Shown: piece after piece, positions 1 through 54,664 of the stretch
Position numbering within the stretch: position 1 is the stretch's first letter
How the letters are laid out: each line of letters begins with the position of its first letter
Virus record (IMG/VR): IMGVR_UViG_3300042090_002079
Location: 1-54,664 of that record
Strand: one strand, 5' to 3'
Length of the DNA stretch: 54,664 nucleotides
Source of the DNA: a virus
Translations under genes and position numbers: made by a program
The notes under the pieces: generated by a model
What the model saw: only the letters and a program-made list of their open reading frames with translations
Databases searched by the model: none
Told to the model about the DNA's origin: nothing

Positions 1-1
1 G

Positions 2-304
2 CTGGCCGCGCTAACCGGCAAGTCGCCGCGCGGGGTGCGCTCCAAGGCCGATGCGCTGGGGATTCGCGTGAAGGCCTCGGCGCGCATGTGGGGACCGAAG
101 AAGCGGAGGACTCCCGGCAAGCGGCGAGGCGTAGTGGACGCGCGCGCGATGTCTCCGGCCGCTGGCTCGGGCCGGCCGATGCGGCTGGTTCCGGCGCGCA
201 AGCGGTCCGAGGCCTCGCGGCTGGAGTGGTGCCCGGAGTGCGGCGCGCCGGTTTCCAACTGGCAGCAGCATACAGAGCGCATGGAACACAGGAGGCGGCC
301 GTGA
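2..304 (+). CDS. HTH / zinc-finger small protein, 5' end outside window
   Basis: The frame is open from base 2, so the gene begins before the window. The first residues (LAALTGKSPRGVRSKA) look like the recognition part of a helix-turn-helix of the kind found in small phage DNA-binding proteins. The C-terminus has C-x2-C-x9-H-x5-H (CPEC...H.....H), a possible zinc finger. The middle is rich in Arg and Pro. An internal GTG at 35 could start a shorter form, but the HTH-like sequence upstream argues against it. Its last codons overlap the GTG start of the next gene, so the two are co-translated. It may be the continuation of the truncated gene at 54586. Confidence 0.55.
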   Translation: MAALTGKSPRGVRSKADALGIRVKASARMWGPKKRRTPGKRRGVVDARAMSPAAGSGRPMRLVPARKRSEASRLEWCPECGAPVSNWQQHTERMEHRRRP

Positions 305-870
305 AGGTGCCGGGAATTGAGGAGTCAACGGTGGATGGATCGCAGACCGTGCGCGGCCGTTGGGGTAGCCCCCGCTTCACGTGCGACGACATGGAGCGCG
401 CGTTTCGTGAATGGGGCTGTAGCTGCGGTCCGGCGGCGGTGGCGGCGATCCGCTGCCTCACGTTGGAGGAGCTGCGGCCGCACCTGGGCGATTTCGAGCT
501 GAAGGGCTACACGAATCCCACGCTGATGTGGGAGATCCTGCGCAACCTCGGCGTGCGCTTCACGGTCGATTTTGCGCCGAGGGCTTTCGGCGGGTGGCCG
601 CGCTGGGGCCTGGCGCGGGTGCAGTGGGAAGGTCCGTGGACCCGGGAGGGCGTGCCGAGGGCAGCGCGGTACCGGCATACGCACTGGGTGGGCGCCTCCT
701 GGGTGAATCGGGAAAACGTGGGTATCTGGGATGTGAATTGCCTGAACAACGGATCGGGCTGGGTGGGGCTGAAGGATTGGGCGGCGATTACGGTTCCGTT
801 CCTTCTGGCGGATCATTCCAGGGCGGACGGGAACTGGCACGTGACGCACATGGTTGAGGTAGAGAGATGA
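301..870 (+). CDS. Papain-like cysteine peptidase candidate
   Basis: This 189-residue protein starts at GTG 301, overlapping the previous stop (GTGA). It contains CSCGPAAVAAI, which resembles the Cys-Gly-Pro nucleophile helix of C39/NlpC-like papain-fold peptidases. Further on are HTHWVGAS and IWDVNC, which could supply the His and Asp/Asn of the triad in the usual order. No signal peptide is seen, so it would act in the cytoplasm. The family is not one I can name; the peptidase call rests on motif spacing alone. It could instead be an inactive papain-fold protein. It sits in an early operon of small genes. Confidence 0.5.
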   Translation: MKVPGIEESTVDGSQTVRGRWGSPRFTCDDMERAFREWGCSCGPAAVAAIRCLTLEELRPHLGDFELKGYTNPTLMWEILRNLGVRFTVDFAPRAFGGWPRWGLARVQWEGPWTREGVPRAARYRHTHWVGASWVNRENVGIWDVNCLNNGSGWVGLKDWAAITVPFLLADHSRADGNWHVTHMVEVER

Positions 871-1064
871 CGCAAGGCACACAGGAAACGGCGATCGGCG
901 AGGCGGAGGTTGCGAAGCGGGCGCGGATGGCGGCGAACGATGCGCTGTGGGCGGCATTCCAGATGTGGTTCCGCGCGGAGCACGCGGGCGACTGGAGCCG
1001 GCGCAATCAGATCCCGGAGTGGCGGGCGTTTCAGGCGGGTTTTGTGGAAGGGAAGAAGCGGTGA
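867..1064 (+). CDS. Small phage protein of unknown function
   Basis: A 65-residue, Ala/Arg/Trp-rich, predicted helical protein. Its ATG overlaps the preceding stop by four bases (ATGA), and its own stop overlaps the GTG of the next gene, so it lies in a translationally coupled run. The C-terminal half (WRAFQAGFVEGKK) resembles a motif frequent in small phage early proteins of unknown role. No signal peptide, membrane segment or metal site is visible. Confidence 0.6.
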   Translation: MTQGTQETAIGEAEVAKRARMAANDALWAAFQMWFRAEHAGDWSRRNQIPEWRAFQAGFVEGKKR

Positions 1065-1339
1065 GTGTGTATGTAGACCAGCTGCGGCGATGGGGCGGTT
1101 CGGCGAGCTTTCGCTGGACGGAGAGTTGCCATATGTATGCCGACTCGCCGGCGGAGCTGCACGCGATGGCGCAGGCGATGGGCCTGAAGCGGGAGTGGTT
1201 TCAGGAGCACGGGCGGCTGCCGCACTACGACCTGACGCCGGCGCGAAGGATGGCGGCGTTGAAGCTGGGCGCGGTGGAGCAGAGCTCGCGCCAGATGGTG
1301 GCGTTTATGAACGGAGCCAGGCATGGGGACGGCCGTTGA
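1061..1339 (+). CDS. DUF4031 family protein
   Basis: This 92-residue protein matches the pattern of DUF4031 along its length: an N-terminal VYVD, then CHMYADSPAELHAMA, GLKREWFQ, LPHYDLTPARR and a closing ALKLGA segment. DUF4031 proteins are small, occur in phages and bacteria, and have no settled function; the conserved His and Asp residues suggest metal or nucleotide binding. GTG at 1061 is chosen because it overlaps the previous stop and gives the family's usual N-terminus. An upstream ATG would add unrelated residues. Confidence 0.8.
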   Translation: MSVYVDQLRRWGGSASFRWTESCHMYADSPAELHAMAQAMGLKREWFQEHGRLPHYDLTPARRMAALKLGAVEQSSRQMVAFMNGARHGDGR

Positions 1340-1619
1340 CAGGTTCGAGCGTACGCGGCCGGAGGATGGCGGCATTGTCTGGCGGGAGCAGTTCAACGCA
1401 TTTCAGTGCTACGGATGCGAGGAGTTCGAAGAGGTGCGATCGGCGGCGCGGCGCACGCCGGAGAAGCTGGCGGAGTTGCGGGAGCTGCTGGTGATCGATC
1501 ACACCGAGTGCTGGAAGTTCAGCGATCCGAAGCAGGCCGCCGACGCGCGGCGGTACCGCAAGGAAAAGACGCGGCGCGCGAACCTGGCGGCGCAGCGGAC
1601 GAGTTGGAGGGGAAGATGA
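1323..1619 (+). CDS. Hypothetical early protein with Cys pair
   Basis: A 98-residue, basic protein that overlaps the preceding gene by 17 bases and the following gene by four. It contains CYGCEEF near residue 29 and a later single Cys (HTECW), together enough for a possible metal site. The C-terminus is Lys/Arg-rich. I do not recognise the family. Overlaps on both sides and consistent codon use support it as a real gene in the operon. Confidence 0.6.
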   Translation: MGTAVDRFERTRPEDGGIVWREQFNAFQCYGCEEFEEVRSAARRTPEKLAELRELLVIDHTECWKFSDPKQAADARRYRKEKTRRANLAAQRTSWRGR

Positions 1620-2128
1620 AGACCGTGAAGCAGCTCTGGTTGTGCGTGATGGATCAGGTTCGATGGTATGTCCGGCTGCCCGCAACGCAGAAGAGAACGG
1701 CGGAGCTGTATTTTTCCGCGGCGGAGCGGGCACGCGTTGCGGCGGCGGAGATTGACACGCTGCGCGGCGACGCTGCGCGCACGGGGAATGAGCTGGATGG
1801 CCTGCGCCAGAAGCTGGCCCAGGACGCGCAGCGTAGCTTTTCCGGCCTGACGCCCGCGGAGACGGAGCGGCTGGCGCTGCTGGCCGAGGAGCTGGGCGAA
1901 GCGGCCCAGGCGGTGGGCAAGATCCTCCGGCATGGCTACCAGAACAGTTCGCCGTTCGGCGGCCCCTCGAACCAGGTTCAACTGGAGCGCGAGCTGGGCG
2001 ATGTGAAGGTGGCCATCGACCTGCTGACCGCGGCCGGCGATGTGCGCGCCGGCGACATCCACGCACGGCGCAGGCAGAAGCGGCGCAGCGTGGCGCGATG
2101 GTTGCGTCACCAGGGACAGGGCCAATGA
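1616..2128 (+). CDS. MazG-like nucleotide pyrophosphohydrolase
   Basis: The 170-residue protein has an N-terminal helical, coiled-coil-like part (about residues 20-70) and a C-terminal all-alpha NTP-PPase-like domain. The signature is LLAEELGEAAQAVGK, giving the EE..E metal ligands, followed by LERELGDVKVAIDLL for the second acidic helix (E..D). MazG-type enzymes hydrolyse NTPs or dNTPs to monophosphates and pyrophosphate. In phages they are thought to adjust nucleotide pools or lower ppGpp. ATG 1616 (overlap with the preceding gene's stop) is preferred over an upstream start in the same frame. Confidence 0.75.
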   Translation: MKTVKQLWLCVMDQVRWYVRLPATQKRTAELYFSAAERARVAAAEIDTLRGDAARTGNELDGLRQKLAQDAQRSFSGLTPAETERLALLAEELGEAAQAVGKILRHGYQNSSPFGGPSNQVQLERELGDVKVAIDLLTAAGDVRAGDIHARRRQKRRSVARWLRHQGQGQ

Positions 2129-2244
2129 AGTTTTGCTGGGACAAAAGGGCGATCGAGGAGCTGACCTGGGCGACGCTCGAGGGCGAGAGCCTGGAGGCGA
2201 TTGCCGCGCGGCTGGGATGCATCCGGCGGACAGTTATGGTGTAG
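2125..2244 (+). CDS. Tiny helix-turn-helix protein
   Basis: A 39-residue reading frame whose ATG overlaps the MazG-like stop (ATGA). It reads as a single helix-turn-helix: acidic helix, then LEAIAARLGC, then a basic recognition helix (IRRTV). Such mini-HTH proteins occur in phage early operons but are usually overlooked. Start coupling and the HTH pattern support it; the short length keeps confidence moderate. Confidence 0.5.
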   Translation: MKFCWDKRAIEELTWATLEGESLEAIAARLGCIRRTVMV

Positions 2245-2270
2245 TTATCACGGAAAGAGGGAGAGATACG

Positions 2271-2510
2271 ATGAAGATCACGATTGAAAGCACATCGCGC
2301 GTGGTGGAGATTGAGCCCGCGGAGGGCGGTCCGGAGATACGGTGCCGCGTGTGGGAAGGGCATACGGAGAGCGGGATCGCGGTGCAGGCACTTATCCCGA
2401 GGATCGCCGCCAGCCAAACGGATGACTTACGGCAGTTTGAGGCCGAGTTACAAGAGACCAAGGCGCCGTCGCCGGGTGTGCAGATGTTTCCGATGCGGAT
2501 GATTCTGTAA
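2271..2510 (+). CDS. Hypothetical small early protein
   Basis: A 79-residue acidic protein starting at ATG 2271 behind a GAGAGA-type ribosome site. The N-terminus (MKITIESTSRVVEI) looks like a beta-hairpin, followed by charged loops. A longer reading in the same frame upstream overlaps the MazG-like gene and is not preferred. Family unknown. Confidence 0.6.
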   Translation: MKITIESTSRVVEIEPAEGGPEIRCRVWEGHTESGIAVQALIPRIAASQTDDLRQFEAELQETKAPSPGVQMFPMRMIL

Positions 2511-2571
2511 CGGAGTTACTCGTGGTTAGCGGCCGGTTTGGGCTAGATCGGCGCTTTGGAAGGGGAGTTCC

Positions 2572-2907
2572 ATGGGCAGTCAGAAAGTGGTGGCAGTGGA
2601 AGGGGGGGGGGGCAGGGCGAGCAATCGCGTGCCTTCCAACCGCTACGCGAGGCCGGAGACGGCGATAGTGAAAATGGACGAAGTGCCGGAACCGCCGCCG
2701 CGCAACCGCCCGGTTGCGGAGCAGCTGTACCTGCAGGTGCGCGAGCTGGGCCAAGGGAACGCGCTGAAAGCCTCGTTTGAGAGCGAGAAGCATGGCGAGT
2801 ACGTGCGCGGCAAGATGCGTGCAATGGCTAAGAAGGAAAAGAAGTTTCTGAGCAGCTCGCGCACCGCCGACGGCAAGACGCGCTACTTCTGGCTGGAAAA
2901 ACTGTAA
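2572..2907 (+). CDS. Hypothetical protein with an 11-G tract near its start
   Basis: The 111-residue protein starts at ATG 2572 behind GGAAGGGGAG. Its basic C-terminal half (SEKHGEYVRGKMRAMAKKEKK) is predicted helical and may bind nucleic acid; family unknown. Codons 11-14 lie in a run of eleven G at 2602-2612, where slippage would put translation out of frame. An internal GTG at 2668 or ATG at 2674 could give a form that avoids the tract. Confidence 0.55.
   Translation: MGSQKVVAVEGGGGRASNRVPSNRYARPETAIVKMDEVPEPPPRNRPVAEQLYLQVRELGQGNALKASFESEKHGEYVRGKMRAMAKKEKKFLSSSRTADGKTRYFWLEKL
2602..2612 (+). repeat. Poly-G tract (11 G)
   Basis: Eleven consecutive G residues lie inside the first 15 codons of the 2572 gene. 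Such tracts are prone to slippage in replication and to sequencing error. Confidence 0.9.
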
Positions 2908-2940
2908 GGCCGGCGCGGGCGCGTGGAACTGCCAGATGCA

Positions 2941-2968
2941 GGTCCTTCGGCTCCGCCCAGGATGACAA
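2941..2968. repeat. REP-like intergenic sequence
   Basis: The 125-base gap between the genes at 2572 and 3033 contains TCCTTCGGCTCCGCCCAGGA followed by TGACAA. Near-identical words are a widespread dispersed intergenic repeat in many high-GC soil bacteria. That identification is from memory. Only one copy is seen in this window. Confidence 0.5.
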
Positions 2969-3032
2969 GGGTTTCACGGGAATGCAGAACAAGACGCCGC
3001 GAGTGGGTTGAAGCGGCGCACGGGAGAACGTT

Positions 3033-4028
3033 GTGAGTATTCGGGTGATGGCGGATGTTTGGGATTTTGGGCCGGAAGACGCGACAGAATGCTACATCCT
3101 TGTCTGCCTGGCGAACCACTGCGACGACAACGGCAGGAGCTGTTTTCCTTCGATAGCGCGGATTGCGCAGATGAGCCGGCGTTCAGCGCGGACGGTGGTC
3201 CGGGTGATTGCGGCGCTGGAGGCCGGCGGCTGGATCGCGGTGGAGCGCGGCGTGGGGCGCGGCGTGATCTCGCAGTACACGATTCATGTTGCCAAGCTGA
3301 AAAGGTGTCAGGGTGTCACCTTTTCCGAGGCGGAAAAGGTGACATTGGCGCAGCAAAAGGTGACATTGACGACAGAAAAAGGTGACATTGACGACAACCC
3401 CCCACACCCCCCATTAGGAGTAACCGTCAAGGAACCGTCAGGAAACCCTTCCGCCGGCATGCGCCAGCGGCGCGATGCGGATCCGCGTCATGCGCCGTTC
3501 AAGGCGGCGATTGAAAACTACTGGGACGCCAAGAATCCCGCGGTGCCGATGCCGTGGGGCGCGAGCGAGGCCGGGGCGCTGGGCCAGTTTCTGCGCGATC
3601 TGCCGGAGCTGGAGCTGGAGACGTTCGTGGGGTTGTTGCGCGGACGGTTCCGGTCCGGGGTGAATCACGGCGACAGGCCGCGCGCGTGGATCGGCTCATT
3701 GACGAGCTACATGCGGCCGCTGGACAGGTACAAGATTCCGAAGGGAGAAACGGATGGAACCGATCGGCCCAGTGCTCAAAGGCGGCGCGTTGACGATAAC
3801 CTCGCGGCCCTTGCAAAGGCACTTAAGCAACAAGGATACGACGGCCCTGGCGGTGATGCTGGGACGGCTGATGAAGCGCTTCGCGCATCAGGACATGACG
3901 GCGGCGATGCCGGAGTACGTGGCGGACTTCGAGAAGCTCGCGGTGAAGTACTCGCTCCCGAAGCTGGAAGCCGCGGTCGAGGCACTGCGCATCGATCCGG
4001 AGCAAGCCTTTTTCCCGAAGCCGGATGA
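3033..4028 (+). CDS. Replication initiator / replisome organizer with winged-helix domain
   Basis: The 331-residue protein starts at GTG 3033. Residues 15-95 form a winged-helix of the HTH_36 type (CFPSIARIAQMSRRSARTVV, then a GVGRG wing), typical of phage replication initiators. A short polar linker (residues about 95-135) is encoded by repeated AAAAGGTGACA elements. Residues 145-240 form a second helical domain. The design, initiator gene with the origin inside it, recalls lambda O. The last 275 bases overlap the next gene in another frame; that C-terminus is Gly/Asp/Ala-rich and may be poorly constrained. Confidence 0.7.
   Translation: MSIRVMADVWDFGPEDATECYILVCLANHCDDNGRSCFPSIARIAQMSRRSARTVVRVIAALEAGGWIAVERGVGRGVISQYTIHVAKLKRCQGVTFSEAEKVTLAQQKVTLTTEKGDIDDNPPHPPLGVTVKEPSGNPSAGMRQRRDADPRHAPFKAAIENYWDAKNPAVPMPWGASEAGALGQFLRDLPELELETFVGLLRGRFRSGVNHGDRPRAWIGSLTSYMRPLDRYKIPKGETDGTDRPSAQRRRVDDNLAALAKALKQQGYDGPGGDAGTADEALRASGHDGGDAGVRGGLREARGEVLAPEAGSRGRGTAHRSGASLFPEAG
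3300..3387 (+). other. Candidate replication origin: AAAAGGTGACA iterons
   Basis: Five copies of AAAAGGTG(A/T)CA lie inside the initiator gene: direct at 3300, 3334, 3355 and 3377, and one inverted at 3314-3324. The last three are spaced 21-22 bases apart, two helical turns, and share the extension TTGRCG. Iterons inside the initiator gene are the known arrangement of lambdoid origins. Confidence 0.65.
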
Positions 4029-4233
4029 AGTGGCGAAGGAGTTGGAGCGTATGGCGGATGCGGAGGCGAGCGAGCGCAGGCGGCGTGAAGGCGAGGCGCA
4101 GCGCGCGGAGATGGAGCGCAACTTCTGGGAGCACGTGGAGTGGCGCATGGAGCGGGAAGGCCTGACGGAGCAGCAGGTTCTGGATACTATCCGGACGCCG
4201 GGCTACGCGGGCAGAAAAGCGAGAAACGTATGA
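3754..4233 (+). CDS. Replication-associated helical protein, possible helicase loader
   Basis: A 159-residue helical protein (LPKLEAAVEALRIDP, then FFPKPDEVAKELERM). The FFP-x-PDE word recurs in phage proteins next to replication initiators, some of which load the helicase. The C-terminal third is a charged coiled coil (MADAEASERRRREGEAQRAE). It overlaps the initiator gene by 275 bases in a different frame. Because its sequence is the more protein-like of the two, this gene is probably real throughout. The exact role is inferred only from position. Confidence 0.6.
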   Translation: MEPIGPVLKGGALTITSRPLQRHLSNKDTTALAVMLGRLMKRFAHQDMTAAMPEYVADFEKLAVKYSLPKLEAAVEALRIDPEQAFFPKPDEVAKELERMADAEASERRRREGEAQRAEMERNFWEHVEWRMEREGLTEQQVLDTIRTPGYAGRKARNV

Positions 4234-4397
4234 AGACGCGCAGAAAGCAGGCGCCGCGGGTCTGGCGGAGAGCGCCTTTCCGGCGCGCGCACATCAATCG
4301 GCAGAAATTACGCCTGCTGCTGATCTCCACGCCGATGAGTCCGGAGATTTCGAGGGGAATTACATACTTAACTGCCTTGGAGGGAAAAGATGACTGA
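4230..4397 (+). CDS. Small basic protein
   Basis: A 55-residue protein starting with ATG 4230, coupled to the previous stop (ATGA). The first 35 residues are strongly basic (KTRRKQAPRVWRRAPFRR), which suggests nucleic-acid binding. The end overlaps the next gene by eight bases. Family unknown. Confidence 0.55.
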   Translation: MKTRRKQAPRVWRRAPFRRAHINRQKLRLLLISTPMSPEISRGITYLTALEGKDD

Positions 4398-4671
4398 AAC
4401 ACAGATGAAACTCGGCCGCCATGCGTTGGGCCTGCCCAATAAACAGAACACGTCCTACCGCAACAGGTTTTGCACCGGCCCTGGCAGTCCCGATTATCCA
4501 GAGTGGCAGGCGATGGTGGCTCAAGGTGACGCCATTGAGCGCACCGGACCTCTCTGGGGCGGCAATAGCATGTTTTATCTCACCCTCAAGGGTGCGTTGG
4601 CTGTCCGTGGCCCGAAGGAACATATCAGCCGAGAGGACGCGGAAGAGATGCGGAGGCTCGAAGCAGCATAG
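4390..4671 (+). CDS. Conserved small phage protein of unknown function
   Basis: The 93-residue protein follows a pattern I associate with a widespread small phage family: HALGLPN, NRFCTGPGSPD, WQAMVAQGDAIE and FYLTLKGALAV. Function is unknown. It starts at ATG 4390 behind GGAGGGAAAAG, overlapping the upstream gene. After its TAG stop the same frame stays open to 4785 and looks protein-like; see findings. Confidence 0.65.
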   Translation: MTETQMKLGRHALGLPNKQNTSYRNRFCTGPGSPDYPEWQAMVAQGDAIERTGPLWGGNSMFYLTLKGALAVRGPKEHISREDAEEMRRLEAA

Positions 4672-4785
4672 GGGCTCAAGTCTATAAGTCCCATTTCGAG
4701 ACTGTATCGCGAGTTCACGGAGGATCAGCCGTTCCGGCTGGAAGTGGATTGCACGAATGCCTTCGTGGAGGGCCTGAGTTGGTGA
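4672..4785 (+). other. Open frame after a TAG stop; possible small gene or readthrough region
   Basis: In frame with the preceding gene, after its TAG, there are 37 sense codons ending at TGA 4783. The last 25 residues (REFTEDQPFRLEVDC and onward) look like ordinary protein. There is no ATG, GTG or TTG at its beginning; a CTG at 4702 is the only near-start. It may be a CTG-started peptide, an amber readthrough extension or the remnant of a gene. Confidence 0.3.
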
Positions 4786-4839
4786 ATGGTTCCACGGGGC
4801 ACGTTTTGTTCCGCGTGGAACGGGAAAGGAGCGAGCGCG

Positions 4840-5118
4840 GTGAAGTACAAGGCGGTGAGCGAGCTATGCGGTTGCGGAAAGAAGCGCAGGGAGGGCCAGC
4901 GGGATTGTGCGGAGTGCCATCGCGCGGCCATGCGGCAATGGAGGCGGCGGCGCTCGCGCAGGAACGGTGCGGCGCTGCTGGAGCGCGTGGAACTGCACCT
5001 GGCGGCGCGGCTGCATCCGCGGCTGATGCGCGCGGAGTGGAAGGCGATTATGGATGCGCGGGTGCGGGTGATGGCGGCGCGGATCGACGTGTTCAACGAC
5101 GTGGGAGACGGCCAATGA
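4840..5118 (+). CDS. Small zinc-ribbon protein
   Basis: A 92-residue basic protein starting at GTG 4840, ten bases after GGAG. Near the N-terminus CGCGKKRREGQRDCAEC gives two Cys pairs, a probable zinc knuckle. An Arg-rich patch (RQWRRRRSRR) and a long helix follow. A 54-base upstream extension to ATG 4786 is possible but lacks a comparable ribosome site. Such proteins in phage early operons often bind DNA; the role here is unknown. Confidence 0.6.
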   Translation: MKYKAVSELCGCGKKRREGQRDCAECHRAAMRQWRRRRSRRNGAALLERVELHLAARLHPRLMRAEWKAIMDARVRVMAARIDVFNDVGDGQ

Positions 5119-5315
5119 GGGGCCTGATGAAACATCGCGCGGAGATGGCCTTGGACAAGCTGCACAGCGCGAATCGGTATCTGGAAAAGCAGTTCGACAT
5201 GACGTGGCCGCGGGAAAAAGCGCTGGCCAATCTGCAGGCGCGAGCGAAGCTGCTGCACTGCGCGAACGCGATTTTGAAGGAGCATGGCCGCAGCATCAGG
5301 CAGGCTGAGCTATAG
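5115..5315 (+). CDS. Small helical early protein
   Basis: A 66-residue, all-helical protein with an Ala/Leu heptad-like pattern (ALANLQARAKLLHCANAIL). ATG 5115 overlaps the previous stop (ATGA). No motif or family is recognised. Confidence 0.6.
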   Translation: MRGLMKHRAEMALDKLHSANRYLEKQFDMTWPREKALANLQARAKLLHCANAILKEHGRSIRQAEL

Positions 5316-5341
5316 CAGGCATGGGCATCGAAGGGAAGAGC

Positions 5342-5602
5342 ATGAGGCGATTTGTGGTGATTGCGACAACGGTGCGCGGCAGGCTGGTGCTGTACGAGGA
5401 GCTGGACAGCGCGGGCCAGTGGGAAGCGAACCGTCGCGCCGATCTTGATGACGAAATGGACCGCTCGCTGCTGCGCGGAAGGGCGACGGCCGGTGCGCGC
5501 CTGGAGCGCGACAAGCCGATCCGCAGGGGCGAAGACTGGCCGGCGCGCAAACCGCCCACGGCTGCGGAGTTGACGGCCGAGCGGATCTGGGGGGCGCGAT
5601 GA
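5342..5602 (+). CDS. Hypothetical early protein
   Basis: An 86-residue protein with a beta-rich N-terminus (RRFVVIATTVRGRLVLYEEL) and a charged C-terminus. ATG 5342 is chosen over ATG 5321 because AAGGGAAG lies at good distance before it. Its end overlaps the next start. Family unknown. Confidence 0.55.
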   Translation: MRRFVVIATTVRGRLVLYEELDSAGQWEANRRADLDDEMDRSLLRGRATAGARLERDKPIRRGEDWPARKPPTAAELTAERIWGAR

Positions 5603-6150
5603 GCGCACTGGAATCGCTGATTGGCGTGGGCTGCGCGCTTTGCCGGCGCAACGGGCATTTTTGCCAGGCGCAGATGTGGGAAGAGTGCGAGGAAGAGAAC
5701 GACGGAAAGCTTCTGCGGTACCGGCGTCCGCTTTGCCTGCGCTGCGCGGATGGCGAGGAGTGCTGCTGGGAGACGGCGCAAAAGCAGGAAACGCCGAAAT
5801 GGCTGGAGGATGAAGCGGATCCGTGCGTGGTGCCGAAGCTGACCGAAGAGGACCAGGCGTTTGTGGCGGCGCAGCGCTGGACTCCGGAGCGGAGCAGCAT
5901 GCAGGGCAAGGTGGACGCGACCACGCGTGGCGCGATTTTGGGCGACCTGGAAACGATGACGATTGCCGCGATCGCCGAGAAGTACCACGTGGAGAAAAAA
6001 TACGTGATGAACCTGCGCAGTAACCAGCGCTACAAGAAGCGCCGGGCAGCATGGCGGAAAAAGCGTTGGGAACTTGTGGAAAAGACGGTCCGCGGCGAGC
6101 TGGTGCGCATGGCGCCGATGGTCTCGATGGGCGCGGAGACGGTGCAATGA
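5599..6150 (+). CDS. Cys-rich DNA-binding protein, candidate late-gene regulator
   Basis: The 183-residue protein has an N-terminal Cys-rich domain (CALCRRNGHFC, then CLRCADGEECC, residues 12-58), probably a zinc domain. A C-terminal HTH follows (TIAAIAEKYHVEKKYVMNLR, about residues 120-139) with a Lys/Arg-rich end. It is the last gene before the late promoter at 6174. By position and domain make-up it could activate or antiterminate late transcription, as Q-type proteins do. That role is inference; no family match is claimed. Confidence 0.55.
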   Translation: MSALESLIGVGCALCRRNGHFCQAQMWEECEEENDGKLLRYRRPLCLRCADGEECCWETAQKQETPKWLEDEADPCVVPKLTEEDQAFVAAQRWTPERSSMQGKVDATTRGAILGDLETMTIAAIAEKYHVEKKYVMNLRSNQRYKKRRAAWRKKRWELVEKTVRGELVRMAPMVSMGAETVQ

Positions 6151-6173
6151 GAATTTTTATTTGGGCGCCGCTC

Positions 6174-6202
6174 TTGCAATGTAAAAAGTAATGCGATAGT
6201 AT
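6174..6202 (+). promoter_or_regulatory. Sigma70-like promoter for the late operon
   Basis: TTGCAA (6174-6179), a 17-base spacer and TAGTAT (6197-6202) make a good sigma70-type promoter in an AT-rich patch directly after the last early gene. Transcription would start near 6209 and read into the HNH/terminase/structural genes. Confidence 0.65.
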
Positions 6203-6208
6203 TCACTT

Positions 6209-6348
6209 CGGAACGGAATCTTCCGGACCCGGCATCGGCAAGACCGATGGGCTGGCCGAAACCAAGCGGTTTTAAGGGTAGCTCGTACTCCGTCTAAAAA
6301 GCCTTCAATTCACTTCCAGCGTTGGCTTCCACCAGCGGTTGAATTGAA
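6209..6348 (+). promoter_or_regulatory. Structured late leader RNA
   Basis: The non-coding 6151-6398 stretch holds three inverted repeats after the promoter: CGGAA-TC-TTCCG (6214-6225), CATCGG-CAAGA-CCGATG (6233-6249), and TTCAATTCA/TGAATTGAA at 6304-6312 and 6340-6348. The first two sit at the very start of the predicted transcript, in the manner of put-type antitermination hairpins. No reading frame is seen before 6348. Confidence 0.45.
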
Positions 6349-6398
6349 TGCGTCCTCTTCCGGACTTCCTGCGCTCATCGACGATGGGCGGAAAAACC

Positions 6399-6902
6399 AT
6401 GAATCAGTATCGCGCCTGCACGGGCGAGTTCGAACTATGGCCAGCCGACGATACGCGCGGCTGGAAGCCGGTGCGCCGCGGCGTTTCGTTTGCCGAGGGC
6501 ATCGCCAAAGTAGCGCAGGGCAAGTGGATTCTGCATGAGCACCAGGGGCAGCTCTGGTATTTCCAGCTCGTCCCCAAGCCGCGATTGCCGCAAAAGCAAT
6601 CGCGTCGTTTCTCACCGACGACGATCACGGCGCGCGAGAGCTTGCTCAGCGCCTCGGGCGGATCGGCGACGGCGAAGATGGATGAAAACGATCCGCGCCG
6701 GCTGCGGCGGTATCGCAAGAAGGACGATTCCATCTCGCCGATTTCCGGAATGCCGTTTAAGCCGCTGGCTCCTGAAGATGCGGTGGAACGCGCGCAGGCG
6801 AAGGTGAGGCAGTGGCCGCATCCCGCATCGCGCATCGACGATGGAACCGGCGTGCCGGTATTCGGAGACCGCGCGGTGCGCGTGTATCCCAAACCTGCGT
6901 GA
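6399..6902 (+). CDS. Hypothetical protein, first gene of the late operon
   Basis: A 167-residue protein with an N-terminal compact part (YRACTGEFELW, then KVAQGKWILHEHQGQLWYFQ) and a charged C-terminus. ATG 6399 is chosen; in-frame ATGs at 6384 and 6348 are possible, the last lying inside a hairpin. Family unknown. Being first after the late promoter, it should be among the earliest late products. Confidence 0.5.
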   Translation: MNQYRACTGEFELWPADDTRGWKPVRRGVSFAEGIAKVAQGKWILHEHQGQLWYFQLVPKPRLPQKQSRRFSPTTITARESLLSASGGSATAKMDENDPRRLRRYRKKDDSISPISGMPFKPLAPEDAVERAQAKVRQWPHPASRIDDGTGVPVFGDRAVRVYPKPA

Positions 6903-6912
6903 GGAAAAAAGG

Positions 6913-7185
6913 ATGCCGACGCAAGCGTTGACGTGGGCTGTGCAGCAGGTGCAGTGGCCGTTTCTTCTGGGTGTGGTGATTGGGGCGGCGGCTTTGATCA
7001 GCGCGGTGCGCAGGATTGTGGATGCGACGCATGCGCTGGCCGCGCCGCTGCGGCAGTTCATCAGCGAGCATGACGTGCTGTGGGAGGACTACAACATCCG
7101 CACCGGCGGAGCGTACCGGCGGGCGACCGGCCGTGGAGCGCCGCCTGATCCCGAAGAGTTCTATGGACACGACAGGGACGAGTGA
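6913..7185 (+). CDS. Small single-span membrane protein
   Basis: The 90-residue protein starts at ATG 6913 behind GAGGAAAAAAGG. Residues about 15-37 (WPFLLGVVIGAAALISAV) form one membrane helix, followed by a soluble acidic C-terminus with GGAYRRATGRG. It could be a holin-like or accessory membrane protein; nothing decides this. It lies between a hypothetical gene and the HNH endonuclease. Confidence 0.55.
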   Translation: MPTQALTWAVQQVQWPFLLGVVIGAAALISAVRRIVDATHALAAPLRQFISEHDVLWEDYNIRTGGAYRRATGRGAPPDPEEFYGHDRDE

Positions 7186-7249
7186 TGCTGAAGCCTGAGG
7201 CTCTGTGCACTTGATGGTCGGTTGCTGTGCTTGATGCGTGAGGCTGTCG

Positions 7250-7657
7250 ATGCCGTTTGCCGCGAAGGTTCCATGCAAGGGCTGTCATCGTCCGGTGGAG
7301 AGCGGCTATTGCGCGGCATGCAAAGCGCAGGGCAGAGGCCGGGAGCCGAGGCCGAATTCAGCGCAGCGCGGTTACGGTTCGCGTTGGCAGAAGACGAGCG
7401 CTGCGTATCTGAGAGCGCACCCGATCGCGGTGGACTGGTTCGGCGAGCACGGCCAGCGGGTCTTTGCGGCGCAGGTTGTGGATCACATCGTTCCGCACAA
7501 GGGCGATATGAAGCTGTTCTGGGACCCGGAGAACTGGCAGGGGCTCACCAAGCGAGACCACGACAGGAAGACTGCTCTTGAGAACAGCGGACTGGGGCTC
7601 TGGGTAAATGCGGGGACTGCCGAGGCTCCCGCGATGCGCTGGCAACGGATGGGGTAG
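7250..7657 (+). CDS. HNH endonuclease of the terminase cluster
   Basis: The 135-residue protein carries the phage HNH pattern: GYGSRWQK, then VVDHIVPHKGD, LFWDPENWQGL and DHDRKT. These give the DH, the central Asn and the last H-x3-K positions of the beta-beta-alpha metal fold. HNH proteins next to terminase are needed with TerL for cleavage and packaging in HK97-like phages. The N-terminal CKGC...YCAAC zinc knuckle is present. The second knuckle is degenerate, since the usual HPLC/C and LCKxCH Cys are replaced. Start ATG 7250 is preferred to GTG 7238. Confidence 0.85.
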   Translation: MPFAAKVPCKGCHRPVESGYCAACKAQGRGREPRPNSAQRGYGSRWQKTSAAYLRAHPIAVDWFGEHGQRVFAAQVVDHIVPHKGDMKLFWDPENWQGLTKRDHDRKTALENSGLGLWVNAGTAEAPAMRWQRMG

Positions 7658-7735
7658 GGGTGCAAATCCCTGGAGACCATGGCGGCTAGACCGTTTTGGG
7701 GACATACTCACGTTTCCGCAAAATGAGAATTTTCC

Positions 7736-7757
7736 GGGAATTGCAACCCAAATTCCC
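7736..7757. other. Inverted repeat in the HNH-terS gap, possible packaging site region
   Basis: GGGAATT-gcaaccca-AATTCCC is a perfect 7-base inverted repeat in the 196-base gap before the small terminase, a usual place for cos or pac. A second short palindrome CCCTCC-T-GGAGGG follows at about 7804. Whether either is the packaging site is unknown. Confidence 0.3.
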
Positions 7758-7853
7758 AGTTTCATCGCATTGCTTCCTGCGACGCGCGCCAAACGCCGTT
7801 AAACCCTCCTGGAGGGCCCGTTAGAGCCAAATCCTCTTGCAAAGGTGTCGAAA

Positions 7854-8402
7854 ATGGCCAGACCGCCCAAACCGAAAGGCTTGCTTCTTCTCTCAGGCGC
7901 CGGAAGGAAAGACCCGAAGCGTATGGCGGCGCGTGCTAATGAGCCGGAACCCCCGAGTCTCAATATCGGCGAGCCGCCAGCCAAGTGGAAGCTGATCGAC
8001 GCCATGGCGATGCGAGCAGAGATGCTTTTCGCCGAGGAAAAGACGCTGAACGAGGTCGCGGCCGAGCTGGGCATCACTTGGGAGCACGCTCGCGAGCTTC
8101 GTGTGCAGCGGTCGAGCTACGCGGAGTGGGAAAAGCTTCGGGCGATCTGGTACGAATGTGCGGCCATGTGGCCCTGGAACACGTTCTCTGAGCGCCATAC
8201 GCTCGAGCGTTACTGCAACCTGAAGTTCAAAGAGGACGAAGGGAAGCTCAACAACACAGAGAAGCGTCTGATCCAGTCACTCTGCGTTGAGTTGGGGGGT
8301 ACCGGCGGCGGCCGCGCCAAGCTCGGCGGAGTACTCGCGCCCAACGGACCACTCAAGGGCAAGGATTCGCGCTCCCAGCTCCTGGCCAGGAAGTATGGAT
8401 GA
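7854..8402 (+). CDS. terS: Terminase small subunit (P27-like)
   Basis: The 182-residue protein opens with MARPPKPKGLLLLSG and NEPEPP, the typical N-terminus of the P27 family of small terminases. A predicted helix-turn-helix lies in the middle (LNEVAAELGITWEHARELRV). The second half (YECAAMWPWNTFSERHTLERYC) corresponds to the family's helical core. TerS recognises the packaging start and recruits TerL. ATG 7854 is chosen, with AAAGG upstream; GTG 7845 is nine bases earlier. The last residues (GGVLAPNGP) lead directly into terL. Confidence 0.8.
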   Translation: MARPPKPKGLLLLSGAGRKDPKRMAARANEPEPPSLNIGEPPAKWKLIDAMAMRAEMLFAEEKTLNEVAAELGITWEHARELRVQRSSYAEWEKLRAIWYECAAMWPWNTFSERHTLERYCNLKFKEDEGKLNNTEKRLIQSLCVELGGTGGGRAKLGGVLAPNGPLKGKDSRSQLLARKYG

Positions 8403-8410
8403 CCTAAGCG

Positions 8411-10102
8411 ATGTCCCGAGCCCGCTCCGTCGCCGAGAAGTACATCGCCGACGTGTTGCGAGACCGCATTCCGACCTCCAAGCTCGTGCGCCTGCAGATC
8501 GAGCGTCATGTCCGCGATCTCAAGAACGGCAGACAGCGCGGCCTGTTCTTCGATCGCAAGGCGGCGCAGCATGTCATCGACTATTTTCCCGATGTTCTGG
8601 TCGGCGTCGATGGCGAATTCGACGGCCTTCCGCTGGAACTGCCGCCCTGCTGGCAGGCATGTCTCTGGATTCTCTATGGCTGGAAGCGCAAGGACGACAA
8701 GGGCAAGCGCCGGCGCTTCAAATTTGCCTATAACGAATGGGGCCGCGGCAATCTCAAGTCGCTCGTAGCCTCCGGGCTCTGTCTGTATGAGCTGCATGCC
8801 TTCGGCGAGGCTGGCGCCCAGGTTTACGCGGCGGCCACCGACCGCAAAACCGCCCGTCTGGTGTTCGACACCGCGTCGCTGATGGCGCAGAAGTCCGATT
8901 ACCTGCGCGATCGGCTGATTATTTCCAAGGAGAACCTCTGCGTACCGGGGACTGCCTCCAAGTTCGAGCCGTGTGCCGCGGAAGACCAGAACCTGATGGG
9001 TCTCCGGCCGTCCTTTGTCTGTATCGACGAGCTGCACGTTCACCGCAGCTCCGGCGTGTGGGATGTTTTCTATTCGGCCATGGGCAAGCGGCGACAGCCG
9101 CTCATGTTCGCCATCACCAATAGTGGTTTCGACCGAAATTCGGTTTGCTATAGGCAGCGGGAGTACTCGGAAAAGGTCCTGCAGGGCATCGTGCCCGATG
9201 ACACCTGGTTTGCCTGGATCTGTGGCATCGACGACGAGGGCCAGGGCGATTTCAACTGGGAAGACGAGAGCAACTGGATCAAGGCCAACCCTTGCTTGGG
9301 CGGCGCCGTCCAGCTTGACGATCTGCGCCAGGCCGCTAAGAAAGCCAAGGAGGATCCAAGCTCTCTTAATGCTTTTCTGCGTTTCCGCCTGTGCGTCTGG
9401 ACTACAAACTTCTCGCATTGGATGCCCATGGATAAGTGGGACCTGTGTAAACTGCGCCTGACCTACGATCAACTCCGCGGCCGCCGCTGTTTTGGCGCGC
9501 TTGACCTGTCCACGACCACCGATATCGCGGCCTTCGTTCTGCTCTTCGAGCCTACTGACGAAGATCCGCTCTGGTATGTGCTCCCCTTCTTTTTCCTGCC
9601 CAAGGACAACATTGCGTTTCGCTGCCGGCGCGATCGCGTTCCTTATGACGTGTGGGAGCGCCATAACCTCTTTGAACTCACCGAAGGCAACATCATCGAC
9701 TACCGGTTCATTCGGGTCCGCGTCAACGCGCTGCGCGAGGACTTCGACATCGCGCAAATCGGCTTCGATCGCTGGAACTCCACTGAAATCGTTACACAGC
9801 TCGGCGAGGAAGACGGCTTCGAGATGCTGAAGGTCGGCCAGGGAATGGGCAGCCTCTTTGCTCCCACCAAGCGGCTGCTCGAGCTTGTGCTTACCCAGGA
9901 TATTGCCCACGGCGGCAATGAGATTCTGCGCTGGATGGCGTCGAACGTGATCGTGCAGATGGATCCGGCCGGCAACATCAAGCCCGACAAGAAGCGTTCG
10001 CGGGAAAAGATCGACGGCATCGTTGCGCTCATCATGGCTCTGTTCTGTGCCATGGCCGCGGGCGGCATGCAGTACACAGATCCAGAGGTTTCAGCAGCAT
10101 GA
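8411..10102 (+). CDS. terL: Terminase large subunit (HK97-type)
   Basis: The 563-residue packaging motor and nuclease. The ATPase half has a Walker A-like GRGNLKS at 111-117, which departs from the usual RKNGKS, Walker B FVCIDE at 202-207 and coupling motif FAITNSG at 233-239. The RNase-H-like nuclease half has acidic residues in ALDLS (D365), GFDRW (D453) and EKIDGI (D535). Length and order match HK97-type TerL. It packages DNA into proheads and cuts it, with TerS and HNH as neighbours. The 3' end overlaps the next gene. Confidence 0.9.
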   Translation: MSRARSVAEKYIADVLRDRIPTSKLVRLQIERHVRDLKNGRQRGLFFDRKAAQHVIDYFPDVLVGVDGEFDGLPLELPPCWQACLWILYGWKRKDDKGKRRRFKFAYNEWGRGNLKSLVASGLCLYELHAFGEAGAQVYAAATDRKTARLVFDTASLMAQKSDYLRDRLIISKENLCVPGTASKFEPCAAEDQNLMGLRPSFVCIDELHVHRSSGVWDVFYSAMGKRRQPLMFAITNSGFDRNSVCYRQREYSEKVLQGIVPDDTWFAWICGIDDEGQGDFNWEDESNWIKANPCLGGAVQLDDLRQAAKKAKEDPSSLNAFLRFRLCVWTTNFSHWMPMDKWDLCKLRLTYDQLRGRRCFGALDLSTTTDIAAFVLLFEPTDEDPLWYVLPFFFLPKDNIAFRCRRDRVPYDVWERHNLFELTEGNIIDYRFIRVRVNALREDFDIAQIGFDRWNSTEIVTQLGEEDGFEMLKVGQGMGSLFAPTKRLLELVLTQDIAHGGNEILRWMASNVIVQMDPAGNIKPDKKRSREKIDGIVALIMALFCAMAAGGMQYTDPEVSAA

Positions 10103-10296
10103 ACGATCGACCGCAGCCGCCCCGCAGCAAGCTTCTTACCTTCGCGCTCGACGCTGGAGTACTCGCCGGCGCGGCGCTCTTCGTTTTCGGGCTCTACCTG
10201 GTCTGGCATCCGCTGGCGCCGCTTGTTGGCGGCCTGCTGCTCGCCGCCGCTTGTGGTCTCGCTGGTTATGACCGGCTCCGCCGTGGAGAACGCTGA
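10099..10296 (+). CDS. Small two-span membrane protein
   Basis: A 65-residue protein between terL and portal with two hydrophobic helices (about residues 13-34 and 36-56) joined by a short HPLAP turn and ending in positive residues. ATG 10099 overlaps the terL stop and its own stop overlaps the portal start (TGATG). Similar tiny membrane proteins are found at this site in other phages with unknown role. Confidence 0.65.
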   Translation: MNDRPQPPRSKLLTFALDAGVLAGAALFVFGLYLVWHPLAPLVGGLLLAAACGLAGYDRLRRGER

Positions 10297-11954
10297 TGGC
10301 TCTCATCGAAAGCATCTCCCGCGGAGCCCTTGGACTCCGCGCCGATGTCAGTGGCACGCCCGCACCCTGGGATGACTACTGGTATAACCCGCTTGGTTCC
10401 GCGTCGGCCACAGGCATGCGCATCACCGAGGCGTCCGCCAAAAGGGTGGCCACCGTGCTCGCGTGTGTCGGTGTCATTGGCCGCAACATCGGCACTATGC
10501 CCATCAAGATTTACACGGAGGCGCCCGATGGGTCCAAGCGCCTGGTCACCAGCCACCCCATCTACCGTGTCCTCTATGAGCGGCCCAATGACCAGCAGAC
10601 TGCCTTCGAATTCAAGCAGCAGATGCAGGGTCATCTCGAGCTTCGCGGCAACGCCTACGCGGAAATCAAGCCCGGGTCGCGTGGCGCCGTAGACCAGCTC
10701 GTTCCCATGCATCCAGACCGCGTGCACGTTGAGCGCGCAAAACCTTCCGGGCGCCTGCTCTACAAGTACAACGATCCGCTTTCAGACAACACCCGCACCC
10801 TGGTGCAGGAAGAAGTCTTCCATCTGCGCAACTTTTCTGATGATGGCGCGGTCGGCCAGTCCACCATCGGCATGGCCTGTGACACCTTCGGCGTCGCCCT
10901 GGCCCAGCAGGATTACACGGCGCGGTTCTTGAAGAACGACGGCCGTCCCCCGTTCGTCTTTGAAGGCACCAACTTCAAGACCAAGGAAGATCGCGAAAAG
11001 TTTGTTCGCAACTGGCAGGAACAGCAGACCGGCGGCAACCGCGGCAAGGCCGGCGTTCTTCCGATCGGCGTCACGATCAAGGAGCTGGGCGTCAAGCCCA
11101 TCGACCAGCAGCTGCTGGATGCGCGCAAGTTTTCCCGCATCGAAATCTGTTCGATCTTCGGCGTTCCTCCGCACCTCATCGGCGAAACCGAAAAGACCGC
11201 CACCTACGCCAGCGTCGAGCAGTTCAATATCATGTACGCGGTCCACTGCATCCTGGCCCGGTGCGTGCTGTGGGAACAGGCCATCCAGCGCGATCTGATC
11301 ACCTCGGACAAATATTTTGCCAAGTTCTCCATGGCTGCCCTGCTGCGCGGAGATACCGCCAGCCGCTATGCCGCATATCACACGGCGATCGGGGACGGCT
11401 GGCTGTGCCAGGACGAGGCGCGCGCTCTGGAGGATATGAATCCGATTCCCGGCGGCATCGGGCGCCGCTACTGGCGTCCCGTCATCTGGGCGCCCCTAGA
11501 CCAGGTGGCCGTTCCTGCTGGCGTGCCAAAGGAAACGGCGGATACCACAGCCGATGATCCCAACGCCGGCGAGGAGGGCACTGATACGGGCGACGATACG
11601 GGTGCGACTGCGAATCCTGAAATTGTGCGCATGCAGCTGCAGCTCCTGGCCGCCGCGGTGGCCGATCGTTGCGTCCGCAAGGAAGTGGCCGCGCTGCGCA
11701 AAATGGTGGAGCGCGAGGCCGGCGACTACGAAGTGGAGGAGTTCTACGCGGCTCAGACGCAGTTTGTCGCGCAGGCTTTTAACCTCGACGCGCGAAAACT
11801 CGTGCCGGTGCAGCAGGCCACCTTTGAACGCGCCGGCGCCGTCTGTCAGTTGCTCGCCGCGGGCGACCGCGGCGCTGCCTACGACTACATTGACCGCCTC
11901 GCGGCAACCGAGCCGCTGAAACTCGCAGCCTTGATCACCGGAGGTTCCAAGTGA
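10296..11954 (+). CDS. Portal protein (HK97 family)
   Basis: The 552-residue protein has the HK97-portal pattern: an N-terminal AVxxCVxxI-like segment (VATVLACVGVIGRNIGTMP), HPIYRVLYERPND, LRGNAYAEI, the stem motif QQLLDARKF and IFGVPPHLIG. It forms the dodecameric ring at the head vertex through which DNA enters and leaves. After about residue 400 there is an acidic linker (DDPNAGEEGTDTGDD) and a helical C-terminus that many relatives lack. It couples directly to the protease gene. Confidence 0.9.
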   Translation: MALIESISRGALGLRADVSGTPAPWDDYWYNPLGSASATGMRITEASAKRVATVLACVGVIGRNIGTMPIKIYTEAPDGSKRLVTSHPIYRVLYERPNDQQTAFEFKQQMQGHLELRGNAYAEIKPGSRGAVDQLVPMHPDRVHVERAKPSGRLLYKYNDPLSDNTRTLVQEEVFHLRNFSDDGAVGQSTIGMACDTFGVALAQQDYTARFLKNDGRPPFVFEGTNFKTKEDREKFVRNWQEQQTGGNRGKAGVLPIGVTIKELGVKPIDQQLLDARKFSRIEICSIFGVPPHLIGETEKTATYASVEQFNIMYAVHCILARCVLWEQAIQRDLITSDKYFAKFSMAALLRGDTASRYAAYHTAIGDGWLCQDEARALEDMNPIPGGIGRRYWRPVIWAPLDQVAVPAGVPKETADTTADDPNAGEEGTDTGDDTGATANPEIVRMQLQLLAAAVADRCVRKEVAALRKMVEREAGDYEVEEFYAAQTQFVAQAFNLDARKLVPVQQATFERAGAVCQLLAAGDRGAAYDYIDRLAATEPLKLAALITGGSK

Positions 11955-13426
11955 AGATTCAGGAAATTCGCCGCGCGCTTAGCGGTAAGATGTGGTTTAT
12001 TCACGAGCCCAAGTTCAACGAGCTGCTCGCGTTCGCGGAACTGGCCTGCGAGGGCGGCGCCGCGTTCGAGCGCTTCCGCGCGCATGCCGTCGAGCAGCTC
12101 GCCGCGCAGGCTGCCCGCGCTCGCACTGTCGCCTCCGGCGGTTTCGGAGCGGTGGCCGTGGTCCCGCTCTACGGCATGCTGGCGCATCGAGGCTCGTTCT
12201 GGTCCATGTACTTTGGGGGAGCCACCGTGGAGAGCCTCACGGACCAGCTCCGCCAGGCGGTCAACGATCCCCTGGTTTCGGCAATCGTGCTTGACGTGGA
12301 TTCACCCGGCGGCGATGTCGAGGGTATCGATGAGCTGGCCAGCGAAATCTACCAGGCGCGCAAACAGAAGCCCGTCACCGCTGTTTCCAACTCGCTCTGC
12401 GCTTCGGCCGCCTACTATCTTGCCAGCCAGGCGTCGGAGATCCTGGTGAGCCCCAGCTCGCTCACCGGGTCCATCGGCGTTTACTGCGCGCACGAGGACG
12501 ACTCCAAATACCTTGACAACCTGGGCATCAAGATCACCCTCGTCAAGTACGGCGAGAATAAGGCGGAGGGCAATCCTTACGAGCCTCTCACGGATCCGGC
12601 GCGCGACCACATGCAGCAGATGGTGGATACCTTCGGCCAGATGTTCGATAAGGCCGTTGCGCGCGGCCGCGGTATGAAGGCCGAGGACGTGCACTCCAAG
12701 TTCGGCCAGGGCAGAGTCTTCGACGCCAAGAAGGCCGTGCAGCTGGGCATGGCAGACAAGGTCGGCACCTTCGACGATGCGCTGTTGAAGCATGGCGTCA
12801 CCCGAACGCCCGGCGCCCGCGGCGCTTCCGCCATCTGCGAGCATGTCTTCATCGGCGAACTGATCTCTGCCGGCGTTGATGCGAGCGGTAATTACGTGCA
12901 GGTCTTCGCGGCCGAAAAGAAGACCAAGCGGGTCGACGGCGAGGACCTGGAGAAGTCGGCTTTCGCCTACCGGCCCACGGACGAGCTCGACGATTGGCAC
13001 CTACCCATCGAATTCAGCGACGAGGAAAAAACCAAATCGCATATCCGCGACGCCATCGCCCGCTGGTCCTCGACGGACATGCCGGACAAGGACGAGAAGG
13101 AAAAGGCGCGCGGGCGAATCAAGGCTGCCGCCAAGAAGCACGGCATCGAACTGGCCGATGGAGATCTGCAGGGCGCAGCGAAAAAGAAGAAGGCCGACGG
13201 CACCGACGATGACGAGTACGCCGACGTCGATGATCCCGATCCGGACTCGGACGGTGACGGTGATTGCGCTTGCGCCTGCGGTCAGTGCAAGGCCGGCAAC
13301 TGTGAGATATGCAGCTGCGAGAACTGCGCCTGTGACGGCTGCGCCTGCGACGCCGCCACCAAGGCGCGCGAGAAAAAAGCCAGGAATGCCATCGAACGGC
13401 GCCGCCTGGAGATGGAAGCGGTTTAG
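11951..13426 (+). CDS. S49-family head maturation protease with Cys-rich tail
   Basis: The 491-residue protein has an SppA/S49 peptidase domain: LDVDSPGGDV near 115, nucleophile Ser152 in CASAAYYLAS and the probable base Lys204 in GENKAEGNP. It processes the capsid protein and itself during prohead maturation. Behind the protease, residues about 315-385 (KSAFAYRPTDELDDWHLP) form a separate DUF6582-like helical domain. Then comes an acidic stretch and a tail with eleven cysteines between about residues 446 and 470 (CACACGQC and onward). That tail is unusual for this family. Confidence 0.85.
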   Translation: MKIQEIRRALSGKMWFIHEPKFNELLAFAELACEGGAAFERFRAHAVEQLAAQAARARTVASGGFGAVAVVPLYGMLAHRGSFWSMYFGGATVESLTDQLRQAVNDPLVSAIVLDVDSPGGDVEGIDELASEIYQARKQKPVTAVSNSLCASAAYYLASQASEILVSPSSLTGSIGVYCAHEDDSKYLDNLGIKITLVKYGENKAEGNPYEPLTDPARDHMQQMVDTFGQMFDKAVARGRGMKAEDVHSKFGQGRVFDAKKAVQLGMADKVGTFDDALLKHGVTRTPGARGASAICEHVFIGELISAGVDASGNYVQVFAAEKKTKRVDGEDLEKSAFAYRPTDELDDWHLPIEFSDEEKTKSHIRDAIARWSSTDMPDKDEKEKARGRIKAAAKKHGIELADGDLQGAAKKKKADGTDDDEYADVDDPDPDSDGDGDCACACGQCKAGNCEICSCENCACDGCACDAATKAREKKARNAIERRRLEMEAV

Positions 13427-13429
13427 AGG

Positions 13430-13510
13430 TTTGAGGCACTGGGATGGTGACGGAGGAGAGCTCCGTACGGCGCTTGCCAAGGTCCGCCCCTGAAACAAAG
13501 GTGCCTCAAA
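13430..13510 (+). ncRNA. Candidate structured RNA between protease gene and tRNA
   Basis: A perfect 10-base stem, TTTGAGGCAC (13430-13439) with GTGCCTCAAA (13501-13510), encloses ACGGAG-gagag-CTCCGT (13450-13466) and GGC-gctt-GCC (13469-13478). That gives a multi-branched fold. It lies just after the protease stop. No coding frame explains it and no known RNA family is recognised. Confidence 0.4.
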
Positions 13511-13520
13511 GCACGGAAGC

Positions 13521-13548
13521 AGTCGTCAGTTTTCAGTCATCGGTTTGC
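13521..13548 (+). repeat. Heptanucleotide repeats
   Basis: AGTCGTC, AGTTTTC, AGTCATC and GGTTTGC follow one another with exact 7-base spacing before the small membrane-protein gene. Confidence 0.65.
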
Positions 13549-13561
13549 CGGAGTGCAGATA

Positions 13562-13753
13562 ATGGGATACGTTCCGCCAGCTTCGCCGCCGCGGCTTACG
13601 CGTCAAGGTATCGTGTCTTCGCTGGCTGTGGCAGGCCTTCCGTCCTGGGTCGAACGGACCCTCGTTTGCCTTCTCGTGGCGACGGGGCTTCTTGCCAGCG
13701 TTGGCGTCGGCCTCTTCGGCTATTTCTACATGCTCTATCGCTACGGCAGGTAG
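13562..13753 (+). CDS. Small membrane protein
   Basis: A 63-residue protein from ATG 13562 (GTG 13553 is an alternative). A hydrophobic helix (about residues 30-56: LVCLLVATGLLASVGVGLFG) is followed by YFYMLYRYGR. Topology would be N-out or N-in with one long span. It lies between the protease and the tRNA gene. A holin-like role is possible but unsupported. Confidence 0.5.
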   Translation: MGYVPPASPPRLTRQGIVSSLAVAGLPSWVERTLVCLLVATGLLASVGVGLFGYFYMLYRYGR

Positions 13754-13762
13754 GGTACTTTC

Positions 13763-13837
13763 GGGTCCGTAGGCTCAACGGTAAACCGGCGGTCTCCAAA
13801 GCCGCTTTTGTTGGTTCGAATCCAGCCGGTCCCGCCA
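13763..13837 (+). tRNA. tRNA-Trp (anticodon CCA)
   Basis: A 75-nt cloverleaf with encoded CCA end. Acceptor GGGTCCG/CGGTCCC pairs at six of seven positions, with a T-T mismatch at pair 4. The anticodon arm is GCGGT-CTCCAAA-GCCGC with CCA at 13796-13798. The variable loop is TTTT, and the T arm is GTTGG-TTCGAAT-CCAGC. The D stem GGCT/AACC has a C-A mismatch. It lies in the late operon between head genes and is followed within 15 bases by a terminator. Phage tRNAs supply codons in demand; here TGG. Confidence 0.75.
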
Positions 13838-13851
13838 CATTTCGATTTTAG

Positions 13852-13878
13852 AAAGCTCCGCCGCCGCGGAGCTTTTTT
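13852..13878 (+). terminator. Intrinsic terminator after tRNA
   Basis: AAAGCTCCGC-cgcc-GCGGAGCTTT is a perfect 10-base stem running into six T. It follows the tRNA, so the capsid genes downstream need readthrough, antitermination or another promoter. Further short hairpins follow in 13879-14012 (GGAGC-CAAA-GCTCC and CCGGGG-CAGGT-CCCCGG). Confidence 0.85.
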
Positions 13879-14012
13879 GTTGCCCGTAAGTTCTGGGAGC
13901 CAAAGCTCCTCGCCTCCGCGCTCAAACGCCGCCCAATGGCGGACTGCCGCAGCGCTCGATTTCAACCCGCGATTAGCGGCCGGGGCAGGTCCCCGGTCCT
14001 TAGTCCCACCCT

Positions 14013-14035
14013 GTTTTTCGACAAAGGAGAAAAAC
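14013..14035 (+). promoter_or_regulatory. Shine-Dalgarno hairpin before major capsid gene
   Basis: GTTTTTC (14013-14019) pairs perfectly with GAAAAAC (14029-14035). The nine-base loop GACAAAGGA carries the ribosome site, and ATG follows two bases after the stem. Confidence 0.6.
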
Positions 14036-14036
14036 A

Positions 14037-15347
14037 ATGATCGATATCAAAGCTCTGCGGCAGCAGAAAGCGGACCTGGTAAAGAAGAATTCCGGCCTGC
14101 TGGAAACTGCCGAGAACGCCAACCGCGACCTGACCGCCGCGGAGAGTCAAGAGTTCGAGGCAAACAAGGCCTCGATCGCCTCGCTCAACGCCCGCATCAA
14201 GCGCGCGGAAGAGCAGATGGACGAAGAGCGCAACACACCTGGCGCCAGCCGCATTGAAGTGGGTGCGAACCTTGCTACGCAGAAGCCCTGGCGCAGCCTG
14301 GGCGAGCAGCTCATCACCCACGCCAAGGCGCAGATCGCCATCACCAACGGCCGCGGCCACGCCATCGATCCGCGCGTGCAGGCGGCTCTGGGCACCTCGG
14401 AGACCGTTCCGTCCGACGGCGGCTTCCTGGTCGAGCCGGAGTACAACCAGAACCTGCTGGAGCGGATCTACAATACCGGCGAAGTTGCCAAGCGCGTCAA
14501 GAAGCTGCCCATGAAGTCGGCGCGTATGGTGATCAACGCGGTGGATGAAGACAGCCGCGCGGACGGCTCGCGGTGGGGCGGCATCCTGTCCTACTGGCTG
14601 GCTGAAGCTGCCAGCTACACGGGCACCAAGCCGAAGTTTCGCGAGGTGCAGTTGGTCGCAAACAAGCTGATCGCGCTCATCTACGCCACCGAGGAACTGC
14701 TGGAAGACACGGACATGCTCGAGGCAATGGTGAACGAGATCGTTCCCCAGGAAATCTCGTTCCAGCTGGACGCGGCCATCATCAACGGCAGCGGCGCCGG
14801 GCAGCCCTTCGGCGTTCTCAATGCGCCCTCCACCATCACCCAGTCGTACAACACCGGTGAGGGCAGCGCCGGGACTCCGCCCTCGGCGACCGACATTCTC
14901 AACATGTACTCGCGGCTCTTTGCGCCCTACCGCAAGCGGGCCTGCTGGTTTATCAACCAGTCCATCGAGCCTGGACTTTATCCCTTGACGGTTGGCGCCC
15001 CGTCGCTGGGCCAATACCTCATGTACACGCCGCCGGGCGTCAACGGCAACAACAATCCGTACGGGCTGCTGCTCGGTTTGCCCTGCATCCCGATCGAGCA
15101 AACCGCAGCGGTCGGCACCGCCGGCGACATCATCCTGTTCGGGCCCGACGGGTACCTGCTGGCCGAGCGCAACGAGCTCCGTGCGGATTCGTCCATCCAT
15201 GTCGCCTTCCTCACCGGTGAGAAGGCCTTCCGTTTCATGTACCGCGCGGACGGCCAGCCCTGGTGGAAGAAGCCGCTCACCCCGTACCAGGCAGTCGGCG
15301 GCTCGGTTCCCACCCTGTCCTCGACCGTCCTCCTGCAGACCCGGTAA
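14037..15347 (+). CDS. Major capsid protein (HK97 fold)
   Basis: The 436-residue protein has an N-terminal coiled-coil delta domain (about residues 1-75, AENANRDLTAAESQEFEANK) that serves as scaffold and is normally cut off by the head protease. The HK97 core follows: PSDGGFLVEPEYNQNLLERI, then INGSGAGQPFGVLN and WFINQSIEPGLYP. It builds the icosahedral shell. The gene follows the tRNA/terminator and a hairpin-presented ribosome site, so it is probably translated very strongly. Confidence 0.92.
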   Translation: MIDIKALRQQKADLVKKNSGLLETAENANRDLTAAESQEFEANKASIASLNARIKRAEEQMDEERNTPGASRIEVGANLATQKPWRSLGEQLITHAKAQIAITNGRGHAIDPRVQAALGTSETVPSDGGFLVEPEYNQNLLERIYNTGEVAKRVKKLPMKSARMVINAVDEDSRADGSRWGGILSYWLAEAASYTGTKPKFREVQLVANKLIALIYATEELLEDTDMLEAMVNEIVPQEISFQLDAAIINGSGAGQPFGVLNAPSTITQSYNTGEGSAGTPPSATDILNMYSRLFAPYRKRACWFINQSIEPGLYPLTVGAPSLGQYLMYTPPGVNGNNNPYGLLLGLPCIPIEQTAAVGTAGDIILFGPDGYLLAERNELRADSSIHVAFLTGEKAFRFMYRADGQPWWKKPLTPYQAVGGSVPTLSSTVLLQTR

Positions 15348-15362
15348 ACCCAACCCAGCTTT

Positions 15363-15445
15363 CAGCCGCCAGTTGTCAGTTTTCGCGCTGGGCCTTACCT
15401 GCCGCTGCGGAACTGACAACTGGTCTCTGATCCCTGACAACACTT
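15363..15445 (+). repeat. Heptanucleotide repeats forming a long hairpin
   Basis: CAGCCGC, CAGTTGT, CAGTTTT (15363-15383) are followed by ACTGACA, ACTGGTC, TCTGATC, CCTGACA (15412-15439), all in 7-base register. The two blocks contain a perfect 13-base inverted repeat, 15369-15381 with 15411-15423, around a 29-base loop. Confidence 0.75.
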
Positions 15446-15465
15446 TTTCTACGAAGGAGAAAAAG
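15443..15465 (+). promoter_or_regulatory. Shine-Dalgarno hairpin before the 15468 gene
   Basis: CTTTTTCT (15443-15450) pairs with AGAAAAAG (15458-15465) over eight bases. The loop ACGAAGG holds most of the GAAGGAG ribosome site, two bases before ATG. Confidence 0.6.
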
Positions 15466-15467
15466 CC

Positions 15468-15989
15468 ATGAGTGCAAAAGGATTCTGGGTGGGGCAGGAC
15501 GGGCATTATGCCCTGATCATCCCTCCGAAAAGCTCTTCCGCTGCCGTTGCCGGCACCCGCTTCAGCCTGGCGCAGTACAACCACGCTTCGGTGATCCTGC
15601 TGCTGGGCGCTGCCGGCGGCCCTATCGGCGCTATCACCGTCAATGTCTACGCGGCGGAATCGGGCGGTAGCGGTGTCGCCATTCCTTACCGGCTCATCAA
15701 GTTTGAGAACGGCAGCGCGCCCTACGACGTCGCCAGTCTCAACTCGGCCACCAACAACAGCATCTTCCCGGAGACGGTATCCGGCTACACGCCTGGCTCG
15801 CAGATCGCCGACTCGGCTTACATTCTCGAGATCGAGTCGATGGATGTGCTGGCGGCGGCCAATGGAACCTACGTCGAGGTTGATATCGCCGTCGGCTCGA
15901 TGGGGACCACCGCGCAGTTGCTCGCGGGTCTCGCCGTGCTCAGCGGCGGCCGCAACACCTCCGACCTGTCGCCCACCGTCCAGCAGTAA
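15468..15989 (+). CDS. Virion protein, possible head decoration protein
   Basis: The 173-residue protein is beta-rich, low in Lys and with many small residues (ITVNVYAAESGGSG, MDVLAAANGTYVEVDIAVGS). It comes directly after the major capsid gene and has the same type of ribosome-site hairpin. Position and composition suggest a head decoration or head-fibre base protein. No family is recognised. Confidence 0.55.
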   Translation: MSAKGFWVGQDGHYALIIPPKSSSAAVAGTRFSLAQYNHASVILLLGAAGGPIGAITVNVYAAESGGSGVAIPYRLIKFENGSAPYDVASLNSATNNSIFPETVSGYTPGSQIADSAYILEIESMDVLAAANGTYVEVDIAVGSMGTTAQLLAGLAVLSGGRNTSDLSPTVQQ

Positions 15990-16012
15990 CTCCAAAGGGC
16001 CTTCACAGAGCT

Positions 16013-16039
16013 TTCCGGGCTTCGCTTTGAGGCCCGGAA
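16013..16039 (+). terminator. Intergenic hairpin
   Basis: TTCCGGGC (16013-16020) pairs with GCCCGGAA (16032-16039) after the 15468 gene. There is no T tract, so it may be an mRNA-processing or stability element rather than a terminator. Confidence 0.35.
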
Positions 16040-16072
16040 GCCTCCAACCTGTCCCCACTGGAAAGGAAATCG

Positions 16073-16492
16073 ATGGCCAATCAAGTTCTCACGCCAAACC
16101 TCAGCCTCGCGGTGCCGGGCGACGACTCGCACAACGCGCCCTGGGGGCCGAACGATGCGCTCTTTGCTGCGGCTCTGCAGCAGCTCGATGTGCTGATCGT
16201 CACGGTCGCGCAGTCCAATGCGTTCTCCTTCGCACTCGACACGGGAACGGCCAATGCATACGCCGCGGCCTTTACCCCTGCACCTCCGGCGGTTGTAGGC
16301 GCCCGGGTCTACGTCAAGTGCCTCCATGCCAACACGGGCGCTTCCACTCTGGCCATTACCGGCTTCCTCTCAGGCGCGGCCAAGGCCATCACGAAAAACG
16401 GCACCACGGCGCTGTCCGGTGCCGAGATCTCCGCCAATCAGATCATCCAGCTCGTCTGGGACGGCACTGAGTGGCAAATGATCAGCCAGTAA
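16073..16492 (+). CDS. Short fibre-like structural protein
   Basis: The 139-residue protein ends in the module often seen at the tips of phage fibres: ANTGASTLAITGF, AKAITKNGTTALSGAEI and QIIQLVWDGTEWQMI. In larger fibres this module repeats or caps a shaft. Here it stands almost alone and lies with the head genes, so a head-fibre role is plausible. ATG 16073 is preceded by GGAAAGGAAAT. Confidence 0.6.
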   Translation: MANQVLTPNLSLAVPGDDSHNAPWGPNDALFAAALQQLDVLIVTVAQSNAFSFALDTGTANAYAAAFTPAPPAVVGARVYVKCLHANTGASTLAITGFLSGAAKAITKNGTTALSGAEISANQIIQLVWDGTEWQMISQ

Positions 16493-16501
16493 CTACAGTT
16501 G

Positions 16502-16527
16502 GGACCGGCGCCATCCTGGGCCGGTCC
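16502..16527 (+). terminator. Intergenic hairpin
   Basis: GGACCGGC and GCCGGTCC form a perfect 8-base stem directly after the 16073 gene, followed by TTACTG only. It is a weak terminator or RNA-stability hairpin. Confidence 0.4.
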
Positions 16528-16530
16528 TTA

Positions 16531-16558
16531 CTGAAGGCTGAAAGCTAGGAGCTGCCTT
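16531..16558 (+). repeat. Heptanucleotide repeats
   Basis: CTGAAGG, CTGAAAG, CTAGGAG and CTGCCTT run in 7-base register. The third unit supplies the GGAG ribosome site of the next gene. Confidence 0.7.
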
Positions 16559-16559
16559 T

Positions 16560-16778
16560 ATGTTCATCAAGCTGCTTGACGGCATTGACGCCGGGAAAAT
16601 CCGCGACATTCAGAATGAAGCCGCCGTGGAACTGCTGAAACAACACCGCGCCGTGCAGCCTTTCGCCGACGAGGGTAACACGGAGCCGCGCGCGCGCATC
16701 GCGACAAAGCTGGCGCAGGCCAAGAACGTGCCGCGCTCAAGAAACACGGTGATCTTCAATGACCTCGGAAGAATTTGA
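16560..16778 (+). CDS. Hypothetical late protein
   Basis: A 72-residue mixed alpha/beta protein (FIKLLDGIDAGKIRDIQNEA at the start). The ribosome site comes from the heptanucleotide repeat before it. It overlaps the next gene by 20 bases. Family unknown. Confidence 0.55.
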   Translation: MFIKLLDGIDAGKIRDIQNEAAVELLKQHRAVQPFADEGNTEPRARIATKLAQAKNVPRSRNTVIFNDLGRI

Positions 16779-16971
16779 AGCCTTGCAGTGCGGCGACAGC
16801 GTCCGCGAAGACGCGACGGGCGACGTGTATCTCATCAACCAGGTGCGCCAGCCCGGCTTCTATGCCGCGGTGCTCTGGGACGCGGCGAAGATGGAGCGCG
16901 TCAATAATCGTCTCCATGCGCTGCATTCCGGTGACGGTCTGAGCCTGGTCGCCAAAAAGCCGTTGCGATAA
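16759..16971 (+). CDS. Hypothetical late protein
   Basis: A 70-residue protein with a small beta-barrel-like pattern (GDSVREDATGDVYLINQV). It overlaps the previous gene by 20 bases and precedes the lysin gene. No signal peptide or membrane segment. Family unknown. Confidence 0.55.
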   Translation: MTSEEFEALQCGDSVREDATGDVYLINQVRQPGFYAAVLWDAAKMERVNNRLHALHSGDGLSLVAKKPLR

Positions 16972-16981
16972 AAGGGGCCCT

Positions 16982-16998
16982 GTTTTACGGAGTAAAAC
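16982..16998 (+). promoter_or_regulatory. Shine-Dalgarno hairpin before the lysin gene
   Basis: GTTTTAC-GGA-GTAAAAC is a perfect 7-base hairpin one base before ATG 17000. The GGAG ribosome site is the triloop plus the first base of the 3' arm. Folding could limit or time lysin translation. Confidence 0.6.
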
Positions 16999-16999
16999 G

Positions 17000-17656
17000 A
17001 TGCCACTCTCTGGAATGGTTCAACCTGCCGGTAACGGCGCGCTCGGTTTCGATAGCGACACGGTTATCACGCCGGCGAAAGCGCAGGCCTTCAAAGCGCT
17101 GGGCTACATTTTCTGCGCGCGCTATCTTTCTCTTGGGCCGCGGCAGGATCCTGGCGATCTCACTGCTGCGGAAGCCGCCGGCATCCTGGCCGGGGGGCTT
17201 GCGCTCATAGCCGTCCAGCATGTGCGCAGGCCTGGCTGGTCGCCTGGCGCTCAGCTCGGCGCAACTGATGGCGCCAACGCCGCCGCGAACGCCAAGGCTG
17301 TGGGATTTCCCGCCGGCGTCAATGTCTGGCTCGATCTCGAGGGCGTGGGTATCACCGTATCCAGCCAGGATGTGATCGACCATTGCAATGCATGGCACGA
17401 TGCTGTGGCCGCCGCGGGCTTCGTGCCCGGGCTCTATGTGGGAGCCAACTCGGTGCTCGACGGCGAGCAGCTCTACGACGAGCTGTCCTTCGAGCATTAC
17501 TGGAAATCGGAGAGCAAGGTGCCGGAGCTACCCCAGCGCGGCTACCAGATCGTGCAATCTCCGGTGCTCGGCCTGGTCAATGGCATCTCCATCGACGAAG
17601 ACCTGGCCAAGGCGGACAGTGAGGGCGGGTGTGCGTTGTGGCTCATCGGTGCCTGA
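17000..17656 (+). CDS. DUF1906 glycoside-hydrolase-like protein, candidate endolysin
   Basis: The 218-residue protein fits the DUF1906 (Rv2525c-like) TIM-barrel: LGFDSDTVI, CARYLSLG, LTAAEAAGILAGGLALIAVQ, then NVWLDLEGVG and VPGLYVGAN. The Asp in GFDS and the Glu in DLEG match acidic positions of lysozyme-like GH25 relatives. In phages such proteins serve as cell-wall hydrolases. No signal peptide is present, so it would need a holin. Nearby small membrane proteins are candidates. The ribosome-site hairpin suggests controlled expression. Confidence 0.75.
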   Translation: MPLSGMVQPAGNGALGFDSDTVITPAKAQAFKALGYIFCARYLSLGPRQDPGDLTAAEAAGILAGGLALIAVQHVRRPGWSPGAQLGATDGANAAANAKAVGFPAGVNVWLDLEGVGITVSSQDVIDHCNAWHDAVAAAGFVPGLYVGANSVLDGEQLYDELSFEHYWKSESKVPELPQRGYQIVQSPVLGLVNGISIDEDLAKADSEGGCALWLIGA

Positions 17657-17702
17657 GGCCCGAGCTGTGAATACAGGATCTTGATTTCCCTGGAGGTAAA
17701 CC

Positions 17703-18437
17703 ATGAGAATGCAGTCGATTTGCGGAGCACTTCTCGCGCTTGGCATGTTCTGCCGCGCGCAACCGTGTCCTACGATTCCCGTGCCGGCCGTTGCCGGTAC
17801 GGAGAAGATCTGTCACGCGGCCTATGTATCGTTTTTCGATGCGCAACTGAAGGTTCCGCGCCTGGTGGCCTATGAGCTGACGGGGCCGCACACGTTGGGC
17901 TGTGTGCCGCGTACCAGCGGCTTCCATGCGGAGGCGGATTCCGCGAAGCCCTCTGCTTACGATGGCACCGGCTACGATCTCGGCCACATGGACCCCGCTC
18001 AGGACAACGCCTGGGACGAGGACGTCAGCAAGGACAGCTTTTCCATGGTAAATGTCGCGCCGCAGCTTCCGGGGCTGAATCGCGAGCAGTGGGAGCGCCT
18101 GGAAGAGGACGTGCGCGCCTGGGCTCTCGATCGTGGCAAGTTGCTCGTCTACGTCGGGCCGGTTCTCCACGCGAAAGATAAGACCGTCAATGGTGTCGAC
18201 GTGCCGACGGCTTTCTTCAAGATCGTCGAAGATGCGAGGAGCGGCGACGTGCTGGCTTTCGAGATGCCGCAGAAGGCGATCGCCAAGGGTGACGTTGAGC
18301 CGTGGCGGGTGACCGTAAGCCAGATCCGCGCCGAAACCGGCATCAACTTCCGCATTACGCAAAATGTCTCCGCGCCGCTGTGGCCGGCTGACCTGGCTGC
18401 CTGGCATAAAGCGCACAAAGCCGCCTGCGGAAAGTAA
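17703..18437 (+). CDS. Secreted DNA/RNA non-specific endonuclease (NUC1-like)
   Basis: The 244-residue protein has a signal peptide (MRMQSICGALLALGMF, cut near RAQP) and a beta-beta-alpha-metal nuclease domain: GYDLGHMDPAQD with catalytic His95, then NVAPQLPGLNREQWERLE with the metal-binding Asn, and VPTAFFKIV. The usual DRGH is DLGH, losing the Arg. It would act in the periplasm or outside, perhaps on host DNA released at lysis or on competing DNA. It starts at ATG 17703 behind GGAGG, next to the lysin. Confidence 0.8.
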   Translation: MRMQSICGALLALGMFCRAQPCPTIPVPAVAGTEKICHAAYVSFFDAQLKVPRLVAYELTGPHTLGCVPRTSGFHAEADSAKPSAYDGTGYDLGHMDPAQDNAWDEDVSKDSFSMVNVAPQLPGLNREQWERLEEDVRAWALDRGKLLVYVGPVLHAKDKTVNGVDVPTAFFKIVEDARSGDVLAFEMPQKAIAKGDVEPWRVTVSQIRAETGINFRITQNVSAPLWPADLAAWHKAHKAACGK

Positions 18438-18466
18438 AAAGCGCGAAACGGGAATGGAGGCCGGCG

Positions 18467-18847
18467 ATGGCGCAGAGAGCGCGGCGTGCGGAGGGCGGCA
18501 TTGTGACCTTCTGGTGTCCGGGTTGTGATGAAGCCCATGGCGTCGGAGTGAGTGGCGAGGGATCGCACTGGAGCTGGAATGGCTCGCTTGACTTGCCGAC
18601 GTTTTCTCCCTCGGTTCTGGTCACGAGCGGCCACTTCGTTGCCGGATGGGATGGAAGGGCCTGCTGGTGCACGTATAACGCTGAACATCCGGAGGCGCCC
18701 AGCGGCTTCAAGTGTCACCGGTGCCATTCGTTTGTGAGGGACGGCAGGATTCAGTTCCTTGTTGACTCAACACACGCGCTTGCCGGCAAGACTGTGGATC
18801 TGCCGGATGATTGGAGCGGGGATGCCTTACAAATGCTTCCTCATTGA
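18467..18847 (+). CDS. DUF6527 family protein
   Basis: The 126-residue protein shows the DUF6527 pattern: HWSWNGSLDLPTFSPSVLV, then CHSFVRDGRIQFLVDSTHAL and a closing VDLPDDW. Cys residues CPGC near the start and CHRCH in the middle suggest a zinc site. The family is frequent in phages and of unknown function; some records carry the misleading name ammonia monooxygenase. ATG 18467 is preceded by GGAGG. The end overlaps the next gene. Confidence 0.75.
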   Translation: MAQRARRAEGGIVTFWCPGCDEAHGVGVSGEGSHWSWNGSLDLPTFSPSVLVTSGHFVAGWDGRACWCTYNAEHPEAPSGFKCHRCHSFVRDGRIQFLVDSTHALAGKTVDLPDDWSGDALQMLPH

Positions 18848-19442
18848 GCCAACAGACACGGTTCTCCTCGAGGCCTCCGTCTCCTGGCCCGGCTGCGCGA
18901 AGTCGCCGTGGGGCGACGCCACGCATAGAGCTTCGCGTGAAGTGCTACGCGGGACGCGGGCGGAAGTGGACTCGGTTCCGTTGTCGGAATCCTGGGAGCC
19001 TTTCTCGGCGGTTTGCGAATGGTGCGGCGCGGCCACCGGGCTGCTGCGGCCCCAGAGCACCAGCTCTGGCAGTTTCTGGAGGCGCGTGGATACAGGTGAG
19101 GTGAAGCGGCGCATCGCCGACTTCGGCATCGGGGCTATGTGGTTCGCGACGTGGTACGAGCGCGGGGACACGCCGCCCGGCCAGGTCGTGCAGTATGGCT
19201 GGGATTGGGACAACCAATACGAGCCGCCGCTGATGGTGGCCACGCCCGGTGGCGATTGGAATATCGATTCGCGCGCGAGTAACTGCACGCTCAAGGACGA
19301 CCGTTTGCACCGTTGCTGGGTCCGGCACGGTACGCCGCCCAATATCACCGTCGGCAAGGCTGGATTCACGTGCGCCGCCGGCGCGGGCTCGATTCAGTCG
19401 GGGACCTATCACGGATTTCTGCGCGACGGCCAGTTTACCTAG
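18822..19442 (+). CDS. Hypothetical phage protein
   Basis: A 206-residue protein with several Trp and a Cys pair (VCEWCGAATG). The centre reads WFATWYERGDTPPGQVVQYG and the C-terminus is Gly/Cys-rich. It overlaps DUF6527 by 26 bases. ATG 18822 is chosen because a longer form would run deeply into that gene. Function unknown. Confidence 0.6.
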   Translation: MPYKCFLIEPTDTVLLEASVSWPGCAKSPWGDATHRASREVLRGTRAEVDSVPLSESWEPFSAVCEWCGAATGLLRPQSTSSGSFWRRVDTGEVKRRIADFGIGAMWFATWYERGDTPPGQVVQYGWDWDNQYEPPLMVATPGGDWNIDSRASNCTLKDDRLHRCWVRHGTPPNITVGKAGFTCAAGAGSIQSGTYHGFLRDGQFT

Positions 19443-19495
19443 CGGCCGGCCACCGTTCCTTGATCTCCATTTGTCGCTTTCTGGAAAGGAGTCCG

Positions 19496-19723
19496 ATGAA
19501 CCCGATCGCTGAACATATCGCCGCGCACTGGGTCGTTTACAGCACCGCCGCCGTCGCCCTGGGGGCGTCCACCATCAGCTGCATGCCGGAGAGGTTTCCG
19601 CGCACCCTCGACGAGTGGTGGTCCTGGTTTCGGAACTCGCTGCAAACCTCTTTGCCTGCCCGCCACGGCCAGCCTTCGCCCGCAGCGCCGCAGGCGCCCT
19701 CGAACCCTACTTTGCCCGGCTAG
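19496..19723 (+). CDS. Small membrane protein, holin candidate
   Basis: A 75-residue protein behind a strong GGAAAGGAG. One hydrophobic segment spans residues about 10-29 (AHWVVYSTAAVALGASTISC), followed by a Trp-rich DEWWSWF and a Pro-rich tail. Together with the lysin 2 kb upstream and the membrane protein at 20083 it may be part of the lysis group. A single-span holin is only one possibility. Confidence 0.5.
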   Translation: MNPIAEHIAAHWVVYSTAAVALGASTISCMPERFPRTLDEWWSWFRNSLQTSLPARHGQPSPAAPQAPSNPTLPG

Positions 19724-19788
19724 CTTCCGGGTCAACCGAAACCACAATAACCGGCGTGGACACGCCAGAAACACTCGAGGAATCAAAA

Positions 19789-20070
19789 ATGGCAAATGTT
19801 CTCGTGAGCATCGAAAAAGGCGTCGAGGTCGGCGCATCCGACCTGCTGAAGTTCATCACCGGCGCAAACAAGCAGCTGGGCGCCGCGCCCCAGGTCGTGG
19901 CGGCGCTGGCGACCGTGCTGGGAGCCGTTTCAACCGCGGTAACGGCCGGCGAAAGTGCGGTGGCGTCGAGCGGGCTGAACATTGCTCTGGACCAGGCGGA
20001 GCTGGCCGCGATAAAGGCCGTCTGGCCGGATGTCGTCGCGTTCCTGGGCACGCTCGGAATCAAGCTGTAG
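19789..20070 (+). CDS. Small Ala-rich helical protein
   Basis: A 93-residue protein of long amphipathic or hydrophobic helices (APQVVAALATVLGAVSTAV, then a second near the end). It could associate with membranes. ATG 19789 follows GAGGAATCAAAA. It sits between two membrane-protein genes and may be a lysis accessory. Family not recognised. Confidence 0.5.
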   Translation: MANVLVSIEKGVEVGASDLLKFITGANKQLGAAPQVVAALATVLGAVSTAVTAGESAVASSGLNIALDQAELAAIKAVWPDVVAFLGTLGIKL

Positions 20071-20082
20071 CTGGGACGCCCC

Positions 20083-20784
20083 ATGACCAAAGCTCTTCAT
20101 CTCGTCCTGCTCCTCAGCGCCATAGCTGCTCTTTGTCTGGGCATCTATGGCGCGTGGGGACTCAATCGTCATCTGATTGTGGCGCTGGACAAGTGGGGCG
20201 ACGGCGGCCAGGCGGAGTTTATCGAGCTGCACCGGACCCTGCAGGAGCTCAATGCCCCCTGCGTTGGCTTTCACGGCAGCGTCAGTTGCGGTCCGCTGGC
20301 GCAGCTCAGCCAGACCGAGAAGGACATCGGCATTGTCGCCGCGCAGAGCGCGCTTCAGGTGAAGCAGACAGGCGCATTGGTGACGGCCGCGGCACAAAGT
20401 GTGCAACGCGCGAGTGCGGACATTCACTCTTTGACCGTGAGCGCCTCAGGAACCATGAACGAGGCTACAACCACGCTGGGTACAGCCAACGAGAGCCTCC
20501 GCGAGCTGCAGCCCCTGGAGACCAATCTGGCGGCCACCGCAGCCGCATCCACGGTAACCATCAATGGCCTGAACGGCCGCATCGGCGATCCGCGCGTGGA
20601 CGCGTTGCTCACCGATTTCCGCAAGATGGCGGACAGCGGCGCGGACATCGCGGCCGATGGCAAAACCGTGGCCGATTACGGGACCAAGCAGATTACCGGC
20701 AAGAAGAGCTTCCTGCAGCGCGTGGAAGGCTACTCCGGCGATCTGTTTGACATCACGGCATATCTGGCGAGGCATTACAGATGA
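20083..20784 (+). CDS. Membrane-anchored coiled-coil protein
   Basis: The 233-residue protein has an N-terminal membrane anchor (ALHLVLLLSAIAALCLGIYG) and a long Ala/Thr/Ser-rich helical ectodomain (about residues 80-190), then FLQRVEGYSGDLFDITAYL. The layout resembles an inner-membrane spanin or a periplasmic stalk. With the lysin and small membrane proteins near it, a spanin-like role is a reasonable guess. It overlaps the next gene by four bases. Confidence 0.5.
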   Translation: MTKALHLVLLLSAIAALCLGIYGAWGLNRHLIVALDKWGDGGQAEFIELHRTLQELNAPCVGFHGSVSCGPLAQLSQTEKDIGIVAAQSALQVKQTGALVTAAAQSVQRASADIHSLTVSASGTMNEATTTLGTANESLRELQPLETNLAATAAASTVTINGLNGRIGDPRVDALLTDFRKMADSGADIAADGKTVADYGTKQITGKKSFLQRVEGYSGDLFDITAYLARHYR

Positions 20785-21461
20785 TCGGGAAGACAACGGT
20801 AATCGGCTTCGGCTACAAGGCGCGCCGCGGCAAGGATACGGCCGTTGCGGCCATCTGCGCCGCATTCGGGCCGCTGGTGCGGTGCTACGCCTTTGGCGAC
20901 GCCCTCAAGAACGAGCTGGAGTGGGCCGCCTGGATGTGCGCTCCGGATGGGACGGGCCGCGAGCAGTGGGCACTAGGTCTTCCGGCATTGTGTAAACGGC
21001 GTGGGGTGCCCTTCGATGCCGGCGCCGAAAAACAGCGCGCGCTCCTGCAGCACTGGGGCATGTGGCGGCGTGCTGCCGATCCGGACTATTGGGTCAAGAA
21101 ACTGCGCAGGGAGATCGAGATCGGCCAGCCGATGTTCGCGCTGCCCGCCGATCTGCGTTTCGCGAATGAGCGCGCGCTTTGCGATTTCACTGTGCGCATG
21201 GACCGCCCGGGATTCGAGATCGCGGACGGAGCGCACCATATCTCCGAGCATGAGCTCGATGTGCTGCCCGATGAGGCGTGGTCGGCCATTATCACCGCGA
21301 CCACCGTCGCGGAAGTTGAGCGGCAGGCCTGCCAGGTCTTCAAGTCGCTCGCCTTCGCCGGCGGCGGCATTGTCTCCGGCGCGGCTCACGGGGTCCTCGT
21401 TGGCGAGCAATGCTGCTGCGGTGTTCCCCTCGTTCCCGGTGTTCCTGGCCCGGCGCGCTAA
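20781..21461 (+). CDS. Deoxynucleoside monophosphate kinase-like protein
   Basis: The 226-residue protein opens with a P-loop variant, VIGFGYKARRGKDTA (G-x4-GKD-[ST]), typical of phage dNMP kinases. Later come YAFGDALKNEL, a conserved WG/HWG segment, and ALPADLRFANE like the family's DxRFxNE motif. These enzymes phosphorylate dNMPs, including modified ones, with ATP for DNA synthesis. Its place among late genes is unusual. The last 20 residues (CCCGVPLVPGVPG) look like an added tail. Confidence 0.75.
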   Translation: MIGKTTVIGFGYKARRGKDTAVAAICAAFGPLVRCYAFGDALKNELEWAAWMCAPDGTGREQWALGLPALCKRRGVPFDAGAEKQRALLQHWGMWRRAADPDYWVKKLRREIEIGQPMFALPADLRFANERALCDFTVRMDRPGFEIADGAHHISEHELDVLPDEAWSAIITATTVAEVERQACQVFKSLAFAGGGIVSGAAHGVLVGEQCCCGVPLVPGVPGPAR

Positions 21462-21463
21462 CC

Positions 21464-21491
21464 ACTGACTACTGACCACTAACCACTGTTT
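21464..21491 (+). repeat. Heptanucleotide repeats
   Basis: ACTGACT, ACTGACC, ACTAACC and ACTGTTT stand in exact 7-base register immediately before the ribosome-site hairpin of the connector gene. Confidence 0.8.
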
Positions 21492-21503
21492 GCGGAGCAA
21501 ACA
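21487..21503 (+). promoter_or_regulatory. Shine-Dalgarno hairpin before connector gene
   Basis: TGTTTGC-GGA-GCAAACA is a perfect 7-base hairpin whose last base is the A of the ATG at 21503. The GGAG ribosome site is again in the loop. Confidence 0.6.
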
Positions 21504-22444
21504 TGTCGATCGCCATCATCCAGGGCCCGGTCGCGGAGCCCGTCACGCTCAATGACGTCAAGCTGCAGCTGGGCTTCGGCCCCATGCAGGACTCGGACCG
21601 TGCCGCCTCGCAGATCCTCAACGACAAGTTGCGCGGCTACATCGTCGCCGCGCGGCAGGACTGCGAGAACTGGACCAATCGCGTCTTCATCACCCAGTCG
21701 TGGAAGCTGCTCCGGGATAGCTTCCCCGGCCACAATCTCCGCTATGAGTGGAACGGCTATCCGGAGATCGAGCTACCCAAGCCGCCTTTTCAATCCGTGC
21801 TTTCGTTTACCTATATCGATGTTTCCGGCACGCCGCAGACGCTCACCCAAGACACAACCTACGGCACCAATCCGCTTAACCCGGAGTACGGCTATCAACT
21901 TGAACGGGGGAGCGAAACCCAGCCCGGGCGCCTGATGCCGCCTTTCGCGCGGCCGTGGCCTCCCACGCGCATGGTTCCCGGCAATGTTATCGTGTGCTTC
22001 CGCTGCGGCTACGGCGGCCCCATTACTGCAAGCATGACCGAGGGCTCCGCGGCGCTTACTGTCACCGGCGGTGCGCCGCTCACTTTCGACTTCGACGACG
22101 CGCCGCTGCTGCCCGGCGAGACCGGCCTGCCGATCTACGTTCCCGGCGCGGGGGCGTTAACGGCGTCCGTGATTAGCCCCTTCACCGGCCTTCCGGTGCA
22201 GGGCGCGCTGGCCACGAATATCGCCAGCGTCAATCCGAGCACGGGGCAGGCAACGCTGGCCGCGGGCGCCAGTGCGACGGTCTCCAATGTGCCGGGCTGG
22301 GCCGGCTATCCAGTACCGGCAGTGATTACCACCGCCATCAAGATGCTCGTCGAGCGCTACTACGAAAGCGGCGGTGCGCAGCCGGATATCGCCAATACGG
22401 CTGTCGAAGGGCTGCTCGAGCCGTATCGCAACTTCGTTTCCTGA
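21503..22444 (+). CDS. Head-tail connector (phiE125 gp8 / gp6-like) with insert
   Basis: The 313-residue protein has the connector pattern at both ends: VTLNDVKLQLG, DKLRGYIVAARQDCENWTNR, FITQSW and PEIELPKPPFQSVLSFTYID, then at the C-terminus AITTAIKMLVERYYE. Between them, residues about 165-275 form a Gly/Thr/Ala-rich beta insert (SAALTVTGGAPLTFDF and onward) not usual in the family. It would line the vertex between portal and tail. Confidence 0.75.
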   Translation: MSIAIIQGPVAEPVTLNDVKLQLGFGPMQDSDRAASQILNDKLRGYIVAARQDCENWTNRVFITQSWKLLRDSFPGHNLRYEWNGYPEIELPKPPFQSVLSFTYIDVSGTPQTLTQDTTYGTNPLNPEYGYQLERGSETQPGRLMPPFARPWPPTRMVPGNVIVCFRCGYGGPITASMTEGSAALTVTGGAPLTFDFDDAPLLPGETGLPIYVPGAGALTASVISPFTGLPVQGALATNIASVNPSTGQATLAAGASATVSNVPGWAGYPVPAVITTAIKMLVERYYESGGAQPDIANTAVEGLLEPYRNFVS

Positions 22445-22445
22445 C

Positions 22446-22604
22446 ATGGAATGCCCAATCTACACCGCGCAGCGCATTGCGTCCGGTTGGCTCTTCAAGC
22501 AGGTGGCCGGCCAGGTTTTCACCTTTCGCGGCGACGGCAGCCTGACATTGCGTGAGGCTTTGCGGATCATCGCGCGATTAAATGCGCGCCACGCGCTGAA
22601 TTAG
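22446..22604 (+). CDS. Small hypothetical protein
   Basis: A 52-residue protein one base after the connector stop. It has a small beta part (GWLFKQVAGQVFTFRGDG) and a helix. No clear ribosome site; translation may be coupled to the upstream gene. Family unknown. Confidence 0.45.
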   Translation: MECPIYTAQRIASGWLFKQVAGQVFTFRGDGSLTLREALRIIARLNARHALN

Positions 22605-22606
22605 TC

Positions 22607-22634
22607 ACGAACCACTGATTCCTGATCGCTGGAG
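22607..22634 (+). repeat. Heptanucleotide repeats
   Basis: ACGAACC, ACTGATT, CCTGATC and GCTGGAG stand in 7-base register; the last unit contains the ribosome site of the next gene. Confidence 0.7.
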
Positions 22635-22639
22635 ATGCC

Positions 22640-23329
22640 ATGGCATCGGCCGACCTCACTACGCTCGCCACTCTCAAGGAGTGGCTGCCCGTCAACTCCA
22701 CCAACACTAACGATGACGCCACGCTTACGCGCCTCCTTACCGCTGTGAGCATGGACTTTGCCCGGGCGACCAAACGGCCGGACCTGCTGCTCGCCGAATA
22801 CACCGAGGTGCGCCAGGGCGATGGTGCGTATCGCATGATCACGTATCACTGGCCCATCGTAGCCGTAGCTACGCTCACGGTTGGCGGCATTGCGATCACT
22901 GAGAGCGAAGACAAGATCCAGAATGGCTATTACTTCGATCAGGACATCGATCCGGAGCGCATCTGGAACCTCTACCTCAACGGCTATGTCTTCACCGACG
23001 GCGCCCCCGTCGTCCTCGGGTATAGCGCCGGCTATGTCCAGCCCGGCGAGACGGTGGGGACCGGCCAGATCGCACTGCCGGAGGACATTGAACAGGCTGT
23101 TTGCGACTGGTGCGCCTATCGCTATAAAGAGCGCCCGAACGTCACGGCCACGCAGCGCCGGTCCACGCAAGGCGAGTCCGCGCAGACCGAGCTCCTCGAC
23201 GCGCCGCCTAACGTGCTTCAGGTCATCGAGCGCTACAAGCGCGATCTTCCCTCGATTGATCGCCGCGCGGATGAACGCGCCGAGCGCATGACCAGACCGG
23301 GCTTCAAATCCCAGGGGAAGAAGAAATGA
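22640..23329 (+). CDS. Head-tail connector, gp6-like
   Basis: The 229-residue protein opens like the gp6 family: LTTLATLKEWLPV, DDATLTRLLTAVSMDFARAT, then YHWPIVAVATLTVGG. A C-terminal helix block (EDIEQAVCDWCAYRYKERP) and a very basic end follow. It probably forms the second ring below the portal. It is followed directly by the exported fibre-like gene with four overlapping bases. Confidence 0.75.
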   Translation: MASADLTTLATLKEWLPVNSTNTNDDATLTRLLTAVSMDFARATKRPDLLLAEYTEVRQGDGAYRMITYHWPIVAVATLTVGGIAITESEDKIQNGYYFDQDIDPERIWNLYLNGYVFTDGAPVVLGYSAGYVQPGETVGTGQIALPEDIEQAVCDWCAYRYKERPNVTATQRRSTQGESAQTELLDAPPNVLQVIERYKRDLPSIDRRADERAERMTRPGFKSQGKKK

Positions 23330-26300
23330 AAAAGAGTCTCCTAGCGTTGCTGCTCGCCGTTCCCTGTTTCCTATTCCCTGTTCCCTGCTTCTCTCAGACG
23401 GTGCCGATCGCGGCCACTTACGTGCAGGATGGCAACAGCCTGGCGTGCCCCACCGGCACAGCCGGTGTCTGCACGATTGCCTGGGTGCCCGTGCTCTCCG
23501 GCGGAACGCCGACCGTCTATCATAAGCCTTCCGGAGGCATTGCCACGGCATCGCCGGTTACCACGTTCGTGGTGAACGGCGCCTTCTCGCTCGCCTCCAT
23601 GCCGGATTCGGCGTATACCACGCCGCTTAACTTGTGCTGGCGCGTTACGCTCAACACACCCAACGGGTCGTCGCTGCTTGGATCCTGCGTGCAGCCCAGC
23701 GCCAGCAACTACTGGTACAGCGCCGGCGTGGACAACTTCGACAACTGGCTGCCCAGCATCGCGCCTTTACCTACGATTGCTTATGTGCAAAGCGTCAATG
23801 GCTGCGCTGGCGTTTGCACGGTGAATGGCGGCAATGGCTCGATGACCTGGCCGACATACGTTGGCCTCACCGCGTACAACGGGAGCGGATGGACCACACC
23901 CACCGCCGCGATGATAGAAAGTGTGCTGGGGTTTGCGCCGCTGAATCCGGCGAACAACCTCTCCGATGTGGCCAGCTCCGCCACGGCGCGCACCAACCTG
24001 GGCCTGGGCTCCGCCGCCCAGCAGGCAGCCAGTTACTTCCAAACGGCGCTGGGTTACGCGCCGCTGAATCCGGCGGACAACCTCTCCGATGTGGCCAGCG
24101 CGGCAACGGCGCGCACCAACCTGGGCCTGGGCTCCGCCGCCCAGCAGGCAGCCAGTTACTTCCAGACGGCGCTGGGTTACGCGCCGCTGAATCCGGCCAA
24201 CAACCTGTCCGACGTGGCCAGCGCGGCAACGGCGCGCACCAACCTGGGCCTGGGCACTGCCGCGCAGCAGGCAACCTCAGCCTTCGACGCCGCCGGCGCC
24301 GCGGCTACGGCGCAGAGCAACGCGGAGGCTGCGGCGGTTGGCGGCGTGCTGAGCGGCAACCTTCCCAACCCGGGACTGTCGAGTACTCCCCACGCTCTTC
24401 CGAACGGCTGGACGGCTACCACGCAGACCACCGGCGACAACACCACCGACGTGGCTACTGACGCCTTTGTGCTGGCGAACGCTGCGAACAGTGTTTACAC
24501 CGGCGCTGTTTATGTTTCGCCGGCCTGCGGCGGCCAGGCCAACTGCTACACCATACATGACGATGTGCAGGTCGCGATGAATACGACCTATCCAGCGGGC
24601 GGCACCGGTGGAAGCACCGCAACGCTGGTCACCACAAGCGCGGATCTCTACGGCCAGTGGCTCAATGTGACCACGCCAACTTCCTACTTTGGCGGCTACG
24701 AGACCATGGGCACGGCCTATCTATCTACGACGTTCGGGCTCGCCTTCAAGGTGGCCACTACCGGTAACGTCATAAACTCGTGGGGATCGGCCGTGGCCAC
24801 CGGATCTGCTACCACGGTGACTCTCGCCGTCACGCCCACCGGTGGCTCGGGGCATATCTTGGTGGTTTGCGGGCGCCACGACACTGCGAGCACGTTGCCC
24901 ACTTATACTTTCACTGACAATTCCGGGTCGAACACTTATACGCCTGTCACCGCTTCGCCAATCACGGTTGGATATTCAAGCTACCTTTCTCAAGGTTGCG
25001 CCTATGTCCCGAACGTGGCGGGCGGATCGTACACGATCACGCTCACTTATAGCATCACCACGTATGATCGCAGCCTCGTTGCTTACGAGCTGTCCGGGAT
25101 GGCGACCAGCTCCCCGCTGGATGCTTACTCGACAAGTGTGACGACGGTTGCGGGAACGGTGGTGACCATGCAGACCATGACTACCAGCGCGAGTGATCTA
25201 GTGCTTCAGGTGTCCACGATGGCGCATAACGCAGACACCGTGACAGCGGGCAAGATCGGTACGCTTTCTTACGTGACAAATTACACCACGGGCACGAGCG
25301 GTGGTCCCGCCGATCCGGCCTTTGCGTCAACTGACGTGGGGAAGAAGATCCTGGGCACCGCTGACTGCGACGAAGGCAATGGCTATATCGACTGTTACAC
25401 GGAATTCCCCGCGGGCACGACGATTGTCGCCTACGTCTCACCCACGAGCGTTCAGTTGAGCACGCTGCCTATATTCGCACAGGCCACCACCATCTATACC
25501 TTCACGGGCTGGTTTCTATGGGGACATGACGATGGAGCGCAAATCAACGCGGCGTGGAACGCAGCGGCTGCGCTTCCCGGATATAGCCTTGTGTTGCCTT
25601 GCGGCGTGATGTTCACGGCGATACCGCCGTTTCTTTCAACCTCGGCCGGCGCGGTCTTCAATCCAAACATTAACGGCTGCTCTTCGGGCGGCTCGGCGAT
25701 TGTGCCCACCCCCGATTTCAACTATTCGCTGACCTCCGGAGGGGTCATCTATTCTTACGCGAACACGAATCAGGCGGGCTATAAGCCTCAAGGCGCTCAG
25801 GGGAATTTATATCAAAATCCGTGGGTCTACTCGCAGCTTTCGAACTTCTCGATTTGGGGTGCGGGGCAGGATGGGTCGTTTGTGTCCAACACGTTGCCCG
25901 TGCTGAACATGTACAACACGGTGGTTCAGAACGTTTGGATACTGGGTTGGGATTGGAACACGCCAACCACTTTCCCCTGTATGAGCATCACGGGGGGCGT
26001 GCTCGACGATGCTGGCGGCTGGGCTGCCTGCACCGAAGGCCTCCTAGTGGCGGGCGATCAGTCTCCAACGAACATCGGCAACAGTGCGCGCGATTGCTGG
26101 TTCGGAGCGCAGGCGAACAACCCGACGCCATTCCACATTGGTCCGGGACTCGTAATGCAAGCTGGGGATTTTGTGAGTCAGAACTGCACTTTCAACCCTG
26201 GGCATGTGGGCTACGCCACTACGGACGAAGGTGCGACTATGGCGGGCGGAACTTGGGTTTCGACGGGCGATTTTGCCGGCGGAATTCATATAGGTGGAGG

Positions 26301-26916
26301 CCAAGCTATTTTTCTCAACACCAAAGATGCCATTTTGTCTAACTACGGGGTGTATATTACCGGCGGCTCGCTGAGCGCGCAGCACTCGCAGATCGATTTC
26401 CTTAATATGACCGCCGGCACGTTCTATGATCTCGGCGATAACTACACCTGCACGACAGTTAATAACTGGCAATCCTGCGGAAGCGGCGTTGCCGGACCTT
26501 GGACCATCAACCAGCACGCCTTGACCAGTATCACCGGCGGGGTGGTCGTGGGCAGCGCTTCTTCGGCCGGCACCGCGCAGACGGCGGCGAACATCACCGC
26601 GAGCACTGGCTGGGGAACCTCCGGCGCGGCTGGCAACGGTATCTCGGCTGTCTCCGGCGGCTCGCACCGCGCGCAGTTTACCATCACCGCGGCGGGAACT
26701 CCGGGTTCAGATCCAAACGTTGCACTCACATTTCCTGTGCCATTTGCCGTGGCTCCTTTCTGCCAGGCGCAGCAAGTGGGCGGGACTGGCAGTGTCGGTG
26801 CTTTCACTAGCGGTACCACTACGACAACCTCAACGGGACCCTTCACATGGTGGGGTACGCCGGCGGCGGGATCGACCTATATCGTGCTCGTCACCTGCGA
26901 GGTTCCGGGACAATAA
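23326..26916 (+). CDS. Large exported fibre-like protein with signal peptide
   Basis: The 1196-residue protein begins with a Sec signal peptide (MKKSLLALLLAVPCFLFPV, cut after CFSQ), odd for a phage structural gene. Residues about 200-320 hold three near-identical 41-residue units (NLSDVASAATARTNLGLG), a fibre-shaft motif. A C-terminal parallel-beta-like half (about 730-1060) resembles pectate-lyase/tailspike helices. There are about 28 cysteines, many in close pairs, which suggests disulphides formed in the periplasm. It may be a surface adhesin, a depolymerase-like tailspike or a moron product. It separates connector genes from tail genes. Confidence 0.65.
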   Translation: MKKSLLALLLAVPCFLFPVPCFSQTVPIAATYVQDGNSLACPTGTAGVCTIAWVPVLSGGTPTVYHKPSGGIATASPVTTFVVNGAFSLASMPDSAYTTPLNLCWRVTLNTPNGSSLLGSCVQPSASNYWYSAGVDNFDNWLPSIAPLPTIAYVQSVNGCAGVCTVNGGNGSMTWPTYVGLTAYNGSGWTTPTAAMIESVLGFAPLNPANNLSDVASSATARTNLGLGSAAQQAASYFQTALGYAPLNPADNLSDVASAATARTNLGLGSAAQQAASYFQTALGYAPLNPANNLSDVASAATARTNLGLGTAAQQATSAFDAAGAAATAQSNAEAAAVGGVLSGNLPNPGLSSTPHALPNGWTATTQTTGDNTTDVATDAFVLANAANSVYTGAVYVSPACGGQANCYTIHDDVQVAMNTTYPAGGTGGSTATLVTTSADLYGQWLNVTTPTSYFGGYETMGTAYLSTTFGLAFKVATTGNVINSWGSAVATGSATTVTLAVTPTGGSGHILVVCGRHDTASTLPTYTFTDNSGSNTYTPVTASPITVGYSSYLSQGCAYVPNVAGGSYTITLTYSITTYDRSLVAYELSGMATSSPLDAYSTSVTTVAGTVVTMQTMTTSASDLVLQVSTMAHNADTVTAGKIGTLSYVTNYTTGTSGGPADPAFASTDVGKKILGTADCDEGNGYIDCYTEFPAGTTIVAYVSPTSVQLSTLPIFAQATTIYTFTGWFLWGHDDGAQINAAWNAAAALPGYSLVLPCGVMFTAIPPFLSTSAGAVFNPNINGCSSGGSAIVPTPDFNYSLTSGGVIYSYANTNQAGYKPQGAQGNLYQNPWVYSQLSNFSIWGAGQDGSFVSNTLPVLNMYNTVVQNVWILGWDWNTPTTFPCMSITGGVLDDAGGWAACTEGLLVAGDQSPTNIGNSARDCWFGAQANNPTPFHIGPGLVMQAGDFVSQNCTFNPGHVGYATTDEGATMAGGTWVSTGDFAGGIHIGGGQAIFLNTKDAILSNYGVYITGGSLSAQHSQIDFLNMTAGTFYDLGDNYTCTTVNNWQSCGSGVAGPWTINQHALTSITGGVVVGSASSAGTAQTAANITASTGWGTSGAAGNGISAVSGGSHRAQFTITAAGTPGSDPNVALTFPVPFAVAPFCQAQQVGGTGSVGAFTSGTTTTTSTGPFTWWGTPAAGSTYIVLVTCEVPGQ
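23363..23396 (+). repeat. Heptanucleotide repeats inside signal-peptide codons
   Basis: CCTGTTT, CCTATTC, CCTGTTC, CCTGCTT and the start of CTCTCAG lie in 7-base register. They encode the hydrophobic end of the signal peptide of the 23326 gene. Confidence 0.75.
23935..24280 (+). repeat. Tandem 123-bp repeats in fibre-like gene
   Basis: Units start at 23935, 24058 and 24181, exactly 123 bases (41 codons) apart; the third is shortened. Units two and three are almost identical at DNA level, so copy number could change by recombination. Confidence 0.9.
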
Positions 26917-26952
26917 ACGGCCCTTTGCCACAACCCTCCCTGGAGAATCGAA

Positions 26953-27324
26953 ATGAAAAAACTGTTTGCAGTTCTGCTCTTCGCGCTCGCATCCCTGGCG
27001 CATGCTCAGGCCACCGTGCCTCCGGCCGCTGCCACGTTTCAAGTAAACCTCTCCTGGACCGGGCCTGCGAGCTGCACGACGGCCGCGCCGTGCACGTACA
27101 CCGTTTACCGCGCTCCGGCGGGAGGAACGTACGCGCTGCTGGGCACTACGGCGGCGCAGACGACCACCTATAGCGACCTGACGACTACTCCGGGAAGCGC
27201 CTACACTTACATCGTCGAAACGGTGTACGAGGGCGTAAATTCAGCTCCGTCAAACCCCGTGGCTGTAACCGTTCCCGCCGTGCCCAACGCTCCCACCGTC
27301 ATCATCATCACCATCGCGCCCTGA
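26953..27324 (+). CDS. Secreted single fibronectin type III domain protein
   Basis: The 123-residue protein has a signal peptide (MKKLFAVLLFALASLAHA) and one FnIII-like domain: VNLSWTGPASC, YTVYRAPAGGTYALLG, then TPGSAYTYIVETVYEGVNS. FnIII and related Ig-like domains are common on phage surfaces, where they bind carbohydrates. A free, exported one is unusual. It follows the exported fibre-like gene and may act with it at the cell surface. Confidence 0.7.
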   Translation: MKKLFAVLLFALASLAHAQATVPPAAATFQVNLSWTGPASCTTAAPCTYTVYRAPAGGTYALLGTTAAQTTTYSDLTTTPGSAYTYIVETVYEGVNSAPSNPVAVTVPAVPNAPTVIIITIAP

Positions 27325-27340
27325 CCCCTGAATTTCGAAC
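27320..27340 (+). repeat. Heptanucleotide repeats
   Basis: CCTGACC, CCTGAAT and TTCGAAC lie in 7-base register and include the TGA stop of the FnIII gene. Confidence 0.5.
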
Positions 27341-27365
27341 TCTTTTTCACGGCGAAGGAGACGTC

Positions 27366-27548
27366 ATGGATACCAGACCGGGCTTCTCGAAGTACCTGGC
27401 CGAGCGGCTGCTGGCCACGTACAACATGCATGATGTACTCAGCGGCCCCGCGCCCGACGTGGAGCGCGTGGCCCGTTGGGTGCGTGCGGAGGTGGAAGCC
27501 TTTGTCGCCGCGCGTCGCGCAGCCGAGGCGCGGCGCCCCGGTCCCTGA
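27366..27548 (+). CDS. Small hypothetical protein
   Basis: A 60-residue helical protein (VERVARWVRAEVEAFVAARR) behind GAAGGAG. It lies between the FnIII gene and the tail-completion genes. Family unknown. Confidence 0.55.
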   Translation: MDTRPGFSKYLAERLLATYNMHDVLSGPAPDVERVARWVRAEVEAFVAARRAAEARRPGP

Positions 27549-27582
27549 TCGGTGGACTGTAACTTATGCAGTTGGAGGCGCC

Positions 27583-28122
27583 ATGCTTCAACTTACCGTC
27601 GAACAACGCAGCGTGGATTCCGTCGTTGACTACGTGGAGCGCGTCAAGATGCGGATCTTCGCGCAGATGCGCGTCGGGATGCGCGAAGCTATGGAGGGCC
27701 TGGCCGCTGAGGCTGTCTCGCAGGCGAGCACCGCGGGCATTCAGATGCGCACCGGGCAATTGTTCGAGGATATTCTCAACTCGCCCAGCGTGCACGAAAC
27801 CGCGGAGCTGATTGTCGGCGGGATCGGCGTGAAAAGCGACATGACCATCAAGGGACGGACCTTCCAGGGTTATCTTGGAACTGCTCTCGACGAGGGCTAT
27901 ACAGTGCCCTCGGCGGTTCCTCTGAGCCGGAAGATCGACAAGGCGCAGGGCACGGCGGGCGTCTTTCAATTCATTGCCGCGAACGGTGATACGCGCTTTA
28001 CCTTCGGGCACAAGGCGATCCGGGTGCGTCCGCATCCATTTCTGCGCCAGGCGAAAGAAGCCTTCACTGATCCAATCATGGAAATCATCGCCGCGAGAGT
28101 CGCCGAAGCATACGAGGAATAA
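27583..28122 (+). CDS. HK97 gp10-like tail-completion protein, copy A
   Basis: The 179-residue protein has the gp10-like layout: an N-terminal helix (SVVDYVERVKMRIFAQMRVG), a middle region (TAGIQMRTGQLFEDIL) and the closing IRVRPHPFLRQAKEAF. Such proteins join head and tail or complete the tail tube. It is clearly related to the protein at 31412. ATG 27583 follows GGAGG. Next comes the second tail-completion gene. Confidence 0.7.
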   Translation: MLQLTVEQRSVDSVVDYVERVKMRIFAQMRVGMREAMEGLAAEAVSQASTAGIQMRTGQLFEDILNSPSVHETAELIVGGIGVKSDMTIKGRTFQGYLGTALDEGYTVPSAVPLSRKIDKAQGTAGVFQFIAANGDTRFTFGHKAIRVRPHPFLRQAKEAFTDPIMEIIAARVAEAYEE

Positions 28123-28144
28123 CGGTCAGGAATCGGCGTGGAAC

Positions 28145-28179
28145 TGACAAGTGTTTGCTGTTCACTGTCCACTGAAAGG
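28145..28179 (+). repeat. Heptanucleotide repeats
   Basis: TGACAAG, TGTTTGC, TGTTCAC, TGTCCAC and TGAAAGG run in exact 7-base register; the last unit carries the ribosome site of the next gene. Confidence 0.8.
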
Positions 28180-28187
28180 CGAACGTG

Positions 28188-28667
28188 ATGAGCCTTGCAC
28201 AATATTCCGCCGTCAACCGCGAGGCTATCTGGGCTGCGCTCTTTACGTGGCTGCAGTCGCAGCTGGGCGATCAGTTCCAGTCGATGGGCCGCAAGCACGT
28301 TGCGCCGCCGGAGCTGACCATCGCCGATCAGCCCGCCCTGTTCCAGGTGGCGGGCAAGGAGATCCATATTCCGCAGAAACCGCCGGGTCTTCCTTCCAGG
28401 CTGATGCTGCGCGGCTGGCTCATTGTCTATGTCTTCGACAACAGCCCTGACGAAGACATTGGGCAGGAGCAGCTCTTGGCGGAGACCACGCTGAACAACC
28501 TGCTCCAGGCGATCGATGCGGCGCTGGTCCCTGACAACCTGGCCACCGGCAAGTTTACGATCGGCGGCCTGGCGACGCACTGTTGGCTCGAGGGCGACAG
28601 CGACCTGGATCCCGGCATCTTCGGGCCCCAGGCAGCCGCCATTTTACCGCTGAACATTCTGGTGTAG
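28188..28667 (+). CDS. Tail terminator / minor tail protein
   Basis: The 159-residue protein (NREAIWAALFTWLQSQLGDQ, RLMLRGWLIVYVFD, then LDPGIFGPQAAAILPLNILV) has the size, fold pattern and position of a tail terminator directly before the tail-tube genes. ATG 28188 is preferred to the GTG just before it. The call rests on gene order more than on motifs. Confidence 0.6.
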   Translation: MSLAQYSAVNREAIWAALFTWLQSQLGDQFQSMGRKHVAPPELTIADQPALFQVAGKEIHIPQKPPGLPSRLMLRGWLIVYVFDNSPDEDIGQEQLLAETTLNNLLQAIDAALVPDNLATGKFTIGGLATHCWLEGDSDLDPGIFGPQAAAILPLNILV

Positions 28668-28784
28668 CTGAGTCAGCCGTTCCGCGCGCGGGTTGGCGCT
28701 GTTCGCGCCGCGAACTCTGCCAGTTCCGCTTTTCGTTTCCAACCCGTCATCACCCGACGCTCTCTGGGCGCCCAGGAGAATACC

Positions 28785-29744
28785 ATGCTCAATCCTCAGT
28801 TTGGATCTGGGGTGCTCACCGCCATCCCCAACGCCGGTAACCTCGCCGCCAATCCTACACCCATGCAGTTCGGCCTCCTCCAGGAGGTGCAGATCGAAAT
28901 CAAGGGCGACACCAAGGAACTGTACGACAATCTGCAGATTCCGGCCGCCATCGCCCGCGGCAAAATCAAGGTCACAGGCAAGGGCAAGATGGCCTCGCTC
29001 GACCCCATGTTCTTTTCGCAGCTCTATTTCGGCCTGCCGACGACCGCCGGCGTGCTGCGCCCGGTCTACAACGAGCTGCGCACCGCGGCGGCTTCCATCA
29101 CGACGAACAACGCTGCCGCGACCGCCGATCTGGGCGTCATCGCCACGGGCGGCACGGGATTTTCTGTCGGCACGCAGCTCACCAACTCCGGGACCGCCGC
29201 GCCGTCCAGCGGGCAATACAAGTTCACCGCGTGGACTGGGACGAGCCCGGGCGCGTGGCAGGCCGAGCACACCTACGCCCTGAACGCCACCATCCTCGAT
29301 CCCGCCGGGCATACGCAGAAGGTGACCACGGCCGGAACTTCCGGGGCCGCGCTGCCGACGTTCAACGATTCACTCTCGACCACCACGGATGGCACCGTTG
29401 TGTGGACCGATCAGGGGCTTTCCGGTACCGCGGGAACCTACACGTTCAACGCTGCCGATGTGACCGCGGGCCTGACCGTGGCGCTCAATTACGTCTGGGA
29501 CGATGTTGACCACGGCGTCACTCTGGCCATCCCCGCGCAGCTCGAGGGGTACGCGCCGCAGTTCACCGTGGTGCTCTACAACAACTTCAAGGGTCAGCTC
29601 TTCGGTATCCAGCTGAATGCCTGTGTGCTGGGCGGGTGCAGTATTCCCACTAAACAGGAAGACTTTTGGGTCGCGGACTTCGACTTCTCGTGCGGCCGCG
29701 ATGCCAGCAACAACCTGGGCAGCATCTTCGCCGACCAGATCTAG
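28785..29744 (+). CDS. Major tail tube protein A, with inserted surface domain
   Basis: The 319-residue protein shares its first about 93 and last about 82 residues almost exactly with the next gene (MLNPQFGSGVLTAIPNAGN, QIEIKGDTKELYDNLQIP; end EDFWVADFDFSCGRDASNN). Those parts should build the tube. Between them it has an extra about 68-residue domain (WQAEHTYALNATILDPAGH, TTAGTSGAALP, DGTVVWTDQG). This pattern recurs in carbohydrate-binding repeats of phage proteins. The domain probably projects from the tube. Confidence 0.7.
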   Translation: MLNPQFGSGVLTAIPNAGNLAANPTPMQFGLLQEVQIEIKGDTKELYDNLQIPAAIARGKIKVTGKGKMASLDPMFFSQLYFGLPTTAGVLRPVYNELRTAAASITTNNAAATADLGVIATGGTGFSVGTQLTNSGTAAPSSGQYKFTAWTGTSPGAWQAEHTYALNATILDPAGHTQKVTTAGTSGAALPTFNDSLSTTTDGTVVWTDQGLSGTAGTYTFNAADVTAGLTVALNYVWDDVDHGVTLAIPAQLEGYAPQFTVVLYNNFKGQLFGIQLNACVLGGCSIPTKQEDFWVADFDFSCGRDASNNLGSIFADQI

Positions 29745-29798
29745 TCCTTCACAACAACCCATTCACCGGACGCTCGCAGGAGCGCCTCAGGAGACGCC

Positions 29799-30554
29799 AT
29801 GCTCAATCCTCAGTTTGGATCTGGGGTGCTCACCGCCATCCCCAACGCCGGCAACCTCGCCACCAATCCCACGCCTATGCAATTCGGCCTCCTCCAGGAG
29901 GTGCAGATCGAAATCAAGGGCGACACGAAGGAGCTGTACGACAATCTGCAGATCCCGGCCGCCATCGCCCGCGGCAAGATCAAGGTTACGGGCAAGGGCA
30001 AGATGGCCTCGCTTGATCCCATGTTCTTTTCGCAGCTTTATTTCGGGCTGCCCACGACCGCCGGCGTTAAGCGCCCGGTCTACAACGAGGCGCACGCGGC
30101 TGCGGCATCGGTCGCGCCCGCCAACGCGCCGGTCGCGGACTTGGGCGTGATCGTCACGGGCGGTACCGGCTTCCAGGTCGGTACACAGATGACGGCCGTT
30201 ACGTCGGCGCCATCGGTGAGCGGGACCTACTATTTCAACGGTACGGCCTACGCCTTCCTGGCCGCCGATGTGAGCGCCGGTTTGACCGTGGCGCTGAACT
30301 ATACCTGGAACGACTCGACGCACGGCGTCACGCTGGCCATCCCCGCGCAGCTCGAGGGCTACGCGCCGCAGTTCACCGTGGTGCTCTACAACAACTTCAA
30401 GGGGCAGCTCTTTGGCATCCAGCTCAACGCCTGCGTGCTGGGGGGTACCAGCATTCCCACCAAGCAGGAAGACTTCTGGGTCGCGGACTTTGATTTCTCC
30501 TGCGGCCGCGACGCCAGCAACAACCTGGGCAGCATCTTCGCGGACCAGATCTAG
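29799..30554 (+). CDS. Major tail tube protein B, without insert
   Basis: The 251-residue paralogue of the preceding gene, lacking the inserted domain. Synonymous differences are scattered, so the copies are not a fresh duplication or assembly artefact. The position directly before the tail-assembly chaperone is typical for the major tail protein. Ribosome site CAGGAG lies before ATG 29799. The two forms may mix in one tube, as plain and decorated subunits. Confidence 0.75.
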   Translation: MLNPQFGSGVLTAIPNAGNLATNPTPMQFGLLQEVQIEIKGDTKELYDNLQIPAAIARGKIKVTGKGKMASLDPMFFSQLYFGLPTTAGVKRPVYNEAHAAAASVAPANAPVADLGVIVTGGTGFQVGTQMTAVTSAPSVSGTYYFNGTAYAFLAADVSAGLTVALNYTWNDSTHGVTLAIPAQLEGYAPQFTVVLYNNFKGQLFGIQLNACVLGGTSIPTKQEDFWVADFDFSCGRDASNNLGSIFADQI

Positions 30555-30670
30555 GAGTGGGACCCTGAGCGGCCGCGGATAACGGAAAACAGGCGGTCGC
30601 ATTTCTTAACGCGAACCACAACGGAACGAAAGGAGGTCAGCGGACCACGCCAGAGCAGTCGCACGGCGGA

Positions 30671-30686
30671 GCGCTCTTCGGAGCGC
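30671..30686 (+). other. UUCG-loop hairpin
   Basis: GCGCTC-TTCG-GAGCGC is a stable tetraloop hairpin in the 211-base gap after tail tube B. No T run follows; it may cap the mRNA of the tube genes. A strong orphan ribosome site AAAGGAGGT lies at about 30628 with no start codon after it. Confidence 0.5.
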
Positions 30687-30708
30687 CCCGCTGATCCCCG
30701 CCCGGCCT

Positions 30709-30729
30709 TGATCCCTGACCATTAACCCC
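30709..30729 (+). repeat. Heptanucleotide repeats
   Basis: TTGATCC, CTGACCA and TTAACCC in 7-base register run straight into the poly-C tract. Confidence 0.5.
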
Positions 30730-30739
30730 CCCCCCCCCC
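30726..30739 (+). repeat. Poly-C tract (14 C)
   Basis: Fourteen consecutive C lie 26 bases before the start of the tail-assembly chaperone gene. Length change here could alter mRNA structure or be a sequencing artefact. Confidence 0.9.
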
Positions 30740-30765
30740 GACAACTGTATTTCGGAGAAGCGCTC

Positions 30766-31071
30766 ATGAAAGTCAAATACCTTGGCGTACCGGTCTGGAT
30801 GAACGGCCAGAACTATCTCGTACCCTCACTCTCCTACTCTGATTTCAAAGCGCATTACGACTTTCTGATCTCGGTGCCGAACCTCGACGGTGCCCAGCTT
30901 TTCAATTATTTCGATGCGCTGATTCCCATCATCGGCATGGCCGTGCGGCGCAATTATTCTGACGTGACCGACGAGCAGCTCGCCGAGTGGCTCGATATGA
31001 CCACACTGCCGCTCGCCGCCAAAGCAGTGCAGTCCGCGTCCGGAATTGCCCCGGTGTCCGAGGGGGAATAG
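30766..31071 (+). CDS. Tail assembly chaperone (gpG-like)
   Basis: The 101-residue protein lies between tail tube and tape measure, the position of lambda gpG. It is mainly helical (DFKAHYDFLISVPNLDGAQ, VTDEQLAEWLDMTT). In siphophages it coats the tape measure during tail assembly. Near its end GGGGGAA (31062-31068) precedes the TAG stop. A -1 shift there joins it to the next frame. Confidence 0.7.
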   Translation: MKVKYLGVPVWMNGQNYLVPSLSYSDFKAHYDFLISVPNLDGAQLFNYFDALIPIIGMAVRRNYSDVTDEQLAEWLDMTTLPLAAKAVQSASGIAPVSEGE

Positions 31072-31409
31072 TATCCGGTAGGGAGACGATCGATTGGCCC
31101 TGGATCACGGGGAAAATCATCACCGCTACCGGGTGGACCTTCGACCAGCTCAACGAAACCAGTTTTTGCGATATCGCCGACCTGCTTAAGTATTGGGCCG
31201 AAGAGCCGCCCACGCATGTGATTCTCGCGCTTCGTTATCTGGGCCCGGGAAAGCGCGGCAAAAAGGGAGCGAGCGAGGCGCAGACCCGCAAGGACCTGGG
31301 CGAGATGGCCCAGCTGCCGGGAATGAGCCGCCCGCAGCCGCTTCCAGGCAGCCTCAAGGAGCTGATCGCGAAAGCGGAGCAGCTCAAGCAAAAGCACAAA
31401 GGATTGTAG
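30766..31409 (+). CDS. Tail assembly chaperone G-T fusion by -1 frameshift
   Basis: The frame one base back from gpG is open across the gpG end to 31409 and has no plausible start of its own. A -1 shift at GGGGGAA would give about 213 residues: the G part followed by GIVSGRETIDWPWITGK, then TGWTFDQLNETSFCDIADLL and a Lys-rich end. This copies lambda gpG-T, whose T part binds the tail tube. The slippery heptamer is imperfect, since GAA slips to GGA; the exact shift site is uncertain. Confidence 0.6.
31062..31068 (+). other. Candidate slippery heptamer
   Basis: G-GGG-GAA immediately before TAG, at the point where the two chaperone frames overlap. P-site GGG re-pairs perfectly after a -1 shift; the A-site pairing is weaker. 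Confidence 0.5.
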
Positions 31410-31411
31410 CC

Positions 31412-31921
31412 ATGCTTGACGCTAAACTTGACCCGAAGAGCCTCAGCTCTACCGTCGACTATATGCAGACGGTCAAGCAGAGGATATTGGCCGCGGTGCG
31501 CTCTGGCATGGCCGAAGGCATGGAGCTGCTCGCCGAGAATACCGTGGCGGAATTGTACCGTTCCGGCATCCAGCGGCGTACGGGCGTGCTTGAAGAGAAT
31601 ATCCTCAGCTCGCCTCGCGTTACCGAGGACGCCAACGTCATCCGCGGCCGGGTGACCGCAAAGTCGCTTGTAAAAGCAAAAGGTGGGCAGCCCTACTACA
31701 ACAACCTTGGTAACATGCTGGATCTTGGTTTTCATGATCCGGCCGTCGGGAAGGAGCCGATGCACCAGATCACAGAGCCAGACGGCGGGACCTTCTGGGC
31801 TCGCGGCCATGTGGCCTTCGATGTAAAGCCGCATCCGTTCTTTCGGCGCGCGGTCGAGGTTTCGGAGTCGCCGATCATGGAGTTGATTCGAAGCAGAGTT
31901 TCCAGGGCTGCGGAAGAGTGA
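31412..31921 (+). CDS. HK97 gp10-like protein, copy B
   Basis: A 169-residue homologue of the 27583 protein: STVDYMQTVKQRILAAVRSG, SGIQRRTGVLEENILSSPRV, VKPHPFFRRAVEV. A second gp10-like gene between chaperone and tape measure is unusual. It may complete a different part of the tail. It starts two bases after the chaperone fusion stop. Confidence 0.65.
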   Translation: MLDAKLDPKSLSSTVDYMQTVKQRILAAVRSGMAEGMELLAENTVAELYRSGIQRRTGVLEENILSSPRVTEDANVIRGRVTAKSLVKAKGGQPYYNNLGNMLDLGFHDPAVGKEPMHQITEPDGGTFWARGHVAFDVKPHPFFRRAVEVSESPIMELIRSRVSRAAEE

Positions 31922-31925
31922 GGTG

Positions 31926-31931
31926 TATAAT
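31926..31931 (+). promoter_or_regulatory. TATAAT box before secreted-protein gene
   Basis: A perfect TATAAT lies 21 bases before ATG 31953, in a gap between tail genes. No good -35 box is seen at the right distance, so it is only a candidate promoter for the gene that follows. Confidence 0.4.
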
Positions 31932-31952
31932 TCCGCCCAAAGGATGTCGGTT

Positions 31953-32558
31953 ATGAAAAAGTGGGCTATAGCGTTGGCGGTTTTTGCGATCATGACTGCT
32001 CAGGCACAGTCAGTCGATCACCTTACTCCGGATGAGGTAAAAGCAGCGATTGCCTTAAGGCCGGATTCCGGGTTTGTGTACATCGAGGACGCGGTCTCTT
32101 CGTTCTTCCAGGCGTGTAAGGCACAGGCTGCCTCGGAATCCATCTTCACCCCATCAGGCTGGATTAATGCGCGTTTTCGCGGCGCAAAGGAACAATACAC
32201 CGAGTTCGCGCCATCTGTAGATGACACGGCGAAAGTGTTGAGGGTGATAAGTAGGGGATGTGTCAACGGCACTGACGCCGGACCGGTGTGCGATACGGTT
32301 GATAGGGCGGTCCTGCTTTCCGATGTAGCTGGGACGGCTAAGGTTGAAGCCGTGTCTCAGACTTCGACGGAGCAGCCATGGCATAACGGCAGCGGCGCGA
32401 CCGTCACCTGCGCTTTCTTGACCAGCGAATTTCCTATGGCGGCATTGGGCACGGTGCAAAACGCGAAGGGAGAGTTCCTTATTGCGACGTTTGGCCACGG
32501 GGTGCTTCTCAATATATACACAGTGAAGCAGAAGCATCTGAAAAGGCTCGGAATCTGA
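31953..32558 (+). CDS. Secreted protein, probable moron
   Basis: The 201-residue protein has a signal peptide (MKKWAIALAVFAIMTAQAQ). The mature part has four Cys and no motif I recognise (FVYIEDAVSSFFQACKAQA, WHNGSGATVTCAF). It is inserted between the gp10-like gene and the tape measure, with a TATAAT before and an intrinsic terminator after it. Such moron units are often expressed from the prophage and alter the host surface, for example to exclude other phages. That role is inferred. Confidence 0.6.
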   Translation: MKKWAIALAVFAIMTAQAQSVDHLTPDEVKAAIALRPDSGFVYIEDAVSSFFQACKAQAASESIFTPSGWINARFRGAKEQYTEFAPSVDDTAKVLRVISRGCVNGTDAGPVCDTVDRAVLLSDVAGTAKVEAVSQTSTEQPWHNGSGATVTCAFLTSEFPMAALGTVQNAKGEFLIATFGHGVLLNIYTVKQKHLKRLGI

Positions 32559-32591
32559 TCTTCTGCGGTAGTCGTTGATAGCGAAAAGCTT

Positions 32592-32615
32592 AAGCCCCGC
32601 CCAGGCGGGGCTTTT
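32592..32615 (+). terminator. Intrinsic terminator after moron
   Basis: AAGCCCCGC-ccag-GCGGGGCTT and TT form a perfect 9-base stem with a short T tract, 33 bases after the secreted-protein stop and 15 bases before the tape-measure gene. Confidence 0.8.
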
Positions 32616-32629
32616 CTATTGGAGGAAAT

Positions 32630-35398
32630 ATGCCGGATGGAATTCTCTCGATCGGCGCAGTTTTTGAAAAGGCTCAGCTTGAGGGCGATTTCACCGAAGC
32701 CTCTGAGATGGTCAAGAGCGCTACGGAAGGCTGGTCTACAGCCTTCGAATCCTCCAAGAAGGCCACGCGGGAGGCCGCTGCGGCTATGCAGGCTTCTGTG
32801 AGGGCCTTTGCCGCAGACGTGAGCGCGAACGCGATCAAGGCTGCCGAAGGACTCAGAGGGGTCACAGCCGCGCAGACCGAGGTGCGCCTGGCTGCCAAGC
32901 TGATGAAGGACTCCACAGTTGATGCCAATTTCGGCATTCTGGCGATGGCGACTGCACAGCAAAAGCTCGCCGTTGCATCTGCCGAGGCGGCTCCTGCCGT
33001 AAGAGCCCTGGCCGAAGAAGTGGCCGCCAGTTCAGTACCTGCGGCCAGTGCCTGGCAGCGCGCGGCGCTGTCGATCCGGGAATCACTTACCAGCGTGCAG
33101 GAGAAGCTTGTCGAAACCGCCGAAACCGGCAAGTTGAGCGCGGAGGGAATGACGGCCGGCTTCGCTGGGTTGGGCTCTCTTCTCGGCGCCGGGATCGCCG
33201 CTGGCTTTGCTGGCCAGTTTTTGGATGGGCTTGCAAAAGTAAATGTCGCACTCGACCATCTTCACATTGAAACAGGCATCAGTATCACAGACCTGGCTGG
33301 GTTGCAGGAGATCGCGAAAGAGGCGGGCTCTGAGTGGGATCCTATCGCAACCGGCTTGACCCGGATGAACAAGAACCTGAACGATTCTGTGCCCCCAACG
33401 AAGCAGCTCATGGAAGCGCTGGCAGGCGTTAATCTCACGATCGCCGATTTTAAAGGCTTAACCCCGGAGGAAAAGCTGGGAAGGATTGCGCGAGCTTTCG
33501 CGGAGACGACCAACGATGCCAATCGTACCGCTGCTGCTTACGCTATTTTCGGCCGGGGTGGCGTTGCGTTGATATCTATGTTGGTAGAGCAGGGCGATCA
33601 ACTGGAAGCGAATATGAAGCGATTCGGCACACTGACCCGAGTGACCGGCGAGAGTGCCGCTGCGGCCAGGCGCTGGACGGAAGACACCGCGAAACTTTCC
33701 GCGGAGTTCCGTGGCGTGATGATGCCCGTGATGGAGCACGCGGAAGACGTGATCATGGGAATTGTTGGCGCGTGGGATGCCGCTGCCGCCGTGCTGCAGA
33801 CCGTTTTTGAGGGCATAGCGACGGGCGTCGTTGCCCTTGGCCGCCATTTCGCCGGGTTGGGCAATATTATTTGGGATGGCCTGACGGGAAACTTTGGGAA
33901 AATCGCGGCAGATTTCAAGGCTCTGAACGATGGGGTCGTAGAAACCTTCAAGAAAGGGGCTGGCGATATCGCTGAGTCCTGGAAGAAAGTCTTTTCCGAT
34001 TTCGTTGGAACCGGAATGGATGCGATCAATGGGAAGTTGGCCGCGCTCTCCAAGTCGGATATAGCTGCGAAGGGCGCGCCCGGAACGCCCGACGGCGCTT
34101 CGGATCAGTCAGGTTCCGACGGTTCTGGCTCTGGGGGTCGAAGCGGCGGGAGGGGCGCCTTTGCTGCGATGGGACCGCCGGTTCTGGCGTCCGGACCGCA
34201 GACGCAATCGCAGGATATGTCAGGCATTGAAGTCGCCGCGGTGCAGAGCGCAACCGCAGAAGAGATCAAGGCCTATCGCAATGCCGCCGAAGAGAAGATT
34301 CGCCTCGCGGGCGAGGCCTACGCCGCCGTTGAAAAGAGCGCCGACAATGAAGTGAAACTCGGGGTGATGACCGCGCAGCAGCGGGCGGCCGTGCTGACCG
34401 AAGCCGCGAAGCGCGAGAGCGATATCCGCCAGGCGCAATACGCGTTGCTGGAGATGTATGACGGGACGAGCGTCAAGCGTTTCGAGGAGGATCTGAGGCC
34501 GCAGGAAACGGCCGCAGCGCAGTGGGCATTGAAGATGGAGCAGATCAGCGCGGAGGTTGCGCAGAGGCAGCAGCAGCAGTACCAGCAGATGTTCAGCGCC
34601 ATCACCGGGCCCTTGAACTCCTTCACGGATCACTGGCTTACGAACGGCCAGCGCATGGGCGTCGCCTTCCAGAAGATGTATGACCAGATGGCGATGACTG
34701 CCATCAATACCTTGCTGAAAATTGCCGAAAGGTGGGTTGCCCATGAAATATTGCTCTCCGCGGCGCACGCCGCGGGGTTGGCCACGCGAAGAACACAGGA
34801 CGGAGTATCTTATGCGCTTTCCGACGGTCAAATGAAGGCTGAGTTGGATAAGTGGATCGCGATGGAGTGGCTCAAGGTGACCCATCATGCCGCGGCGAAC
34901 GCAGCCAAAACGATGTCGGATGCAGCGGCGGCTTTCGCGGGGGCGACCGCGGCTGCGGCAGCAGCCGGTGCGCAGGTTATGGCCCAGCACGCGGCGGCTC
35001 AGTCTGCTGCCGGCGCGGCTGCCGCGGTGGCTGCGGCCGCGGCGGCGCCTGGTGGAATCGCCGCGGCGATCGCGGCGGGGGCCGCAACCTATGGCGCTAT
35101 TTCGCCCTATGTCGTTCTGTCCGCTTTCGAGCAAGGTGGCGTGGTGGGCGGCTTTGGCGGTGGCACGGTACCGATTCTGGCGCACGCCGGCGAACGCGTG
35201 CTCTCGCAGTCGCAGACGCAAAACTTTGAGAGCATGGTGAACCAGAGCACCTCGAGCAAATCCTCCGAGGTTCACTTTCATGATCACTCGAACTGGAACG
35301 GCGTCGACGGCGCCAGTGTTGAGGGCATGTACAAAAAGAACGCCGCGGCCGGACGCCGGCAGATGATGCGGCAGTTGCGCCTTGCGAATGAGATCTAA
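32630..35398 (+). CDS. Tape measure protein
   Basis: The 922-residue protein is mostly helical: an N-terminal Ala-rich coiled coil (1-170), a hydrophobic stretch (GLGSLLGAGIAAGFAGQF, about 175-205), long helices, a Gly/Ser-rich hinge near 490-520 and a second hydrophobic Ala-rich part (about 760-830). It sets tail length and enters the host envelope during DNA injection. Length corresponds to a tail of roughly 130-140 nm by the usual 1.5 Angstrom per residue. It starts with GGAGG before ATG. Confidence 0.85.
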   Translation: MPDGILSIGAVFEKAQLEGDFTEASEMVKSATEGWSTAFESSKKATREAAAAMQASVRAFAADVSANAIKAAEGLRGVTAAQTEVRLAAKLMKDSTVDANFGILAMATAQQKLAVASAEAAPAVRALAEEVAASSVPAASAWQRAALSIRESLTSVQEKLVETAETGKLSAEGMTAGFAGLGSLLGAGIAAGFAGQFLDGLAKVNVALDHLHIETGISITDLAGLQEIAKEAGSEWDPIATGLTRMNKNLNDSVPPTKQLMEALAGVNLTIADFKGLTPEEKLGRIARAFAETTNDANRTAAAYAIFGRGGVALISMLVEQGDQLEANMKRFGTLTRVTGESAAAARRWTEDTAKLSAEFRGVMMPVMEHAEDVIMGIVGAWDAAAAVLQTVFEGIATGVVALGRHFAGLGNIIWDGLTGNFGKIAADFKALNDGVVETFKKGAGDIAESWKKVFSDFVGTGMDAINGKLAALSKSDIAAKGAPGTPDGASDQSGSDGSGSGGRSGGRGAFAAMGPPVLASGPQTQSQDMSGIEVAAVQSATAEEIKAYRNAAEEKIRLAGEAYAAVEKSADNEVKLGVMTAQQRAAVLTEAAKRESDIRQAQYALLEMYDGTSVKRFEEDLRPQETAAAQWALKMEQISAEVAQRQQQQYQQMFSAITGPLNSFTDHWLTNGQRMGVAFQKMYDQMAMTAINTLLKIAERWVAHEILLSAAHAAGLATRRTQDGVSYALSDGQMKAELDKWIAMEWLKVTHHAAANAAKTMSDAAAAFAGATAAAAAAGAQVMAQHAAAQSAAGAAAAVAAAAAAPGGIAAAIAAGAATYGAISPYVVLSAFEQGGVVGGFGGGTVPILAHAGERVLSQSQTQNFESMVNQSTSSKSSEVHFHDHSNWNGVDGASVEGMYKKNAAAGRRQMMRQLRLANEI

Positions 35399-35401
35399 AA
35401 A

Positions 35402-35436
35402 CAGCCTTCAGCTCTCAGCTTCCAGCTGTCAGCTTC
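35402..35436 (+). repeat. Heptanucleotide repeats
   Basis: CAGCCTT, CAGCTCT, CAGCTTC, CAGCTGT and CAGCTTC are five successive units in exact 7-base register after the tape-measure gene. Confidence 0.85.
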
Positions 35437-35461
35437 ATTGTGCGTCGAAACGGGCTTTTGG

Positions 35462-35489
35462 CTGAAGGCTGAAGGCCGGTAGCTGGGAG
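35462..35489 (+). repeat. Heptanucleotide repeats, inverted relative to 35402 block
   Basis: CTGAAGG, CTGAAGG, CCGGTAG and CTGGGAG. CCTTCAGC in the first block and GCTGAAGG here can pair, making a hairpin in the tape-measure/DUF2460 gap. The last unit supplies GGGAG for the next gene. Confidence 0.8.
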
Positions 35490-35497
35490 CCGTCCCT

Positions 35498-36196
35498 ATG
35501 AGTCTTAGCTTTCCCAATCTCGTGCTGCCGACGTGCGTCGGGTGGAGCTTTGCGAAGCGGTCGAAGTTTTCCACGATTCAGCAGACGCCGCAATCGATGC
35601 GGCACCCGGCTTCGGCCACGCTGCAAACGAGCGTGATCTACGAGCTGGAGATGACCTACGAGTTCCTGAAGAACGCGGGCCGCACCTATGCGGACGACAT
35701 GCGCTACCTGCAGGATTTCTACGAGGCCTGCCGCGGCGGGTATGGCTGGTTTACCTTTGACCCTTCGCAGTACAACCTGGACGTGATGAGCGTAGCGCAG
35801 ATCCCCGCCTCGGGCAGCTATCCGCAGCGCAACGGCTTCTTCGCCATCGGGGATGGAGTGACCACCGCGTTCCCATTGTGGCGCTCGGGCACGCCCTTTG
35901 GCCCGACAACGTTAACCCAGCTCGAGCTGATCCAGAATATTACGCTGCTGACCGGCATCTACTCGAACGGCACATTGGTTTCAAGTTCCGCCTATACGGT
36001 GGCCAGCCTGGGTGCGCCGCCGCAAGGCGGCGCGTATGTCACCTTCACCGCCGCGCCGGTGTCGGGCGCGGTTCTGAGCTGGGCGGGCGATTACAGCTAT
36101 CTCTGTCACTTCTCCGACGACGTGCTCGATCCGGAAGAGTTCATGTATCAGTTCTGGGAGCTCAAGAGCCTGAAACTGGAGACGATCAACCTATGA
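35498..36196 (+). CDS. DUF2460 distal tail protein
   Basis: The 232-residue protein matches DUF2460: a start with FPNLVLPTCVGWSF, then YELEMTYEFLKNAG, LQDFYEACRGGYGWFTFDPS and DEFMYQFWELKSLKLETI-like end (EEFMYQFWELKSLKLETI). In GTA and many siphophages it forms the distal tail ring at the base of the tail tube. It overlaps the DUF2163 gene by four bases in the usual cluster order. Confidence 0.88.
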   Translation: MSLSFPNLVLPTCVGWSFAKRSKFSTIQQTPQSMRHPASATLQTSVIYELEMTYEFLKNAGRTYADDMRYLQDFYEACRGGYGWFTFDPSQYNLDVMSVAQIPASGSYPQRNGFFAIGDGVTTAFPLWRSGTPFGPTTLTQLELIQNITLLTGIYSNGTLVSSSAYTVASLGAPPQGGAYVTFTAAPVSGAVLSWAGDYSYLCHFSDDVLDPEEFMYQFWELKSLKLETINL

Positions 36197-37149
36197 AAGC
36201 CTACAGTGCAGATCTGATGGCTCTGTTGGCCAGCGGCGTCCCGTGCACGCGCACGGACCTGTTCGCGATCGGACCCTGCCAGAACGGCGCGTATCTCTAC
36301 GCTACCAATGGCAAGCTGCCCGTAAAGTTTGGTGGCAACACCTATCAGCCGTCGCAGTGGGGCTCCTGGTCCCGCGGCGACGTGACGGTCAAAATTGGGC
36401 TGGAGTCGAACTCCTGCGATCTGACTGTCTTTGCTGACAACCAGGTGCCTGTCTATTTTCCCGGTACGGGCACAGCGGCGGCGCTGATGAGCGGAATCAA
36501 GGTGGGCCTGCTGGGCAATGCCGGCGTGACCATCTATACGCTCTATAACTCGGACTATCTTGCAGGTTGCAGTTTTCCGGCCGTCACCGGGCCCACTGGC
36601 GGGTCGCTGGTCGAAACGAAGTTTGTCGGCATGGTGGGGCCGGTTCCCAAGGCCGGCATGACCGTGGCGCAGATCACTGTGCAGGATATGATGTACCTGC
36701 TGAACACGCAGGTGCCCCCCCGGGTCATCCAGGCCTCCTGTTCGCATACGCTCTACGATGTGGGCTGCACGCTCTCAGCCGCCGCGTTTACCAAGACCGG
36801 CGCAGTGGCCGCGCTTGTCTATCCATACCAGTTCACCACCGCGGCGCACATTGCCACCGCGTCTCCGGCCGGAACGTTTGCGCAGGGCTTGCTGACCTGG
36901 ACGAGCGGCGCGAACAGCGGCCTTACCTATTGCGTGGCGGCGTGGACGCCGGGCGGATCGAGCGACGTGATCGTGCTGGATGTGCAGCCCATCTTTCCCA
37001 TTGCTCCCGGAGATGCCTTCACTATCCGCGAGGGTTGCAACAAGACCTTCGCGTCGTGCGCCAATCTGCAGCCGTCCTCCACGGCGGCCTACACCAACTT
37101 TGGCGGCCAGCCGGATACGCCGGTACCGGAAACCGCGATCGGCGGATAA
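36193..37149 (+). CDS. DUF2163 tail-tip protein (hub)
   Basis: The 318-residue protein shows DUF2163 features: an N-terminal CTRTDLFAI, LESNSCDLTVF, then CSHTLYDVGCTL and a C-terminal GCNKTFASCANL with FGGQPDTPVPE. The last two Cys motifs correspond to the family's conserved cysteines, which in GTA bind an iron-sulphur cluster. It forms the hub of the tail tip. ATG 36193 overlaps the DUF2460 stop. Confidence 0.85.
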   Translation: MKAYSADLMALLASGVPCTRTDLFAIGPCQNGAYLYATNGKLPVKFGGNTYQPSQWGSWSRGDVTVKIGLESNSCDLTVFADNQVPVYFPGTGTAAALMSGIKVGLLGNAGVTIYTLYNSDYLAGCSFPAVTGPTGGSLVETKFVGMVGPVPKAGMTVAQITVQDMMYLLNTQVPPRVIQASCSHTLYDVGCTLSAAAFTKTGAVAALVYPYQFTTAAHIATASPAGTFAQGLLTWTSGANSGLTYCVAAWTPGGSSDVIVLDVQPIFPIAPGDAFTIREGCNKTFASCANLQPSSTAAYTNFGGQPDTPVPETAIGG

Positions 37150-37173
37150 GCCACGGGCCGGGGTTCAGAAAGC

Positions 37174-37623
37174 ATGCTCAACGAAGCTCAATTCCGCGAC
37201 GCCATTGTGGCCGAAGCGCGCACCTGGATTGGCACGCCATATCGTGTGGGCGGCGCCGTCAAGGGTGTGGGTGTCAACTGCGCCCAGTTGCTGTTTTGCG
37301 TGGCGCGGAATGCCGGCGTGCTTCCGGCGAATGCGCCACTGCCGCGCTGGTATACGCCGCAGCTCGCCACCAACAGCAAGGAAGAGCGGCTCATCGCCTA
37401 TGTCACCGCGTACGGTGCGGTGGAAGTAGCCGAGGCCTCGGTCAAGCCCGGGGATATTGTGCTCTACAAAACCGGCAAGGCGCACGGCCATGCGGCCATC
37501 GTCCTGGATTGGCCACGCATCGTTCATGCGCTGCCGATTGTGGGCTGCCAGATGGGCGACGTGGATGAAGGGCGCCTGGGCGCGTTCTCGCGCCGCTACT
37601 TCACTCTCTGGACGGGTGCATAG
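37174..37623 (+). CDS. NlpC/P60 tail-tip peptidase
   Basis: The 149-residue protein has an N-terminal WIGTPYRVGG, nucleophile Cys36 in GVNCAQLL, and His106 in KAHGHAAIVL. This is the standard NlpC/P60 layout of tail-associated peptidoglycan endopeptidases that open the wall during infection. It stands between DUF2163 and the central tail-tip protein, as in GTA-like clusters. It ends one base before the next start. Confidence 0.88.
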   Translation: MLNEAQFRDAIVAEARTWIGTPYRVGGAVKGVGVNCAQLLFCVARNAGVLPANAPLPRWYTPQLATNSKEERLIAYVTAYGAVEVAEASVKPGDIVLYKTGKAHGHAAIVLDWPRIVHALPIVGCQMGDVDEGRLGAFSRRYFTLWTGA

Positions 37624-40600
37624 ATGGGTCTCATCGGCAATACGCAGGGACAGCCGCGCTACTCGGGAGAGTTGCATAACCTGCAACTTACGCAGAGCGT
37701 CTTCGGCACGACCGCCACGGCGGTCCACGGCACCGATCGCGTGGCTGGCAAGCTGCTTTTCTATGGCGGCTTCTGGGCTACGCCAGCTCCCAATCAGGGC
37801 AAAGGCCTGGGCGGCGGCAAGAGCGACACGCAGTACAACTATTACGCCGATTGCCAGCTGCTGCTGGCGTCAGGGAGCGCCGGGGGCGGCTGCCGGGGCA
37901 TCCTCAGCATCTGGGATCAGCAGGGCAAGCTGGCCAACGCGGGCGGCGCCTACGTTTATACGATTCCCCCGGGCGGGGGCACGATCAACCCGCAGGCCGC
38001 CGGCGCGCCGTCCATCCAGCTCGACCTGGGCGTTTCCAAGTCGGTCGCGTATTCCGTCATCGCCAACGACTACGCCAGCGGCGGATCGCGCACGCTGACA
38101 GGCACGCAGATGGTCGCCATGGCCAAGGTGACCGGGACGCCTGCCGCTGGACAATATGCATTCAACTCGACGACGGGCGCCTATACCTTTGCAGCGGCCG
38201 ATGCCGGCGCCTCCGTCACCATCAGCTACAGCACGGTCTTCTCGCTTTATTACTTTACGACCACGCAGCCGGCCGAGGTTCCGCTGCTCTCGCCCTATCA
38301 GATCTCCACCAATAATCAGCAGTACTTCTGGTCGGACGGCGGCGTGATCCGCGTGGACACCGGCGCAGCGCTCGCCTATGGCGCGGGGACCAACGGCTAT
38401 ACGCAGAGCGACGGCGTTTACACCTTTACCAGCGACCTCGCCGGCGTGTACGTCTACATTACCTATACCTTCACCTCAAGCGATTCCAGCCTCACCAACA
38501 CCAGCACACTCAACCTCACTTTCTTCGGCGGCTCGCTGGGCCAGGCCCCCAACTCCTACTGGCAGTCGCAATATCCCGGCTCAGCCTTTGGCTATCCGGG
38601 CATCTGCCACGTGGATGCCAACCCTATGGCGCTGGGCGAAAGCGCCACGCTGCCCTGTTACAACTATGAAGTCGTCGGCCTGAACATCTTTCCCGGCGGC
38701 GGCCTCGACGCGCACTTCTGCGACGTCTTCCGCACTCATCTTTATGATGCCTTTCTCGGCGTTGGATTCCCCCAGGCCAACGTGGACGCGTGGACCAGCT
38801 GCTACGCCTATTGGGCGGCGAACGGATATCTGGGGAAAGTTAAGCTGGACACGCAGACGTCCGTTGCCACGGCGCTGAAGGAAGTGATTGAAACCGGCAA
38901 CGTGGGCGCGGTCTGGTCCGGGGGCCTGCTCAAACTGATTCCCTACGGCGACTCGACCTGCGTCGGCAATGGTTACACCTACACGCCCAACACCACGCCG
39001 GTGGCCACGCTCACCAACAATGATCTGCTGCCGTCTTCCGAGAAGAAGGCCGGCGAGTCGAGCAGCGAGGATCCGGTGCCATGGGAGGTAAGGGCGCCGC
39101 AGGACTGCTGGAACTATGTGCAGGCACAGTACTGCAACCGCCTCAACGACTACAACAATGAGCTGATCAACGAGCAGAACGACGCTTTCATTGCGCGCTA
39201 TGGGCGCCGCATCGAGTCGCCTCAGACCTGGGACTGGATCACCACCGCAGCCGCGGCGCAGTGGGCGCTGAATCTGCGCCTGAAGCGCCAGTGCTACATT
39301 ACGAACACCTGCAAACTCTGGCTCTCGTATCGCTTCAGTTATCTCGAACCAATGGACATCATCACGCTGCCGACCGGCGAGAACATCCGCATCACCCAGA
39401 TCACCGACGATGCCAATGGACGGCTGGCGATTGAGGCTGAGCAGTGGACGTACGGCAGCTCGACGGCCAGCATTTATTCCAAGCAGGCCCCGTCGAGCTT
39501 CCAGCCGAGCTTGTCCAGCGCGCTGCCTGGCGACGCGGTGCCCATTGTGGTGCAGAACACGCTGGCCCTCACGCCCGGCTCGCCCTATACGGTGCAGATC
39601 GCCGGCGCCGGCAAGAGTCCCAACTGGGGCGGCGCGAACGTCTTTTTGTCGCTCGACGGCAATACCTATGCGCAGATCGGGACCATCGCGGCGCCTTCCG
39701 TGATCGGGATGCTGAGCGCGCCACTGGCTGCCGGCTCCGATCCGGACACGGCGGATACGTTGAGCGTGGATCTGACGCTCTCGCCGCCTTCGGCTGAGCT
39801 CGTCAGCGTAACACAGACACTCGCGGACGCCTATACCACGCTCTGTGTCATTGTGGATCAGACGTTGAACACCTTCGAGCTGATCTCCTATGAGAACGCG
39901 GTGCTTACCGCCGCCGCGCGTTACAACTTGACCTACCTTCGCCGCGGCATCTACAGCAGTCCCGTGGCGGCGCACGCAATGGGCGCATGGTTCGCCTTTC
40001 TCGGGCCGAACTACAACTTCAGCACCTACACCTTCCGCGCGGCGTTGATGGGGACGCCATTCTATATCAAGCTGCAGAGCTTCAACCTGGCTGGACGGCA
40101 GGTTGAAAATCTGGCCGACTGCACTGCCTGGGAGTTCCTGCTTGGCTACCAGGAAGGAGCGCGGACTGTTTACACGCCCAGCCAGGTGACCAACCTGCAG
40201 AGCGGTCCCCTGGCGACGGTAACTAACCCGGATAACGCGCTGAACCAGCAATCCTCTTCGGCTGCGATCTTTGACAGCATCTTCGGGACGCTGGGCGGCG
40301 CAAACACGGCGTCGGCAGACTACACGGGCTTTCCGTCAGTCGTGCTGCCCTACCCGGCAACGCTTTATATCGGCTATCAGAATCTGCGCGGCAATGGATC
40401 GATCGGAGGCACGCTCCATTTCCTGGCCAACGCGGAGATTTCCGTCTCGCTTAATAACGGCAGCACTTTTGCCGTATTAGCTCAGAGCGCGCGGCAGCAG
40501 CTTTATAACGTTTCGCCCAACTCGAAGTCAGGCACGCTGAGCATCAGCGTTCCGGCGGGTACCAATCTGTCCAATATCATCGTCGCGGTCTCCGCGATGT

Positions 40601-40683
40601 CTAACCAGGAAGGAACCGTCGGAACGCCGGGGACTGGCGAGGTCGAAGGTCATGTGGAGATTTTAAGGATATGGCTGCAATGA
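37624..40683 (+). CDS. Central tail-tip / host-specificity protein (megatron-like)
   Basis: The 1019-residue protein follows NlpC in the place of the GTA megatron or lambda J. The N-terminus (NTQGQPRYSGELHNLQLTQS) and the core (NYEVVGLNIFPGG, QDCWNYVQAQYCNRLNDYNN, YLEPMDIITLPTGENIRI) resemble tail-tip proteins of this cluster. An FnIII- or Ig-like segment lies at about 150-290. The C-terminal 200 residues are beta-rich and probably contact the host. It binds the receptor and closes the tail until injection. Confidence 0.78.
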   Translation: MGLIGNTQGQPRYSGELHNLQLTQSVFGTTATAVHGTDRVAGKLLFYGGFWATPAPNQGKGLGGGKSDTQYNYYADCQLLLASGSAGGGCRGILSIWDQQGKLANAGGAYVYTIPPGGGTINPQAAGAPSIQLDLGVSKSVAYSVIANDYASGGSRTLTGTQMVAMAKVTGTPAAGQYAFNSTTGAYTFAAADAGASVTISYSTVFSLYYFTTTQPAEVPLLSPYQISTNNQQYFWSDGGVIRVDTGAALAYGAGTNGYTQSDGVYTFTSDLAGVYVYITYTFTSSDSSLTNTSTLNLTFFGGSLGQAPNSYWQSQYPGSAFGYPGICHVDANPMALGESATLPCYNYEVVGLNIFPGGGLDAHFCDVFRTHLYDAFLGVGFPQANVDAWTSCYAYWAANGYLGKVKLDTQTSVATALKEVIETGNVGAVWSGGLLKLIPYGDSTCVGNGYTYTPNTTPVATLTNNDLLPSSEKKAGESSSEDPVPWEVRAPQDCWNYVQAQYCNRLNDYNNELINEQNDAFIARYGRRIESPQTWDWITTAAAAQWALNLRLKRQCYITNTCKLWLSYRFSYLEPMDIITLPTGENIRITQITDDANGRLAIEAEQWTYGSSTASIYSKQAPSSFQPSLSSALPGDAVPIVVQNTLALTPGSPYTVQIAGAGKSPNWGGANVFLSLDGNTYAQIGTIAAPSVIGMLSAPLAAGSDPDTADTLSVDLTLSPPSAELVSVTQTLADAYTTLCVIVDQTLNTFELISYENAVLTAAARYNLTYLRRGIYSSPVAAHAMGAWFAFLGPNYNFSTYTFRAALMGTPFYIKLQSFNLAGRQVENLADCTAWEFLLGYQEGARTVYTPSQVTNLQSGPLATVTNPDNALNQQSSSAAIFDSIFGTLGGANTASADYTGFPSVVLPYPATLYIGYQNLRGNGSIGGTLHFLANAEISVSLNNGSTFAVLAQSARQQLYNVSPNSKSGTLSISVPAGTNLSNIIVAVSAMSNQEGTVGTPGTGEVEGHVEILRIWLQ

Positions 40684-43145
40684 TCAAACGGATCGCATTT
40701 ACTCTTTCTGCTTTGTTTTCGCTGGTGCTCGCACCGGCCCTGGCGCAATACAGCGGCGCGCCCGCCAGCGTTGTCGGCTATAACAAAGGCCAGGCGGTGA
40801 GCAACACGCTTTATGCCGGCAGTCCCTTCGCCGGGCTTTTTGTCGCAGAGATAGACGGCCTGGGGCGTGACAGCGAGCTGGAAGAGACGCCGCAGAACCT
40901 GCTGGTGGAGCAGCTCGTCTCGCACACTCTGGGTACCGTCTACGGCCACAACGCCGTGCAGTACTGCGACTCGCCCGGCGATTGCATTCCATTTATCTCC
41001 GAGGCCTATAACGTCGGCGTGGATGCCGCGCAGAACGAGGGCGAGGACTGGCACATCCGCCTGCAGGAAAACGGCTACGTCTTCCAGGGCACGGTCAACA
41101 GTTATGCCTGCAGCTCGAGCCCGGCGGTGTGCACGTGGAACCTGACGCAGACGCAGGGCTGGGGCGCGGTGCCCTTCGGCGCCACCCGGCAGGTCGGGAT
41201 CCAGCTCGGCGAGGGGTTGCAGCTTATCGATATTACCCATGGCTACAGCACCGGCTCCATCTCCGCCATCAGCGCGCCGCTCATCACCGGCAGCGGCGTC
41301 AACTGGGACTCGACCTTCGGCGATACGTTCGCCCAGGCGGTGACCACCGCGGCAGTCAATAACGGCGGCGGTCCCAACAGCTTCCCGCAGACCAACGTGA
41401 CGGTTTCCACCGGCGCCTGGACCGGAACCTTTACGGTGAGCGCAACGCCGGTCTGCTTTTTCGATACGGAAGACACGCGCTATCAGTGCGCGAAGATCAC
41501 GGCCGTCTCCGCCAACGCTTCCATTACGGTGGATCGGCTGCAATGGCCGATCACGTCGGGATCGGCCGTCGACCAGGGTGGCCTGACCGGCTATTGTTTC
41601 GGCATGGATCTCGATATCGTCTCGGCTTCCGGCTTGAACGGCTATGGGAACCCGACCGATGCGGCCGTGGTGAACCCCATCCGGCGCTGCCAGCCTATTC
41701 AATTCAACACCTCGGGGAATACGCTAACCCTCTATGTGAATGCCTCGGGCGAAACGGCTTTCGTCACGCGCGCCAATCCCGCCGTTGCCGGCTCTGGCGC
41801 GTACCATATTTACCCCGCGGCTATGACCGAGACGGTGTTGAACGCCGCCAGCGGCCAGGTGGACGGGGGCGGAATCACCACCACACCTTTCGTGGGAACT
41901 TTCGCCACGAACGATACGGTTGAGCAGCCACACTATTATGCCGGCCGCGGCGGAAATCTCAACTGGGCTTCCGATACCTGGCAGAACGCGCCGGGCTGGG
42001 CATCGAGCTTTAACTTCAACGTGGGCGGCTCGGGCGCGGTGGACGGCTATCCGCAGGGGTACATCACCAACGCGAACAGTCCCACGATTTACTGGGGGCT
42101 TCCGTCGGCGCTCTCGATGGCTTCCACGCCCGGCTACGGGAACCTTTTTACCCCGCACGGCGTCGATTTCGGCGGCCCCTACGCCTCGGCGATCCACATG
42201 AATACGCCGCCGTTTGGTGAGTACTACCAGATGGGCGGCCTCTACATCAGCTGCGGCGGCCCATCGAGCTCTAACACCTGGTGTCAAGACTGGAACCAGA
42301 ACGTGTGGATGCTGACCGTGCAGAACCGCGGCGGCACGGGCGGAGCGACCTTTCCTTATGCGGAAGACAGTCTCGCGTATAACCCCTACACCTATACATG
42401 GTCATTGAGTTCGGGAGGCACGGGGCCGAACGGCGGGAGCGCACCGTGCACGCAGCTCTGGGGGCCGACTGGATGGTCGCAGACCGGCGTCGGCTGCTCC
42501 GCGCCGACGCAGCTGGTCGGCTCGGCAGCCTTTATCAATCTTGCCAGCGGTATCACCGCACAGCCCGCGTCTACTTATCTGCCTACGAATAATATCTTCG
42601 CGCAGGGCTTCACCGATCTGAACGACGGCGGCTATTCCTGGGGTACGTTTGCCGGCAAGGATTCCTTGGGGAATCAGTGGAAGTACAACATCATGAACTC
42701 CGGCAACAGCGGCTGGGGCTTCTGCGTGTACAGCACGGCCAGCGGTCCGGTCACCGTGACTACGCCCTCGCAGCTGGCGTACTGCCATCAGCTTTCCAGC
42801 TACGGCACGGTCAATGACACGATTCCGACGGAGGTCATTGGTATGGTGTCGTCCGCGACCGGCGGCTCCGGCGTCTCATCTGTGAGTTGCGCATCATCTT
42901 CCTGCACGAACCTGTCGGGAAGTTATGCCATCTCGCCCGGGACGTTTGCGACGGGCAATCTTTTAACCCTGGTGTGGCCGGCGACGCCCACCGCGTACAA
43001 GTGCCTCGTCGCGCAGAACGGGGGCGCGGGCTGGTACGCAATTGGGCATGCAGCGGCCAGTACAACCGGCCTGGTCATCACGAACGGGTTCACCGTGTCA
43101 GGCGCGGCTACCTTCACTGTCGATTATGTCTGCTCGCCGAACTAG
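40680..43145 (+). CDS. Second large exported fibre-like protein
   Basis: The 821-residue protein has a signal peptide (MIKRIAFTLSALFSLVLAP, cut after ALAQ). It is rich in Gly, Ser, Thr and aromatic residues, with about 25 Cys, mostly in pairs (SYACSSSPAVCTW, CPSS-like CGGPSSSNTWCQDW). Its pattern resembles secreted carbohydrate-active or adhesive beta proteins more than a tail fibre. It overlaps the tail-tip stop (ATGA), so it is translated with virion genes yet exported. It may bind or cleave surface glycans. Family not recognised. Confidence 0.55.
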   Translation: MIKRIAFTLSALFSLVLAPALAQYSGAPASVVGYNKGQAVSNTLYAGSPFAGLFVAEIDGLGRDSELEETPQNLLVEQLVSHTLGTVYGHNAVQYCDSPGDCIPFISEAYNVGVDAAQNEGEDWHIRLQENGYVFQGTVNSYACSSSPAVCTWNLTQTQGWGAVPFGATRQVGIQLGEGLQLIDITHGYSTGSISAISAPLITGSGVNWDSTFGDTFAQAVTTAAVNNGGGPNSFPQTNVTVSTGAWTGTFTVSATPVCFFDTEDTRYQCAKITAVSANASITVDRLQWPITSGSAVDQGGLTGYCFGMDLDIVSASGLNGYGNPTDAAVVNPIRRCQPIQFNTSGNTLTLYVNASGETAFVTRANPAVAGSGAYHIYPAAMTETVLNAASGQVDGGGITTTPFVGTFATNDTVEQPHYYAGRGGNLNWASDTWQNAPGWASSFNFNVGGSGAVDGYPQGYITNANSPTIYWGLPSALSMASTPGYGNLFTPHGVDFGGPYASAIHMNTPPFGEYYQMGGLYISCGGPSSSNTWCQDWNQNVWMLTVQNRGGTGGATFPYAEDSLAYNPYTYTWSLSSGGTGPNGGSAPCTQLWGPTGWSQTGVGCSAPTQLVGSAAFINLASGITAQPASTYLPTNNIFAQGFTDLNDGGYSWGTFAGKDSLGNQWKYNIMNSGNSGWGFCVYSTASGPVTVTTPSQLAYCHQLSSYGTVNDTIPTEVIGMVSSATGGSGVSSVSCASSSCTNLSGSYAISPGTFATGNLLTLVWPATPTAYKCLVAQNGGAGWYAIGHAAASTTGLVITNGFTVSGAATFTVDYVCSPN

Positions 43146-43157
43146 AAGCAGCGTTCG

Positions 43158-43367
43158 CTAGTTTGCGAAATGCTGGGCGATGGCGCCCCCGATCGCGGAT
43201 AGCAGCAGTAGAATGCCGATCGCGATCAGGGCTGATACGAAGATGGATTTACGTGGCTGAACTACGGGAACGGCCTGGGCGGTAAGCTGTAGGCCGCAGC
43301 CTGGGCAGAATGCGGTGCCGGACTGGAGAATTGTCCGGCAGGCTGAGCACGCAATCTGCGTTGACAT
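43158..43367 (-). CDS. Zinc-ribbon membrane protein
   Basis: The 69-residue minus-strand protein has a zinc ribbon (CSACRTILQSGTAFCPGC) and one C-terminal membrane helix (SIFVSALIAIGILLLLSAIG). It starts at 43367 behind AAAGGGAAAG. A longer frame upstream would cover the plus-strand gene at 43431 and is rejected. Small zinc-ribbon/TM proteins are common in bacteria; the function here is unknown. It faces the end of the late operon. Confidence 0.65.
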   Translation of the reverse strand: MSTQIACSACRTILQSGTAFCPGCGLQLTAQAVPVVQPRKSIFVSALIAIGILLLLSAIGGAIAQHFAN

Positions 43368-43385
43368 TGTCTTTCCCTTTCTTTG

Positions 43386-43419
43386 ACCACGAACCATTAG
43401 CAGCTGACCACTGTTTCGC
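43386..43419 (+). repeat. Heptanucleotide repeats
   Basis: ACCACGA, ACCATTA, GCAGCTG, ACCACTG and TTTCGCG lie in 7-base register between the two divergent genes. Confidence 0.75.
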
Positions 43420-43429
43420 GGAACGAGAC
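43413..43429 (+). promoter_or_regulatory. Hairpin before 43431 gene
   Basis: GTTTCG and CGAGAC pair over six bases, one of them G-T, around CGGAA just before the start codon. This is a weaker member of the ribosome-site hairpin group. Confidence 0.45.
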
Positions 43430-43430
43430 C

Positions 43431-43709
43431 ATGAAGGCCCTCGATCTCATCGCCGACATCTTCGCGCGGCCGCAGCGCGGCGCGGCGCCGGATCTGCGCC
43501 GCATCACCACAGGGCAGCTCGATCTGCTGCTCGAGCTGATCGGCGAAGACCAGCACGCCGGCGCCGTGCAGCGCGGGCTCGGCCGTTCTGTCGTCTGGAC
43601 TCCGCCGGGAACCCAGAAGTATGTAGTTACTGAAGACGCGCGCGGCGACAAGCATACCCTCATGCGCCTTCGCGCCGTCGACGCGGCTGCAATCGGGATG
43701 TTGTTTTGA
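43431..43709 (+). CDS. Hypothetical protein
   Basis: The 92-residue protein (MKALDLIADIFARPQRGA, LLLELIGEDQHAGAV, then VVWTPPGTQKYVVTEDARG) has conserved-looking charged motifs at its end (DKHTLMRLRAV). It lies alone on the plus strand between minus-strand genes. Family unknown. Confidence 0.55.
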   Translation: MKALDLIADIFARPQRGAAPDLRRITTGQLDLLLELIGEDQHAGAVQRGLGRSVVWTPPGTQKYVVTEDARGDKHTLMRLRAVDAAAIGMLF

Positions 43710-43745
43710 GTTTTGATCTTTGAGCTCTGGCCTCTGCTCTTTCAC
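43704..43745 (+). repeat. Heptanucleotide repeats at convergent gene ends
   Basis: TTTTGAG, TTTTGAT, CTTTGAG, CTCTGGC, CTCTGCT and CTTTCAC form six units in 7-base register. They overlap the stop codons of the convergent genes on either side. Confidence 0.8.
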
Positions 43746-43933
43746 TTTCGTCTCCGTTCCAGGTACTCGCCGACCGCACGTTGAATCTGCGCCGAGCGCT
43801 TCACGCCGTCGAGATCCGCCAGCGTGTCCAGCTCGGCTAGGTGCGCGCCGCTGAAGCGGACGCCCACCAGCGTGGTTTTCGGACGTTGTTTGCGGGTTGG
43901 TTTCTTGTCTATTGCCGCTGTCTTTGTTTTCAT
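43742..43933 (-). CDS. Ribbon-helix-helix repressor-like protein 1
   Basis: The 63-residue minus-strand protein has a basic N-terminus and an RHH fold: a beta strand TTLVGVRFS, then helices LAELDTLADLDGV and RSAQIQRAVGEYLERRRK. RHH dimers bind DNA as CopG/Arc-type repressors. ATG at 43933 lies six bases after a -10 box and has no ribosome site, so the mRNA should be leaderless. It sits in the immunity-like region and may control lysogeny. Confidence 0.65.
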   Translation of the reverse strand: MKTKTAAIDKKPTRKQRPKTTLVGVRFSGAHLAELDTLADLDGVKRSAQIQRAVGEYLERRRK

Positions 43934-43939
43934 GTGCGC

Positions 43940-43969
43940 ATTGTAGGACAAATCCTCGCGGACTGTCAG
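43940..43969 (-). promoter_or_regulatory. Promoter for RHH protein 1 (leaderless)
   Basis: On the minus strand CTGACA (43964-43969), an 18-base spacer and TACAAT (43940-43945) end six bases before the ATG. Transcription would start at or next to the A of ATG. Confidence 0.5.
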
Positions 43970-43997
43970 TTGCTGGTGTTCGATGCTGCGAAGCTTT

Positions 43998-44129
43998 TCA
44001 GCGGACCTCGGGCTGGTAGGGACCGCCGGGCTGGTGAATGGGCTGGGGGTTGAAGACCGGGCGGCTGGGGTGCCAGGTTACCGGCTGAGCCGGAACCAAA
44101 AGCGTGATCAACAGAACCAGGATGGTCAT
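43998..44129 (-). CDS. Tiny secreted or membrane-anchored Pro-rich peptide
   Basis: A 43-residue minus-strand peptide: a short hydrophobic N-terminus (MTILVLLITLLVPAQPV) followed by a Pro/Gln/His-rich tail (FNPQPIHQPGGPYQPEVR). AAGGAG lies eight bases before ATG, and a strong promoter lies upstream, so it is very likely expressed. It could be a small envelope peptide active in lysogens. Confidence 0.55.
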   Translation of the reverse strand: MTILVLLITLLVPAQPVTWHPSRPVFNPQPIHQPGGPYQPEVR

Positions 44130-44150
44130 GGTCGTTCTCCTTATGCACGA

Positions 44151-44179
44151 ATCATACAATAAACGTTAACAAAAATCAA
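44151..44179 (-). promoter_or_regulatory. Minus-strand promoter with overlapping palindrome
   Basis: TTGATT (44174-44179), a 17-base spacer and TATGAT (44151-44156) form a good promoter for the small peptide and perhaps RHH protein 1. The region is strikingly AT-rich against its surroundings. Confidence 0.65.
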
Positions 44180-44186
44180 GATTGAT
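44175..44186. promoter_or_regulatory. Candidate operator palindrome
   Basis: ATCAA-GA-TTGAT is a perfect palindrome covering the -35 box of the minus-strand promoter, a likely site for repression. Confidence 0.45.
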
Positions 44187-44245
44187 AACATTTATATTGC
44201 AATCCATGCGGAAAGGAGGTAAAAAGGGCTGCACGTGGGGAGCTT

Positions 44246-44416
44246 TCAGTCGAGCTGATGCTTCGTCGCCGCCGTGACGCCTTCCTGCTCCGCGAGCCTG
44301 GAGATCGCCAACCGGATCACGTTTGCCTGGTCGATCTGCAGCTTCTCCTGCAGGAGTTTCAGTTGAATGCGCTGGGTCGCATTGATGCGCAGCGTCATTT
44401 GCTTGGTCGGGGCCAT
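44246..44416 (-). CDS. Ribbon-helix-helix protein 2
   Basis: The 56-residue minus-strand protein (MAPTKQMTLRINATQRIQLK, then LQEKLQIDQANVIRLAISRL) has the strand-helix-helix pattern of RHH proteins. Its ATG at 44416 lacks a ribosome site and lies six bases from TACGAT (44423-44428 on the minus strand), the same geometry as RHH protein 1. It is divergent from the integrase and could repress it. An overlapping longer minus frame is a shadow. Confidence 0.6.
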   Translation of the reverse strand: MAPTKQMTLRINATQRIQLKLLQEKLQIDQANVIRLAISRLAEQEGVTAATKHQLD

Positions 44417-44535
44417 GACTTAATCGTAGCTGTGCTGTTGACTCCCCAATAGACAGCCAACGAATAGTCACTGACGGTGCGACGGGGGTCGTTGGAAGGC
44501 TGAGAATCCCTCGAAAGTTGCAGAGGGAGGGGCCT

Positions 44536-45702
44536 GTGAGTACCTATACTCAGGATTACCAAGCGAATCATGGCAAGCATACGCCGGGACACCGCCGTTG
44601 TGCGGCCTGCCTCGGTGCCAAATCTATGATGAACCGCCTGTTGACCCCGGAGCTATGCTTCCGGGACGCGTTCGAAATTTGGATCGCCCACCGTAGAATT
44701 TCCAGCAACGGAATCCGCATCGACGCGAGCTATATCGCGCCCAAGACGGATCGCGACTATGTGGTATGCGCCAAGGCGCTGGCCAAGTTCTTCGGCCGCC
44801 TGCCGCTTCAGGAGATTCACCTGGGCCACCTCGCCGAATATCAGCGTGCGCGGGCCCTCTGCGATACGGGCGCTTGCAAGGGCGGATCCGGTTCCTGGGC
44901 CGCGCCGGCCGGCGCCAACTGCATCCGCAAGGAAGTGGCGTTGCTCAAGCGGATTCTGAAGGCCGCGCGCTTATGGGGCGAGGAAGAGGAGGAGTGCTTC
45001 CAGCCGCTGCGCGCCGTGGAGACCGACGTTCCGCGCGCCATGACGCCGGAGGAGCAGCATCGCTTCCTCCATCTGGCGGCCAGCCGCGAGGAGTGGCAGT
45101 TCATCTACTGGTATGCAATCGTGGCCCTGCAGACGACTGCCTCCACCAACGAGCTGCGCGCACTGCGCTTGGGAGATATCCTTTTGCACGAACCGCTGAT
45201 CCAGATCCGCCGCCGCGGCGCCAAAAACAAATATCGCATTCGTTCGATCCCCTTGGTAAGTGACAGCGCAGTGTGGGCGCTGGAGCGGCTCATGGAGCGG
45301 GCGCGGGAGATGGGCGCGCGGGATCCGCATCATTTTCTTTTTCCGCTGCACATCACCCGTTTGCGCTATGACCCGGCGCAGCCAATGAGCGAGAGCGGGC
45401 TAAAGAAGCGCTGGAACCAGGTGCGCGCGGCCGCGGACCTTGCATGGCTGCGTCCCTACGATCTGCGCCATACCGGTATTACGCGCATGGCGGAGGCGGG
45501 AACGCCCATCCAGGTGATCATGGCTTTTGCTGGCCACATGACCACGCGCATGGCGCAGCACTACACAACGATTTCCATGATGTCCAAGCGCGGCTGGGCC
45601 AATGCGGCGTGGGGCGCCGATGCGGGAATGCCGGTCCCGAAAAAGCCAGTTGCGAACCAAAGTGATCAACATTTCCACAGCGCCGCGTGCTTTTGCGCTT
45701 GA
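44536..45702 (+). CDS. int: Tyrosine integrase
   Basis: The 388-residue recombinase starts at GTG 44536 behind AGGGAGGGG. An N-terminal part with CAAC, a SAM-like core-binding domain (about 70-150) and a catalytic domain follow. Catalytic residues are Arg208 (STNELRAL), Lys near 230, Arg311 in YDLRHT, His334 in FAGHM and Tyr343 in QHYTT. The usual first His of box II is Tyr. It should integrate the phage at a tRNA gene; the putative attP lies 120 bases downstream. Confidence 0.9.
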   Translation: MSTYTQDYQANHGKHTPGHRRCAACLGAKSMMNRLLTPELCFRDAFEIWIAHRRISSNGIRIDASYIAPKTDRDYVVCAKALAKFFGRLPLQEIHLGHLAEYQRARALCDTGACKGGSGSWAAPAGANCIRKEVALLKRILKAARLWGEEEEECFQPLRAVETDVPRAMTPEEQHRFLHLAASREEWQFIYWYAIVALQTTASTNELRALRLGDILLHEPLIQIRRRGAKNKYRIRSIPLVSDSAVWALERLMERAREMGARDPHHFLFPLHITRLRYDPAQPMSESGLKKRWNQVRAAADLAWLRPYDLRHTGITRMAEAGTPIQVIMAFAGHMTTRMAQHYTTISMMSKRGWANAAWGADAGMPVPKKPVANQSDQHFHSAACFCA

Positions 45703-45714
45703 CACGGCGCCCGG
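45701..45714. repeat. Direct repeat left of attP
   Basis: GACACGGCGCCCGG, matched by GACGCGGCGCCCGG at 45992-46005 (13 of 14). The pair flanks the putative attP core and could be integrase arm sites, but chance or a shared palindrome core is possible. Confidence 0.35.
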
Positions 45715-45821
45715 TCATCCCTCAGAGTCAGCAATTAGCCACACCAAGTGAGCAAGAGTGAACAGCCGGATTTTCCGCGTATGAGAGCAGGAACCGCTGA
45801 TTGTGTCGTGCGACCTGCGGT

Positions 45822-45866
45822 TTCGTAATCAGCAGGTCGTCAGTTCAAGTCTGACCGTCGGCTCCA
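45822..45866 (+). other. attP: Putative attP core: 3' half of tRNA-Thr (CGT)
   Basis: The sequence from anticodon loop TTCGTAA (anticodon CGT) through TCAGC, variable AGGTC, a perfect T arm GTCAG-TTCAAGT-CTGAC, acceptor CGTCGGC, T and CCA matches the last 45 bases of a tRNA-Thr. The 5' half is absent. Integrase nearby and a tRNA 3' segment are the usual signs of a phage attP that rebuilds the host tRNA on integration. Confidence 0.75.
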
Positions 45867-45916
45867 AAGCGTGAAAAAACGGCGCGTTCCTTCAAGGAAG
45901 CGCTGCAATGCAGCTT

Positions 45917-45984
45917 AAAAACGGATTTAACGGGCGATGGGCCAGCGGTCAACAAACCGCGGTTCCATCGCCTTTTCCGTTTTT
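45917..45984 (+). terminator. Nested hairpin / terminator right of attP
   Basis: AAAAACGG pairs with CCGTTTTT, GGCGATGG with CCATCGCC and GCGGT with ACCGC, one within the other, ending in a T run. It could end integrase transcripts and, read on the other strand, stop converging ones. Two small hairpins (GCGTTCC...GGAAGCGC, GCTGC-AAT-GCAGC) precede it. The rest of 45703-46040 holds attP and no gene. Confidence 0.6.
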
Positions 45985-45991
45985 TGGCTTC

Positions 45992-46005
45992 GACGCGGCG
46001 CCCGG
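45992..46005. repeat. Direct repeat right of attP
   Basis: GACGCGGCGCCCGG, partner of the repeat at 45701-45714. Confidence 0.35.
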
Positions 46006-46040
46006 CTCCCAGGGTGGCAATTCAATCCAGGAGCAATTTC

Positions 46041-47048
46041 ATGACCGTTCCTCACGCCGGTCCGCAGGCGCCTGCCGAGTCCGATAGAGCGCCGAGTCCT
46101 AACCCCGCCGCGCCAGCCGCCGAGGCCGCTGCGCGCGAACCCCAATCCGACACTATCGCCGATGCATCGGTCCATCTGTTGCGCTCCAGGTTCTACACGG
46201 GCGGCGGCCCGGAAGCGGAAGAGCTCGGGAGCCGCATTGCCGGCGCTAATCCGCAGCTGGCCGAAACGGTTTCGCTGGACCTGCTGCGTGAGATTACGCG
46301 GAGAGTTCTGGCCGCGGAAAGCCGGGACGCTTACTCCACGTTTCAGCTAGTCGATGAATCGGCCAGGCATTTCGCCGCCCTCGACGCGCAGCGCGATGCC
46401 AGGCTGGCCGAGCTGCTGTTTGCCGCGCGCAACCTGGCCAAGGCGCAGCTGGTGCGGCTCTCTAGCAACCTGGAGAGCCCGTTGCGGCTGTGTGTCGTAT
46501 GTAATGAGCGTTTCATCGCGCATCTGCCGTTTCATAGGTCCACCTGCCTCGCTGGCCGCGTTCTCGGCCTGATCGAGGAGCTCGAGAAGCTTGAACCAAC
46601 TCTTAATCGAAAGGAGGCCGCGCAGGAACCGGAAGATGGCCGCGCGGGTGGGTGGAAGCACACGCGCGATTCCTTCGGCGAGCCGTGGGAATACCGGCTC
46701 GACGACGTGCTGCAGACCGTAACCATGTATGACCGCGAGGGTACCAGGCTGATCGAGTGGCCGCGCGCGAACCGCGAGGTCCTCGATTGGGCCGCGCGCA
46801 TCCGCGATTGTGTCAACTCCTACGCGGAGCTGGAGGGCTCTTTCGCCGGCAGCAAGGGCGACTCTGTCGCCATGCTGATCGACGCTTGCCGCGCTCAGCA
46901 CGACGCTCTCGACGCGCTTTTTTCCAGGCTCTGCACGCTGGATGCGCAGTTTGTGCCCAGCCGCTCCGGGCAGCCTTGGGAGGCGCTGGTGAAAGGCGTC
47001 AAAGCTGTGACCTTCGCGCTGCATGCGCGGAAAGGCGGCGCGCGATGA
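46041..47048 (+). CDS. Hypothetical early protein
   Basis: The 335-residue protein begins with a Pro/Ala-rich disordered part (about 1-40), then helices with ALDAQRDARLAELLFAARN. A possible zinc finger C-x2-C-x9-H-x4-C (CVVCNERFIAHLPFHRSTC) lies near residues 152-170. It ends in a basic helix. ATG 46041 follows AGGAG. It is the first gene after attP and heads a run of overlapping genes that includes ParB. Function unknown. Confidence 0.6.
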   Translation: MTVPHAGPQAPAESDRAPSPNPAAPAAEAAAREPQSDTIADASVHLLRSRFYTGGGPEAEELGSRIAGANPQLAETVSLDLLREITRRVLAAESRDAYSTFQLVDESARHFAALDAQRDARLAELLFAARNLAKAQLVRLSSNLESPLRLCVVCNERFIAHLPFHRSTCLAGRVLGLIEELEKLEPTLNRKEAAQEPEDGRAGGWKHTRDSFGEPWEYRLDDVLQTVTMYDREGTRLIEWPRANREVLDWAARIRDCVNSYAELEGSFAGSKGDSVAMLIDACRAQHDALDALFSRLCTLDAQFVPSRSGQPWEALVKGVKAVTFALHARKGGAR

Positions 47049-47320
47049 GGTTCTTCAATCCAGATGTACACGATCTCGTGCTGACCGCCTTTTGCTTTGG
47101 CATCGTTGCTGGCGTGCTGATCAGTTACCTGATGGTCGCCGTGGTGTGGCGCTTTTGCGCCGCCATCCGGATCGCTGAGGCCGCCGCAAACGTGGCCGAG
47201 CGCAGCCGCCAGCGTGCCGAGATTGAGCTGAATGATCGGCTGCTTGCCGAGGGCCGCGCGCGCGTGCTTGCCCTTGGCAAGATCCTCGACGCCGCGCAGG
47301 AAGAGACGGTGCGGGGATGA
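47045..47320 (+). CDS. Membrane-anchored coiled-coil protein
   Basis: A 91-residue protein with one membrane helix (about 10-36, DLVLTAFCFGIVAGVLISYL) and a C-terminal cytoplasmic coiled coil (AERSRQRAEIELNDRLLAEG). It overlaps both neighbours by four bases. Function unknown; it may tether the ParB-like product to the membrane, which is a guess from gene order. Confidence 0.55.
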   Translation: MRFFNPDVHDLVLTAFCFGIVAGVLISYLMVAVVWRFCAAIRIAEAAANVAERSRQRAEIELNDRLLAEGRARVLALGKILDAAQEETVRG

Positions 47321-49386
47321 CGGCGAAAACACGGATCGAAGATCAGAAATCAGAGAACAGCGAGGCGTCCGCTTTGGCGGAGGGCAACGCTTCGCTCGCG
47401 CCCGCTCCGCAGGAGACCGCAGTGCAGTCGATCGCGCTTGAGCGCCTCGCGCCCAATCCGCTTAACCCGCGCAAGACCTTTGATGATGCCGCGCTGGGCG
47501 AGCTGGTGCAGTCGATCAAGGAACTCGGCGTCGCGGTGCCGCTCCTGGTGCGCCCGCGCAACAAACCGTATTTCGCCTCGCAGGGTGAACTCGGCATATC
47601 GGGCAAAGTCTGGTATCTGGCCTGCACAAACATCGTCGGCCGTACCAACCTGGTGGAGACGTTCAGCCACCAGAGTGAGCCGGAGAACAAGGCCGCGGCA
47701 GAAAAGGCAGCGCTTGAAAAGAACGGCGCGGAGGACTTCGAGATCGTTGCCGGCGAGCGCCGCTGGCGCGCCTCGAAGCTTGCCGGCAAGACCACGGTGC
47801 CGTGCATCGTGCGCGCGCTCTCCGATGCCGACGCTGCGGATCATGCGCTCGTCGACAACCTCCAGCGCAAGGACGTGGAGGCGATTGAGCAGGCCGAAGG
47901 TTTCGGCCGTTTGCTGCAGGCGCATGGCAGCATTGAAGCGGTGGCCGCGAGGGTGGGTAAAGACGTCGCCTATGTCACCAGGCATCTCAAACTGCGCACG
48001 CTGAATACCTGGTCGCGCCAGGCGCTTCGGGAAAGGCTTATCGTGGTGGACCACGCGCTGCTGCTGGCGCGGCTGGGCGTGGAGGAGCAGGATGCCGAGC
48101 TCAAGTGGGTGCTCGACCGCGATGCCGGGTCCAAGACGCCGGTGGATAAGGTCCTGAAGGAGCAGATCGAGGCCAGAAAGCGCGAAAGCAAAGGCGGATA
48201 TCACTGGGAGCCGGAGTCGGTCATCCAGCTGAAACGCCACATTGAGCAGAACAGCGGCCGCAAGCTGAGCCGCGCGCCCTGGGATCTCGACGACGCCGCG
48301 CTGGTTCGCGAGGCCGGCGCCTGCAACGCATGTCCCTCGAACACCAAGGCGAATACGTCTCTCTTTGCCGATCTTGCCATTGAGGCGCCCACCTGCGCGG
48401 ACGGCCGGTGCTTCGAAGCGAAGCGGGAGCAGTTTGTCCAGATCAAACTGGCGCACGCCGGGATGCCCCCGGGTTCGGCGGTGCGGCTGAGCTGGAAGGC
48501 GACCTCAACGGCGCCGCGCATGACGACGGTAGCCGAAGAGGCCCCAGGTGGCCCAGCCAAGGGAAGCGTCGTTCTCAATCTCAAGCAGGTTTTCAAGGCC
48601 GGCCAATGGATTGAGGCGAAGAAGGGCTCGTGCCCCAACGTGATCACCGGCGTCACCGTCGACTGGTCCGACGCCAACGATCGCGGATATATGGGGGGCG
48701 GCGAGCGGCTGAAGAAGCCGGGCCAGGCGTTGCTCGTCTGCGTCGCGGCCAAGTGCAAGGCGCACCGCAAGGACTGGGAGAAGCCGAAGACCGGCAACGG
48801 CAACGGCGCACCGCGCGAGAGCGAGGCGGAGCGCGAGGCCAAGCGCGAGAAAATGCGGCTCGCCGCCAGGGCCGAGACGCGGTTCCGGGTTCGCTTGGCG
48901 GGCGAGGCGATCCAGAAGGTCACCCGGATGCCCGAAGCGATTCTGCGCCGCATCCTGCTTGATCAACTGCCCGCCGGCTCCGAGCTGGAGGCGGTCAACG
49001 CGGTCCTGCCAGGCGTCCGCAAGCTGCTGGAGACGGCCAAGCTTGACAGCATCGAATTCGCGCGGGCCGTGGCCGTGGCCAGCATCCAGGGCCGGCATCT
49101 TGAGGTTTGGGAACACTGGGAGGCCAAGCAGTTCCGCAAGGAGTTCGTCGAGGATCTCAAAGCCATGGGTTACGACGCTTCGAAGGCCTGGGAAAAGCCG
49201 GAGAAGCAGTTGGCGGCAGCCAGTTCTGAGCCGCCGGTAAAGGCAAAAGCGAAGGCGGAGGCGCCCGGGAAGGCCGCGGTAAAGCCGCCGCTGCTCAGCG
49301 CCGCGGCCAGGGAGCGGATCGCTGCCGCTCAGAAGAAGCGCTGGGCTTTGAATAAGAAGGCGGCGAAGAAAGGCGGCACCAAATGA
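47317..49386 (+). CDS. ParB/Spo0J-like protein
   Basis: The 689-residue protein has a ParB N-terminal domain: LAPNPLNPRKTF (about 44-55) and the CTP-binding motif IVAGERRWRASKLAG (about 143-157). An extra segment of about 50 residues separates them. An HTH follows (GSIEAVAARVGKDVAYVTRHLK), then a Cys-rich part (CNACPSNT...CADGRC) and a basic tail (RIAAAQKKRWALNKK). No ParA is seen, so it may not segregate DNA; phage ParB-like proteins can be regulators or nucleases. Overlaps both neighbours. Confidence 0.8.
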   Translation: MTAKTRIEDQKSENSEASALAEGNASLAPAPQETAVQSIALERLAPNPLNPRKTFDDAALGELVQSIKELGVAVPLLVRPRNKPYFASQGELGISGKVWYLACTNIVGRTNLVETFSHQSEPENKAAAEKAALEKNGAEDFEIVAGERRWRASKLAGKTTVPCIVRALSDADAADHALVDNLQRKDVEAIEQAEGFGRLLQAHGSIEAVAARVGKDVAYVTRHLKLRTLNTWSRQALRERLIVVDHALLLARLGVEEQDAELKWVLDRDAGSKTPVDKVLKEQIEARKRESKGGYHWEPESVIQLKRHIEQNSGRKLSRAPWDLDDAALVREAGACNACPSNTKANTSLFADLAIEAPTCADGRCFEAKREQFVQIKLAHAGMPPGSAVRLSWKATSTAPRMTTVAEEAPGGPAKGSVVLNLKQVFKAGQWIEAKKGSCPNVITGVTVDWSDANDRGYMGGGERLKKPGQALLVCVAAKCKAHRKDWEKPKTGNGNGAPRESEAEREAKREKMRLAARAETRFRVRLAGEAIQKVTRMPEAILRRILLDQLPAGSELEAVNAVLPGVRKLLETAKLDSIEFARAVAVASIQGRHLEVWEHWEAKQFRKEFVEDLKAMGYDASKAWEKPEKQLAAASSEPPVKAKAKAEAPGKAAVKPPLLSAAARERIAAAQKKRWALNKKAAKKGGTK
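47334..47361 (+). repeat. Heptanucleotide repeats inside the parB-like gene
   Basis: GATCGAA, GATCAGA, AATCAGA and GAACAGC in 7-base register encode residues 7-15 of the ParB-like protein. Confidence 0.6.
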
Positions 49387-49649
49387 GGCCGCTCTCGCAA
49401 CGGAAGACGCGCCTGGTCTTCGAGACCGATGACTTCGTATTCGAGCGCGGGCACCAGCGCCAGGTGGTGATTGAGGCGCGGCCCCGTTTTGCGATGGTGC
49501 GGCTGAAGGGCAGGCACACCGGCTTCCCGATCTGCTATGCGGCCGTGTACCACGCGGCGGCCAAGCTGGCGGCCGAGGATGTGCGCCGGCTGAAGGAGCG
49601 GGTCAAGCCAGGTGGGAAGGCGGCGAAGAAGAAAGCGGGGCGCACATGA
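49383..49649 (+). CDS. Small basic hypothetical protein
   Basis: An 88-residue protein with a beta-rich N-terminal half (LVFETDDFVFERGHQRQVVI) and a Lys-rich C-terminus (GKAAKKKAGRT) resembling the end of the ParB-like protein just upstream. ATG overlaps the previous stop. Family unknown. Confidence 0.6.
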   Translation: MRPLSQRKTRLVFETDDFVFERGHQRQVVIEARPRFAMVRLKGRHTGFPICYAAVYHAAAKLAAEDVRRLKERVKPGGKAAKKKAGRT

Positions 49650-49951
49650 TTGCGCCGGGCATTTGCAGGCATTGCGGGTGCTGCGAGGCGAAGCCGTGCC
49701 GGGCGCATCGCGAGGACTGCTGCTGGACGGATGGCAGCCGGACGGTGTGCGCCTCCTTCGAGTGCATCAAGGCGGAGCGGGCGCGGATGGCGGCGGCGAA
49801 GGCGGCTACGGAGGCGGCCCGGCCAAAATCGAAGTACCGGGGCTGGGGCTACGGGGCGATTGTGGACGATCTGCGCAAGCAGGCGCGGGCGAAACGGAAA
49901 GGGGCAGTGGGATGGCGACGCGGACTGAAGGATCGAAGGGACTGCCGGTGA
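49646..49951 (+). CDS. Cys-rich small phage protein
   Basis: The 101-residue protein has the pattern CRHCGCCEAKPCRAHREDCC, then WTDGSRTVCASFEC, which recurs in small phage proteins and is probably a metal-binding domain. The rest is basic. ATG 49646 overlaps the upstream stop. Function unknown. Confidence 0.65.
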   Translation: MIAPGICRHCGCCEAKPCRAHREDCCWTDGSRTVCASFECIKAERARMAAAKAATEAARPKSKYRGWGYGAIVDDLRKQARAKRKGAVGWRRGLKDRRDCR

Positions 49952-50193
49952 GCGTGGGCTTCCATACCTGCGCGGTGGAAAATTGTCGCGGGCTGGCGTG
50001 GCCGGGGGAGCTCTACTGCCGGCGCTGTGGGCAGGAGATTGAGGCGCTGAGCGCGCTGCCGCAGACGAGCTGGTCGGCGCGCGTGGATTCGCTGCTGTGG
50101 GGAACGTTCGCGGCGGTCCTGTTCTCCGCGCTGGCGCTGGGCTTCGGGCCGTATCTGCTGGCATGCGCACGGCTGTGGTTTGGAGGGAAGTGA
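49912..50193 (+). CDS. Zinc-ribbon membrane protein
   Basis: A 93-residue protein with CAVENCRGLAWPGELYCRRC (zinc ribbon) and a C-terminal membrane helix (LLWGTFAAVLFSALALGF). It has the same general design as the minus-strand protein at 43158. ATG 49912 lies behind GGGGCAGTGGG and overlaps the previous gene by 40 bases; GTG 49948 is an alternative. Confidence 0.55.
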   Translation: MATRTEGSKGLPVSVGFHTCAVENCRGLAWPGELYCRRCGQEIEALSALPQTSWSARVDSLLWGTFAAVLFSALALGFGPYLLACARLWFGGK

Positions 50194-50303
50194 TGCGGAA
50201 CGCGAAAACGTGGGAGGAAACGCCAATGGCGGATAAGGTAACCGATCCCGAGTTGATTCCGAGTAGCCGGCGCGGCGGCGCGCCTTTCTGGAGTGAACCA
50301 TGA
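50193..50303 (+). CDS. Tiny hypothetical protein
   Basis: A 36-residue reading frame. Both ATG 50193 (GGAGGG five bases upstream) and ATG 50226 (GGGAGG eight bases upstream) have good ribosome sites. The end (IPSSRRGGAPFWSEP) overlaps the next start. Two ribosome sites in succession make some translation likely. Confidence 0.4.
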   Translation: MRNAKTWEETPMADKVTDPELIPSSRRGGAPFWSEP

Positions 50304-51043
50304 TCAAAGAAGCATTGGAGTTCCTGGCGGGAATTCAAACGCCGAAGAATCCGCAGGTCGTGCTGGTGCATGACCAACCCTTCATTGTTAACCAAAATGG
50401 CACGCTCGGCGAGGCTGTAAGGCCCGTCGATGTTTCCTGGCCGAAGCAGGGGCTCGTGGTAGGCACGCTCAGCGGCCTGGTGGATGCGTACAAGGCCAAG
50501 GTCGGCGATCTTGGCGACAAGGTTGCACTGCATATCCAGTCCCACCTCCAGGTGAGCCTGGTGAACGTGAATCTGGATGCCTACGGCAAGCGGCGTGAGT
50601 ATGCGCGCGCCGTGCATGCTGAGGATACTGCATTCGAGTTCGGCAAGTTCTACGAGCCGGAGAAGTTTATCATTGCCTTCCGCGCGGGGTTTTATTTCAA
50701 CGAAGAAGCCGTGAAGGTGCAGCAGCTTTGCTCGACCATTGCTTCCGGAAGCGCGGTTGCGGTGAATGACGACGGCATTTCGCAAGAGGTGATTGTCAAG
50801 TCGGGAACCCTGACGGAGGCGGGGATTACGCTGCCAGCTGATGGTATCCCGCTGATTCCGTGGCGCACCTTCCGCGACGCCAACCCGGTGGAGAGCCGGT
50901 TCCTGCTTCGCATGCGAGGCGTAAAGGATGGGCTGCCGCTGATCGCCATCTTCGAGATCGATGCGCGTTGGAAGCTGGACCACGTGGCCAGCATTCGCAG
51001 CTACCTGCACGGCGAGCTGCCGGACGCGACAATCATCGCCTGA
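50300..51043 (+). CDS. Conserved phage protein of unknown function
   Basis: The 247-residue protein follows a pattern I recall from many phages: PFIVNQNGTL, then VVGTLSGLVDAYK, LQVSLVNVNL, DDGISQEVIVKSG and LIPWRTFRDANPVESRFLLR. Its function is not established. The place in an early operon suggests a DNA-metabolism role. It overlaps the upstream gene by four bases. Confidence 0.65.
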   Translation: MIKEALEFLAGIQTPKNPQVVLVHDQPFIVNQNGTLGEAVRPVDVSWPKQGLVVGTLSGLVDAYKAKVGDLGDKVALHIQSHLQVSLVNVNLDAYGKRREYARAVHAEDTAFEFGKFYEPEKFIIAFRAGFYFNEEAVKVQQLCSTIASGSAVAVNDDGISQEVIVKSGTLTEAGITLPADGIPLIPWRTFRDANPVESRFLLRMRGVKDGLPLIAIFEIDARWKLDHVASIRSYLHGELPDATIIA

Positions 51044-51088
51044 CGAGTTCTGCGCCGGCGCGTGAGGCTACGGTGCGGAAGGCTGCCC

Positions 51089-51223
51089 ATGGCAGCCAGC
51101 GTGCGGCAAACGGCGACTTGGGAGATCGGCCTGACCTGGGCCCATAGACCTCAAGGGAGCAGCAAGCGCGGGTTGAGCCTCGGACTGGGCGACGACACCC
51201 GCGCCGCCGCACAAAAGCGGTGA
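51089..51223 (+). CDS. Possible 44-residue protein
   Basis: An open frame from ATG 51089 (GGAAGG nearby) to TGA, in the 214-base gap. The sequence (TATWEIGLTWAHRPQGSSKR) is plausible but not distinctive. A perfect hairpin GGCTGCC-cat-GGCAGCC (51081-51097) covers its start codon, so the region may instead be an RNA element. Confidence 0.3.
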   Translation: MAASVRQTATWEIGLTWAHRPQGSSKRGLSLGLGDDTRAAAQKR

Positions 51224-51246
51224 TTGGCGACGAGCGATTGGCGGAA
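51219..51246 (+). repeat. Heptanucleotide repeats
   Basis: GGTGATT, GGCGACG, AGCGATT and GGCGGAA lie in 7-base register before the ribosome site of the 51258 gene. Confidence 0.65.
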
Positions 51247-51257
51247 TAGGAGACGGA

Positions 51258-51584
51258 ATGGGCGCAGGAAGAAATATGCCGTTGAGGATCGGAAGCTGCC
51301 CGCGGCCGCTTTCGCGGAAGAAGTTGAAGCAGTTGATGCCGCGCAACAGCAAAGGTCTGACGGCCAGTGCGCTGGCATCCAGTTTTGGACGCGAGCCACG
51401 CCTGGGAAGATTTCGCCGCTTCGCCTTGCGGGAGATCGACGAATTGGAAGAAGAGCAGCGCAAGGCAGGAGAGCGGGGCCTGGCAGAGCAGGCGGCCAGC
51501 CTGCTCAGAAACCTCAAGGGATTATTCGCCGCGCGGGACAAGTCGAAGGCCGCGCAGCAGCACAAGGCGCGGAGAGGGACGTAA
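51258..51584 (+). CDS. Basic hypothetical protein
   Basis: A 108-residue, very basic protein: SCPRPLSRKKLKQLMPRN at the start, then a Glu/Lys-rich coiled coil (LREIDELEEEQRKAGERG) and a basic end. It probably binds nucleic acid. Ribosome site AGGAG. Family unknown. Confidence 0.55.
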   Translation: MGAGRNMPLRIGSCPRPLSRKKLKQLMPRNSKGLTASALASSFGREPRLGRFRRFALREIDELEEEQRKAGERGLAEQAASLLRNLKGLFAARDKSKAAQQHKARRGT

Positions 51585-51586
51585 AA

Positions 51587-51621
51587 GCAGGGAACAGGCA
51601 TCAGAGATCAAGGAGCAGGGA
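51587..51621 (+). repeat. Heptanucleotide repeats
   Basis: GCAGGGA, ACAGGCA, TCAGAGA, TCAAGGA and GCAGGGA are five units in exact 7-base register filling the gap up to ATG 51622; the fourth and fifth units serve as ribosome site. Confidence 0.85.
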
Positions 51622-51888
51622 ATGAAAGTGAAGCGAGTCTTTGTAACGCCGGAACTTATCACGACGATGATGACGACCGGCTATGTCCTGCGCGGTGAGT
51701 TGGAGATCTCCGAGGGAGTTCCTTCGGGATGTGCGCTTGTAGCTGTGGGATGGGATGCGAGCCGGCGTTGCTATGCACTCGATTTCCATCATGAAGCCTT
51801 CGCGTGGGTTGCCGAGGGAGAGGAACCGCCAATTCTGACGGTGAGCATCACCAGGAAGAACCCGGTCATTGTCGACGCATTGAGCTGA
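51622..51888 (+). CDS. Hypothetical early protein
   Basis: An 88-residue beta-rich protein (VFVTPELITTMMTTGYVLRG, then ALDFHHEAFAWVAEGEEPP). Its translation start is formed by the preceding heptanucleotide repeats. Family unknown. Confidence 0.6.
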   Translation: MKVKRVFVTPELITTMMTTGYVLRGELEISEGVPSGCALVAVGWDASRRCYALDFHHEAFAWVAEGEEPPILTVSITRKNPVIVDALS

Positions 51889-51943
51889 CGGCGGCGCCGC
51901 ACAGGAGGCAGTTGCCAGGGATTCCAGAGCGGAAGGGGAAACG

Positions 51944-52360
51944 ATGGAACTGGGCGCAAAGTTCGAAGGATGGGCGCTGATTGAGCTGTGGGGAAAACAG
52001 CGCGAGGCTGGCTATGTGACGACGCAGTACTTCGGCGGCGACGCGATGTTTCGGGTGCAGGTCCCGTGTATTCCGGCCAGCGAAGAAACGCTCACGGGAT
52101 GGCTCCTGGTAGGCGATCGGTTCGCGCCGCCGGGCGCGGTAATTGCAAGATCGGCGATTCCTGCGCGCATCCGGCTGATCGCCGCCGGCGCCGTATTCGC
52201 GCTGAATCCCGCGACCGAAGCGGCGGTGCATGCCGCTGTAGCCGGATCGGAGCACCGCGAAGTCACGTTCGTCTCGCTACCTGATGGCGCGCAGCGGTCT
52301 GCGCCGGAGGATGGCGGCGATATCGAACCCGGCGGGAAGGCCGCTGCCGGCGAGGTGTGA
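51944..52360 (+). CDS. Conserved phage protein (acts in unknown step)
   Basis: The 138-residue protein opens with KFEGWALIELWGKQREAGYV followed by FGGDAMFRVQVP, a pattern recurring in small proteins of Mu-like and other phages. No function is established. The C-terminus is acidic and disordered. ATG 51944 follows GGAAGGGGAAACG. Confidence 0.65.
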   Translation: MELGAKFEGWALIELWGKQREAGYVTTQYFGGDAMFRVQVPCIPASEETLTGWLLVGDRFAPPGAVIARSAIPARIRLIAAGAVFALNPATEAAVHAAVAGSEHREVTFVSLPDGAQRSAPEDGGDIEPGGKAAAGEV

Positions 52361-52362
52361 CG

Positions 52363-52623
52363 ATGGCGAAGACGCCGCCGGACTGGACGAAGACGGGGAC
52401 CGTTGCGGGCTACGCCGAGTATGTGCGCAAGCAGAGCGACGCGATCTGTGTGCTGGTGGTCCGGCCACAGGATTCGGTTTTTGCGGTGGATCCGGAATGC
52501 GCGCCGGCGGATGCCGAGAGGCTGGTGCAAGAGTATGTGCCGCGCCTGGCGGAGCGGGTGGCGCTGGCGCGGAAAGAGAAGAAGCAGGCGGCGCGGCTGG
52601 AGCTGGGGGAAAACAGGGAGTGA
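52363..52623 (+). CDS. Hypothetical early protein, 3' end duplicated downstream
   Basis: An 86-residue protein (MAKTPPDWTKTGTVAGYAEY) ending in a basic helix (RLAERVALARKEKKQAARLE). The last 84 bases of its coding and stop region recur at 53228-53311. ATG 52363 is preferred over GTG 52357, with GAGGT upstream. Confidence 0.6.
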   Translation: MAKTPPDWTKTGTVAGYAEYVRKQSDAICVLVVRPQDSVFAVDPECAPADAERLVQEYVPRLAERVALARKEKKQAARLELGENRE

Positions 52624-52624
52624 G
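52541..52624 (+). repeat. 84-bp direct repeat, copy 1
   Basis: Nearly identical to 53228-53311, offset 687 bases, with only a few differences. It encodes the C-terminus of the 52363 gene. Confidence 0.9.
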
Positions 52625-52631
52625 GGCGGAT

Positions 52632-53324
52632 ATGAGGAAGAGAGTGAAGAAACCCGCGAGCGAGCCCGCGCAACCGTTACAGCCGCTGCGGCGCTGTTTG
52701 CCGGACGTTCCGGACAAACCGGTGATCGATGAGGATGGGGAGGAATTCTTCCCTGGCTTTAACGGCGATGTCAGCCAGTCGCCTCTTTATGTGACGGATG
52801 GACACCTCCTGCTGTTGAAGGGCGCTATCGATCCGGAGGTTGTCATCAATAATAGAAACCCTGACCACTGGACTGCAAAGCACGCGACCGAAGAAGCGAT
52901 CCGAAAGGTCTGGAATGACGCTATGGGGCGCGAGGAGGGCAACGCGGACTTCATCGGCGGGTGCGATGGACCTTTTGATGGGATCGCTTTCGTATGTGAT
53001 GTTTTGGGACGGGTGACGGTGGTAAGCGGCCATAAGCTCGCCTTCGCGTTAAAGGCTGTTCATCTCGACAAGTTGACGGTGAGTAAGAAGTTCTTCAACC
53101 GGTGGCCTAACGATCCGCTGGCCCTTTGGCGCGACGGCAACCTGGTCGGACTGCTCATGCCGATAAGGGTATCCGCAGCGGAATTGTTCGCGCACTATGA
53201 CCTGCACGGCGAGCCAGTCAATTTGGTCGCGCCTGGCGGAGCGGGTGACGCTGGCGCGGAAAGAGAAAAAGCAGGCGGCGCGGCTGGAGCTGGGGCCGAA
53301 CAGGGAGTGAGCACATGGGCGTGA
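52632..53324 (+). CDS. Hypothetical protein inserted between direct repeats
   Basis: The 230-residue protein (FFPGFNGDVSQSPLYVTDGH, NADFIGGCDGPFDGIAFVCD, then VRLDKLTVSKKFF-like VHLDKLTVSKKFFNRW) is of unknown family. Its last about 32 residues (PGGAGDAGAEREKAGGAAGA) are the repeat sequence read out of the frame used in copy 1. So the natural end of the protein has been replaced by a frame-shifted tail. Confidence 0.6.
   Translation: MRKRVKKPASEPAQPLQPLRRCLPDVPDKPVIDEDGEEFFPGFNGDVSQSPLYVTDGHLLLLKGAIDPEVVINNRNPDHWTAKHATEEAIRKVWNDAMGREEGNADFIGGCDGPFDGIAFVCDVLGRVTVVSGHKLAFALKAVHLDKLTVSKKFFNRWPNDPLALWRDGNLVGLLMPIRVSAAELFAHYDLHGEPVNLVAPGGAGDAGAEREKAGGAAGAGAEQGVSTWA
53228..53311 (+). repeat. 84-bp direct repeat, copy 2
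   Basis: Second copy of the segment at 52541-52624. Here it is translated in another frame as the tail of the 52632 protein. It lies four bases before the DUF5131 start. Confidence 0.9.
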
Positions 53325-54568
53325 AGACAGGCATTGAGTGGTGTGATTCGACGTGGAGTCCGATCCGGGCGCGGGTGAAGATGGACGCGCCGGCGATTGC
53401 GCGGGCAAAAGGCTACACCTCGCTGGTGCAGATCGCGATGAAGATGCGAGGTCACGTTGGCCAGCACTGCGAGCATATCTCGCCTGGCTGCGAGCACTGC
53501 TACGCGGAGACGATGCAGGGTCGCTGCCTGCCGGCGAATGGAACGGGACTGCCCTACGATCGCCGCAGCCGTGACCTGGTCGATGTATTCGTGGACGAGA
53601 AAGCGTTGCTGCTGCCGTTGAAGTGGTCAGTGGTCAGGGATCGGGTATCAGCAAAAACGCGCCCGCGACGGATCTTCGTGGAGAACCAGAGTGACCTGTT
53701 CGGCGACTGGGTAACAGACGAAATGCTGGACCGCGTCTTCGCGGTGATGGCGCTCTGCCCGCAGCACGCGTTCCAGGTGTTGACGAAGCGGCCGGAGCGG
53801 ATGCTGAACTACTTATCGGAGAAAGACAAAGCCTTTGAATTAATGGATGAGCAAATCGAGATGGTCGATTGGAACCACTCCCCGAAAGCGACGGTCGATG
53901 CCGTGGATAAGGCCCTAAAGCGCGTCGGGGAGAAGACGTCATGTGGGCGTGGCCCTCTGAGCGGCAAAGAAGAGTTCTGCTACATGCCCAAGATTGATGC
54001 ATGGCCGCTGCCGAATGTCTGGCTGGGCGTGAGCGTGGAGAACCAGCAGGCGGCGAATGATCGGATTCCCCTGCTGCTGCAGACGCCGGCGGCGGTGCGG
54101 TATGTGAGCTGCGAGCCACTGCTGGGGCCGGTGAATCTGACGGAGATCCGGTATCGGGATGACGACGTGGATTGTTTATGGAACGCGCTTACGGCCTATC
54201 ACGAGGTTCTCAATTCCAACAGCATGGACATCATCGCAACGGCAGATGACGGTGTCACCAAGCTCGACTGGGTGATCTGCGGCGGCGAGAGCGGACCAGG
54301 TGCGCGGCCGATGCATCCGGACTGGGCGTGCGGGCTGCGCGATCAATGCGCGGCCGCCCGGGCGCCGTTCTTCTTCAAGCAGTGGGGCGAGTGGCGTCCT
54401 ATCGATCTCTGGGTTCCTTCAGAGAAGGCGCCGCTGCAGATCGCCATTCGACTCGACGGCCGCGGTGTTCCGATGGACGTGAACCCCGATGACGTTGGCG
54501 GCCGCCGCATGATGCGCGTGGGCAAGCACGCCGCGGGCGCGCTGCTCGATGGCAAAGAGTACAAGTAG
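53315..54568 (+). CDS. DUF5131 family protein (phage Gp37/Gp68)
   Basis: The 417-residue protein has the family hallmarks: TGIEWCDSTWSPI, CEHISPGCEHCYAETM (C-x6-C-x2-C, like an iron-sulphur cluster site), FVENQSDLFGDWV, HAFQVLTKRPERM, NVWLGVSVENQ and VICGGESGPGARPMH. Its fold is thought related to radical-SAM-like barrels; function unproven. Between LPLKW and RPRRIF there is an extra about 11-residue piece encoded by heptanucleotide repeats, where relatives normally join directly. An insertion of about 55 residues also lies before PNVWLG. Confidence 0.85.
   Translation: MGVKTGIEWCDSTWSPIRARVKMDAPAIARAKGYTSLVQIAMKMRGHVGQHCEHISPGCEHCYAETMQGRCLPANGTGLPYDRRSRDLVDVFVDEKALLLPLKWSVVRDRVSAKTRPRRIFVENQSDLFGDWVTDEMLDRVFAVMALCPQHAFQVLTKRPERMLNYLSEKDKAFELMDEQIEMVDWNHSPKATVDAVDKALKRVGEKTSCGRGPLSGKEEFCYMPKIDAWPLPNVWLGVSVENQQAANDRIPLLLQTPAAVRYVSCEPLLGPVNLTEIRYRDDDVDCLWNALTAYHEVLNSNSMDIIATADDGVTKLDWVICGGESGPGARPMHPDWACGLRDQCAAARAPFFFKQWGEWRPIDLWVPSEKAPLQIAIRLDGRGVPMDVNPDDVGGRRMMRVGKHAAGALLDGKEYK
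53623..53650 (+). repeat. Heptanucleotide repeats inside the DUF5131 gene
   Basis: GTGGTCA, GTGGTCA, GGGATCG and GGTATCA in exact 7-base register encode the extra residues SVVRDRVS. Confidence 0.8.
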
Positions 54569-54585
54569 TTTCCGGAGGTTCGCGC

Positions 54586-54664
54586 ATGACGCATTGCGGG
54601 ATTGAAGTGGACGAGGCTGGAGTGATGCTGCGGCCAGGGCGGCGCTCCGAGATCGTGCGCCGCC
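54586..54664 (+). CDS. Start of a gene cut by the right window edge
   Basis: ATG 54586 follows CCGGAGG. The visible 26 residues (MTHCGIEVDEAGVMLRPGRR, then SEIVRR) end at the edge. They would lead naturally into the HTH-like LAALTGKSPRG that opens at base 2, if the molecule is circular and one or two bases at the junction are missing or extra. Confidence 0.55.
   Translation, partial: MTHCGIEVDEAGVMLRPGRRSEIVRR

Follow-up and report, generated by a model that had tools for sequence, protein, structure and literature searches.

Putative periplasmic, disulfide-rich tail fibres with Sec signal peptides in phages of Acidobacteriota

Related systems and the tail region of the window

The general view is that tailed phages complete their virions ahead of lysis, while still inside the cytoplasm. 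The fibre-like genes analysed here resemble known tail fibres and spikes (collagen-like, GDSL-esterase and beta-helix types) in genomic position, fibre repeats, a collagen-like stretch and GDSL esterase or beta-helix domains, but differ from them in adding a Sec signal peptide (SP) and a high, even and locally paired cysteine content. Checks of tail genes from lambda, Mx8, B40-8, 11b and the Brevundimonas, Pseudomonas KT1 and Acinetobacter phages detected no fibre SP, and searches of the open-licence literature turned up no tail fibre described as having a signal peptide.

Partial likenesses do exist. In lambda, as in the window, an SP gene directly follows the tail tip gene, but its product, Lom, is a small outer-membrane protein with one cysteine and is not fibre-like. 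WceF of Pantoea has a tailspike fold and is exported from the cytoplasm, but it is a bacterial enzyme using the Tat route, and no phage is involved (PMC7949094). Both precedents favour the main rival to virion fibres, namely that the genes described below encode exported non-virion proteins of the periplasm or surface, moron-like as Lom, which would mask receptors, block superinfection or digest exopolysaccharide; on the evidence presented below, we regard this rival as unlikely. The cultured phages Tunturi 1, 2 and 4 are alike in carrying large SP fibre or spike genes with even cysteine counts in the tail region; Tunturi 1 and 2 are podoviruses of Tunturiibacter, and signal peptides were not mentioned by the authors who described them (PMC11924767).

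The window, i.e. the whole stretch of DNA analysed, is an entire IMG/VR virus record of 54,664 bases. The hosts of its nearest relatives belong to Acidobacteriota, and one relative (L016) lies inside an uncultured Acidobacteriaceae MAG. The gene order is of the long-tailed phage type, with some of the names below resting on gene order and sequence reading:

8411: terminase
10296: portal
11951 (11951-13426): prohead protease
14037: capsid
28785: tail tube
32630..35398, + strand: tape measure protein, no SP, 0 Cys
35498..37623, + strand: tail tip module upstream of the tail tip gene, no SP
37624..40683, + strand: tail tip protein (Phage-tail_3 and Rcc01698_C), no SP

The module at 35498..37623 comprises 232-aa and 318-aa tail proteins (DUF2460/DUF2163-type by gene order) and an NlpC/P60 protein (37174); its homologues in the annotated phage L160 bear the same DUF2460, DUF2163 and NlpC/P60 names. 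The tail tip gene, also encoded by 15 of 397 genomes of the host order, was used as the anchor for comparative analysis. The window also contains tandem major-tail-protein paralogues (28785-29744 and 29799-30554), which are 65% identical, with nearly identical ends and differing middles; a Cys-rich C-terminal tail on the prohead protease (CACACGQCKAGNCEICSCENCACDGCACD); and a tRNA-Trp gene (13763-13837) between the protease and capsid genes.

Signal peptides and cysteines

Five window proteins carry predicted Sec signal peptides:

17703..18437, + strand: SP nuclease, 4 mature Cys; start MRMQSICGALLALGMFCRA followed by QPCP
23326..26916, + strand: 1196-aa SP tail-fibre-like protein with matches to PHROG tail-fibre profiles; ATGA overlap with 22640-23329
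23326..23394, + strand: signal peptide of the 1196-aa protein, residues 1-23, predicted cleavage between CFS and QTVP; start MKKSLLALLLAVPCFLFPVPCFS followed by QTVP
26953..27324, + strand: 123-aa SP fn3-like protein, 2 Cys; start MKKLFAVLLFALASLAHA followed by QATV
31953..32558, + strand: 201-aa SP protein, 4 Cys, directly before the tape measure gene; start MKKWAIALAVFAIMTAQA followed by QSVD
40680..43145, + strand: 821-aa SP protein, directly after the tail tip gene, ATGA overlap with its stop
40680..40745, + strand: signal peptide of the 821-aa protein, predicted cleavage between APALA and QYSG; start MIKRIAFTLSALFSLVLAPALA followed by QYSG

All were scored with one fixed purpose-written script at a strict cut-off of 8.9, for which lambda Lom was positive and structural proteins of lambda, Mx8, B40-8 and 11b were negative. 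None of the 136 core virion genes of the fetched loci attained the cut-off (one reaches 8.4), and four of the five window candidates did, the exception being the nuclease, which scores 8.43, and only with the start at 17703. The window SP proteins show the positively charged n-region, hydrophobic h-region and AxA-type site of Sec and signal peptidase I substrates, with predicted cleavage of the host type between A or S and Q, the glutamine occupying position +1 in 5/5. A sequence-only reading had named four of these proteins, and all four are indeed present, with the nuclease lying outside the region it had delimited and the 201-aa protein having escaped it.

The 1196-aa protein consists of the signal peptide, an N-terminal beta domain of ~110 aa (termed A2), fibre repeats of the type NLSDVASAATARTNLGLG, a long shaft and a C-terminal beta domain. 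It matches known fibre families (phrog_2282, E=4e-8; phrog_158, E=6e-13), which bears out the description of this protein as fibre-like, and it has 24 cysteines, 22 of them mature, in short-range pairs. The 821-aa protein, counted here from the ATG at 40680 (the longest ORF starts at 40671 and yields 824 aa), has 18 mature cysteines forming nine local pairs, so that both large proteins are as rich in cysteine pairs as had been proposed. It has no recognisable domain and no Pfam, PHROG or INPHARED match, nor were homologues found in viral contigs, INPHARED or related records; it is provisionally filed as a fibre by its position and cysteine pattern, and the term fibre-like extends to it on position, without a family match. 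AlphaFold2 models reached a pLDDT of 33 for the 821-aa protein, with nothing usable, and 35 for the 1196-aa protein, with moderate confidence only at residues ~40-125; Foldseek searches of the models against PDB gave no hit with E<0.001. Each of the two genes shares 4 nt (ATGA) with the virion gene before it, which points to translational coupling and agrees with their earlier placement in the virion operon. The Lom or moron type, by contrast, is an independently transcribed small outer-membrane barrel.

Among the smaller proteins, the one labelled FnIII exists and has a signal peptide, while its fn3 match stays under the Pfam cut-off (20.4 vs 25 bits). A small SP gene just before the tape measure gene is also seen in L053 (14090), L059 (9434), L158 (4508) and Pseudomonas phage KT1. 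The nuclease is an Endonuclease_NS (PF01223 over cut-off, E=7e-34); encoded in the late operon and equipped with an SP, it could serve to remove DNA upon lysis or to act on incoming DNA in the periplasm, and its presence in the same genome lends some support to exported non-virion proteins. A further observation concerns the coding of the signal peptides: repeats of ~7 bp (TTCCCTG-like, TATTGCC-like) encode the SP hydrophobic core in the window (23326-23397), in L063 (9832-13095, minus strand) and in L065 (10498). Such period-7 repeats occur in 3 of 45 SP cores, and none were found at the other periods tested; since they are hydrophobic in every frame, they might help create signal peptides.

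Across the comparison sets, which were gathered by tail tip and A2 searches and are not a random phage sample, the mature cysteine count was even in 57 of 59 SP proteins and odd in two (p=3e-15), with redundancy not fully removed; at the level of 60%-identity clusters, the A2 set gave 27 even and 2 odd counts (p=8e-7). Successive cysteines pair locally, with a median gap of 18 within pairs versus 63 between pairs (p=4e-51), a tendency seen in 52 of 54 informative SP proteins, whereas SP-less fibres exhibit no pairing (p=0.27) and a cysteine content of 0.63%, compared with 1.65% in SP fibres (p=7e-8). Genes without a signal peptide in the same loci split into 172 even and 211 odd counts. We considered the hosts as a source of the bias and rejected this option: a small set of exported host proteins comprised 14 even and 19 odd counts, indicating that pairing belongs to the fibres and not to export in general. 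Even, locally paired cysteines are what would be expected where disulfides form consecutively in an oxidising compartment, and VKOR was present in 12/12 host genomes tested, DsbB in 0/12. Overall, even counts, local pairing, host-type cleavage sites and host VKOR strongly support the suggestion that these proteins fold outside the cytoplasm, and judging from their sequences, export and disulfide formation of the SP fibres are very probable.

The N-terminal hydrophobic segment might instead be something other than a working signal peptide, with a cytoplasmic protein retaining it in the virion as an uncleaved anchor or assembly peptide. SP-less homologues are presumably made in the cytoplasm, and export is here a prediction, both of which leave room for such an arrangement; the complete n/h/c architecture, the host-type glutamine at +1 and the even, locally paired cysteines that SP-less fibres lack make it improbable.

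Recurrence in Acidobacteriota phages and a shared tail slot

An SP fibre-like gene was found among the next three genes downstream in 13 of 19 homologous tail tip loci, in the other loci, the fibres lacked the SP, the fibre seemed to be fused with the tail tip, or no fibre was visible. In matched Brevundimonas, Pseudomonas and Acinetobacter phages with the same tail tip family, no fibre SP was found. Most SP fibre genes lie at most 60 nt from the upstream gene on the same strand, and several have ATGA overlaps, an arrangement that argues against the moron-like reading.

A2 is a new domain of ~110 aa that the 1196-aa protein shares with many SP fibres, in which it directly follows the signal peptide. 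It is present in 40 of 397 genomes of the host order; a phylum-wide sample for other acidobacterial orders matched six genomes, all of which were already in the order sample. We also asked whether A2 could be the N-terminal domain of lambda Stf, and rejected this assignment: there was no Pfam tail-fibre match, and hhalign with lambda Stf gave 20 columns at a probability of 0.2. Glutamine occupies +1 in 22 of 34 phage A2 fibres and in 14 of 37 host signal peptides. The signal peptide is kept while its letters diverge, as in MKKSLLALLLAVPCFLFPVPCFS followed by QTVPIAA and MRTSVWWFLAALFLSGRFICA followed by QTVPVAA, the mature domains of which are 66% identical.

At least 36 A2 proteins have a signal peptide and eight do not, A2 beginning at about residue 3-11 in the latter, and the tree implies about 2-3 switches between the two states. 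The genes flanking the fibre, those of the tape measure and of the next tail protein, are homologous between loci lacking the SP (L110, L111 and L115) and loci having it (L113, L117 and L183), and the mature N-terminus of the L117 fibre aligns from residue 2 of its L110 counterpart with 54% identity, indicating that one tail slot takes a fibre with or without a signal peptide. That SP fibres seem to replace SP-less ones in this slot while retaining the same N-terminal domain speaks against an exported product outside the virion. C-terminal GDSL esterase domains occur in both SP and SP-less fibres, and collagen-like and beta-helix stretches in SP fibres; the esterase and beta-helix domains would, for their part, suit secreted enzymes. 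On L183, the stretch separating the tape measure gene from the next conserved tail gene contains five consecutive SP genes (7926-14624), all with even mature cysteine counts, one of which starts like a phosphoesterase.

A methionine is found at the junction in some SP fibres (e.g. ..PLMAQAPAGY in L117), which would allow two products per gene, with most of the protein exported and a second form, initiated internally near the cleavage site, acting as a cytoplasmic virion fibre. Many SP fibres have no junction methionine, and a functional cytoplasmic form would leave the paired cysteines without an explanation; we consider such dual products very improbable.

The same feature is seen in cultured phages. 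In Tunturi 1, signal peptides were found on gp12, gp13, gp14 (annotated tail spike or pectin lyase), gp16 and gp17, and in Tunturi 2 on those counterparts that were read; the large SP fibre or spike proteins of both phages have even mature cysteine counts, and that the large fibre and spike genes read bear signal peptides again weighs against a moron-like role. In the siphovirus Tunturi 4, signal peptides are present on gp113, gp114 and gp111, the last of these only from a start at position 80076 of the record and not from the annotated 80433, so that the annotation of gp111 seems to have taken an internal start and lost the signal peptide. From the upstream start (L155 30076-33171, corresponding to 80076-83171 of the Tunturi 4 record), gp111 has a full signal peptide and an even cysteine count. 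No SP was found on the fibres of Tunturi 3 or on the Tunturi 5 fibre genes within the 50 kb read; acidobacterial phages can thus live without SP fibres. A few A2 loci (e.g. L112) sit among chromosomal-looking genes, as would be expected of chimeric contigs or of host secreted genes beside prophages. This explanation is largely refuted by the Tunturi genomes, since the feature recurs in complete cultured phage genomes and in many independent contigs, with tail genes on both flanks, and its probability is minimal.

A candidate two-compartment virion

In the assembly route that we propose, tail fibres or spikes would be made as Sec pre-proteins, exported by host SecYEG during late gene expression and cut by signal peptidase I between A or S and Q. 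They would then fold in the periplasm, where a VKOR-type oxidative system of the host would link consecutive cysteines by local disulfides (1-2, 3-4, etc.), while heads and tails would assemble in the cytoplasm. Lysis would break the inner membrane, bringing particles into contact with the periplasmic fibres, which would attach in the way that SP-less fibres of related phages do, through the same N-terminal domain. In these SP proteins, neither a transport motif nor an anchor for the outer membrane was recognised; exported proteins of such size lack an evident route across the outer membrane, which counts against a surface role, and they should remain periplasmic until lysis.

We infer signal peptide cleavage, disulfides in the protein and the timing at lysis, and attachment to virions is suggested by the shared domain, the shared slot and the replacement pattern. 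Of the functions offered by the sequence-only reading, the addition of fibres at or after lysis fits best, because SP fibres share their N-terminal domain and slot with SP-less fibres and seem to replace them; coating or modification of the cell surface is a possible function that lacks specific support. Taken as a whole, Sec export, periplasmic oxidative folding and subsequent attachment to virions at lysis form a probable sequence of events. The broader view of a virion of two compartments, in which a cytoplasmic capsid and tail receive periplasmic disulfide-bonded fibres in a last assembly step at lysis and receptor binding is gained only outside the cell, is one that we lean towards slightly.

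The cultured Tunturi 1, 2 and 4 allow direct testing, and it should be kept in mind that SP fibre genes may be misannotated or mis-started. Acidobacteriota are a soil phylum of high abundance that has been little studied, and a widespread group of their phages seems to depart from the rule of cytoplasmic completion for the very part that decides host range. If true, this would explain how disulfide-rich fibres are made and would give lysis a role in assembly, and infectivity would depend on host Sec and VKOR.
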